This document shows positions 1 through 37,226 of a DNA stretch of 37,226 bases, piece after piece. Every line of letters starts with the position of its first letter. Positions within the stretch are counted from its first letter, which is position 1. This DNA comes from Acidobacteriota bacterium. GTDB lineage: Bacteria; Acidobacteriota; Terriglobia; Terriglobales; Acidobacteriaceae. The notes beneath the pieces are model-generated. The model ran no database searches and was not told the origin of the DNA. It saw only the letters and a program-made list of their open reading frames with translations. A program made the translations under genes and the position numbers. Where the stretch lies: NCBI GenBank assembly GCA_021818105.1, contig JAKAFB010000030.1, positions 1 through 37,226 of the forward strand, given 5' to 3'.

Positions 1-2
1 CC

Positions 3-752
3 TTTTGCTCGTGGCTCTGCCCAGTCGGCACCATCTCGGAGTTGCTCTGGAACATCGGCGTCAAAGTCTTCGGCCGCAACCTGCGCCTGCCTAAATGGGC
101 CGATATCCCTCTACGCGGCCTCAAATATCTGTTGCTTGGCTTCTTCCTCTTCTTCATCGGAACCATGTCCGCTGCCGCGCTCCAGCTCTTCATGGCCACG
201 CCGTATGGCCTCGTGGCCGACGTTCGCATGCTCAACTTCTTCCGCCACATGGGCCAGACTGCCGCCATCATCCTCGGCCTGCTCGTGCTGCTCTCCATGC
301 TCATCCAGAACTTCTGGTGCCGCTACCTTTGCCCCTACGGCGCTCTCATGGGTCTCGCCTCTCTGCTCAGCCCCATCAAAATCCGCCGGGATGCCGAAGC
401 CTGCATCGACTGCGGCAAATGCGCGCGAGCCTGTCCCGCCGCCCTGCCCGTCGACAAGCTCGTGCAGATCCGCTCCGCCGAGTGCAGCGCCTGCATGCAG
501 TGTGTGGCCGCCTGCCCCGCGCAGGACGCTCTGCACTTCGCCTTGACTCCGCTCAAGGCCCCCACACCGGCCCAACGCTGGGCAAGACGCACGCTCGGCC
601 CGGTCGCCGTCACTGCTGTGCTTGCCTACATCTTCTTCGGATTTGTTCTTTACGCCCGCGTCACCAGCCACTGGAAGACCGACATGCCACAGTCCGTCTA
701 CATGCATCTGGTGCCACGCGCCGATTCTCTCAGCCATCCAGGCACGGAGTAG
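3..752 (+). CDS. Membrane polyferredoxin, NapH/YccM-like 4Fe-4S protein (5' partial)
   Basis: The reading frame is open from base 3, so the true start lies before the window. What remains is the C-terminal part of an integral-membrane 4Fe-4S protein that would pass electrons between the quinone pool and a periplasmic or cytoplasmic partner. Two CxxxCP motifs typical of NapH/NosR/CcoG-type proteins are visible (one at bases 6-23, one as CRYLCPYG near 315-340), followed by two ferredoxin clusters, CIDCGKCARACP and CSACMQCVAACP, around 400-520. At least three hydrophobic segments are seen, the last just before the C-terminus. Third codon positions are almost all G or C. The exact partner cannot be told from this fragment. 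Confidence 0.85.
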   Translation, partial: FCSWLCPVGTISELLWNIGVKVFGRNLRLPKWADIPLRGLKYLLLGFFLFFIGTMSAAALQLFMATPYGLVADVRMLNFFRHMGQTAAIILGLLVLLSMLIQNFWCRYLCPYGALMGLASLLSPIKIRRDAEACIDCGKCARACPAALPVDKLVQIRSAECSACMQCVAACPAQDALHFALTPLKAPTPAQRWARRTLGPVAVTAVLAYIFFGFVLYARVTSHWKTDMPQSVYMHLVPRADSLSHPGTE

Positions 753-785
753 CCCGCGCGGCCCGCCTCCCGCGCTGCACGCTCC

Positions 786-2492
786 TTACTCCAGCAGTTT
801 TGTCAGCACGAACTCGAATCCCTCGCCATCCGGCCCCCACCGGACAACTTTGGCAAATACCGTAATCGCATCTCTTGGATTGTCAGCCGTGAGATCCCCG
901 CGTTGCAGGGTCATGCGAATCACAGTTCCCGGCGACCAGCGTTCATCCGTCATCAGGTAAAACCCGCTCACGCTGATGTTGCCAATCTTGTAAGGCTTCG
1001 GAACACCGCCAGTCCAGAAAAAGGCGATCATGTTCGGGAATGGCATCCTCTCGCCGCGACGCTGATCCTCGTCCGCTTCTTTGACCATCTGCGGCAGATC
1101 TTCCTCGTAGTTGAGCCAGCGCAGAAAGTAATCAATCCGTCGCAGAAACCGGATCTTCAGCGCTTCCTTCACGGCGGGCTGTTGTTGCTGGGGGGCAGCG
1201 GAGTCGCCAGAAGCAATAGCACGCCGCGGCTGATCACCCACCCAGTCCACCGGGCCCAGTTGCGCCGCCTTGATTGCCCTTGTCCGGGCAGGAGAACCGC
1301 TAAACCCCTTGGCAAGTACCGATGAAGTCCAAAGCCGAATGCGCTTCAGCCGGCTTCCCCGTGCAGAGACAAGCCGCCGCAACGCCTGTTCAAGCGGCTC
1401 CTCCTTCACCCGCGATCCTGCCTTCCCCACCTCATCTAGCCGTTGGGTCACCAGGCGCCGCAAATCAGCTTCCAGCGAGTCCGCTTTTCCCTCAAGCTCC
1501 TTTGTCTCAAAAGCCGCTGCTTGCGGTAACTCGACATGCTTCTTACCAGCTCCCTCGCCCAGCACAGGTGCTTCCGTCTCGGGCTTCGCTCCTCCATCCG
1601 CAGACGCTGGTAGAGATTCCACAGAGACTACCTCAGGCTCGCCCACAACCTCATCGGCAAAGACAAACACCAGCTGTTCGTCCTCGGAACTCGCCGCTAC
1701 TGGCCTTCCGGTCTGCTCAGTTTCCCCGCCCCGATCTGGTCCGATTGCAGTCTGCCTTGGCCTTGCTTCTGCTTCTTCTGCGATTCCTGCGCTGTCCACC
1801 GTATTGTCGATCGCTAGTACAGGTGAAACCGCCTCTTGCTCCTTCTCCGGCTTCCCCGCTTCTTCAGAAACTACCCCGCCTTCGGCGACTGACTCCACTG
1901 CCTCCGGTACCGCCTCAGCATGCTTGAGTGCAATGTCCCAATCCCTGGGTACAACTGCAGCCTCGTCCGTATCGGCCTCGCTCTGTACAGGCTTACTCTC
2001 CTTTGCTCCAGCAGGAGTGAGCGCGTCAAGAGGTCGATCCCGCGACAGCCAATCAGTGCTGAATGCGGGCTCTGCAGGCTTAGCCACGGAACCAGCGCGC
2101 ACCGGCTTGTCCTCCGCCTCTTTCACCACAGTCACGATGAGAGCGTCCCCCTTCATCGTGCGCGAGCGAGCAAGTGTGCCCGACGGCAGCACAAGAGCAG
2201 ACGCAGCACGCCCCGTAAACGGCATGGCCTCAAAGTCAGGCGACAATGCAACGCCGTCCATCACCCGTTCGCTCTTGTCCAGGTACACCAGGTCAAAGGA
2301 AGAAAGCGCACCAGCCACCGGAATACCGCTGAAGTTTTTCAGATAAATGCCCGACTCGGTCTCCTCGTCCAAGCCCTCAATCAGCACCTTCAAAACCCGC
2401 AAAGGGTCAAGCGCGGAATCAATGACCGTCGCCTGTGCGCACAGTTCGCTTTGCCTGGCCTTGTTGTATGCGCGGCACTTCCCGGCTTCCAT
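786..2492 (-). CDS. PilZ domain protein with long acidic linker
   Basis: About 568 residues. The C-terminal 90 residues form a PilZ domain, the usual c-di-GMP receptor: the RxxxR signature is RRGER (about 478-482) and the second signature NISVSG (about 505-510) fits [D/N]xSxxG, so ligand binding looks intact. The N-terminal 120 residues are globular and loosely resemble a DUF192-type fold (weak, by eye). The middle 300 residues are rich in Glu, Ala, Pro and Ser and look disordered. A GTG six bases upstream (2498) is possible, but the ATG at 2492 has GGACGAG five bases before it and is preferred. It faces away from the tRNA and probably acts as a c-di-GMP effector; the target is unknown. Confidence 0.8.
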   Translation of the reverse strand: MEAGKCRAYNKARQSELCAQATVIDSALDPLRVLKVLIEGLDEETESGIYLKNFSGIPVAGALSSFDLVYLDKSERVMDGVALSPDFEAMPFTGRAASALVLPSGTLARSRTMKGDALIVTVVKEAEDKPVRAGSVAKPAEPAFSTDWLSRDRPLDALTPAGAKESKPVQSEADTDEAAVVPRDWDIALKHAEAVPEAVESVAEGGVVSEEAGKPEKEQEAVSPVLAIDNTVDSAGIAEEAEARPRQTAIGPDRGGETEQTGRPVAASSEDEQLVFVFADEVVGEPEVVSVESLPASADGGAKPETEAPVLGEGAGKKHVELPQAAAFETKELEGKADSLEADLRRLVTQRLDEVGKAGSRVKEEPLEQALRRLVSARGSRLKRIRLWTSSVLAKGFSGSPARTRAIKAAQLGPVDWVGDQPRRAIASGDSAAPQQQQPAVKEALKIRFLRRIDYFLRWLNYEEDLPQMVKEADEDQRRGERMPFPNMIAFFWTGGVPKPYKIGNISVSGFYLMTDERWSPGTVIRMTLQRGDLTADNPRDAITVFAKVVRWGPDGEGFEFVLTKLLE

Positions 2493-2798
2493 ATACACTC
2501 GTCCATCTATCCACGCGTTGGAGAATTGCCCGAGGCCTCATCCGCTGCGTACAGCTCTTCACAGATTCGTCCTACTCAGCTTCGATATGCAAAAATCTCG
2601 CCCTACGCACGTTGGCTAGCCTTAAACCGGAGGCAATCAACTGTGCCCAAGGCGTGTCCCCCTATGCGCGCCTGTGATGGCCCCAAGAAAATCGGGAGGC
2701 ACAACACGCTGCGTGCGTACCATTTTCTGATACGTAGAACGTAAATACAAGCAAAGATAAGCGAGAACAATTACTGAAGAGCGATTACCAAAGCATAC
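2493..2798. other. Intergenic region between PilZ gene and tRNA terminator
   Basis: No credible gene. It must hold the promoter of the PilZ gene on the minus strand; I could not pick a convincing -35/-10 pair. Short open frames here have no ribosome binding site and no recognisable product. Confidence 0.5.
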
Positions 2799-2823
2799 AA
2801 AAGCCCGCCATTGGGCGGGCTTT
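2799..2823 (-). terminator. Intrinsic terminator of tRNA-Glu
   Basis: A 9-bp GC-rich stem (AAGCCCGCC with GGCGGGCTT) closes a 4-base loop and runs into a short T tract when read on the minus strand. It sits 12 bases after the CCA end of the tRNA gene, as expected for its terminator. Confidence 0.85.
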
Positions 2824-2835
2824 GCCTTCAATCTT

Positions 2836-2910
2836 TGGTAGCGCTAACGGGAATCGAACCCGTGTTTTAAGATTGAGAATCTCACGTCCTAACCCCTAGA
2901 CGATAGCGCC
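2836..2910 (-). tRNA. tRNA-Glu (anticodon CTC)
   Basis: On the minus strand the sequence folds as a full cloverleaf: acceptor stem GGCGCTA/TAGCGCT (first pair G-U), D arm with GGTTAGGAC, anticodon stem TGAGA/TCTTA with loop TTCTCAA giving anticodon CTC, T arm ACGGG-TTCGATT-CCCGT, discriminator A and an encoded CCA. Length is 75 with CCA, usual for tRNA-Glu. A TTGACA-like element lies at 2973-2978 but no good -10 was found. Confidence 0.95.
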
Positions 2911-3195
2911 ATTTTTCAATTACTTGCAGACGCATCCCGATTCCTGTCCGCTCTTTTCCTAGCCGCTCTTCCTGTCAAGCCCTGCAATGCTAAACATGAA
3001 CGGAATAGAGATGGAGAGTCATCCGGTAAGCCATAAACAGTATCGCAAGATGAACGGAAAATGGCAATTCGGCTCCGTCGTTCGCTATGCCAACCCAACA
3101 CCCGCCCCACGGTTGAATCTTGTGCAGGGCAAGCCAATCAGCTCCGCACTGCCAGCATTCTGCCAGGGTCCTCTAATCAAAGTCGCAGCAAGCAC

Positions 3196-3412
3196 CTATA
3201 ACTTGAATTCCGCTGCATCGACGAAGATGCCTGTCGTGATGCGAACGCCGCAGATGGCTAGTTTAAGGTTCTCCATATCCGGATGCTGTCTGCTCGGGCC
3301 GTGCTCCTCCAACAGATAGCGCATGCGCAGGATCGTCGCCTCATCCGGCGCCGGCTCGCAGCCCAAATCGATGCGGGCAAAGCCTCGCAGCACCACGATT
3401 CATACAACTGCA
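3196..3412 (-). pseudogene. IS5-family transposase remnant
   Basis: A 66-codon fragment reads FARIDLGCEPAPDEATILR, then RYLLEEHG, then RITTGIFVDA, which follows the N-terminal third of IS5-family transposases (typical text: F.GIDLGREPAPDETTI..FRHLLE ... GTIVDA). Just upstream, LYES in another frame (near 3400) matches the residues that normally precede it, so a frameshift has occurred. The rest of the element, its catalytic residues and its inverted repeats are not seen. It is a decayed insertion sequence next to the left edge of the fluoride island; the bases from 2911 to 3195 hold no gene I can support. Confidence 0.7.
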
Positions 3413-3453
3413 TCTGTTATTCTTGTCTGTGCATCTGATGTATCGGGTGTAAA

Positions 3454-3528
3454 AGGCGAAGGGGTTCGCCTGAACTGCTGTTCCATCCTTTTCAGTCTGC
3501 TTAAGATGGGCGGATGATGACCCCTGAC
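3454..3528 (+). promoter_or_regulatory. Fluoride riboswitch (crcB motif) 1, upstream of metallophosphoesterase operon
   Basis: Aptamer parts in order: stem GGCG (3455-3458) and CGCC (3467-3470) around AAGGGGTT, then TGAACTGC, a variable arm with CCATC/GATGG pairing, and the conserved 3' strand TGATGACCCCTGAC (3515-3528). Pseudoknot strands GGGGTT and GACCCC pair fully. The base after the conserved A of GA(T)GG is A instead of the usual T, as in the ppa copy. It controls the four-gene operon starting at 3633. Confidence 0.85.
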
Positions 3529-3547
3529 GAATTTGCGTCGGGGGGTC
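3519..3547 (+). promoter_or_regulatory. Expression-platform hairpin of riboswitch 1
   Basis: The 3' pseudoknot strand GACCCC also pairs downstream: GACCCCTGACG (3519-3529) with CGTCGGGGGGTC (3536-3547), six-base loop. This stem cannot coexist with the aptamer pseudoknot. No T run follows, so it is not a standard terminator; a further GACCCCC at about 3564 could compete with it. The mode of control is undecided. Confidence 0.6.
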
Positions 3548-3632
3548 TCCTGCTCATCGGACTGACCCCCACATTACTGGAATCTCTAGGGAAAGGCGCG
3601 ATTAGAGCTGCGCGCCGGGAGTGGGGGAAACT

Positions 3633-4349
3633 GTGAAAATCGTCATTGTCTCAGACATCCATGCAAATATCGCAGCACTCAAGGCGCTGCCTGAACATCA
3701 GTACGACGAATTGTGGTGTATCGGCGATCTTGTCGACTACGGCCCCAATCCTCATGAAGTGATCGAGTGGGTGCGTGCAAACGCTGATCTTGTGGTGCGT
3801 GGCAACCACGACTACGCAGCCGGCTTCAAGACAGACCCCCAGTGTTCCACGCCATATAAGAGACTGGCAGCAGACACACTTCGCTACACCCTGGACATTT
3901 GCACAGACAGCGACCTGACCTATCTCAAGGGCCTGCCCACTTATCAAGAAACGATTATTGGCAAGACACGGTTTTACCTGGTCCATGCCACGCCGACCGA
4001 CCCGCTGTTCGGCTACTGCGCCGCAAACTCTCCGAGTTGGATCGAACAGGTCAACTGCGTGGACACGGACGTGCTTGTTGTTGGGCATACGCATACCCCA
4101 TTCATTCGCCAGGAAGGTAAAACCGCCATTATCAATCCGGGCAGTATAGGCCAACCCAAGACAGGCCGGCCATTGGCATGCTACGCAGTATGGGAAGACG
4201 GCAACATGGCTCTTCGGGAGTATGAATACCCGATGGACGACACTATCCGTGGAATCCGGACCATGCCAATTACACGGGAAGATCAGGATGCATTGATAAC
4301 TGTGCTTCGCACAGGCGAAGTGCCGGCTGGGAAGACTGCTAAGCGATAA
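3633..4349 (+). CDS. Calcineurin-like metallophosphoesterase (YfcE/MJ0936 type)
   Basis: The protein (238 residues from the chosen start) carries the metal-binding motifs of the family: SDIHAN near the N-terminus, GDLVDYG, RGNHD, and GHTHTP followed by INPGSIGQP. Such proteins hydrolyse phosphodiesters or phosphomonoesters with two metal ions; the substrate here is unknown. I chose the GTG at 3633, which gives the usual MKIVIVSDIH start and has GGGAG/GGGGAA just upstream; a GTG at 3621 is in frame. It is the first gene after fluoride riboswitch 1 and lies 46 bases ahead of the cyclopropane-synthase-like gene, so it should be fluoride-induced. Fluoride often inhibits phosphoryl-transfer enzymes, so it may be a target made in excess or a signal-clearing enzyme (inference). 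Confidence 0.88.
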   Translation: MKIVIVSDIHANIAALKALPEHQYDELWCIGDLVDYGPNPHEVIEWVRANADLVVRGNHDYAAGFKTDPQCSTPYKRLAADTLRYTLDICTDSDLTYLKGLPTYQETIIGKTRFYLVHATPTDPLFGYCAANSPSWIEQVNCVDTDVLVVGHTHTPFIRQEGKTAIINPGSIGQPKTGRPLACYAVWEDGNMALREYEYPMDDTIRGIRTMPITREDQDALITVLRTGEVPAGKTAKR

Positions 4350-4395
4350 TGCAGGCCATGGAGACACACATCCAGGAAGCGAGGTGGAAAGGACG

Positions 4396-5676
4396 ATGCC
4401 CGAAGCTCAACAAACGCAGCGACTCAAGTTGTTGAATGATTTATTTCGAGACTACACTGGCCCGACATTTGCAATTCGCTTATGGGATGGCTGGCAGTGG
4501 GTTTCACTCCCCGCGGAACGGCCCGTATTCACCGTCAGTGTTGAAACCCCGCACGCTTTGGCAGCGATCATAGCGGAACCCAACGAGGTCACACTCGGCG
4601 AAGCATTCATTAACCAGGAAATCGACGTTGAAGGGGACATTTTCTCCGTCTTTACCGTCGCGGAGTATCTCCTAAACCGCCCACGCAGTTTGCAGCGTCG
4701 TGTAGCCGACTTTTTCCTGCGCACTGCCGCGCGATCTGAGCGATGGTTCCGCCAGGGAGCGCGCCACTCCAAGGGAAGGGACCGCGCATCCATCGCGTAT
4801 CACTACGATCAGCCGGTGGAGTTCTTTCGTCCTTGGCTGGGCAGCACGCTGGCCTACTCGTGCGCCTACTTTCGGTCTGCAAGCGATTCACTCGAAGCGG
4901 CCCAGACCCAAAAAATTGACTTAATCTGCCGCAAACTGCGGCTGCAACCGCTTGAGAGTTTTCTCGACATCGGATGCGGCTGGGGAAGCCTTGTGCTGCA
5001 TGCTGCACGAGAATATAACGCCCGCGCTCATGGCATCACCCTAAGCACAATTCAGGCAGAGACGGCACTGCGCAGAATCAAAGATGCCGGGACCGAGCAA
5101 AGATGCACAGTGGAATTGCGCGATTATAGAGACTGCGAAGCACTCCGCGGCTCATTTGACAAGATTGCGAGCGTCGGAATGTTTGAGCACGTAGGCCTGA
5201 AAAACTTGCCCACATACTTTAGCGCTGTTCACCGGCTTCTACGGCCGGGCGGTACGTTCTTGAATCACGGCATCGCGCGTTCCGCCCAGTCCCCCGTCCG
5301 TGATAACTCGTTTATCGATCGCTATGTTTTTCCGGACGGCAGACTTGTGACGCTTTCGGAAGCGATGATTGCGGCAGAAGACTCAGGCTTTGAAGTACGT
5401 GACGTGGAGAATCTGCGTGAACACTACGAGCTCACATTGCGCAAATGGGTGGAGGGGCTCCGCCAGAGCCGAGACGAGCTGCTGAATTATGTACCGGAGA
5501 CAACCTACAGAATATGGTTGCTGTACATGGCGGGGTCGGCCGCAGCTTTTCGTAGGGGAGACATTGCCGTCTACCAGGTTCTCTTGAGCCGACCGGAGAA
5601 GGGAAAAAGCCAGCTACCCCTTGTGCGTGAAGACTGGTACACGACAAGCAAAATAGAGCATGAGATCGAGGTATGA
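4396..5676 (+). CDS. Cyclopropane-fatty-acyl-phospholipid synthase-like methyltransferase
   Basis: A 426-residue SAM-dependent methyltransferase of the CfaS family (COG2230 type), which methylenates double bonds of membrane phospholipid acyl chains. The N-terminal part with FINQEIDVEGD matches the CFA-synthase lipid-binding half; the SAM site FLDIGCGWGS is at about 189-198, followed by the family's ASVGMFEHVG and a C-terminal region with LREHYELTLRKW. The ATG at 4396 has GGAAAGGA upstream and is preferred over the GTG at 4384. The stop overlaps the next start by four bases (ATGA). Placement in a fluoride-riboswitch operon suggests lipid modification as part of fluoride tolerance; cyclopropanation is known to lower membrane proton permeability, so an effect on HF entry is a reasonable inference. 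Confidence 0.88.
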   Translation: MPEAQQTQRLKLLNDLFRDYTGPTFAIRLWDGWQWVSLPAERPVFTVSVETPHALAAIIAEPNEVTLGEAFINQEIDVEGDIFSVFTVAEYLLNRPRSLQRRVADFFLRTAARSERWFRQGARHSKGRDRASIAYHYDQPVEFFRPWLGSTLAYSCAYFRSASDSLEAAQTQKIDLICRKLRLQPLESFLDIGCGWGSLVLHAAREYNARAHGITLSTIQAETALRRIKDAGTEQRCTVELRDYRDCEALRGSFDKIASVGMFEHVGLKNLPTYFSAVHRLLRPGGTFLNHGIARSAQSPVRDNSFIDRYVFPDGRLVTLSEAMIAAEDSGFEVRDVENLREHYELTLRKWVEGLRQSRDELLNYVPETTYRIWLLYMAGSAAAFRRGDIAVYQVLLSRPEKGKSQLPLVREDWYTTSKIEHEIEV

Positions 5677-6635
5677 CAGGTCCGGCACACGATGTTTCGG
5701 ACGAAACGATTGCGCAGCTGATTGCCGCACTGGACTCCCTTGTCGACGGAGACCGAGCGGCGGAGCAGTTGATTTCGCTTGGACAAAGAGTCATACCTTT
5801 TGTCGAGCGATTTCTAGTGGCATCTCGTCCAAGATCGATTTCTGTGCCACGCTGCCGGGCCGTTCGTATCCTGGGCGCACTCGGCGCCTACTCAAGCCTG
5901 CTCCATTATCTCCAAGAGAATGTACGTCCCGGTGACGCCGCAGTTCTGTTCGCTGAAGACGCTGTACGCAGCGCCGCTGCCCGCGAGCTGATGCGTTACG
6001 AGTCTCCGGCCACTTTCCGGGTTCTGCTGGATGCTGCGGAACATCGCCCGACCAGCGGACTTGTTCAAGCGCTCTCTCAATACTGCTGGCCCGAAAGTGT
6101 TCCCCTGCTCTTTAATTTGCTGGAAGACGACCTCTGCCGTGAGGACGCCAAGGAGGGTTTACGCAAAGTCCCGGAAGCAGCCAGAGCATACGCGATCTTG
6201 CTATTGCGTGGACTCACCCATCTTTCGATTCATGGATCAAATGCGTCACGTCGCAAGCGTGCCACCTTGCAGTTGCTCGTAGAATTCGGAATAAGCATGA
6301 ATGAGTGGCCCGACTTGCGCGGGTTCCTGCAGGATGAGGATAGGGATGCTGTGATTGCAGCCGCCACCCTCGGCCTGCAATTCGCCCCATCGGCTGAAAG
6401 ACTTGCAATTATCACCGCGCTGATTGAGTCGTCGGTAGATATGAATTGGGCGCAGGAAACTGAGACCCTCGAACTTCTGGATGCTTGGCCGTTGCTCGCG
6501 CGGCAGGCTGCAAGAGAAATCCGCGCTCAGCATGAAACGAGAGGAGAACGTCCCGAGTGGCTGTCTCCCTTTTGGAGAATTCTCCTTCACATCCTTGGCA
6601 GTGAGATGAAGGAGAAAAAATCAGGCGCCGCCTGA
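5673..6635 (+). CDS. HEAT-repeat-like protein of unknown function
   Basis: 320 residues, almost entirely helical, with repeated pairs of amphipathic helices such as AVRILGALGAYSSLLHYLQE, AVRSAAARELMRYESPATF, and DAVIAAATLGLQFAPSAERL, which is the pattern of HEAT/PBS-lyase repeats. No catalytic motif, signal peptide or membrane segment is visible. The start overlaps the stop of the methyltransferase gene (ATGA), so the two are translationally coupled, and the dynamin-like gene starts 13 bases after its stop. A second HEAT protein ends the crcB operon (22559-22960), so a HEAT partner accompanies a dynamin-like GTPase twice in this island. A scaffold role is a guess. Confidence 0.8.
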   Translation: MTGPAHDVSDETIAQLIAALDSLVDGDRAAEQLISLGQRVIPFVERFLVASRPRSISVPRCRAVRILGALGAYSSLLHYLQENVRPGDAAVLFAEDAVRSAAARELMRYESPATFRVLLDAAEHRPTSGLVQALSQYCWPESVPLLFNLLEDDLCREDAKEGLRKVPEAARAYAILLLRGLTHLSIHGSNASRRKRATLQLLVEFGISMNEWPDLRGFLQDEDRDAVIAAATLGLQFAPSAERLAIITALIESSVDMNWAQETETLELLDAWPLLARQAAREIRAQHETRGERPEWLSPFWRILLHILGSEMKEKKSGAA

Positions 6636-6648
6636 TTGCTCAGCGCGA

Positions 6649-8385
6649 ATGGCCTCAAAGAAGATTGATGTGGTGATAGCGATGGATCTGAAACAGTATG
6701 AGCAGACGAAATTCTCCTTGGCGGAGATCATTCGTGCTGCTCAAGCGGTCGACACAAAAGACCAGGACTTGCTCTCTGTCTCGCGTGATCTCTTGATGCG
6801 CCTGGCCGATGACCGCTTCAATCTTATGCTGGTTGGGCGCTTCAGCCGAGGCAAGTCCACCTTAATCAATGCAATTCTGGGCGCGGCTTATCTGCCCACA
6901 GGCATCCTTCCTCTCACCTCGGTCATCACTGCTGTCCGATACGGGAGCCGCACCCAGGTCGTCCTGCACTTCAATGATTCGCGACTGCGCCAGGAAATTC
7001 CCCTAGATCGCCTGGCCGAATATGTCACCCAGCAATCCAACCCCGGCAACGTCAAGAACGTGTCAGTAGCCGAAATTGAATTGCCGGGTGAGTTACTTCG
7101 CCGCGGAGTCTACTTCGTTGACAGTCCAGGGCTTGGCTCCGCGATTGCCGAAAACACGCAGACCACGGAGAGATTTTTTCCGGAGGCCGATGCCTTCGTT
7201 CTGATCACCAGCTTTGATAGTCCGCTTTCCGATGAAGAAAATCGCGCGTTGTACAAAATCCGCGAGACGAACAAAGCCCTCTTCGTGATCGTGAATAAAC
7301 AGGACACGATCGGCGACGATGAGCGCAAACAGGTTCTCGATTACGTTAAGTCTCAGTTGGAGCGTTTCTCGTTTCAAAGGTCTCCGCAGATCTTTTCTGT
7401 CTCGGCGCGACAAGCGGTGGAGGGGAAGCAGTCACAGCAACCGGATCTTGTTGCCAAATGCGGGATTCTTCAGTTTGAAGAAGAAATGCTCCGATTTCTC
7501 ATGGAAGAACGAGCGGAGGCTTTTCTCTCCAACATGTACGAGCGCATCCAGAACTTTCTTCTCGAGAGACGGAACCTGGAGAAAGAGGTCGAAAGACGGC
7601 CTATTTATGAATCCCTCCTGGATCAGCTCCACGAGTTACGTAATCCGGAGGCGAATCTGCCTCCGGAGCAGCAAGGGCATTATGTAGATGAGAATCCATC
7701 AACCCAAATTGCGCTTGAGTTGGAGAAACGAAGCGGATGCCGCATTTGCGGCCAGGTGCTGGATGCCATTTTTCATTTTCTCAGCAAGTATCAATATGAC
7801 CTGGTCATTAACAGGGATATCCAGCGGGAGCATGCGAAGAAGGGTGGCTTTTGTTCGCTTCATACATGGCAGTACGAAAACATTTCCTCGCCCTACGGAG
7901 TATGTACCGCATACCCTGAACTTGCCCACAGAATGGCGGCTGAGCTTCAGCAATTGGCATTCCGCAACGACGGCTCTTCCTGGACCGCAGAACGAATTAC
8001 ACGGCTTGGCGGCTCGCAGGACACATGCGAGGTCTGCCGCGTTCGCGTCGAGGCAGAACGCAAAGCAGTCAATGAGGCAGTAGCCGCATTGCAGAAATCG
8101 GAGGCTTTGTCGAACCACAAGCTGCCCGCCTTCTGCCTTCTCCACCTTGCAATGCTTGTCAGCCAGTTGGGAAAGGGACCGGTAGCCGAGTCCTTGTTGA
8201 GCGCCCATGCCCGATTCTTCGAGCGATTGGCGGAAGACTCGCAGCGGTTCGCTCTCCGGCACGATGCCCTGCGACGGCATTTGACCAGCGAAGAGGAGCG
8301 CCGCGCTTCCCAGTTGCTACTTCTGATGCTGACGGGGCATCGCAGCTTGTGCGCACCATGGAATGTCCAATCCCTGCTCTCGTAA
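6649..8385 (+). CDS. Dynamin-like GTPase fused to a Cys/His-rich DUF6062-like domain (DLP1)
   Basis: 578 residues. The GTPase domain has G1 GRFSRGKST (63-71), a conserved PLTS switch-like segment (88-91), G3 DSPG (158-161) and G4 NKQD (216-219). After a helical stretch with EERAEAFLSNMYERIQNFL comes a C-terminal domain with four paired ligands: CRIC (364-367), FCSLH (C402, H405), CEVC (460-463), FCLLH (C496, H499). The same spacing occurs in the stand-alone protein at 25890-26456 and resembles DUF6062 proteins; metal binding is likely but inferred. Bacterial dynamin-like proteins bind and remodel or repair membranes. It is the last gene of the operon under riboswitch 1. No good ribosome binding site precedes the ATG at 6649; the ATG at 6682 is possible. 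Confidence 0.88.
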   Translation: MASKKIDVVIAMDLKQYEQTKFSLAEIIRAAQAVDTKDQDLLSVSRDLLMRLADDRFNLMLVGRFSRGKSTLINAILGAAYLPTGILPLTSVITAVRYGSRTQVVLHFNDSRLRQEIPLDRLAEYVTQQSNPGNVKNVSVAEIELPGELLRRGVYFVDSPGLGSAIAENTQTTERFFPEADAFVLITSFDSPLSDEENRALYKIRETNKALFVIVNKQDTIGDDERKQVLDYVKSQLERFSFQRSPQIFSVSARQAVEGKQSQQPDLVAKCGILQFEEEMLRFLMEERAEAFLSNMYERIQNFLLERRNLEKEVERRPIYESLLDQLHELRNPEANLPPEQQGHYVDENPSTQIALELEKRSGCRICGQVLDAIFHFLSKYQYDLVINRDIQREHAKKGGFCSLHTWQYENISSPYGVCTAYPELAHRMAAELQQLAFRNDGSSWTAERITRLGGSQDTCEVCRVRVEAERKAVNEAVAALQKSEALSNHKLPAFCLLHLAMLVSQLGKGPVAESLLSAHARFFERLAEDSQRFALRHDALRRHLTSEEERRASQLLLLMLTGHRSLCAPWNVQSLLS

Positions 8386-8434
8386 GAGGGACCCAACCCC
8401 GCCGAGGAGAACTGCCAGTCAGATGAATCCGTAG

Positions 8435-8456
8435 CCATTTGATCTTCCTCAAATGG
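8435..8456 (+). terminator. Possible terminator after DLP1
   Basis: Inverted repeat CCATTTGA / TCAAATGG with a six-base loop lies 50 bases after the DLP1 stop. It is AT-rich and lacks a clear T run, so it is only a weak candidate for the end of the operon. Confidence 0.35.
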
Positions 8457-8526
8457 TTGGCTGAACCGATTCCGCGACACAGGGCGATTTCATTGCGGCA
8501 TGATTTGGAAATATGCTACGTTGAAG

Positions 8527-8584
8527 ATGGTGAAGGGATCCACCATAAACCGCCGCCCAATATGGATCGGCTGATGACCCCTGC
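8527..8584 (+). promoter_or_regulatory. Fluoride riboswitch (crcB motif) 2, upstream of ppa
   Basis: Stem ATGGTG (8527-8532) pairs with CACCAT (8541-8546) around AAGGGATC; then AAACCGCC, a variable arm, and GGCTGATGACCCCTGC (8569-8584), which matches the conserved 3' half of the motif. Pseudoknot strands GGGATC/GACCCC pair with one A-C mismatch. Placed directly before a terminator and the pyrophosphatase gene, a known partner of this riboswitch class. Confidence 0.92.
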
Positions 8585-8603
8585 AAATGGCAGGGGTTTT
8601 ATT
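8577..8603 (+). terminator. Riboswitch-controlled intrinsic terminator before ppa
   Basis: ACCCCTGC pairs with GCAGGGGT over a 5-base loop and is followed by TTTATT. The 5' arm is the same CCCC used in the aptamer pseudoknot, so fluoride binding should block the terminator and let transcription reach ppa. Confidence 0.9.
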
Positions 8604-8640
8604 GTGTCCCTGCATTGCAAGGTAAGTAGTAAGGAGAGAT

Positions 8641-9174
8641 ATGAACAGCTACCTTGAGCTTCCCATTGGCGACAAAGCCCCTGAGGTGCTGACGGCGGTC
8701 GTCGAAATCCCCGAAGACAGCACGAACAAGTACGAATATGACCGCGACCTGAATGTCTTCGTGCTGGACCGCGTTCTGCATTCCCCGGTTCATTACCCAG
8801 GCGATTATGGTTTCATTCCGCAGACGATTGCGCAGGACGGCGACCCACTGGACATCCTGATTCTCGGCGACACGCCAACCTTTACAGGATGCATTTATTC
8901 CGTCCGCCCCGTCGGCATGTTTGAGATGTTGGACCATGGGGTCTGCGATGAAAAGATTCTCGCGTTTGCCATGGGCAATCCACGGTTCACCGGCATTGAA
9001 AACTACACGGACATTGAGCCGCATATCCTCCGTGAAGTCGAGCACTTCTTTTCCGTTTACAAGAGTCTCGAGGAGCAGGAGACAAAGGTGCTTGGGTGGA
9101 AGAATCGCGCTGCAGCATACGAGGTAATCCGGTCGAGCCATGAGCGGTTCCTTCACAGCACCGTTGCCAAATGA
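8641..9174 (+). CDS. ppa: Inorganic pyrophosphatase, family I
   Basis: 177 residues, the usual length for the family I soluble enzyme that hydrolyses PPi to phosphate and so drives biosynthetic reactions. Visible are VVEIPEDSTNKYEYD near the N-terminus, HYPGDYGFIP, and the metal-binding DGDPLDILIL. Start ATG has AAGGAGA a few bases upstream. Fluoride is a strong inhibitor of these enzymes because it replaces the attacking water in the metal site, and pyrophosphatase genes are established members of fluoride-riboswitch regulons. Here a riboswitch with terminator lies 40-110 bases upstream. The next gene overlaps or closely follows. Confidence 0.95.
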   Translation: MNSYLELPIGDKAPEVLTAVVEIPEDSTNKYEYDRDLNVFVLDRVLHSPVHYPGDYGFIPQTIAQDGDPLDILILGDTPTFTGCIYSVRPVGMFEMLDHGVCDEKILAFAMGNPRFTGIENYTDIEPHILREVEHFFSVYKSLEEQETKVLGWKNRAAAYEVIRSSHERFLHSTVAK

Positions 9175-9943
9175 GGCTGTTGCCGTGCCCGAGCTCGCTT
9201 ATAACGGCAACATCGAGCCAGATATCTTCTTTGCTGCCGTTGAGCGGACGGAGGAGATGTCGCGCCTGCAGTCCCAAGCTGAAAAGCGGAAATCGATCCT
9301 CATTTTTGGACCCGAGGCCATAGGGAAAACGCGCCTACTGCGGGCTTTTGTAAAGACCCAGCCGCTCGCACTTTTTGTGCCGCGTGTGGAATCCCCGCGA
9401 GAGATGCTGCTGACAATGTTTGCGGAGCTTCGTCGCCTTGCAATACCGGGCGTAGAGCTTCCTGCACATCCGGAGGCGCTCAGCAGTTCGGGGCTTAAGG
9501 GTGTCGTACAACGCGCACTGGACAGTCACCCCTTTCTGCTTGCACTTGACCATATAAGCAGCCCCTCCCGAGTTGTGACCGGCCTCATCAAGGATTTGAA
9601 TTACTTTGATCGCACGCCTGTCATATTTGTGGCGCGCACGCCGCATATGGAGGATATCGGCACATTACACCCCATGTGCGCCAGAAACTCCGAGCGGCTC
9701 GCGCTGAAGGAATTCGCGCCTCAAATCGCTTTAGAGTTTGCCAGGTGGGAAGCGCGGCGGGCCAACTTGTGCGCATCCAACCTGGAGGAAACTCTAAGAT
9801 CGCTGGTCGACTGGAGCAAGGGAAACCCGGGAAGCATCGTGCACATGATAAAGATGGCGCACTTCCCAAGGTACTGGGTTGGGGATCAGATCAAGTCTCA
9901 TATCTTATATCTCGATTACCGCATGGGACGCCGGGAGAAGTAA
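9140..9943 (+). CDS. P-loop ATPase (AAA/STAND-like), unknown function
   Basis: 267 residues from the ATG at 9140, which overlaps ppa by 35 bases; the GTG at 9185 has a GAGG eight bases upstream and may be the true start. A Walker A motif GPEAIGKTR and a Walker B-like FLLALDHI are visible, with a sensor-type VIFVARTP, as in orphan AAA ATPases related to the KAP/STAND or transposition-helper groups. No DNA-binding or membrane segment is obvious. It should be co-transcribed with ppa under riboswitch 2. Its job is unknown; it may be a signalling or chaperone-like ATPase. Confidence 0.75.
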   Translation: MSGSFTAPLPNEAVAVPELAYNGNIEPDIFFAAVERTEEMSRLQSQAEKRKSILIFGPEAIGKTRLLRAFVKTQPLALFVPRVESPREMLLTMFAELRRLAIPGVELPAHPEALSSSGLKGVVQRALDSHPFLLALDHISSPSRVVTGLIKDLNYFDRTPVIFVARTPHMEDIGTLHPMCARNSERLALKEFAPQIALEFARWEARRANLCASNLEETLRSLVDWSKGNPGSIVHMIKMAHFPRYWVGDQIKSHILYLDYRMGRREK

Positions 9944-10180
9944 CCCTTTCCACATAGTACAGATGAAGAAGCTGCCGATGAGTTTGATCTCATTCCCTAG
10001 TGCTTAAGTCCGTTCATTCTACGCATTGCAGATTCTTCCCTGGAACTCTGAGTCGCCGCGATGGCCACGCTCTCGCGAATACAGCAAAGACCGTCAGACA
10101 GTAGAGAACCTTCGTATCGCATTCTCCCGAAAGTAGGGGGCTGCACAGGCTCAATTGGCTTTTCGGCCATGAACACTGGC

Positions 10181-11410
10181 TCACGATTTTATCCGTGAAT
10201 CGGCTATTCGCTTTCCAACAATGACAAACAGCGGGATGGCTGCGAGTTGGGTCAAGACGCAGAATACAACCGTAGCAGTGACGGAGCGATCATATAAAAC
10301 TCCCATGATTGCGCTGCCGATAAACCAGAAAATTCCATAACCTGCCGTAAAGAGTCCATAAGCCGAAGCTCGCCGATCCGGTGAGACCATAGGCCCGACC
10401 ACGGCAGGAATGATGGATTCATGCACCCCCATGCCGAGGCCCCAGATCGCCGCGCCAATGATGGCCAGCCAGAATTGGCCTAGAAACACCAGTGGAGCAA
10501 ATACCGCTGCAATGAACGTCAGCGGGATGACCAACATGACTCCGAAGCGATCGAACAACCTTCCGAACGCGAGGGACCCTGTGCCACTCACACCCATTGC
10601 AATCGCGTAAGCCACCGGCACCAACTCCTTCGGCACGGATGACGCTTTGGTGAAATGGTAGGCAATGAGCGGAAAATCGGCGAAGCCGGCTGCAACTAGC
10701 GCCGCGCCCATCAGATATATCCAGAACACCCCCGGCAAACCCTTCGTTTTCACGTTGCCGGTCTTGACTTCCAAATCGTGTGGCCGAGGATAAAAATGGC
10801 GAGCGGTCAGCACAAGGCTAAGGCAAATCGCCATCGGGATCAACAGTGCCGCAAAGGCAAAACGATAGCTTCCCCTCCAGGCCAGAATTGCAGCTACAAG
10901 GAGTGGTCCAAACAGCGCGCCAAACTGATCCAACGCCTCGTGCACGCCGAAGGCCCATCCGAAGCCGATCTCGCTGCCCGCATGGGCGAGCATTGCATCA
11001 CGTGGCGGATTGCGCGTGGCACGCCCGAAGCGCTCCAGGATAATCAATGCAGCTGCAGTCGGCCAGTTGTGCGCCAGCGCCAGCGCAGGCACTGCCAACA
11101 GCTGCACAAAATAGCCAAAAATTGCGATGGGCCAAAATTTTCCAGTTCGGTCAGCCCAGCGGCCCGAAACCAGACGAAAGCCGTAGCCAACCAATTCACC
11201 GAACCCTGTGACTATGCTCACTGCGGTTGCGCTGGCTGCCAGGCCTGCAAGGAATGGGCCATAGACACTACGTGCGCCTTCGTACGTGAAATCGGCAAAG
11301 AAACTCATCACTCCGATAACAACCACAAACTTAAGGGCAGCATTGTATCTTGAATTCCGCTGCTCATCGTGTTGCTGCTGAAGAATCTCGTTTCCGAATT
11401 CCATTTGCAC
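10181..11410 (-). CDS. MFS transporter
   Basis: 409 residues with about twelve hydrophobic segments. The loop after the second segment, GRWADRTGKFWP, matches the MFS motif A, and GLGMGVHESIIPAVV lies in the second half. The substrate cannot be told. The GTG at 11410 follows GAGCGGATAA; an ATG at 11404 is equally possible. It lies downstream of the RND operon in the same direction with a gap of 259 bases, and no riboswitch was found directly in front of it (11411-11669), so it may be read through from the pump operon or have its own promoter. It converges with the ppa-ATPase unit; the 237-base gap 9944-10180 holds nothing I recognise. Confidence 0.85.
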   Translation of the reverse strand: MQMEFGNEILQQQHDEQRNSRYNAALKFVVVIGVMSFFADFTYEGARSVYGPFLAGLAASATAVSIVTGFGELVGYGFRLVSGRWADRTGKFWPIAIFGYFVQLLAVPALALAHNWPTAAALIILERFGRATRNPPRDAMLAHAGSEIGFGWAFGVHEALDQFGALFGPLLVAAILAWRGSYRFAFAALLIPMAICLSLVLTARHFYPRPHDLEVKTGNVKTKGLPGVFWIYLMGAALVAAGFADFPLIAYHFTKASSVPKELVPVAYAIAMGVSGTGSLAFGRLFDRFGVMLVIPLTFIAAVFAPLVFLGQFWLAIIGAAIWGLGMGVHESIIPAVVGPMVSPDRRASAYGLFTAGYGIFWFIGSAIMGVLYDRSVTATVVFCVLTQLAAIPLFVIVGKRIADSRIKS

Positions 11411-11669
11411 TTATCCGCTCAATGTTGTGGAGCAGTGTCCTAACTTGGGTTCACGTCATTGCATCACATCAAGTACGCATACATTCGCGTCGTTCTCATT
11501 CACAGTGGGGCTGAACTGCGAACTGCACGCCTGCCATAAAGAGTATTCCCGTACATACATCTTCGCTCGTATACACCTGTTGCTGAGGATTGGTCCTCCC
11601 ATGAAGTGACTCGCCTTAGACAACGAACGTGGTGAATGACACGACTCGCATGCCGTGCCTTCATCCTGC

Positions 11670-14600
11670 TCATAAGCCTCTTTGGCGCAAGATATAGAAC
11701 AACGCCGGCGTCATCAGCAAAGAAAGCAGCATCGAGACTGCCACCCCCCCTATCACGGCAATGGCGAGCGGCTGCAGCAGCTGAGCGCCCGATCCAACTC
11801 CGATGGCCAGCGGCAACATACCGCAAACCGCTGCAAGCGCGGTCATGAGGATCGGACGCAGACGCCTGCGCCCCGCGTTAAAGATGGCGTGGGGCAGTTC
11901 CATGCCCTGGCTCGTAAAGTGGCTTTCGGAATCAAGCATGAGAATGCCGTTCTTCTGCACAATGCCGATCACCATGATGATACCCATGAACGACGAAATA
12001 TTCAGAGTTGTATGCGTAACGAGCAGCGCCAGCAGACTCCCCGACGCGCAGAGTACCGTCGCAACGAGAATGGCAATCGGATGAGCAAATGAGCGGAACT
12101 CAAAAACAAGGACAATAAATATCAGGAACATTGAGGCCAATAACACGCGAGTAAGCCCGGCGAACGACTCTTGTTGAATCTGGTACAGCCCACCGTATTC
12201 CACCTCCGTGCCCGGTGGCAGTGTCACTTCCTTCGGCAGGCGCCTCTGAATCTCCGCCATCGCCGAGCCTAGGTCCCGGTCCTCCAGGTGCGCCTTGACA
12301 GCATCGAGGTTGCGAAGATTCTCCCGATGAATCTCAGTCTGCTCCGGATCCAATTCCTTGTGGGCGATAGCGGCAAGGGTAACAGACTGTCCCGTAGGTG
12401 AAGTGATCAATTGGTGCTGCAAATCTTGGAATGAGGCCCGTTCTTGAAGCGGATACCGCACACGCAGGCCAATGAGCCGATCAGCCTGAATGATATTCGA
12501 CGCAAGCTGGCCGTCCAGAATCGTAGACTCAAGATCACCAACATCCCGAGTGCTGAATCCGGCCAGAGCGGCCTGCTGCGGATCAACGCGAAAGTTCATG
12601 CTGGGACCGATGGTGACCACCTGATCTTCGACATCCACAACGCCGCGAACCTTCGGGAGCCATGCCTCAATCGCCTTCGCTGCCGCTTTGTATGCCGCCT
12701 CGTTCTGGTTGTAGACCTTGATTTCAATCGGGTCGGGTGACCAGGCCAGGTCGCCAACCAGATCCTCAAGAATATGCGGAAACTCCACTTGAATCGCCGG
12801 CTCGGAATGATTGATCCTGTCGCGAAGTTCCGAGGCAACTTCATCCAGCGAACGCGACCGCTTCTTGCGCAGCTTAATCAGGAAGTCTCCCGTATTCGGC
12901 TCGGCGATGGCAAGCGCCAGACGAGCTCCGGTCCGGCGCGAGTAGCTCTCCACCTCGGGCGTCTCGCGCAGATACTCTTCGATATGATCCAGAATACGAT
13001 TTGTCTCCTGGAGCGATGTCCCAGGAGGCGTCCGGTAGTCGAGAACGAAGGCCCCTTCATCCATGTCAGGAAGAAAGCCCGTACCCAATAACTTGTAGAC
13101 AACAACACTAATGAGCAGAGTGCCGACTGCAATCAGCATGATCTTCCCAGTGTTCTGAAGACTCCACAGCAGGACCTTCTGGTAACGCATCGAAATCATG
13201 TGCAGCACAGGGCCTTCCTGGTGTTCTTCAGCTTTCTCCAGTGAGATTCCCGCAGGCACACGAACTGGCCGGAGGAAGATTCCGGCAATGACAGGAGTGA
13301 AAAAGATGGCCAGAAGCAGGGAGGCTGCCAGCGTTGTTACCAGCGTCATCGCAAGTGCCCGGAAAAAGACAGCAGTGATTCCGCCCAGGAAGACAAGAGG
13401 CACAAAGACCACAATGGGAGTCAGTGTCGCGCCAATGAGTGCCGGCGTAAGCTCTCGAATCGCTGCGCTGGACGCTTCCCAGGGTGATCTCCCCATCGCG
13501 ATGTGGATGGAGATATTCTCTACCATAACGATGGCGTCGTCGATCACAATGCCGATGCAGGCAGCGATGCCACCCAGCGTCATCAAGTTGAAGCTCATGC
13601 CGAAGAGCTTCATCATCACGATGCCAAAAAATACTGCAATGGGAATCACTACCGCTGCTACGACAGTCATACGCCAGTCCCGCAGGAAGAGTAGCAATAC
13701 TACAATCGCGAGAAACAAACCGATGATGATACTCTCTGTGACACCGTTAATCGATTCACGCACGAGTTGGGACTGGTCGTAATATGTGGAGAGATGGATG
13801 TCGGGAGGTAAGGTGCGCCGCACCTCAGCGAGAACATCATTGATTGAATTGGCAATCTGAACAGTGTTGCCGGCGGGCTGCTGCAACACGTTCACTAGCA
13901 CCGCAGCATGTCCGTTAGCCGTGACGATGTTATAAACAGGCTCCTCCCCCGGAGACACCGTGGCAACATCCTTGATGCGGATCGGCGTTCCTTTGGCCAC
14001 CCCCACGACAACATTTTCGACATCGTGCCGACTCTTCAGCATCCCCGTTACAGTAGTCAGGTAGAGATGAAAGTTCTCCTGCACCATACCCGCCGGTTCA
14101 ATCAGGTTACTGTTGCGGATGGCATCGACAACCTTTGTCAGCGGCATATTCAGTGCATTGAGCTTCGCTGGATCAACAAGTATGTGCAGTTCAGGACGGC
14201 GTCCGCCAACAATGCGCGTGTCAGCAACGCCGGGGAGACGGTAGAGCCGCGGCGCGAGGTCGTAGTATGCCAGCGACCAAAGATCAGAAAGACTGTGTGT
14301 ATCCGAGGTGATGCTGAACCCCACGATGGGGAAAACAGAGAAGGTGAGGCGGTTGATGTAAAAGTGCGCATCTGGCGGCAGAGTAGGCTGAATCTGCGAA
14401 ATGCGTCCTTGCACCAGGTGCAAAGCATTCAGAATATCGACATTCCAATCGAAGAAGACATTGATCTCGCTGGATCCTCGGCCCGTCACGGAACGGACTG
14501 TGGTGATGCCCGGTACAAAGCGCACCGCTTCCTCAATGGGCCTCGTCACCGTCAGCATCTGAATATCGACAGGCGTTATCCCGTTATCCACGAGAATCAC

Positions 14601-14741
14601 AATGCGCGGAAAATTCGTTTCCGGAAAAATTGAGACCGGAATGGAGGGGATCATGGCCGCGCCAGCAATGGCGATGCTCAGAATGACGAGTACTAGAGCC
14701 CGGCCGTGTGCCTTGACGAAATCCGCGAGGCGAGCCGTCAT
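11670..14741 (-). CDS. RND-family efflux pump, inner-membrane subunit
   Basis: 1023 residues, the usual length for an AcrB/CzcA-class proton-driven exporter. The transmembrane segment 4 motif GIVIDDAIVMVENI has two Asp as in the HAE1/drug group rather than the DG of heavy-metal CzcA pumps. Two large periplasmic repeats and the C-terminal segment PILMTALAAVCGMLPLA are present. Its start overlaps the stop of the fusion-protein gene by four bases, forming a TolC-MFP-RND operon behind fluoride riboswitch 3. The substrate is unknown. RND pumps are not known fluoride exporters, so it may export metal-fluoride complexes, organofluorine, or toxic products arising in fluoride stress (inference). Confidence 0.93.
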   Translation of the reverse strand: MTARLADFVKAHGRALVLVILSIAIAGAAMIPSIPVSIFPETNFPRIVILVDNGITPVDIQMLTVTRPIEEAVRFVPGITTVRSVTGRGSSEINVFFDWNVDILNALHLVQGRISQIQPTLPPDAHFYINRLTFSVFPIVGFSITSDTHSLSDLWSLAYYDLAPRLYRLPGVADTRIVGGRRPELHILVDPAKLNALNMPLTKVVDAIRNSNLIEPAGMVQENFHLYLTTVTGMLKSRHDVENVVVGVAKGTPIRIKDVATVSPGEEPVYNIVTANGHAAVLVNVLQQPAGNTVQIANSINDVLAEVRRTLPPDIHLSTYYDQSQLVRESINGVTESIIIGLFLAIVVLLLFLRDWRMTVVAAVVIPIAVFFGIVMMKLFGMSFNLMTLGGIAACIGIVIDDAIVMVENISIHIAMGRSPWEASSAAIRELTPALIGATLTPIVVFVPLVFLGGITAVFFRALAMTLVTTLAASLLLAIFFTPVIAGIFLRPVRVPAGISLEKAEEHQEGPVLHMISMRYQKVLLWSLQNTGKIMLIAVGTLLISVVVYKLLGTGFLPDMDEGAFVLDYRTPPGTSLQETNRILDHIEEYLRETPEVESYSRRTGARLALAIAEPNTGDFLIKLRKKRSRSLDEVASELRDRINHSEPAIQVEFPHILEDLVGDLAWSPDPIEIKVYNQNEAAYKAAAKAIEAWLPKVRGVVDVEDQVVTIGPSMNFRVDPQQAALAGFSTRDVGDLESTILDGQLASNIIQADRLIGLRVRYPLQERASFQDLQHQLITSPTGQSVTLAAIAHKELDPEQTEIHRENLRNLDAVKAHLEDRDLGSAMAEIQRRLPKEVTLPPGTEVEYGGLYQIQQESFAGLTRVLLASMFLIFIVLVFEFRSFAHPIAILVATVLCASGSLLALLVTHTTLNISSFMGIIMVIGIVQKNGILMLDSESHFTSQGMELPHAIFNAGRRRLRPILMTALAAVCGMLPLAIGVGSGAQLLQPLAIAVIGGVAVSMLLSLLMTPALFYILRQRGL

Positions 14742-15970
14742 TGGTTCGCCCCACCAGGGTTGACCTGAGTATTATCCGGTAGCCCGTATTCGCCGGCCGT
14801 AATTACAAGTTCTCCCGCATGAAGACCGGTCAAAACGCGCACCTCGTGATCGTTAATCGGCACTGCTGTCACCGTACGCAGATGGGCAACGTTGTTGCTG
14901 TCTACAACGTAAACTTTGCCGGTTTGTGTCCCTTCTTCAAACTCGATCGCAGAGGTCGGAATCACTATGGCTTGGTGCGCATTTCCCACAGAAATCTTGG
15001 CGGATCCGAAGAAGCCTGATCTCAGAGATCCATCATGATTCGGAATTTCGCACCACACTTCGACGGTACGCCGCGCCGTATCCACCGCTTGGTTGACAAC
15101 CGTAATCTTTCCTTGGACGACCGGCCCGGACCCGTCATTTTTAGAGAAGGAGCAGGGTTGTCCCACTTTCACTGCCGTCACCTGGTCTGCGTCAACCTGC
15201 GCCCGGGCCACGGCAATTGACACATCGGCAACGGTGAACAGTTGGGCTCCCGCAACTGCCATATCTCCAGAATAGACAAGCTGATCCGTAACAGTTCCGG
15301 CGAATGGGCTGCGGATTTCGGCATAGCTTAGATTCGCGGCTGCAAGAGACTCTCGTGCCTTTGATTGAGCCAGACTGTTCTGCGCCGTCCGTAAATCTTC
15401 CTTGGCAGTATGTTTCTCAATGTTATCGAGATTTGTCTGAGCAGCGTTAAAGTTTGCTTGTGCCTGTGCATACTCCGCCTCACTAGTCTGAAGATCACGC
15501 CCGGAGATTGCACCTTCAGTGAGCAGTTGCTTTCTGCGCTCGTACACTTTTTTCGCCAGGTCCAACGCTGCTTTCTTGGCAGCGAGATCACCGCGCGCCT
15601 GCGTCAGTTGATAAGGAATCGTTGCTCGCTCCATTCGCTCCAGGGCAGCTTCCGCACTTTGCGCGTTGGCTAGAGCATCTGCATGCTGAGCCTCCAGATC
15701 GCGTCGGTCGAGGATGGCAAGAATCTGTCCGGCCTTCACTGCCTGGCCCTTGTGGATCAGAACCTTCTGCACACTTGCCGTAATCCGTGCCGAGACATGT
15801 GCTTCCGATTTGCCGTAAACGGTAGCCGGCGCGCTCAGCGTGAGCGGCACATCCTTGGCTACCGCTCGCTGCACCGAGACATTGACGATCACCTTCTTAT
15901 CGACATCGTTGCCCGCTCGGCAACCGAAGGTGACCAGTCCAACAAAGAAAAGTGCTGCGCAGTATTTCAT
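14738..15970 (-). CDS. RND efflux membrane-fusion lipoprotein (HlyD/AcrA type)
   Basis: 410 residues. The N-terminus MKYCAALFFVGLVTFGCRAG has a hydrophobic stretch ending in a lipobox-like FGC, so it is probably a lipoprotein. Then follow a barrel-sandwich half (VLIHKGQAVKAGQILAILD), a long coiled-coil hairpin of about 120 residues rich in Ala, Gln and Glu, and the second half (IRSPFAGTVTDQLVYSGDMA). It links the pump to the outer-membrane channel. Start and stop both overlap neighbours by four bases (ATGA), so the three genes are tightly coupled. Confidence 0.93.
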   Translation of the reverse strand: MKYCAALFFVGLVTFGCRAGNDVDKKVIVNVSVQRAVAKDVPLTLSAPATVYGKSEAHVSARITASVQKVLIHKGQAVKAGQILAILDRRDLEAQHADALANAQSAEAALERMERATIPYQLTQARGDLAAKKAALDLAKKVYERRKQLLTEGAISGRDLQTSEAEYAQAQANFNAAQTNLDNIEKHTAKEDLRTAQNSLAQSKARESLAAANLSYAEIRSPFAGTVTDQLVYSGDMAVAGAQLFTVADVSIAVARAQVDADQVTAVKVGQPCSFSKNDGSGPVVQGKITVVNQAVDTARRTVEVWCEIPNHDGSLRSGFFGSAKISVGNAHQAIVIPTSAIEFEEGTQTGKVYVVDSNNVAHLRTVTAVPINDHEVRVLTGLHAGELVITAGEYGLPDNTQVNPGGANQ

Positions 15971-17346
15971 TGTCCGCTTGCCACCTTGAGCGCAGTAAGC
16001 GCGTTGAGATAGTCCGCACGAGTTGTATAGAAGTCGATGTCTGCTTGCGCCAGAGCACTTTGCGCAGTAACCACTTCCAGAGCTGTCCCTTCGCCACTCT
16101 CGAAGCGCAATCGACTCAGGCGAAGATTCTCTTTGGCAAGGTCAACCTGACGTTGCGTGATCGCGATTTGCGCATAGATTCCATTCACCTGGCTGAGGGC
16201 GTCCTGATATTCCTTCGAGAACATACGCGCACCTATGCTAAGGTCTGTTTGCGCCGCACGCGCCTCTGACTGAAATTGACGCTGCTCGCTTCGCGCCCGC
16301 AAGAAGTCAAAGATTGGAATATCGAGATGAACAAATCCGGCATAGCCACGGTCCCGGCTCGTCACTCGGTTAGCGTCGATGCCATATTGGAAGCTCAAGT
16401 TCAGTTGCGGCAACATGCCCGCTCGGGCTTGGCGAGCGTCTGCCTTGAAGCCGGCGATCTGCGCGGCAAGCATCCGAAACTCCGGCCGCTTGAGATAGGG
16501 CGCGCTTTCCGATGAAGTACCGGGTTCAGGCGGCTGTTGGTCGAGATCGTCCGCAAGCGATAGACGCGTTGAGGCACCGGTTGTCCAGTAGGAGACGAGA
16601 TCGTGCTCTGCCATCTCAGCTTCCACTTTCATCGAATCGGCCGTCCGCTCAAGAACACTCGTTTCGAGCGATGCCTTGGTCAAGTCTGCCTGCGAGGCTT
16701 CGCCGCCATCTACAAGTTGCCTGACTTTCGTCTCAAAGTCGCGCGCTGCCTGCAAGTTTTCGTTTGCCGAAGCCACCAGTTTTTGGGTGAGGAGAACTCG
16801 GTAATACGCAACGGATACAGCATGATCCAGGTCTCGTTCGCTCATCGCAAGACCCGTTTCAGCGATTGTCCTGTTAGCCCGTGCGCGATCGTAAAGCGCT
16901 CGAAGGCGTCCAGAGGAATCCAGTTCCAGCGTTGTAGTCGCAGCGGAGGAGTATTCCCGGATTCCGTTGAGCGCAATAAAGCTGAAGGAATTGTGATCGT
17001 AGAGAAGTGGACTGTTATAGGTGAAGCCGTTCACGATTGAGACTTGAGGCAGGAAGTTCGCTCGCGCAGCTTGCTCTCCGAACTTTGCCGCATCAAGTTG
17101 CTCGCGTGCCCTCTTCACTGAAGATGGCGCATTTCGCGCAAGCTCGATGCAGCGCGGGAGGTTTAACACATCAGTGCTGCTCTGTGTGTAGCCAACGGTG
17201 GCACTCAGGCATAGCAACAAGACCAACAAACACTGCAGTTCGTACGGAATCAATTTGAAGAATTGTGCTGGCTTGTGAGGTGACGTTCTGTGATCCCGTG
17301 CTGTGCAGAGAATCAGAGAGTTCGTCCTCGGCTTCGTAATGCGCAA
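15967..17346 (-). CDS. TolC-family outer-membrane efflux protein
   Basis: 459 residues. After an extended N-terminal stretch comes a hydrophobic signal core (CLLVLLLCLSATVGYTQS), then two outer-membrane-efflux repeats with the typical long helices (for example ANENLQAARDFETKVRQLVDGG and the C-terminal LAKENLRLSRLRFESGEGT, shown in part). I keep the TTG start at 17346 because GGAG lies five bases upstream and this site is positioned right behind fluoride riboswitch 3; an internal TTG nearer the signal core is possible and would give a more normal n-region. First gene of the pump operon. Confidence 0.9.
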   Translation of the reverse strand: MRITKPRTNSLILCTARDHRTSPHKPAQFFKLIPYELQCLLVLLLCLSATVGYTQSSTDVLNLPRCIELARNAPSSVKRAREQLDAAKFGEQAARANFLPQVSIVNGFTYNSPLLYDHNSFSFIALNGIREYSSAATTTLELDSSGRLRALYDRARANRTIAETGLAMSERDLDHAVSVAYYRVLLTQKLVASANENLQAARDFETKVRQLVDGGEASQADLTKASLETSVLERTADSMKVEAEMAEHDLVSYWTTGASTRLSLADDLDQQPPEPGTSSESAPYLKRPEFRMLAAQIAGFKADARQARAGMLPQLNLSFQYGIDANRVTSRDRGYAGFVHLDIPIFDFLRARSEQRQFQSEARAAQTDLSIGARMFSKEYQDALSQVNGIYAQIAITQRQVDLAKENLRLSRLRFESGEGTALEVVTAQSALAQADIDFYTTRADYLNALTALKVASGQ

Positions 17347-17366
17347 ATTGGCTCCAGAGTAGCGTG

Positions 17367-17417
17367 GTAGGAGTCATCAGCCAACGAACTTGCGGCTTCG
17401 GTGAAACCCCATCACCT
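17367..17417 (-). promoter_or_regulatory. Fluoride riboswitch (crcB motif) 3, upstream of tolC-MFP-RND operon
   Basis: Minus-strand sequence: GGTG-ATGGGGTTT-CACC, then GAAGCCGC, an arm closed by GCC/GGC, then GGCTGATGACTCCTAC. This is close to the textbook motif (GGTGATGG ... CTGATGACTCCTAC). Pseudoknot strands GGGGTT and GACTCC pair throughout. Behind it, CTCC of the pseudoknot strand can pair with the GGAG at 17352-17355 that serves the TTG start, suggesting control of translation. Confidence 0.93.
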
Positions 17418-17928
17418 ATTAGTACTTCCTCTGTTCGCAGCCTAACGAGCACCAGCTTGTGGTGTCAACGAAATGTGCACCACCTTGTTGATTATGTGGT
17501 GCTGATTTTGTCAGGCCCGCATTGGGACTATGTGCCAGTCAGATTCCACGAAACATATGCATTGAGTGAATGGACGGCCACTAAAGAGGAACATGCGTAG
17601 TTTCCTATACATGGACGAATAGTGCCGACCGATTGCTCACCTTCTCTTGGTTGACAAATTATTCTCTCCAAATCTACGCTTTTGCTCATGTATCAGGCGT
17701 GCTGCGAACTAGGTACATGCCCGGTAGATGGGTTCTCGAGACGGCACGGCGTCTGCACGATGATTCGAGGCTGCAAAAAGAATTCCAAAGCAAGTCTCCA
17801 ACCGCACAATCGCCCGACATTGCAAGTCACGCTACTGGTCTAACTTTCTTGATAACGATCCACTTCTCAGGGAGTCGTAGGAATCCTTTTTACGCATCTG
17901 AATTATAGATACCGCGCGGAGGTCTTCG
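17418..17928. other. Intergenic region between pump operon and small gene
   Basis: Diverging promoters are expected here. A TTGACA at 17651-17656 with TACGCT 18 bases on could serve the gene at 17929 (weak -10). An inverted repeat GCACCAC/GTGGTGC lies around 17475-17502 and could be a terminator or operator. The open frame 17633-17908 has no good ribosome binding site or recognisable product and is not called. Confidence 0.4.
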
Positions 17929-18228
17929 ATGCCGCGTTTTCGAATGCGATCTAACGCGAATTTCCAGAGCCGCTATTCTGCGTACGCCCGTAACCACAAT
18001 ATGACACCCGAGCAAATGCGGATACATGACAGGCAGTGTCATCCAGATACGATGCTCACTCCGTTTCTCCTCTGGCTGAGCCACAGGAGATTAGAGTGGA
18101 ACCGATTGCATCCTGATCATCAGATCCATACTGGAATTGAGCCTGCCGAATTCGATCAGTGGCTTCAGCAATTAGAGCCAACGGCCAATGCACTCACGTG
18201 TGAGTGCCACTTAGGCGCCGTGCCGTAG
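17929..18228 (+). CDS. Small conserved-looking hypothetical protein
   Basis: 99 residues with a good ribosome binding site (GGAGG, six bases before the ATG). The sequence is rich in His, Arg and Trp (for example MTPEQMRIHDRQCHP, and FLLWLSHRRLEWNRLHPDH) with a balanced composition that looks protein-coding. It ends with CECH. No domain is recognised. Its 3' end overlaps the convergent MutS-like gene by 35 bases. No riboswitch precedes it. It is the only plus-strand gene between 9943 and 32467. Confidence 0.55.
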   Translation: MPRFRMRSNANFQSRYSAYARNHNMTPEQMRIHDRQCHPDTMLTPFLLWLSHRRLEWNRLHPDHQIHTGIEPAEFDQWLQQLEPTANALTCECHLGAVP

Positions 18229-19780
18229 CCCATTCGTCACTGACCTGCACCTGAAGATTTTCAGACTCGCCCTTAAAAATGCGCCAAAACAGATCTTCGC
18301 CATAACTCGTCGGCTCCGGAGCTCCTTCAATCAGGCGGTAAGTGCGAGTTCCATCGGCCAGACGCTCGGCGCGGAGAAAGAGTGCACATTTTTTTAGCTG
18401 GCGATAAAAACCGTCTGCCAGGTCGAACATGTGCGTTACATAGACAATCTTCACCTTCTTCTCCATGAGAGCGCGGACGATCTGGCGGGCGATTTCCGAG
18501 CCCTCCCGCTCATTGGTTGAAGCAAATGACTCATTCAGCAGAAGCACACTATGAGATGTAATTCGTTCTACAATAGCGCTCATTCTGCTAAGCTCTTCAT
18601 CTAGCTTGCCACTTTTCATGCCGACATCCTCTTCGCGCTTGAAATGTGTGAAGACGCCGCGGCAGATGTTCGCCTGATAATCCCGAGCCGCTACGAACAT
18701 GCCGCACTGCATCATAAGTTGAGCCAGGCCAAGACTGCGCAAGAAAGTCGACTTGCCACCACGGTTGGCGCCAGTAATCACCACCAAAGCTTTATTTTCA
18801 CCAGCTATGTCGTTGCCAACGACACGCGTCGCGGTATTCAAACTGAGGCAAACATCGTAGATTTCGCGGCATTGGAGCATCTCGTCCTTCTCGAGCAGCG
18901 GAGTGGGAATACAGAGAGGTTCTTGCTTGGCAACAAGCTTCTCCCGCAGATTCAGACAACCCATGTAGAATCCGAGTTCCAATCGGAGTGCCTTAAAGAA
19001 ACTCAGTATGTGATCACTCGATTGCGCCAAGGCAACAGCGACATTGGCAATGCCCTCCGTCCTGAGCGCCTCCAACGCACGAAAACCAGCCTCATCGCGA
19101 GGGTCAACATCAAAAGTGAATCCTGCGCCATCCTTATGTTTGATCTGCCCCACCCATTCCTGCACTTGTTCGAACCACTTGAGCTTCCTCACATCCATTC
19201 TGCGAAGAATGTAGTTCTTCCCTCGAAAGTCGGGCCCTAGGTCTGCGTTCATAAGAATGCCATTCGGGAAGTTGAGGCGCTCAAGATGGTTCTTCACCGC
19301 CTGCAGATAATCGTCGTCCAGTTCCTGGCTAATCATGCCAAAGAACCGCCGAAATCCTTCAGACCGCATTTTCGTACCCTGTTCGTCCGCGAGCTTTCTT
19401 AGGCGCTCCAGCGAACCAACAAACAGCCCAAGGGCCTCGACGGACCGATGCAGCAGGGAATCTGGAGAAGAGAGAGAAAACCATCCCCAGATCTTGTTCT
19501 CACGTTCAATCGAATCCACTGATAAAGTGTAGAGTTCCTTCACGATCTCTTGGAATTCCAGGCAATCTGAGAGAATCTCCTGCCTGTAGAGAATCGCTTC
19601 ATGCTCTTTGAGGCTTGCCATCACAGCTACCCTGGCGACTTCAAACAAGTAGCTGTCGCCGCCGGCCATCGCCTGGAATAGAGTATTCAATTCCAGGTCC
19701 TGTATCAGATCCTGCGCGTTTGCGGGCGCGGCCTCTTCCAAGCTGAAGTCGCGATCACGAAACATAAGAAAGACTTTCAT
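18194..19780 (-). CDS. MutS domain V-type ATPase (second of pair)
   Basis: 528 residues. Only the MutS core/clamp-like helical region and the ABC-type ATPase domain V are present; the mismatch-reading domain I is absent. The Walker A is GANRGGKST (337-345), followed by FTHFKREED and the signature-like helix GKLDEELSRMSAIVE. Where classical MutS has DE in Walker B (DELGRGTS) this protein has LLLNESFAST (N416, E417). MutS-like genes are established members of fluoride-riboswitch regulons, but their role there is unknown. Its ATG overlaps the stop of the first MutS-like gene by four bases, so the two products are probably made in equal amounts and may form a heterodimer. Confidence 0.88.
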   Translation of the reverse strand: MKVFLMFRDRDFSLEEAAPANAQDLIQDLELNTLFQAMAGGDSYLFEVARVAVMASLKEHEAILYRQEILSDCLEFQEIVKELYTLSVDSIERENKIWGWFSLSSPDSLLHRSVEALGLFVGSLERLRKLADEQGTKMRSEGFRRFFGMISQELDDDYLQAVKNHLERLNFPNGILMNADLGPDFRGKNYILRRMDVRKLKWFEQVQEWVGQIKHKDGAGFTFDVDPRDEAGFRALEALRTEGIANVAVALAQSSDHILSFFKALRLELGFYMGCLNLREKLVAKQEPLCIPTPLLEKDEMLQCREIYDVCLSLNTATRVVGNDIAGENKALVVITGANRGGKSTFLRSLGLAQLMMQCGMFVAARDYQANICRGVFTHFKREEDVGMKSGKLDEELSRMSAIVERITSHSVLLLNESFASTNEREGSEIARQIVRALMEKKVKIVYVTHMFDLADGFYRQLKKCALFLRAERLADGTRTYRLIEGAPEPTSYGEDLFWRIFKGESENLQVQVSDEWATARRLSGTHT

Positions 19781-21435
19781 GATCGGCTCACCTCACTTTG
19801 CCGCGCGTCGATGCGCGTTCTCACGGAATCGTAGGTCAAGTGATATTTCTCTGCGATCGCCGTAGCGTAGGCAAGCCCATCAGCCGGCCTCCGGATTACC
19901 TTGAACGTGCGCCGCTGTGGATCCTCGGGATACACCATGCTGACCATGCTCACTGTCTTTTCATTAATGGTGGCCAGCTCGTCGAGAAATGTAACAGTCA
20001 CGCACAGCATGTCGAGAGCCGCGACACGCTTCATCACCTGGCGATTGAGAAAGAGTGCGTCGTTCATAGTTGTCGAGAGGAAGCTCTCGTTCATAATGAG
20101 TATGCTGCTCGATGTCGCTTTTCCAAGAATCTCGTGAATTCGGACCAGCTCATCTTCGAGCTTGCCCCGTAGATTCTGGATATCCTCTTCCTTTTCAAAG
20201 TGGGTGAAGATCCTGTCAAATAGAAACAACTTCGCCGCCATACCAGGTACTGGGCATCCAAGTGCAGCCAGGTAATGAATCTGCCCGTAAGTGCGGGCGA
20301 ATGTAGTTTTTCCGCCCTGATTCGGTCCTGAGACAACAAAGATGCGCTCTGGCCCCTTCAAGTAAAAGCTGTTTTGAACCACATCCTTTCGGGCTCGAAT
20401 AAGCTGATTGGCAAGCGCGAGGTCGTAAGTATCGAGCGCCTGAATCTCTTTTGAATGGCTGCTCAAAGTTGGGAAGCAAAAAGAAAGTCCAGCCTTCGTC
20501 AGAGGTTCCATCTGTTCGAGGTAGGCGATGTAGAACTGCACTTCCCGATCGAATCTGCAAATCCGGTCATCACAGTAGTTGCGGTAGGAATCACAGTACT
20601 CATCGAGATGCATGAAAGCTTCCGCATGAAGCTCCGCTACTAGATCCAGAATTTGTGCTTCAATGTGATTCATCTCCATCGACAGAGGCACCTTCAAGCG
20701 GTGGCTTCGTGGTTCGGCTTGTCGGAACTTCTCGAAGGTCTGGAGCACATCCTCACTGTAATCGTCTTCCGAGTCCCTGCGATTTACCGTGACACTCCCC
20801 TGGTGGATGTGCAGCGTGTAGTGAACATCGGCGAGGTCTGCTCTTACCTTCTCCGTTTCTCTTCTCAGAACGGTGAAGCCTTCCGAAGCAGAATACTTGA
20901 GCAGAAAATCTCGGAGCGCCTGGAAACCTCTCGATGCTGGTCCAACGGAGAGCAAGCCATCAGAGAGTTTCAACGTCGCGCTGCAGTATGTTTCTATCGC
21001 ATCGAGAAAGGCAGCTTGCTTTTGGCGCTTGTAGTACCGCTTTTCGGAGATCGCGAGATGAGAGCGCATCGCGCGCATGCTCTCAGTGAATGAGCGAACA
21101 TGCTGCAACAGACCGGGGTTTTCGAGCAGATCCCGAAAACAGTGTTGGCGATATTGAACCGCCTCAACGCTCGTCAGAGGTGCGTAGAAGGCTGGCTTCA
21201 GATCGTATTCTTCCCAACCAGCCGTAATCGTATCAATAATCTGATCGAGGTTCAAATCCGGAAAGCAATCAGGGATTCCCTGTCCCGCACCCTGACCATC
21301 TTGTTCCATTGCATCCCACAAAATGCTTTGGATGGATGAATTTTCTGCGGCCGGTCCATCGTTTAAAGAACTAGTTAGATGACAGGAATCTCCTCCAGAA
21401 AAGGAGATCGGCCGATTGGCTGGGCGTGCGGGCAC
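19777..21435 (-). CDS. MutS domain V-type ATPase (first of pair)
   Basis: 552 residues of the same family as the gene that follows it. Walker A is GPNQGGKTT (370-378), then FTHFEKEED and GKLEDELVRIHEIL; the Walker B position reads LIMNESFLST with N449 and E450. No mismatch-recognition domain. The start is GTG, with AGGAG six bases upstream, and that ribosome site is complementary to the pseudoknot strand of fluoride riboswitch 4, which ends about 25 bases before the start. The product may act on stalled replication, recombination intermediates or ribosomes (MutS2-like); the sequence does not decide. Confidence 0.88.
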   Translation of the reverse strand: MPARPANRPISFSGGDSCHLTSSLNDGPAAENSSIQSILWDAMEQDGQGAGQGIPDCFPDLNLDQIIDTITAGWEEYDLKPAFYAPLTSVEAVQYRQHCFRDLLENPGLLQHVRSFTESMRAMRSHLAISEKRYYKRQKQAAFLDAIETYCSATLKLSDGLLSVGPASRGFQALRDFLLKYSASEGFTVLRRETEKVRADLADVHYTLHIHQGSVTVNRRDSEDDYSEDVLQTFEKFRQAEPRSHRLKVPLSMEMNHIEAQILDLVAELHAEAFMHLDEYCDSYRNYCDDRICRFDREVQFYIAYLEQMEPLTKAGLSFCFPTLSSHSKEIQALDTYDLALANQLIRARKDVVQNSFYLKGPERIFVVSGPNQGGKTTFARTYGQIHYLAALGCPVPGMAAKLFLFDRIFTHFEKEEDIQNLRGKLEDELVRIHEILGKATSSSILIMNESFLSTTMNDALFLNRQVMKRVAALDMLCVTVTFLDELATINEKTVSMVSMVYPEDPQRRTFKVIRRPADGLAYATAIAEKYHLTYDSVRTRIDARQSEVSRS

Positions 21436-21440
21436 AGTTC

Positions 21441-21467
21441 ACTCCTCGAGTTCTACCGCGCAGGAGT
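21441..21467 (-). promoter_or_regulatory. Ribosome-site-sequestering hairpin of riboswitch 4
   Basis: On the minus strand ACTCCT (complement of 21462-21467), part of the aptamer's 3' pseudoknot strand, is the exact complement of AGGAGT (21441-21446), which contains the Shine-Dalgarno sequence six bases before the GTG start. Without fluoride this pairing should hide the ribosome site; with fluoride the strand is taken up by the aptamer. Confidence 0.8.
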
Positions 21468-21516
21468 CATCTTCCCCTCGTTCGATGGGCGTATCAGAGT
21501 GGACTCCAACACCCGC
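21460..21516 (-). promoter_or_regulatory. Fluoride riboswitch (crcB motif, GUUGG variant) 4, upstream of mutS-like pair
   Basis: Minus strand: GGGTG-TTGGAGTC-CACTC, then TGATACGCCC, an arm closed by CCC/GGG, then GAAGATGACTCCTGC. Pseudoknot GGAGTC/GACTCC pairs perfectly. The usual GATGG is GTTGG and the usual CTGATGAC is AAGATGAC: the two bases that form the A-U contact in the known structure are exchanged for U-A. The same exchange is found in riboswitch 5. Confidence 0.88.
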
Positions 21517-21524
21517 TTACTTTA

Positions 21525-21554
21525 AGTATCTTCAGTGGTTCAATGGTCTGTCAA
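21525..21554 (-). promoter_or_regulatory. Sigma70-type promoter for mutS-like operon
   Basis: On the minus strand a perfect TTGACA (21549-21554) is followed after 18 bases by GATACT (21525-21530). Transcription would begin a few bases before the riboswitch aptamer, which fits. Confidence 0.65.
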
Positions 21555-21588
21555 TCACACTCCACCGCTCTGTATTACCCCCTGCTAT

Positions 21589-21900
21589 TCACTTGCTTTG
21601 CACAACGAGTCGCTCGGCAGTCGAGGGTAACTCGCTAGCGCTATAAGCTTCTGCAAGGTCCGGGAAACGAAGAAGCCAGTGCGTGAGGTCAACCAAGTGG
21701 CTACGCTCAAGCGCTCTGCGCAGCCTCGGGTTTTTCAACCCGCGAAACAAGATCGCGCGGATCACCTCTTTCTCATCCAGCATTTCAAAGCAGACCCTGA
21801 ATGCCCCCTCGTTCGCAATACGATCACGTAGAATCGTTGCAATCGCATAGCGAATGCGATAGGAATGTGCCTCCGGATCATAGAGCTTCGGTTGATACAT
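21589..21900 (-). CDS. Small hypothetical protein
   Basis: 103 residues from the ATG at 21900, chosen because GAGG lies about ten bases upstream; a longer frame to 21972 begins with unlikely text. The product is soluble and helical, starting MYQPKLYDPEAHSYRIRYA, with a repeated charged pattern and no Cys pairs, membrane segment or known motif. It lies upstream of the mutS-like promoter in the same direction. No riboswitch was found before it. Composition and ribosome site make it likely real; function unknown. Confidence 0.6.
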   Translation of the reverse strand: MYQPKLYDPEAHSYRIRYAIATILRDRIANEGAFRVCFEMLDEKEVIRAILFRGLKNPRLRRALERSHLVDLTHWLLRFPDLAEAYSASELPSTAERLVVQSK

Positions 21901-22205
21901 CAATATAACCTCAGAATTCAGATGCTCACAACGGGTGAGCCATCTCCTCACTCTCACAATCCGCCCACACAAGACTCAGCGCATCCGGCATCTTCTGTCA
22001 TAGGCAACACCTTCTTGCCGGCATTTCTCCGCTTCTCAGGCCAATGCCCCTTCAACTAAATCAACGCTGTTCGAGCTGATGCTGCGACAACCCCACCAAT
22101 CTCCTCATTCATGAGATTTCTGGAGCTCCTACATTCTTGTTGAACATGCTTCCGTCTGACGAATAGACCTCATCGGGCATGCCATCCTATTCTTCCCTGC
22201 TACGA
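21901..22205. other. Intergenic region
   Basis: Contains the presumed promoter of the small gene ending at 21589. I see no gene, no repeat and no match to the fluoride riboswitch on either strand. Confidence 0.4.
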
Positions 22206-22445
22206 TCAATAGCCATCGATACGATGGACTCCAAGCACTTTGTTGTGCTTGTCGTAGGCTGTGAATTCATTCCAGTCTTCACCTGCCTCACCGAGCAGGT
22301 AAACCCGCCAGATGATTCGTTCGACCTTCCCGCAGATCTCCTCTGGCCACCATGGCATAGGGTAGAGGCATTTGCTCGACAAGGTGCCTAATCTGGCGAT
22401 TTGCCTCGCTCTTTCGCCGCTAAATGTTCCCCGCACATACGGCAT
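22206..22445 (-). CDS. Small hypothetical protein, doubtful start
   Basis: 79 residues from ATG 22445; an internal ATG at 22358 would give 50 residues. The C-terminal half (WPEEICGKVERIIWRVYLL, then EFTAYDKHNKVLGVHRIDGY) looks like a genuine small domain, while the first 29 residues look random, so the gene may be shorter or decayed. No ribosome site stands out at either start. It lies between the zinc-ribbon/HEAT gene and the small gene at 21589, in the same direction. Function unknown. Confidence 0.4.
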   Translation of the reverse strand: MPYVRGTFSGERARQIARLGTLSSKCLYPMPWWPEEICGKVERIIWRVYLLGEAGEDWNEFTAYDKHNKVLGVHRIDGY

Positions 22446-22558
22446 ACTGCGTTCTCTGTAGGCGTCAGTCCACTTTGCCTGAATACACTCGCCTCTGCGG
22501 ACTTACAGAACAATGAATCTCATCAACTTTGCAATTATCCTCACCAGCTACCCAACCG

Positions 22559-22960
22559 CTAGCCTGAGCACGAAACGCAATCATTCTTCTCGCCAATCTT
22601 CTGAAGGCTCTTGAGCGCTGTTGCTGCAAGGAAGCGGTTATCGCATCGGCTGACTTCTCGTAAGAGTTGCATAGCCCTCGTATCCTTCAATTCACCAAGA
22701 GTCTCCAATGCCGCCCTGCGAACAAAGAGGTCTTCGTCTACCATCGCCAGTCGCATCAGGTCCGGTACTGCCTCGCATGTGTGATTCTTCCCAATCAGCC
22801 AGCAGATGCGCACTCTTGCTTCAGGCAAGGGGTGCGCGAGTGCTCCAATCAACTTCTCCTCGTACGTCCTGTTGTCCAGCGTGAGATCAGCCTTGCACTT
22901 GGGGCATACCGTGTCTGCAGAACTTACTTCACGCCAGCAATGTGTACAGTAGGCAATCAT
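22559..22960 (-). CDS. Zinc-ribbon and HEAT-repeat protein
   Basis: 133 residues. The N-terminus carries a zinc-ribbon, CTHCWREVSSADTVCPKC (two CxxC pairs), and the remainder forms two to three HEAT repeats (PLPEARVRICWLIGKN, DEDLFVRRAALETLGEL, DNRFLAATALKSLQKIG). Such proteins act as adaptors. It follows the second dynamin-like gene after 30 bases and is the last gene of the crcB operon. Like the HEAT gene at 5673 it accompanies a dynamin-like GTPase, so it may be its partner (inference). Confidence 0.8.
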   Translation of the reverse strand: MIAYCTHCWREVSSADTVCPKCKADLTLDNRTYEEKLIGALAHPLPEARVRICWLIGKNHTCEAVPDLMRLAMVDEDLFVRRAALETLGELKDTRAMQLLREVSRCDNRFLAATALKSLQKIGEKNDCVSCSG

Positions 22961-22990
22961 GTTGCAGAATCCAAAATTGCATCTGCTTGC

Positions 22991-24745
22991 TTATGCAAGG
23001 GCCATAATCTCTTTTTCAAATCGTTCGAGACGCTCAATCGCCGACTGCACAGCAGGAGTCCCTTCCTCCTTGACTCTCCGCGCGCGCTCAAGTGCCTGCT
23101 CTGCAATGCGACTGATTTCGTGCAGCAGCTTGCGAATCTCCACCTCAAGTCGATCCCGGCTTTCTTGAATACGATTGAGAACATCGTTTTGAACACGGGC
23201 GCTGTTCACTTCCAGCAGATGCCTCAAAAATTTCCGGGCCTCATTCGCGATCATCCTGCGTCCCCCTACAAGGGGCAAAAACACATCAGCAATCCAACGC
23301 AGCGGCGAAGGCGGCTGCGCTGTTCCAATAAAGTCTTCGAAAATAAATCTGGAACGTATACGGAAGCCCTTTTCCGGATCGAGCGCATGCGGCATTCGTG
23401 TCAGTTCGCTCAGGCCTGCGTCCGCCAACTTTTTCAGGAAGGTGTTTCCCATCTCCACAAATCGAATGGCGACCGCACGATATTGGCGCTCTCCCTCTTC
23501 CTGTTCAACCTTGAGCCATGGCGTAACTTCTTGCCGTGAGATCTCCTGCGCTAGGCGCATCAGTCGACGACGATAATGCGGGCCAAAGCCGCGAGAAATG
23601 GACGGCAGCTTCTCATCAAATTTCTTTTCAGATTCCGTGCATGCTGATGCAAAGAATTGCCGGCGCCTTCCCACAAGAAAGTCTGAGATCCTATGCTGCT
23701 CCGCCATAAACAGGAAGCTCAACTCGCGCATGGAACGCCCTGCCTCATGAATGGTTTCCTTCATGAGTTCGATGCGCCGTTCAGATTGCTCGATAGGCCT
23801 CAGCAGTGCATCGCGATCCTCGCTGATGATAGCCAACAGTTGTTCGCTGAGGCGTTGAATCCCCCGGTCTCCTGCGGTTCGCACAAGATCTCTGCCTGAG
23901 TCTTCAACCAGGTGGCGCAAACTCGCCAGCATTTTCTCCCAGTCTCTTATCGGACCCCGATTTTCAATCCGCTCAATTGCACTAACTTCATAAACCTCAC
24001 CCATGGGGCGCTGTAGCCGCTTTTCCAGAACTCGGCGCGTAAAACTTGCTGCTGCAGCACGCTCGGGGTCGCTGGTTCTGTCAGCTTTATTGATCACGAG
24101 TATCAAATCCTGCACTTGCTTACCAACTGCTTCAACAAGCGCCAACTCTTCACCCGCAATCGGCGGATCAGCACCCACAACAATCAATGCCGCATCAATG
24201 TGAGGAATAAATGCCTGTGTGGTTGCCGTATTTCCAGTGAAGACCGAGCCCAGGCCCGGTGTATCTACAAGACACATGCCGGAGGACAACAAAGGGCTTG
24301 GTACGTATACTTCCGCGCCATCCACCCCCTTCTTATTTTCCGGGTTGAGCTCTTCGGTCACATACTCTTTCAGGTCAGGTATAGCGACTTCCAGCCACGA
24401 TCCGTCTCGCATGCGGACGCGCGCGTGTACTGTCTCTCCAAACCGTATGACCGTGGGTACCGCTGTGACAGGAACAAATCCAGTCGGCACAACTGCATGA
24501 CCGACCAGGGCGTTGAGCAGGGTCGATTTACCGCGCTTGAACTGGCCGACACAGGCTACATAAAACCGTCCTTCAGCAACCCGCGCCGCTAATTCGCTTG
24601 CTTCTTCTGCAACAGGATCTGCCCCTAGCTCTCGTGCCAGATCAGCAAGCCGCAACAGGCGCGAGGCCCCATCCGTGAGCCTCGGTGTCTCACTCGTAAG
24701 CTCGCCGAAATCCTGCGTCGTCAAACCGCTGTTGATTTCCTGCAT
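22991..24745 (-). CDS. Dynamin-like GTPase (DLP2)
   Basis: 584 residues. GTPase motifs: G1 GQFKRGKST (67-75), conserved PVTAVPT (92-98, switch region), G3 DTPG (161-164), G4 NKAD (219-222). From about 290 onward the protein is a long helical stalk ending in a coiled coil rich in Glu and Arg; a short hydrophobic stretch (LRWIADVFLPLVGG) about 100 residues from the end may be the membrane paddle. Members of this family bind lipid bilayers and bend, fuse or repair them. It lies in the crcB operon, 30 bases behind a DUF190 gene, and should be made when fluoride is present. Confidence 0.88.
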   Translation of the reverse strand: MQEINSGLTTQDFGELTSETPRLTDGASRLLRLADLARELGADPVAEEASELAARVAEGRFYVACVGQFKRGKSTLLNALVGHAVVPTGFVPVTAVPTVIRFGETVHARVRMRDGSWLEVAIPDLKEYVTEELNPENKKGVDGAEVYVPSPLLSSGMCLVDTPGLGSVFTGNTATTQAFIPHIDAALIVVGADPPIAGEELALVEAVGKQVQDLILVINKADRTSDPERAAAASFTRRVLEKRLQRPMGEVYEVSAIERIENRGPIRDWEKMLASLRHLVEDSGRDLVRTAGDRGIQRLSEQLLAIISEDRDALLRPIEQSERRIELMKETIHEAGRSMRELSFLFMAEQHRISDFLVGRRRQFFASACTESEKKFDEKLPSISRGFGPHYRRRLMRLAQEISRQEVTPWLKVEQEEGERQYRAVAIRFVEMGNTFLKKLADAGLSELTRMPHALDPEKGFRIRSRFIFEDFIGTAQPPSPLRWIADVFLPLVGGRRMIANEARKFLRHLLEVNSARVQNDVLNRIQESRDRLEVEIRKLLHEISRIAEQALERARRVKEEGTPAVQSAIERLERFEKEIMALA

Positions 24746-24775
24746 CGATCTCGCTCACTTTTAAAGACGTTTCAG

Positions 24776-25117
24776 TCACTTCCCAGGCTCCCGTGAATAG
24801 CGAATCACCTCAACACGGGATGTAGCGATCAAGCCTTCTTCCACCATGGCGTCCAAATGCGGTATTAGTTTTTGAATCTGTTCATCGGAATCAATAATGG
24901 TCAGCATGATAGGAGCGTCTCTGGATAATGCCCAATGGCTCGCATGGCGAATTCTTGTACTCGTCCCATAGCCTTCGATCCCACGGTATACGATTGCGCC
25001 TGCCATCCCTAACTCCTGACATTTTGCGACAATCGCCTCATACAACGGCTTTCCCTGCCACTTGTCGCCTTCACCAAAGTGGAGGCGCAGCATACTCGCT
25101 TCAAATCTCTCTTTCAT
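24776..25117 (-). CDS. DUF190 protein (single domain)
   Basis: 113 residues. LRLHFGEGDKWQGKPLYEAI, then GAIVYRGIEGYG and a C-terminal SRVEVIRY match DUF190, a small ferredoxin-like/PII-like fold that is often encoded beside crcB. Its exact role is not established; a regulatory partner of the channel is the usual guess. A strong ribosome site (GGAGAGG) precedes the ATG, four bases after the stop of the tandem DUF190 gene. Confidence 0.9.
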   Translation of the reverse strand: MKERFEASMLRLHFGEGDKWQGKPLYEAIVAKCQELGMAGAIVYRGIEGYGTSTRIRHASHWALSRDAPIMLTIIDSDEQIQKLIPHLDAMVEEGLIATSRVEVIRYSREPGK

Positions 25118-25121
25118 GGCC

Positions 25122-25880
25122 CTACCTCTCCTGCTGAGGTACTTCTAAAGGTGCATCAACTGCTTCCTCCTGGTCCAATGCAGTGGCCCGGAATGCATAC
25201 TTTATGATGTCGACATTCGAGAGGACGATAAGCCCCTCTTCCACCATCTGCTCAACAATGGGCATAAATCCCTGAAGTTTATCCTCTGAATCGATTGCGG
25301 AGAGCATGATCGAGCAATCACTGGAGAGGCGCAATGCTCGATCCTTGTGAATCCGCCGTTGCGCCCCATAGCCGAGAATGCCTCTATACACGGTAACGCC
25401 AGCGATGTCATTGGCTCGCATCGCCTCAACAAGAGCTCTATGCAGCGGCTTGTCACGCCAGCGATCGCCCTCGCCAATGTAAATTCTCATCATCTTGGCC
25501 TTGCCCTCAATCTTGACGTGTTCGGGAACAGCTCCCACTTTCGTCTTCGTTCTTTGGGCCGGCTTGGCAACGGAAGTCTCCTGCACCTCAATCATCCCGG
25601 TACCAACAAGCTCCTCCAGCTTTCCAAGGATCTCATTCACCTTTTCGCGCGACTCGATGAACTCGATCTTCAAGGGCAACCGATCAGAAATTTCGACGGA
25701 TCTTGATGTGTGGAGGCGATGATCAGCGCCAAATCCCGCGATGCCTTTCGTTACTGTCGCTCCCGAAACGCCCCGATAGAAAAGAAAATCTAGGATGCTT
25801 GAATACGTCGCGACCCCATGATAGGTGGAACCTTCACTGATATAGATGGAAACCTTGAGTGCCTTTCCAGCATTAAGCAT
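25122..25880 (-). CDS. Tandem DUF190 protein
   Basis: 252 residues made of two DUF190 domains: residues about 7-100 (VSIYISEGSTYHG, GATVTKGIAGFG, MIEVQE) and about 125-230 (MRIYIGEGDRWRDKP, GVTVYRGILGYG, VDIIKYA), joined by a basic linker with PAQRTKTK. The second half closely resembles the separate DUF190 gene downstream, the first half is diverged, so the operon holds three DUF190 copies. Good ribosome site (GGGAGG). It lies nine bases behind the Cys/His-rich gene. Confidence 0.9.
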   Translation of the reverse strand: MLNAGKALKVSIYISEGSTYHGVATYSSILDFLFYRGVSGATVTKGIAGFGADHRLHTSRSVEISDRLPLKIEFIESREKVNEILGKLEELVGTGMIEVQETSVAKPAQRTKTKVGAVPEHVKIEGKAKMMRIYIGEGDRWRDKPLHRALVEAMRANDIAGVTVYRGILGYGAQRRIHKDRALRLSSDCSIMLSAIDSEDKLQGFMPIVEQMVEEGLIVLSNVDIIKYAFRATALDQEEAVDAPLEVPQQER

Positions 25881-25889
25881 TTTTCCTCC

Positions 25890-26456
25890 CTATGCCCTGA
25901 GTCCGCGCTGAGCAACTAAAAACTCTGCGGCTCGTCCAAGTGCGCCCCAGCCTGTGCGATCCGGACTGGGATCATTTCTCAAGTGAATCAGCTCATCTTT
26001 CAGCTGTTCCCGCTGATTTCGGATGATCATGTCTATCCGCGCTGTGAGCGTCAGCGGCACCTTCTGGCGCAGCTTCATAGCGTGCGGAATACAAAACACG
26101 GCCTCCATCCGCAACCATCTCACAACATCCGGCCGTCCCAATAAGGTGATAAGTTCGCGAATACGCCGATCCTCCTCTTCGCTCACCTTGTGGCACACAT
26201 CGCAGTCAGGCCGCGAATCCGTTACGCATCCATCTTGATTCACCAGCGTCAGAAACACTTCGGCAGCGGACTGTGCATCTTGCACCGCTGCAACGCCCCA
26301 CGCATGAAAGTTGCACAGACGATGGATGTCCTTTGCCGAGTCTCCCTGTAAATGCAGTGCTTGGAAATCCTTCAAGAAGCGGCAAAACGGACAGCCAGGC
26401 TCATGCAATAGTTCCACGATTGATTGATGAAGTACGATTTGCCGATGTGCTCTCAC
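25890..26456 (-). CDS. Cys/His-rich DUF6062-like protein
   Basis: 188 residues from the GTG at 26456, chosen because it overlaps the crcB stop by four bases (GTGA); a longer frame to 26489 runs inside crcB and begins with unlikely text. Ligand pairs: CPFC (22-25), LCNFH (C48, H51), CDVC (85-88), FCIPH (C122, H125). The same order and spacing form the C-terminal domain of DLP1 (6649-8385). Fold and function are not established; binding of two metal ions is likely. Lying between crcB and DUF190 genes, it should be fluoride-induced. Confidence 0.8.
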   Translation of the reverse strand: MRAHRQIVLHQSIVELLHEPGCPFCRFLKDFQALHLQGDSAKDIHRLCNFHAWGVAAVQDAQSAAEVFLTLVNQDGCVTDSRPDCDVCHKVSEEEDRRIRELITLLGRPDVVRWLRMEAVFCIPHAMKLRQKVPLTLTARIDMIIRNQREQLKDELIHLRNDPSPDRTGWGALGRAAEFLVAQRGLRA

Positions 26457-26830
26457 GCAATCACCTCCGCGAGGACAGCGCCCCCCCACGCCGCCACAAG
26501 CCCCAAAATCAAACTCCCTATTGCATAAAGGGCAGCCAGGGAGAACGCGCCGGTTCTAAGAGACGAAAGCGTCTCCCATTCATAGGTCGAAAAGGTGCTG
26601 TATGCACCTACAAAGCCGGTCGGAATAAGGAAGCGCCACGCCGGATTCAACTCAGCGCGCTTGCCAAGGTACGTAAGTGAAAAACCGATGATGATACAGG
26701 CACTGATGTTGATCAAAAAAGTTCCGTAGGGGAATTTCGTTCCTAACCGACTGGCGACCTCAGAGCCAACCCAATATCGGGCAATGGCCCCCAAAGAACC
26801 TCCCACCGCGATGAAAAAGTATTTTTGCAA
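26453..26830 (-). CDS. crcB: Fluoride channel CrcB/Fluc
   Basis: 125 residues with four hydrophobic segments, the usual size of one subunit of the dual-topology Fluc dimer that lets fluoride out of the cytoplasm. Visible are GGSLGAIARYW at the N-terminus, GTFLINISACIIIGF (with the pore Asn) and GFVGAYSTFSTYEWET, which holds the Phe and the Na-site region. The start is TTG with GAGGAG about eight bases upstream. It lies 24 bases behind DLP3 and overlaps the next gene by four bases. It is the key gene that fixes the theme of the island. Confidence 0.95.
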   Translation of the reverse strand: MQKYFFIAVGGSLGAIARYWVGSEVASRLGTKFPYGTFLINISACIIIGFSLTYLGKRAELNPAWRFLIPTGFVGAYSTFSTYEWETLSSLRTGAFSLAALYAIGSLILGLVAAWGGAVLAEVIA

Positions 26831-26854
26831 AATCTCGTCTCCTCAATAAACATG

Positions 26855-28945
26855 TCAAGGTTGCCTTACATCAGCATCATTTCCTGATTCCCATCTCAGC
26901 AGCTTCGCCAGATCACGACTCAGTTCCGGCGATGCCTCGGCCTCACCCGCAAGCCCACGTACGCGATTGAGCTGCGCGCGATAGGCATCAGAAAATGAAT
27001 TTACAAACGCCACCATCTTCCTGCTTGTCTGCTCAGTCCATAAATCGAGTGCACGCTTGTACCGATGCAGCTCCTCCTTAAGTAGAGGCCCAAGTTGCTC
27101 CCTCAGGCTGCTCATTACCAGTGAACGTACTATTCTCCTGCCCGCCCAGTTCCATTGGGCTGCACCAATCTTTATAGGGATCACTTCAATCTCGAAACGC
27201 GGCACTTCGCGCAGAAGCACTTCCGCATCCGCTGTTGAAGGAACATCGGAACGCAACATTTCCCTTGCTATGTCTGTCAATGTCTCCACGGCCTTCATAA
27301 GGCTGCTTCGCGTCTTGGCGATTGCCTGATCCACTCGCCTTTGCACTGCATCGTGGGTCCACTCAGAAATCTCAAATGGCGTGACGCTCCTCTTTTCACC
27401 CACAGCAATACGCGCCGTAACCATGTCCGCCAGTTCTGCCAGGATGACTTCCGGGCGCTCTCCCAGCTCAAGGAAAGCCTGGTCCAACCTGCTTCGCTGT
27501 TCACCAATCTCGCCATTGATCCGCCGAAGTCGGACTTCGATTTCATGTTCATCAACCATGTTTGCGACATCTCTCCCGCGCTTTTCGCGGTCGAGGGAAG
27601 TCTCAAGCGCGGCGATCACAGAATCACGCAGGGCGCCTATTTTTCTGGCGACTGATGCCTCACGCAGGCTTCGTGCCTGTTCAAATCTTGGGTAAAGTTC
27701 GCGTTCAAAAAAGTGATCAAGAAGCAGCGAGTATTCCGGCAAGGAGCTCACCGGATGAATCTGGGTGCTAATGCCTAATTCCCTTTGCAACTGGGTATGG
27801 ATATACTCCATAACCCGGTGGAGCTCACCTTCCCGCAAAAGGTCGGCTTTGCTTAGCAGGACAATGGACGGAATTCCACCTTCGTAGAGCAGGCGAAGCG
27901 TTCCTATGTCCTCATCGTTAAGCGACACGCCGGCATCGATCAGCAGCAGGGCCAGATCGCAGGCAGGCAAATATGCCAGCGTTTCTGCTGCGCCGCGCCG
28001 TGCCAGGGAGCCAAGCCCTGGTGTATCGACAAGAAGGATACCCTTCTTCAGGCGCGGAGATGGAACCTCAGCCATGGCGCGCACCACGCTCTGGATGTTT
28101 CCGGGGTTTCCTTGCTCGGTGATGAGTTGCGCAAACTCCTCCAGTGAAACGTCTTCGATTCGTCCGCTGGCGAAGGTGACTTCTGCCCGGAGCTCATTTC
28201 CATAACGCAACTTCGTTGGCACAGCCGTGATCGGATTGACGCCAACCGGCAACACATGAGCATCCAGAAGCGCATTTAGGAGTGAGGATTTTCCACTGCT
28301 CACCCGGCCAAAGAGCGCAACTTCAAGATTGTTGTCTTCCAGCCGCTGCGCCAGCGAGGCCACACGCGACCGAAACTCCACCAATCCATGCCGCGTGATG
28401 ACTTCCTCAAGCTCTCGCAGCAGCCCTACATCGTGTCCGGTCTGTTCCAGTTCCTGCAGTCGAGATTGGAGATTCGTTCCAAATTCCTGACGAATATACC
28501 GCTGCATGCTCTGGACAACGGATCGGAGTTCGTGAACTACACCCGTCAGCTCTTCCACTGCTTCAGCCGGAACAGCTCCTGATCCGCGCATATAGTTTGG
28601 CTTCAGCTCTTCAACAGCAATATCGATGAATTCCAAATGCGTAAGCACCGACCGGGTCGCTGGAATTTCCGGTGGTTCAGGCTGCATTTGCTGCCAGGCA
28701 AGCGTGCGCAAAAGCTGATCACGCAAACGGCGTATGTGATCTTCCAACACACGCGCTTGCGCAGGCGTTATGTCGATAACGTGACGCGGGAAGGGAGACG
28801 GCGATGCCGTCTCGTGGAGAACCTGTTCAATTTCGACGAGCAGCTTGTCGATGTATGAGCAGGTCACATACAGCCGCCGCTGCTGAGCTTCGTTCAACTC
28901 ACCTCGGTTTCCGGCTTGCGTGATCCCTGGTTGAATGTTGGGCAT
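26855..28945 (-). CDS. Dynamin-like GTPase, long form (DLP3)
   Basis: 696 residues, the longest of three dynamin-like proteins here because of an extra 200-residue helical N-terminal region. GTPase motifs: G1 GRVSSGKSS (213-221), NPITAVPT in the switch region (237-244), G3 DTPG (307-310), G4 SKAD (365-368). The remainder is helical. Different numbers of helical segments and different G1 text mean the three proteins are diverged paralogues, perhaps working as hetero-oligomers as in other bacterial dynamin pairs. It is the first gene of the crcB operon; its ribosome site GGAGGAG and ATG are part of a 10-bp inverted repeat with the fluoride aptamer. Confidence 0.9.
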   Translation of the reverse strand: MPNIQPGITQAGNRGELNEAQQRRLYVTCSYIDKLLVEIEQVLHETASPSPFPRHVIDITPAQARVLEDHIRRLRDQLLRTLAWQQMQPEPPEIPATRSVLTHLEFIDIAVEELKPNYMRGSGAVPAEAVEELTGVVHELRSVVQSMQRYIRQEFGTNLQSRLQELEQTGHDVGLLRELEEVITRHGLVEFRSRVASLAQRLEDNNLEVALFGRVSSGKSSLLNALLDAHVLPVGVNPITAVPTKLRYGNELRAEVTFASGRIEDVSLEEFAQLITEQGNPGNIQSVVRAMAEVPSPRLKKGILLVDTPGLGSLARRGAAETLAYLPACDLALLLIDAGVSLNDEDIGTLRLLYEGGIPSIVLLSKADLLREGELHRVMEYIHTQLQRELGISTQIHPVSSLPEYSLLLDHFFERELYPRFEQARSLREASVARKIGALRDSVIAALETSLDREKRGRDVANMVDEHEIEVRLRRINGEIGEQRSRLDQAFLELGERPEVILAELADMVTARIAVGEKRSVTPFEISEWTHDAVQRRVDQAIAKTRSSLMKAVETLTDIAREMLRSDVPSTADAEVLLREVPRFEIEVIPIKIGAAQWNWAGRRIVRSLVMSSLREQLGPLLKEELHRYKRALDLWTEQTSRKMVAFVNSFSDAYRAQLNRVRGLAGEAEASPELSRDLAKLLRWESGNDADVRQP

Positions 28946-28979
28946 GACTCCTCCAAGTATTTGCGCTTCGAGGAGTCAT
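28944..28979 (-). promoter_or_regulatory. Start-codon-sequestering hairpin of riboswitch 5
   Basis: A perfect 10-bp inverted repeat, ATGACTCCTC (minus strand, 28970-28979) and GAGGAGTCAT (28944-28953), loop 16. The first arm is the aptamer's 3' pseudoknot strand; the second arm contains the Shine-Dalgarno sequence and the first two bases of the DLP3 start codon. The two structures exclude each other. Confidence 0.88.
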
Positions 28980-29017
28980 TTGCCCAGTTGAGCTTTTTAG
29001 GTGGACTCCAACACCGC
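28970..29017 (-). promoter_or_regulatory. Fluoride riboswitch (crcB motif, GUUGG variant) 5, upstream of DLP3-crcB operon
   Basis: Minus strand: GGTG-TTGGAGTC-CACC, TAAAA, arm GCTC-AACT-GGGC, then AAATGACTCCTC. Pseudoknot GGAGTC/GACTCC is perfect. GTTGG replaces GATGG and AAATGAC replaces CTGATGAC, as in riboswitch 4. It lies wholly in the 94-base gap between enolase and DLP3; no promoter is evident there, so the RNA may be read through from enolase. Confidence 0.9.
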
Positions 29018-29039
29018 ATGCGCATTTCTGCGCCTTCAG

Positions 29040-30332
29040 TTAACCCCTCCAGCGCTTGTAAATACTTGCGCCGGCGTACTTCGCCGCGGATCCCAACTCG
29101 CGCTCAATTTCAAGCAGCCGGTTGTATTTCGCGATCCGTTCTCCCCGGCATGCAGAACCCGTCTTGATCTGGCCCATGCCTACCGCAACGGCAAGATCTG
29201 CAATGCTGGTGTCATCCGTTTCTCCCGACCGATGCGAGATAACCGCGCCATAGCCGTGATCACGCGCCATCTGGATGCAGTCGAGCGTTTCTGTGACAGT
29301 GCCAATCTGATTCAGCTTGATGAGAATCGCATTGGCAATTCCATCCTTGATTCCCTTGCTGAAGATCTCAGGGTTCGTAACAAAATTGTCGTCGCCTACA
29401 AGCTGGATCTGACTCCCCAACTCTTTGGTCAGTGCGACCCATCCGTCATGGTCGTCTTCGGCCATGCCATCTTCCAGAGACCAGATCTCCGGGTACTTCT
29501 TGAGCCAGCTCTTATAGAGAGCGATCATCTCGGCAGAGGTCTTCTTGCTCTTGTCCGATTTGGCAAACACATAGTTGCCGTTTTCAAAAAATTCGCTGGG
29601 AGCAGGATCCAGCATGATCACGATGTCCTTGCCCGCCTTATAGCCCGCCTTCTGGATAGCTTCCAGAATCAGCTCAACCGGCTCTTCGTTTGACTTCAAC
29701 TGCGGAGCAAATCCACCTTCATCCCCCACGGAGGTGCTGTAGCCCTTCTTATGCAGCACTTCCTTCAGGGTATGAAAGGTTTCCACGGCCGCGCGAAGCC
29801 CCTCGCTGAAGGATGGGAAGCCCACCGGCGAAATCATGAACTCCTGAAAATCCACGTTGCTGTCGGCGTGCTTGCCACCGTTCAGCACATTCAGTCCCGG
29901 CGTGGGGAGAAGATTAGCCGGCTTGTCCACCAGCGTCGCATAAAGCGGAAGTCCCTTGTCCTTTGCCGCTGCATGAGCAACCGCCAGTGATACGCCAAGG
30001 ATTGCGTTCGCGCCAAGGCGGCCTTTGTTCGGGGTCCCGTCGAGATCACAAAGCTTCTTGTCCAGCCCCTTTTGGTCATGCGCATTAAAGCCGCGGACTG
30101 CGTTCTGAATCTCGCCTTCCACGTAGCCTTTGGCTTTCAAAACACCCTTACCGCCATAACGGGCCTTATCGCCGTCCCTAAGCTCTACAGCTTCGCGCTT
30201 GCCTGTCGAGGCGCCCGAAGGCACCTTGGCAGTCGCGGTGACTCCATTGGCCAGGGTCGCGGTAACGGCCAGTGTAGGATTCCCACGAGAGTCCAAAATT
30301 TCGAGTGCTTGGAGTTTTGCAATTTCAGACAT
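29040..30332 (-). CDS. eno: Enolase
   Basis: 430 residues, full length, cytosolic glycolytic enzyme converting 2-phosphoglycerate to phosphoenolpyruvate. Visible: [11 protein letters not shown] at the N-terminus, [19 protein letters not shown], and [17 protein letters not shown] with the catalytic Lys and His region. Enolase is inhibited by fluoride together with phosphate and Mg, and eno is an established fluoride-riboswitch gene. The aptamer is about 440 bases upstream with a small membrane-protein gene in between, so eno is the second gene of that unit. Whether the genome has another eno cannot be seen here. Confidence 0.97.
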
Positions 30333-30431
30333 GATAATTCCGCTTTCTCGGCCACATGGCCGTAAGTGTTAAAGAAGACAAGCAGCAGCACAGCGTTCGC
30401 ACCGCCAAAGGCGCTCCCGCAAAGCCGACTC

Positions 30432-30704
30432 TCAAGGGTTGCCCCTTCCGGCTCGGGAGTTTGCAAGGGTTCCTACAGTTTGCTCTGTCAGGAATGTCTT
30501 GGGGATTCTGCGACGGGGAACGGGGACGATCCGAGGCGCGCTTTGCTGCGACCCATTCTTGCCTCGGAGGGTGCCAGCGCTCAGCCGTTCAAGTGTGCCA
30601 GACTCCGCTTTGGAGAAGTATCGCCGCTGCTTCAGCCAGCCAGCACGTATTATGACAACCAGCGTCATCCCAACCCACAAACCTGAGATGGTCCATGCGC
30701 TCAT
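30432..30704 (-). CDS. Small single-span membrane protein between riboswitch and eno
   Basis: 90 residues from the ATG at 30704, which has a strong AAGGAG nine bases upstream. Residues 5-23 (TISGLWVGMTLVVIIRAGW) form one membrane segment; the rest is a basic tail rich in Arg, Lys and Ser (KQRRYFSK, RGKNGSQQSAPRIVPVPRRR). The longer frame to 30899 would run through the riboswitch and is not believed. No known family is recognised. It is the first gene after fluoride riboswitch 6 and ends 100 bases before eno, a gap with a small palindrome (CGGCCA/TGGCCG, about 30349-30362). Confidence 0.65.
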   Translation of the reverse strand: MSAWTISGLWVGMTLVVIIRAGWLKQRRYFSKAESGTLERLSAGTLRGKNGSQQSAPRIVPVPRRRIPKTFLTEQTVGTLANSRAGRGNP

Positions 30705-30749
30705 GGATCCACACTCCTTCAGTTTATTCAGGGATTCATGCCGGGACAC

Positions 30750-30780
30750 GACTCCGCGACAGGATTCCCTGTCAGGAGTC
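30750..30780 (-). promoter_or_regulatory. Expression-platform hairpin of riboswitch 6
   Basis: On the minus strand GACTCC-A/T-GACAGG pairs with CCTGTC-GC-GGAGTC over a GAAT loop. The left arm includes the aptamer's GACTCC. No T run follows and the next ribosome site is about 40 bases on, so it may work by blocking or by Rho access instead of direct termination; the mode is open. Confidence 0.65.
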
Positions 30781-30832
30781 ATCATCTGTTCAGCCTGCTG
30801 GCGACAGCGGTTAAAGGCGAACTCCGTCACCT
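30771..30832 (-). promoter_or_regulatory. Fluoride riboswitch (crcB motif) 6, upstream of small membrane protein and eno
   Basis: Minus strand: GGTG-ACGGAGTT-CGCC, TTTAACCGC, arm CTGT/ACAG with inner GCC-AGCA-GGC, then TGATGACTCCTGAC. Pseudoknot GGAGTT/GACTCC pairs. GATGG is GACGG here. The aptamer is directly preceded by an AT-rich TTTTTATAACG (30837-30847) that could be the -10 of its promoter, with TTGACT copies about 20 bases before it. Confidence 0.92.
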
Positions 30833-30839
30833 CAACGTT

Positions 30840-31325
30840 ATAAAAATCGTAGAAGTTCCAGCAGTCAAAGTCAAGTGACTGTGGATACACACATCGCATT
30901 CACCCTATGCAACAAAAACATCTACTTACGCTTATTTTGTTGGAGCAGAAGAGAGCACGCTGTAACAATCAGTTACCTTCTGTGTGCAAAGGTGTCAGCG
31001 ACGCACAAAGCTCATTCCACCCGCGGAAGGTTCGAGGCCTGCTGGAGCATTTCATCTGGCGATGAATCCAGCGGCATCGTTCCCAACAAAGAGAACCACA
31101 GCAACGGCACTCCAGCTATCGAAACTCTGTCCAGCAGAAACACCTGATGCCGACAAGGCCCGATGGCCCGTGCTGGCTAGCGAGCCCGCTCCGTAGGCGC
31201 GATGCAACGCAGAGTGAAGTGGTTAGACTTGGTCGTCCCGGCCTCAAACTATCTCTATCTATGCTGGGCTTTATAACCTGCTGAAGAAGCTGATCATGGG
31301 GCCCCGCAAACGCGGCAGGAAGCCT
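30840..31325. other. Intergenic region, right edge of the island
   Basis: About 490 bases between the eno leader and the DUF507 genes. The left end should hold the eno promoter (see riboswitch 6). I see no gene with a ribosome site, no tRNA and no inverted repeat of an insertion sequence. A GC-rich GCCGC-GTTT-GCGG hairpin near 31300-31315 may end the DUF507 unit, without a T run. Confidence 0.4.
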
Positions 31326-31601
31326 TTAGATCCCCAGCTTCCGCACTTCATCGTTATAGTACTTGCGGTATAGAATCTCCCACTCCTGCGAGCCTTCCAG
31401 GATGATCTTCCGCTGTGAGGCTATCTTCGCCCGCGCCGCCTGGTCGATGGCTGCTTCCTGCGTCAGCAGAATTTCCAACGCCTTGCGCGCCTCCTGGCGA
31501 ATGGTGTTGCGATCCTCAAGAAAGCCAACCTCGTCGATTTCGGCCAGCGTATCGGCCACGGTGTGGGCCAGCTTGTTCAGCTTGTCGCGGCTGATCCTCA
31601 T
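31326..31601 (-). CDS. DUF507 protein (short)
   Basis: 91 residues, MRISRDKLNKLAHTVADTL at the start and EEWILYRKYYNDEVRKLGI-like text at the end, as in DUF507 proteins. Function unknown. Its ATG overlaps the stop of the gene before it by four bases, so the two DUF507 proteins are probably made together. Confidence 0.85.
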   Translation of the reverse strand: MRISRDKLNKLAHTVADTLAEIDEVGFLEDRNTIRQEARKALEILLTQEAAIDQAARAKIASQRKIILEGSQEWEILYRKYYNDEVRKLGI

Positions 31602-31876
31602 AGCACCGCCTTGTACTTGCGTGCCAGTTCGGTCTTCACCTTCTTGAACATCTCGGCGTACTGCGCTCCAGACTTGCGCATCTCCTCCGAGTACGCCTCA
31701 AGAATCACGCGTACTTCCTCGTTGATGCGGTCCTCGAGCGACAGCTCCTCAATCAAGCCATCTGCCACGCGCGCCTCCGTGCCTTTCAGGTCGCTTGTGG
31801 TGATCATCTTGGCGTCGATCAGGTGCTTGACCGTCCGGCGGGCCAGATAACCAATGTATTCACGGGAAAAAATCAT
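31598..31876 (-). CDS. DUF507 protein (long partner)
   Basis: 92 residues from the ATG at 31876, which gives the typical MIFSREYIGYLARRTV start; an ATG at 31894 is in frame but lacks a ribosome site as well. The sequence has the family's LIDAKMI and EEVRVILEAYSEEMRKSG text. Paired DUF507 genes are common in acidobacteria and deltaproteobacteria as far as I recall; no function is established. Confidence 0.85.
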   Translation of the reverse strand: MIFSREYIGYLARRTVKHLIDAKMITTSDLKGTEARVADGLIEELSLEDRINEEVRVILEAYSEEMRKSGAQYAEMFKKVKTELARKYKAVL

Positions 31877-31999
31877 GGGCTGAAACACGAGCATAACGCA
31901 TCGGGGCGCGCCGTGTACACCCTTGCGCTACAGCCACCTGGCTTTCTTTTGCCCACGGCATCCGCCAGCCCGCAAAAAATCGTTTTCCATCTCTCCCGC

Positions 32000-32350
32000 C
32001 TAGCTCCGGTGCGGGCAATTCTTAGTATTCAGGCAGTCGTCTGCCACGCGCAGCCGCTCCACCGGCCGTCCCCCCACCAGGTGCTCGCGCACAATCTCCG
32101 CCGCATCCTCCGGTCGTACATGGCCGTACCACACCGCCTCCGGATACACCACCATCATGGGCCCGTGCTCACACTGGTCCAGACACCCGGACTTGTTGAT
32201 GCGCACCCTTGCGCCCAGTCCCGCGGACTTCACCTCCTGCTGCAGCGCCGTGTGCAGGTCGCTCCTGCCATCCGCCGTGCACGAACACCGCGGCGCTCCC
32301 GCGGGACGAGTGTTATGGCACACAAACACGTGGTGTTCAAATCCGGGCAA
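32000..32350 (-). CDS. Thioredoxin-like 2Fe-2S ferredoxin
   Basis: 116 residues with TTG start and GGAGG eight bases upstream. Cluster ligands appear as C-x12-C (in VCHNTRPAGAPRCSC) and GCLDQCEHGP, the pattern of thioredoxin-fold ferredoxins related to the NuoE/HoxE type. The text MMVVYPEAVWYGHVRPEDA is typical of the family. The C-terminal tail has a further CxxxxxC. It probably passes electrons in the cytoplasm; partner unknown. Confidence 0.88.
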   Translation of the reverse strand: MPGFEHHVFVCHNTRPAGAPRCSCTADGRSDLHTALQQEVKSAGLGARVRINKSGCLDQCEHGPMMVVYPEAVWYGHVRPEDAAEIVREHLVGGRPVERLRVADDCLNTKNCPHRS

Positions 32351-32466
32351 CTGATCTTCCTCCGTGGAATGGGATAGATCCAGACTAACGCCTCCCCACC
32401 CGCCGGCGAACTTTCCACAATTACCGCGCCGTGCCCGCTCGCATCTGCGAAAATGATGAATTGACC

Positions 32467-32949
32467 ATGAGCACGGATAATCTGCTTTCGCTGAAAGACG
32501 ACATGGTGGCCTTCATTGAAGGGCACGGCATGCAGCGCCTCCCTGGATACGTCACCGAAGACATCCCCTCTGTCCTGTGGGAGAGCAAGGGCAACCCCGA
32601 CGCGTGGAAGGACTTCGTCGAAATGGCCAAACACGTCGGCGCGCCCTTCATCACCTTCAGCGATATGACCCTCGAAAGTGAAGACCTCGATGCCCTCATC
32701 GAGGAGGCCGGCGAAATGAACTTCCCTGACGAGGAAGCCGCCGAGCTCGTCGAGGCCCAGTGGCTGCGCAAGTACACCGGCATGATCGGCTATATCCAGC
32801 TCGGCTTCGTCTATCAGGGCATCGCCTTCCTCCACGAAACCACCACCGAGTGGTACGAGCGCTTTCAGTCTCTGATGGAGGACCTGGACAGCATCCATGA
32901 CATCGTCATTGACGACTCCCACCGCCGCGACGACGAAGAGGACAACTAG
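32467..32949 (+). CDS. Conserved acidic hypothetical protein
   Basis: 160 residues from the ATG at 32467 (MSTDNLLSLKDDMVAFIEG); the frame is open to 32431 but the extra residues look non-coding. Strongly acidic with Glu/Asp-rich tail, no membrane segment, no Cys. No family recognised. It ends five bases before recJ and is probably co-transcribed with it. Confidence 0.75.
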   Translation: MSTDNLLSLKDDMVAFIEGHGMQRLPGYVTEDIPSVLWESKGNPDAWKDFVEMAKHVGAPFITFSDMTLESEDLDALIEEAGEMNFPDEEAAELVEAQWLRKYTGMIGYIQLGFVYQGIAFLHETTTEWYERFQSLMEDLDSIHDIVIDDSHRRDDEEDN

Positions 32950-32954
32950 GCCCG

Positions 32955-34751
32955 GTGAGCGCGGCAGGCACGGTGCAGAATCCCTCCGCTGCATCCGGCG
33001 GCGGTCCGCCCCAGCGCTGGATTCTCACCGATCCCCACTCCGAGCAGGCCGCCGCACTCGCCCACACTGCCCGTCTGCCACTCGTCCTTGCTGAATTGCT
33101 CATCGCCCGTGGCGTCACCGACGCACAGCAGGCCTTCGCCTTCCTGAACCCCGACATCTCCCACCTTCACGATCCCTTCCTCATGCGCGGCATGTTCGCC
33201 GCCGTCGAGCGCATCGAGCGCGCCATCGCCCTCCGCGAACCCATTCTGCTCTACGGCGACTACGACGTGGATGGCACCACCGCCGTCGTCCTGCTCAAGA
33301 CCGCCATCGAGATGCTCGGCGGCATCGTTCGCTTCCACGTTCCCCATCGCCTCCGCGAGGGCTACGGCCTCCAATCCGGCGTCCTCCAAGCCGCACACGC
33401 CGAGGGCGTCCGCCTTGTCATCACCGTGGACACCGGCATGCGCGCCTTTGCCGAGGCAGACACTGCACGCAGCCTCGGCCTCGACCTCATCATCACCGAC
33501 CACCACCTGGCCGAAGCACACGACACGCTCCCCGACGCGCTCGCCATCCTCAACCCCAATCAGCCCGCCTGCCCGTATCCTGAGAAGGCCCTTTGCGGCG
33601 CAGCCATTGCCTTCAAGCTCGCGCAGGCCGTGCTCGAACGCCGCGACCTCACCCGCACCCGCGAGAAAACCCTGCCCAGCTTCCTCAAGATGGCCGCCAT
33701 CGCCACCATCGCCGATGCCGTCCCGCTTCAGGGCGAGAATCGCGTCATCGCCGCGCTTGGCCTGCGCGAGCTGCGCAAGCCCATGGGCGCCGGCCTGCGC
33801 GCCCTTTTCGCCGCAGCCGCACTCGACCCCACAACCCGCCAGCTCACCGGCTTTGACGTCGCCTTCCGCCTCGCTCCGCGCATCAACGCGGCAGGCCGCA
33901 TGGACGTCGCCTCCGACGTCATCGAGCTCTTCACTACCCGCGACAACGCCCGCGCACAGGAACTCGCCGCCAAGCTTGAGCGCCTCAACCGCGAGCGCCG
34001 CGACACCGAGGCCTTCGCTCTCACCGCCATCGAAAACCGCCTCGCCACAGACGCTGAACTCGCCTCCGCACGCCTGCTCGTCATCGATGGCGACGGCTGG
34101 CATCGCGGCATCATCGGCATCCTCGCCTCGCGCGTCGTCGAGCGCACCGCTAAGCCCGCTATCGTCATCAGCGTGGAAGACGGCGTGGCCCACGGTTCCG
34201 GCCGCTCAGTCGACGGCTTCCCGCTCCTCGCCGCCATCGAGAGTTGCGCTGACCTCTTCACCCGCTTCGGCGGCCATGCCTTCGCCGTCGGCTTTGCCCT
34301 GCCCGCCGCCTCGCTGCCCGAGCTCAAGCGCCGCCTCAATCTCTACGCAGAAAAGCACCTCGCCGCTCGCGAGCCAGAGCGCATCCTTCGCATCCACGCC
34401 GAGCTGCCTCTCGACCGCATCACGCCCGTCCTCGCCGGTTGGCTGCGCAAGCTGGAGCCGCTCGGCCACAGTAACCCAGAGCCCATCTTCGTCGCTCGCA
34501 ATGCGCGTCTGCTCGCCCCCTTGCGCCTCATGAAAGATCGCCACATCCGCCTCGAACTCACGCAGGAATCTGAACATGGTTCCGGCGGCATCCTCCGCGC
34601 CGTTGGCTGGGGTATGGCCTTCCGCGCCGCTCAGTTGGACCTGCGCGAGGGCAGCCGCGTCGATGTCGCCTACCGCATCCGCGAGAACGACCACCCCGAG
34701 TTCGGCGGCCTTGAAGTCGAAATCCTTGGCCTCGAGCCAGCCTCCGCCTGA
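32955..34751 (+). CDS. recJ: Single-stranded-DNA-specific exonuclease RecJ
   Basis: 598 residues, normal length. DHH-family motifs: LLYGDYDVDGTTA (metal-binding Asp, 102-107), ITVDTG, TDHH (181-184), and in the DHHA1 domain SGRSVDGFPL and GGHAFAVGFA. It degrades single-stranded DNA 5' to 3' in recombination and mismatch repair. GTG start; strongly GC-rich third positions like the other flank genes. Long open frames on the opposite strand here are shadows of this bias. Confidence 0.96.
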   Translation: MSAAGTVQNPSAASGGGPPQRWILTDPHSEQAAALAHTARLPLVLAELLIARGVTDAQQAFAFLNPDISHLHDPFLMRGMFAAVERIERAIALREPILLYGDYDVDGTTAVVLLKTAIEMLGGIVRFHVPHRLREGYGLQSGVLQAAHAEGVRLVITVDTGMRAFAEADTARSLGLDLIITDHHLAEAHDTLPDALAILNPNQPACPYPEKALCGAAIAFKLAQAVLERRDLTRTREKTLPSFLKMAAIATIADAVPLQGENRVIAALGLRELRKPMGAGLRALFAAAALDPTTRQLTGFDVAFRLAPRINAAGRMDVASDVIELFTTRDNARAQELAAKLERLNRERRDTEAFALTAIENRLATDAELASARLLVIDGDGWHRGIIGILASRVVERTAKPAIVISVEDGVAHGSGRSVDGFPLLAAIESCADLFTRFGGHAFAVGFALPAASLPELKRRLNLYAEKHLAAREPERILRIHAELPLDRITPVLAGWLRKLEPLGHSNPEPIFVARNARLLAPLRLMKDRHIRLELTQESEHGSGGILRAVGWGMAFRAAQLDLREGSRVDVAYRIRENDHPEFGGLEVEILGLEPASA

Positions 34752-34752
34752 C

Positions 34753-34788
34753 GCAGAAAGGCCCACGGTGTTCCGTGGGCCCTTCTGC
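34753..34788. terminator. Bidirectional terminator between recJ and the YXWGXW gene
   Basis: A long inverted repeat, GCAGAA-GGCCCACGG and CCGTGGGCC-TTCTGC, begins two bases after the recJ stop and ends 21 bases before the stop of the convergent gene. It can serve both. Confidence 0.85.
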
Positions 34789-34809
34789 TGCATTCTTACC
34801 GCTGCGATT

Positions 34810-35991
34810 CTATCGACCGTGCGCTCCGGGCCTTCCCTGATCCCTCGGCCCTCCCTCCTGCCGGTTCTGCGGAGCCTGCTGTCGGGGCTGTGCCTCGGGC
34901 CGGTTCTGCCAGCCACCATTTCCGCGCTGCTGGAACTGCGGCTGCTGGTGATACTGCTGCACCTGCCGGTTCTGGTAGCCAGGGTTCTCGTTCTGCTGGT
35001 ACTGCGGCTGCTGCCGGTAAGACTGAGGCGTCGGCCGCTGCTGCCAGTCCTGGTTACCGCGCGCTGGATACTGCGGCTGCTGGTGATACTGCTGCACCTG
35101 CCGGTTCTGGTAGCCAGGGTTCTCGTTCTGCTGGTACTGCGGCTGCTGCCGGTAGGACTGAGGCGTCGGCCGCTGCTGCCAGTTCTGGTTGCCGCGCTGC
35201 CAGTTGTTGTTCGCCTGCACACGCTGCTGCATCGCCGGGCTGTTGGATGCGCCCATACGGTTCGCGTTGCCGTTCTGCCAGCCCTGACGGGCATTTCCCG
35301 CTACAGGCCGTTCTGCCACCACGTTCGCCGGCCGTCCGCCATTGAAACGCGCATACGCATTCCGGTTACTCATCGCCTCGCGCTGGTTTTGCTCCTGAAA
35401 CGACGTGCGTTCCATGTGCTGTTCGTGCATGTATCTGCGTTCCATCTCATTCGGCTCGTGCCGAATGCCGCCCGGTCCGCCACTGTAGGAGATGCGGCTG
35501 TCCTCTGCCACACGGTACCGGTTCCAATCCCGGCGATCTTCATAGTAGTCATGGATGCGATGCTCATCCACGCGCCACACCGCCCGGTTGTAGTAGAAGT
35601 CCCGGCCGCGCCATTCGCCGCCCAGGAAGCCGACACCAAAGTAGCCAAACCCGTAGTTCACGCCGCCGTAGTACCCAACGTGCGGCCCCCAGTATCCAGG
35701 GTGGAAGACATATAGCCCGCCATCCCAGCCCCAATAAGGTGGCGTCCACAACGCGCCCACATAGGGCGCCGGAACCCATTGGCCCGGAACCCAGTAGTAC
35801 CCGTCATCGCCATAGGCCCAATAGCCCGGCGTCCAGATAAAGCCCGGCTGCGGGCACGGAGGCTGCACGTAGACCGGCAGCACCGGCGGCGCAAACCCCA
35901 CGCTGATGAATACGCCTGCATAAGAAGATGCGGGAACCAGAGAGAGCAGCAGTGCCAGCAAAACCCAGCGAAAAGTGGTGAGTAACTTCAT
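34810..35991 (-). CDS. Secreted YXWGXW-repeat protein with Gln-rich tail
   Basis: 393 residues. A signal peptide (VLLALLLSLVPASSYA, cleavage after about residue 25) is followed by a Tyr/Trp/Gly/Pro-rich region with the repeat pattern W-P-Y-W/W-x-P-G-x-W (GFIWTPGYWAYGDDGYYWVPGQW), known as YXWGXW repeats, a charged middle, and a long Gln/Asn/Pro-rich tail that includes two copies of a 45-residue unit. The product is probably exported to the outer membrane or surface. GGAGG precedes the ATG. No function is established. Confidence 0.85.
   Translation of the reverse strand: MKLLTTFRWVLLALLLSLVPASSYAGVFISVGFAPPVLPVYVQPPCPQPGFIWTPGYWAYGDDGYYWVPGQWVPAPYVGALWTPPYWGWDGGLYVFHPGYWGPHVGYYGGVNYGFGYFGVGFLGGEWRGRDFYYNRAVWRVDEHRIHDYYEDRRDWNRYRVAEDSRISYSGGPGGIRHEPNEMERRYMHEQHMERTSFQEQNQREAMSNRNAYARFNGGRPANVVAERPVAGNARQGWQNGNANRMGASNSPAMQQRVQANNNWQRGNQNWQQRPTPQSYRQQPQYQQNENPGYQNRQVQQYHQQPQYPARGNQDWQQRPTPQSYRQQPQYQQNENPGYQNRQVQQYHQQPQFQQRGNGGWQNRPEAQPRQQAPQNRQEGGPRDQGRPGAHGR
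34936..35205. repeat. Two tandem 135-bp coding repeats
   Basis: Bases 34936-35070 and 35071-35205 are nearly identical and in frame (45 codons each). They encode the Gln/Asn-rich unit with QRPTPQSYRQQPQYQQ and NRQVQQYHQQ. A partial third unit lies next to them. Copy number may vary between strains. Confidence 0.85.
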
Positions 35992-36207
35992 GGCGAAACC
36001 TCCTCAAACCTTTGGGTGCCCGCCGGCTGGTGCGTGCGGCGTTTCGCCGGCCGGGTCACCGCGTACCATGCCCACCACAATGACTAAAGCCTGTGTGCGG
36101 GTCTGATATCCCCATCTAACCCCACCCGCCACCAGAAGTTGCATCCCCAAATGGTGTCAGCGCTGCCCCGGCAAGAAACTTTGGTCCAATCTGCTAGTAC
36201 CCCATTG

Positions 36208-37179
36208 CTAATACCGCAGACTCAATCCCACGCCCAGCACGTGCCTTGCCTGCAGATTCACCGGCACAATCACGTAGGGCGGCGCCGGCGGAGGCATTCC
36301 CGTCGGCACAGCCGTCTGGCCGATCTCTCCGGCCACCTGCCCCACTCCAATATCAAATGCAAAGTGCGGATTGTCCTTCTGCGTCACTCGTACCGCGTAG
36401 TCCAGCGTGGTGGGAATATGCGCCTTGCCGCCCACCAGAATTGCGCCCAGGTTCTCCACCTGCGGCGGTTCCTGCGTAAACCCCGCCGCCGGCACAATCG
36501 CCGTCCCAAACGGCCCCGGCAACGGGAACCCAACGCCGCCGAACAGCCGCCCGCCAAACCGCGTCGCCTGCCCGCCCAACCCGTAAATCGACGCGTTCGT
36601 CGCCTTCCAGCCAAAGTTCAGCAGGAACGGCACCGGCGGCTTCAGCCGCTGCTTCGTCAGGGCCACATACACATCGCCGTTCGTGTAGGACTTCAACTGT
36701 CCCGTCAGCACTTCGTTCAACGCGCCGCTCACAAAGCGATCCTGCGTGCGCACCACAAAACCCACGCCCACGCCCGGAACCCATCCCGCGCCCGTGTTCT
36801 CCTTCAGCGCCACCACCTTGCCGTTGAAGATGTTCATTCCTGCGTAGTGCCAAAGGTCGCTGAACATCGGATCGTCACCCTTCGTGTGCACGCTCCGCGT
36901 GTAGCCCACCTCGGCGCGGTTTGCAAAGCCCTCCGCAATGCTGAATGTGTGCACGTCCCCAATCACCTTCGACGCACTTACAAAGTGATAGCCCACTGCC
37001 GGGTGAGAGAAAAACTTCCCCGGCTCCGTGTACACCACATACGCCGTCGGCGTGATAAAGCCGCCCGTCTGCCCCTCCAGTGTCAGGTTCTGGGCAGGGA
37101 GTTGCCGGGCACACAGCAAAGCGGCCGCAAGGCCGCTGCATAAGGCAATTCGATTCAAGGCTGAGAGGTTCACGGTCAT
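36208..37179 (-). CDS. DUF3034 family outer-membrane protein
   Basis: 323 residues from the ATG at 37179 (GGAGC just upstream); the frame stays open to the window edge but the added residues look non-coding. A signal peptide (IALCSGLAAALLCARQLPAQ) precedes a beta-rich protein with repeated amphipathic strands and a C-terminal aromatic residue (LSLRY), as in outer-membrane barrels. Text such as GGFITPTAYVVY and GVGFPLPGPFG matches DUF3034 proteins as I recall them. Role unknown, perhaps a pore. Confidence 0.75.
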   Translation of the reverse strand: MTVNLSALNRIALCSGLAAALLCARQLPAQNLTLEGQTGGFITPTAYVVYTEPGKFFSHPAVGYHFVSASKVIGDVHTFSIAEGFANRAEVGYTRSVHTKGDDPMFSDLWHYAGMNIFNGKVVALKENTGAGWVPGVGVGFVVRTQDRFVSGALNEVLTGQLKSYTNGDVYVALTKQRLKPPVPFLLNFGWKATNASIYGLGGQATRFGGRLFGGVGFPLPGPFGTAIVPAAGFTQEPPQVENLGAILVGGKAHIPTTLDYAVRVTQKDNPHFAFDIGVGQVAGEIGQTAVPTGMPPPAPPYVIVPVNLQARHVLGVGLSLRY

Positions 37180-37226
37180 TCTGCTCCATTCGAACGCAGG
37201 TCCCCGCGCTCGCGAACGTTCCAACA

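Follow-up and report, generated by a model that had tools for sequence, protein, structure and literature searches.

The 37,226-nt stretch of an Acidobacteriota bacterium genome that we analysed (GCA_021818105.1, contig JAKAFB010000030.1, forward strand; here called the window) very probably contains a 27-kb island, between tRNA-Glu(CTC) and a DUF507 gene, that holds six fluoride-type aptamers and about 21 genes predicted to be induced by rising fluoride.

Six fluoride-type aptamers and their genes

A sequence-only reading had proposed six crcB-motif aptamers, and all six are present, four supported by the Rfam fluoride model RF01734 (gathering score 34 bits) and two by comparative evidence. 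Six significant matches to that model had been expected; four were significant and two were not, and the argument that six Rfam matches prove the case was rejected because only four reach significance. A second model, R1, was built from 66 aligned aptamers with a flipped pair 6-38, both window copies included, and these copies therefore score 64.6 and 60.7 bits by construction.

3446..3533, plus strand: fluoride aptamer 1, A6-U38; RF01734 29.2 bits, E 2.6e-4, below cut-off; conserved in relatives
8520..8590, plus strand: fluoride aptamer 2, A6-U38, before ppa; RF01734 45.2 bits
17361..17425, minus strand: fluoride aptamer 3, A6-U38, before the efflux operon; RF01734 43.7 bits
21457..21517, minus strand: fluoride-type aptamer 4, flipped U6-A38; RF01734 21.1 bits, R1 60.7 bits; relatives
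28966..29019, minus strand: fluoride-type aptamer 5, flipped U6-A38; RF01734 14.2 bits, R1 64.6 bits; relatives
30766..30840, minus strand: fluoride aptamer 6, A6-U38, before eno; RF01734 36.8 bits

The RF01734 cut-off was reached by three of the six (aptamers 2, 3 and 6) and missed by aptamer 1 and both flipped aptamers. In the whole-window scan, aptamers 4 and 5 were missed even at E 5; on 101-base excerpts, they scored 21.1 bits (E 3.1e-4) and 14.2 bits (E 0.057), respectively. Two further RF01734 matches, one above and one below the cut-off, lie on contig C82 of the same genome. With R1, the other four window aptamers scored 30.3, 28.7, 18.6 and 12.6 bits; the lowest of them was outranked by a stretch that is not a site (28934-28957, plus strand, 13.9 bits). 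R1 was rejected as a specific detector of flipped aptamers because it recovers standard ones as well, with matches in 107 of 199 relatives at E 1e-4.

As had been claimed, each aptamer stands ahead of a gene; this gene shares the strand of the aptamer, and the genes form six predicted transcription units that include crcB, ppa, eno, DUF190 and MutS-like genes. The units comprise 21 genes, with borders inferred from gene direction and spacing.

3621..4349, plus strand: metallophosphoesterase, calcineurin-like (Pfam PF12850)
4384..5676, plus strand: cyclopropane-fatty-acid (CFA) synthase type methyltransferase (Pfam CMAS, E 6e-88)
5673..6635, plus strand: HEAT-repeat-like protein (weak Pfam HEAT_2, E 1.6e-5, below cut-off)
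6649..8385, plus strand: dynamin-like GTPase DynA (Pfam Dynamin_N; PDB relatives BDLP, IniA)
8641..9174, plus strand: inorganic pyrophosphatase (ppa), one of three in the genome (protein-family match)
9140..9943, plus strand: AAA/ATPase_2-like protein (weak Pfam, below cut-off; beside ppa in relatives)
10181..11410, minus strand: MFS transporter, probably the last gene of unit 3 (Pfam MFS_1)
11670..14741, minus strand: RND efflux permease (Pfam ACR_tran)
14738..15970, minus strand: RND membrane-fusion protein (protein-family match)
15967..17346, minus strand: outer-membrane efflux protein, TTG start as listed (Pfam OEP)
18194..19780, minus strand: MutS-like ATPase b (only MutS domain V above cut-off)
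19777..21435, minus strand: MutS-like ATPase a, GTG start (only MutS domain V matched)
22559..22960, minus strand: zinc-ribbon/HEAT protein (protein-family scan)
22991..24745, minus strand: dynamin-like GTPase DynB (Pfam Dynamin_N)
24776..25117, minus strand: DUF190 protein, single domain (protein-family scan)
25122..25880, minus strand: DUF190 protein, double domain (protein-family scan)
25890..26489, minus strand: protein without Pfam or NCBIfam match; after crcB in relatives
26453..26830, minus strand: CrcB (Fluc) fluoride channel (Pfam CRCB; solved Fluc relatives)
26855..28945, minus strand: dynamin-like GTPase DynC (Pfam Dynamin_N)
29040..30332, minus strand: enolase (eno), one of two in the genome (protein-family match)
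30432..30704, minus strand: short ORF of 90 aa between aptamer 6 and eno (ORF reading)

Aptamer 1 precedes the phosphoesterase-CFA-HEAT-dynamin unit, and aptamer 5 sits inside the 94-nt gap between eno and DynC. This position of aptamer 5, ahead of dynamin-crcB but internal to the eno operon, means that a single transcript may serve units five and six. CrcB is homologous to solved Fluc channels (best E 1.1e-15), and extra copies of eno and ppa are present elsewhere in the genome. Dynamin_N is above the Pfam cut-off in all three dynamin-like proteins, which are similar in their GTPase part to bacterial dynamin-like proteins (BDLP 2j68, the GTP-binding pair 5owv and IniA 6j72) and reached no NCBIfam model at cut-off. 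The two MutS-like proteins lack the full MutS domain set and are far below the NCBIfam MutS cut-offs; the longer reading of the short ORF (30432-30899) had no family match. In the excerpts of the literature consulted, many of the 21 genes are not established members of fluoride regulons, namely those for the three dynamin-like GTPases, the CFA synthase, the HEAT proteins, the RND pump and the MFS carrier.

A flipped tertiary pair in aptamers 4 and 5

The letters A6 and U38 are present in four of the six aptamers; in aptamers 4 and 5, this reversed Watson-Crick pair is swapped to U6-A38. The sequence-only reading had missed the inversion. In the flipped aptamer of the MutS class, the G24-C37 pair that closes P3 is missing as well. 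In the available parts of the structural reports, the reversed pair is A6-U38 in T. petrophila (PMC11586693) and is numbered A10-U38 in B. cereus (PMC10687018), and as an A-U pair it forms part of the fold around the Mg-fluoride cluster (PMC11586693, PMC10687018); A40-U48 is the linchpin pair in an excerpt of another (PMC8752731). The excerpt of an RF01734 covariation study names P1, the pseudoknot and P3 as covarying regions, and the 6-38 pair is absent from it (PMC13273304). As far as the excerpted description of the crcB motif goes (PMC2864571), the window aptamers share its P1, P3, five-pair pseudoknot, A40, U48, gene contexts and terminator overlap; they differ in that two of the six are U6-A38, both below the cut-off and thus not filed there by score. 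We infer that the flipped aptamers work like fluoride aptamers.

In a collection of 84,980 species, the flipped-form pattern matched 62 stretches, all titled Acidobacteriota, while the backward control of the pattern gave 0 matches and viral contigs likewise gave 0. Among the 66 aligned flipped aptamers, 96.4% of the P1, pseudoknot and P3 cells were paired (100%, 99.7% and 88.6%, respectively) vs 42.8-56.8% in slid controls. On this comparative evidence, aptamers 4 and 5 are real, because the same arrangement stands before the same genes in relatives, is found 0 times in the backward control and has kept its helices. Their low RF01734 scores (21.1 and 14.2 bits) are what would be seen if the two divergent sites were decayed or chance look-alikes and only the four Rfam-supported aptamers worked; however, this is hardly credible given the 62 acidobacterial stretches of the same form, the conserved platform and downstream gene, and the sister sequences with the same swap that pass the Rfam cut-off (L122, L112, L052 and L070). 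The idea that flipped aptamers are invisible to Rfam was also rejected, since in a scan of 13 loci with 14 flipped sites, four of these sites pass.

Across 244 distinct aptamers, the pair 6-38 was A-U in 148, U-A in 81, G-C in 10, A-C in three and G-U in two, i.e. complementary in 241, with the reversed geometry assumed from known structures. These counts overstate the number of independent swaps, since many of the aptamers share ancestry and the choice of loci was not random (Rfam favouring A-U, R1 favouring U-A). In the 181 aptamers from loci not chosen by the flipped-pair pattern, 98.3% pair vs 59.1% expected by independence. In alignment A2 (140 rows after removal of the seven longest standard rows), the pair was AU in 74 and UA in 66 with none unpaired, and the covariation score for the whole structure was 0.273 vs 0.139 after shuffling. 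When positions 6 and 38 were left free in the scan, 39 of 42 matches paired, and two of the three misses lacked P1. Among 80 hits chosen from hit lists, 76 were parsed and 74 of these paired at 6-38. U48 was present in 82 of 82 A-U and 70 of 70 U-A aptamers, and A40 was prescribed by the search expression. Positions 6 and 38 covary (A-U, U-A, G-C) against a constant background of pseudoknot, A40 and U48, and the inverted aptamers therefore probably share both the fold and the ligand ion of the standard ones. Moreover, since relatives write the pair in these three ways, the switch is more variable than the reference model suggests.

Probable ligand, putative expression platforms and a proposed mechanism

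Of 64 flipped sites (the 62 loci and the two in the window), 61 lie before a dynamin-like or MutS-like gene: 40 precede DynC, 21 a MutS-like gene, and three had no match. crcB follows within 2.6 kb at 28 of the 40 DynC sites, and of the 12 remaining stretches, eight stop too soon to show it; eno lies upstream at 36 of 43 dynamin-class sites, with two at contig edges and five without eno. U-A aptamers directly precede crcB (L285, L286) or DUF190-crcB (L293, L295), a G-C aptamer directly precedes crcB (L301), and all three types, A-U, U-A and G-C, are found before crcB, in different genera. Because U-A and G-C aptamers directly precede crcB, the flipped aptamers probably sense fluoride. In other riboswitch classes, changes near the binding site can shift the ligand, and the flipped aptamers of the window are predicted to control genes other than those of the standard aptamers, as would fit a variant riboswitch sharing the fluoride fold with a changed ligand, e.g. 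another anion. This reading is very unlikely in view of the same crcB contexts, i.e. flipped and G-C aptamers directly before the channel gene or DUF190-crcB, the crcB genes near 28 DynC sites and the occurrence of all three types before crcB in different genera. Also against it, the excerpted structural report has the fluoride-holding Mg ions bound by backbone oxygens rather than by bases 6 and 38 (PMC11586693).

The putative expression platforms and promoters are as follows.

8576..8598, plus strand: intrinsic terminator sharing the aptamer 2 pseudoknot strand (fold; similar hairpins in relatives)
28944..28979, minus strand: aptamer 5 expression platform (sequence; fold z -3.26; relatives)
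21525..21554, minus strand: sigma-70-like promoter TTGACA-18-GATACT just before aptamer 4 (10 of 12 consensus matches)
30846-30874, minus strand: promoter-like TTGACT-17-TACGAT, aptamer 6 (motif search)

We infer that aptamer 2 is a transcriptional ON switch for ppa; in aptamer 1, the fold also places the pseudoknot strand within a strong downstream hairpin. In aptamer 5, 28971-28979 (AUGACUCCU) is complementary to 28944-28952 (AGGAGUCAU), which spans the ribosome site and the first two bases of the AUG, and of 43 dynamin-class sites, 35 have the exact AGGAGTCAT across the dynamin start. Similarly, the aptamer 4 pseudoknot strand (21462-21467) is complementary to 21441-21446 over the ribosome site; the minimum-energy folds of aptamers 3 and 4 had no ribosome-site pairing. 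In the minimum-energy fold of aptamer 6, its ACUCCU (30774-30779) pairs with the predicted ribosome site of the short ORF (30713-30718). A perfect downstream complement of at least 6 nt to the pseudoknot strand was found at 54 of 69 U-A and 44 of 82 A-U sites vs 6-7% in shuffles, and 11 of 69 U-A and 27 of 82 A-U sites had no downstream complement of 5 nt. A T-run was present at 16 of 82 A-U vs 1 of 69 U-A sites (Fisher p 4e-4); because the sequences are related, this link between platform type and pair type is a correlation only. The promoter search of the region gave 10 sites vs 8.2 in shuffles; a motif resembling the aptamer 4 promoter was found at 13 of 21 MutS-class sites, and a TTGAC-type motif within 70 nt at 0 of 43 dynamin-class sites.

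In the mechanism that we propose, Mg-bound fluoride would lock the pseudoknot of each aptamer and thereby keep its ACUCC/ACCCC strand from downstream pairing. Without fluoride, the freed strand would instead form a terminator (ppa) or mask the ribosome site (dynC, mutS and perhaps the short ORF before eno). Aptamer 5, between eno and dynC-crcB, would come second, controlling translation at that point once the eno leader aptamer has acted. CrcB would export fluoride, eno and ppa would provide added copies of fluoride-sensitive enzymes, and the dynamins, CFA synthase and efflux proteins might protect membranes, which is the least certain role. Beyond this, we tentatively advance three ideas that, taken jointly, are somewhat more likely to fail than to stand: that U6-A38 aptamers are a subtype devoted to translation control and distributed across a single class of Acidobacteriota (Terriglobia by record titles); that the eno-dynC-crcB mRNA reads fluoride twice, by a standard leader aptamer and by a flipped internal one hiding the dynamin-crcB ribosome site and start codon; and that fluoride-induced dynamin-like GTPases are a new membrane-directed arm of defence.

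Borders of the island, its relatives and its meaning

2836..2910, minus strand: tRNA-Glu, anticodon CTC, left border of the island
31326..31601, minus strand: DUF507 gene, right border of the island

Of 29 loci from relatives (1.9-3.3 kb each; the window's own locus counted apart), 20 have tRNA-Glu and DUF507 close together, with a gap of 85-256 bp in 19 and about 1.05 kb in one more. In the window, they are about 28.4 kb apart, and its own DUF507 locus has no tRNA-Glu. Thus, as is required of a genomic island, the slot is empty in close relatives; the other requirement, an own integrase with flanking direct repeats, finds no counterpart here. Because no tRNA repeat is present at the island's far end and no integrase is among the scanned proteins, insertion by a tRNA-integrase element was rejected. 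In one relative, G066, a comparable island occupies the same tRNA-Glu/DUF507 slot. An element of the tRNA-integrase type, its integrase recognised by eye, seems to be placed at the other side of the tRNA in that genome.

The missing repeat and integrase, together with the G066 island in the same place, would also suit an old chromosomal block that most relatives lost. This is unlikely, however, because G006, G021 and G023 hold island genes although their tRNA-Glu and DUF507 adjoin, the third-position G+C of the island genes is below that of the right-flank genes (0.53-0.68 vs 0.76-0.82), and the gene order is shuffled between genomes. We favour an acquired island.

So many aptamer copies in one place had been thought exceptional; among its relatives this did not hold up. 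At E 0.001, at least six and as many as 13 RF01734 matches are present in 11 of 199 genomes (the window's own included), and contiguous islands comparable to this one are seen in G066 and G111. As excerpted, the report on Enterobacter cloacae FRM describes GI3, a fluoride-resistance island that likewise has a fluoride riboswitch, extra eno and pyrophosphatase and crcB, and whose genes were shown by knockouts to act together; GI3 has one riboswitch and six genes vs six aptamers and 21 genes here, and the window adds dynamins, MutS-like proteins, DUF190, CFA synthase, an RND pump and an operon-internal aptamer to what is described there (PMC5533749). Extensive riboswitch control in one genome, as here, is described for the fluoride responses of Methylobacterium DM4 and Streptomyces cattleya in an excerpted report (PMC11139923). 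The literature searched contained no paper joining 'fluoride riboswitch' and 'dynamin', and its titles and abstracts showed neither a flipped pair nor a fluoride-dynamin link.

Fluoride islands are already known from GI3, in the parts of its report cited above (PMC5533749), and such clusters recur in relatives. As far as the literature searched shows, the novel elements here are the flipped pair, an aptamer with a predicted role in translation control within an eno-dynamin-crcB operon, and dynamin-like GTPases as likely members of the regulon. In Acidobacteriota, some members of the riboswitch family score below the Rfam cut-off. The natural occurrence of A-U, U-A and G-C at 6-38 is independent evolutionary evidence for this tertiary pair, and the three versions are ready-made mutants for asking whether the pair tunes affinity or kinetics. 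Moreover, with this island dynamin-like GTPases join the likely fluoride regulon.

Six aptamer sites and their predicted units

The positions that the sequence-only reading assigned to six fluoride-type aptamers were all correct, and the six predicted transcription units sum to 21 genes.

Aptamers of the island and gene content of the predicted units
3446-3533, plus strand: aptamer 1; phosphoesterase, CFA synthase, HEAT-like protein, dynamin-like GTPase DynA
8520-8590, plus strand: aptamer 2; ppa, ATPase
17361-17425, minus strand: aptamer 3; outer-membrane protein, fusion protein, RND permease, then MFS after a 260-bp gap
21457-21517, minus strand: aptamer 4; MutS-like a, MutS-like b
28966-29019, minus strand: aptamer 5; DynC, CrcB, family-less protein, DUF190 double, DUF190 single, DynB, HEAT/zinc ribbon
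30766-30840, minus strand: aptamer 6; short ORF, eno

The same reading named six significant hits of the Rfam fluoride model (RF01734) as supporting evidence. In a scan of the whole window, aptamers 2, 3 and 6 scored above the cut-off and aptamer 1 below it (E 2.6e-4), while aptamers 4 and 5 gave no match up to E 5. Scanned in isolation, they reached 21.1 and 14.2 bits, respectively. An A-C mismatch recurs in the pseudoknot of aptamer 2 and its ppa-class relatives, the column pair being unpaired in 19 of the 140 rows of our alignment.

crcB-motif RNAs are known upstream of mutS and of genes for ion transport and formate hydrogen lyase (PMC2864571), and eno, pyrophosphatase and Na+/H+ antiporters are also known gene contexts of fluoride riboswitches (PMC11139923). 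In the literature searched, nothing linked fluoride riboswitches with dynamins, and we claim novelty within that scope. Elsewhere in the window's own genome, a strong standard aptamer (G000:C82:26728-26790, locus L001; 56.2 bits) stands before a membrane protein that by eye resembles a NuoH/formate-hydrogenlyase subunit. Fluoride aptamers also occur in pairs ~30-260 bp apart, in tandem in locus L014, divergently in L074, and in others.

The flipped 6-38 pair

Aptamers 4 and 5 read GGUGUUGGAGUCCAC...A-A/G-AUGACUCCU, and the RF01734 consensus printed with the scan reads GGcGAUGGaGUUCgCC...CUGAUGACUCCU; relative to this consensus, position 6 is changed from A to U and position 38 from U to A. A6-U38 is a reversed Watson-Crick pair in T. 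petrophila (PMC11586693), and its equivalent in B. cereus is A10-U38 (PMC10687018). The covarying regions of RF01734 have been named as P1, the pseudoknot and P3 (PMC13273304). We ascribe the low RF01734 scores of aptamers 4 and 5 to the 6-38 swap; moreover, the MutS-class aptamer lacks G24-C37, the closing pair of P3, which is unpaired in 27 of 66 aligned flipped aptamers.

A pattern combining the swap with a fixed pseudoknot matched 11 times, spread over 10 of the 199 relatives, and its backward control matched nowhere. A slightly wider pattern matched 62 stretches in a collection of 84,980 species, all with record titles of an Acidobacteriota lineage. Patterns that demand the swap fix positions 6 and 38 and, therefore, cannot show covariation. 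With both positions left open, 42 matches were obtained in 28 of the 399 genomes of the class searched (control, 0), i.e. 16 U-A, 15 A-U, seven G-C, one G-U and three unpaired, two of which were U-C and lacked P1. A further 80 hits were hand-picked among those listed for the Rfam model and for a model of the flipped aptamers (R1), with the aim of covering other families and loci not yet taken; all except L209, L221, L271 and L277 parsed, giving 76 (53 A-U, 18 U-A, three G-C and two A-C). The merged sets hold 244 distinct aptamers (148 A-U, 81 U-A, 10 G-C, three A-C and two G-U), counts that are inflated by kinship and uneven sampling. Among the 181 aptamers whose loci no flipped-pair pattern had selected, 6-38 was paired in 98.3% versus 59.1% expected under column independence.

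The genes after 64 swap-pattern sites (the 62 and the window's two) encode DynC in 40 cases, MutSa in 20 and MutSb in one; three had no match, two of these lying in fetched stretches that stop within 220 nt. In the window, flipped aptamers precede dynC-crcB-hyp-DUF190-DUF190-dynB-HEAT and the two MutS-like genes; in other loci, they precede genes for DynC-like, DynB-like and MutS-like proteins, crcB, and DUF190-crcB. G-C aptamers stand before crcB and, by eye, before predicted cation/proton antiporters and dynamin-like GTPases. Although the merged counts are inflated, the aptamers directly before crcB by themselves include U-A (L285, L286), G-C (L301) and A-U (L154; CrcB by eye). Because the gene contexts of the flipped aptamers are those of fluoride defence, their ligand is most likely unchanged, i.e. 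fluoride.

The island site and its relatives

DUF507 was present in 33 of the 40 genus genomes searched, and 30 loci, including that of the window, were scanned for tRNAs. Among the 29 relatives' loci, 20 have tRNA-Glu(CTC) next to DUF507; 85-256 bp separate the two genes in 19 of these, and ~1.05 kb in L177. No tRNA was called in the other nine, some of which end early at a contig end and four of which (L169, L186, L193, L195) hold only a 34-36 nt tRNA piece. In L169, only the first ~35 nt of tRNA-Glu stand beside DUF507 before unrelated sequence takes over, either a different element or an intron at the anticodon position. In the window, tRNA-Glu and DUF507 lie ~28.4 kb apart with the island in between; neither an integrase (among the proteins scanned) nor a tRNA repeat was found in this island. 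In G066, the same slot is filled by a comparable island that lacks the RND trio. G006, G021 and G023 have island genes, yet tRNA-Glu and DUF507 are adjacent. On the other side of tRNA-Glu in G066 (L197:10035-15755), a tyrosine-recombinase-like integrase (10870-12021; by eye) and an incomplete repeat of the tRNA's 3' part (10035-10120) suggest that an element has integrated at this tRNA.

RF01734 matched at least once at E 0.001 in 139 of 199 genomes, and over the cut-off in 128. Six or more matches at E 0.001 were found in 11 of the 199, i.e. G039 (13), G015 (9), G021 and G023 (8), G006 and G030 (7), and the window's own genome, G045, G066, G079 and G150 (6). Since the genome encodes elsewhere another enolase (62% identical to the island copy) and two more pyrophosphatases (56% and 48%), the island eno and ppa look like extra copies; E. 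cloacae FRM likewise has extra copies of both (PMC5533749).

Expression platforms and the putative eno-dynC operon

The pseudoknot-closing strand has a perfect downstream complement of at least 6 nt in 54 of 69 U-A sites and 44 of 82 A-U sites; such complements occur in 6-7% of mononucleotide shuffles. crcB-motif RNAs overlapping terminators are known (PMC2864571).

Candidate platforms
8576-8598, plus strand: predicted ppa terminator
28971-28979 (AUGACUCCU) with 28944-28952 (AGGAGUCAU), minus strand: dynC platform, predicted pairing that covers the ribosome site and the start codon
21462-21467 with 21441-21446, minus strand: mutS platform, sequence complementarity

The dynC platform has a fold z of -3.26 and is exact in 35 of the 43 dynamin-class sites; the mutS pairing is absent from the minimum-energy fold. 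In aptamer 1, the pseudoknot-closing strand lies within a strong hairpin without a T-run, and aptamer 3 gave no convincing fold (z +1.45). In the minimum-energy fold of aptamer 6, ACUCCU (30774-30779) pairs with AGGAGU (30713-30718) upstream of the short ORF; the centroid fold has a local GACUCC/GGAGUC hairpin instead. This ORF (30432-30704), which separates aptamer 6 from eno, might encode a leader peptide controlled at the level of translation.

The model of the dynC aptamer begins 20 nt past the stop codon of eno. Of the 43 dynamin-class sites, 36 have eno upstream, five have no eno and two lie at contig edges; in 33 of the 36, the last aligned residue of eno lies 26-47 nt from the site. 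TTGAC-type promoter motifs were found within 70 nt of 13 of the 21 mutS sites and of none of the 43. eno itself is preceded by a standard aptamer and by a promoter-like site, such sites being equally common in shuffles overall. On the simplest reading, eno and dynC, predicted to be co-transcribed, form one transcript on which fluoride would be sensed twice.
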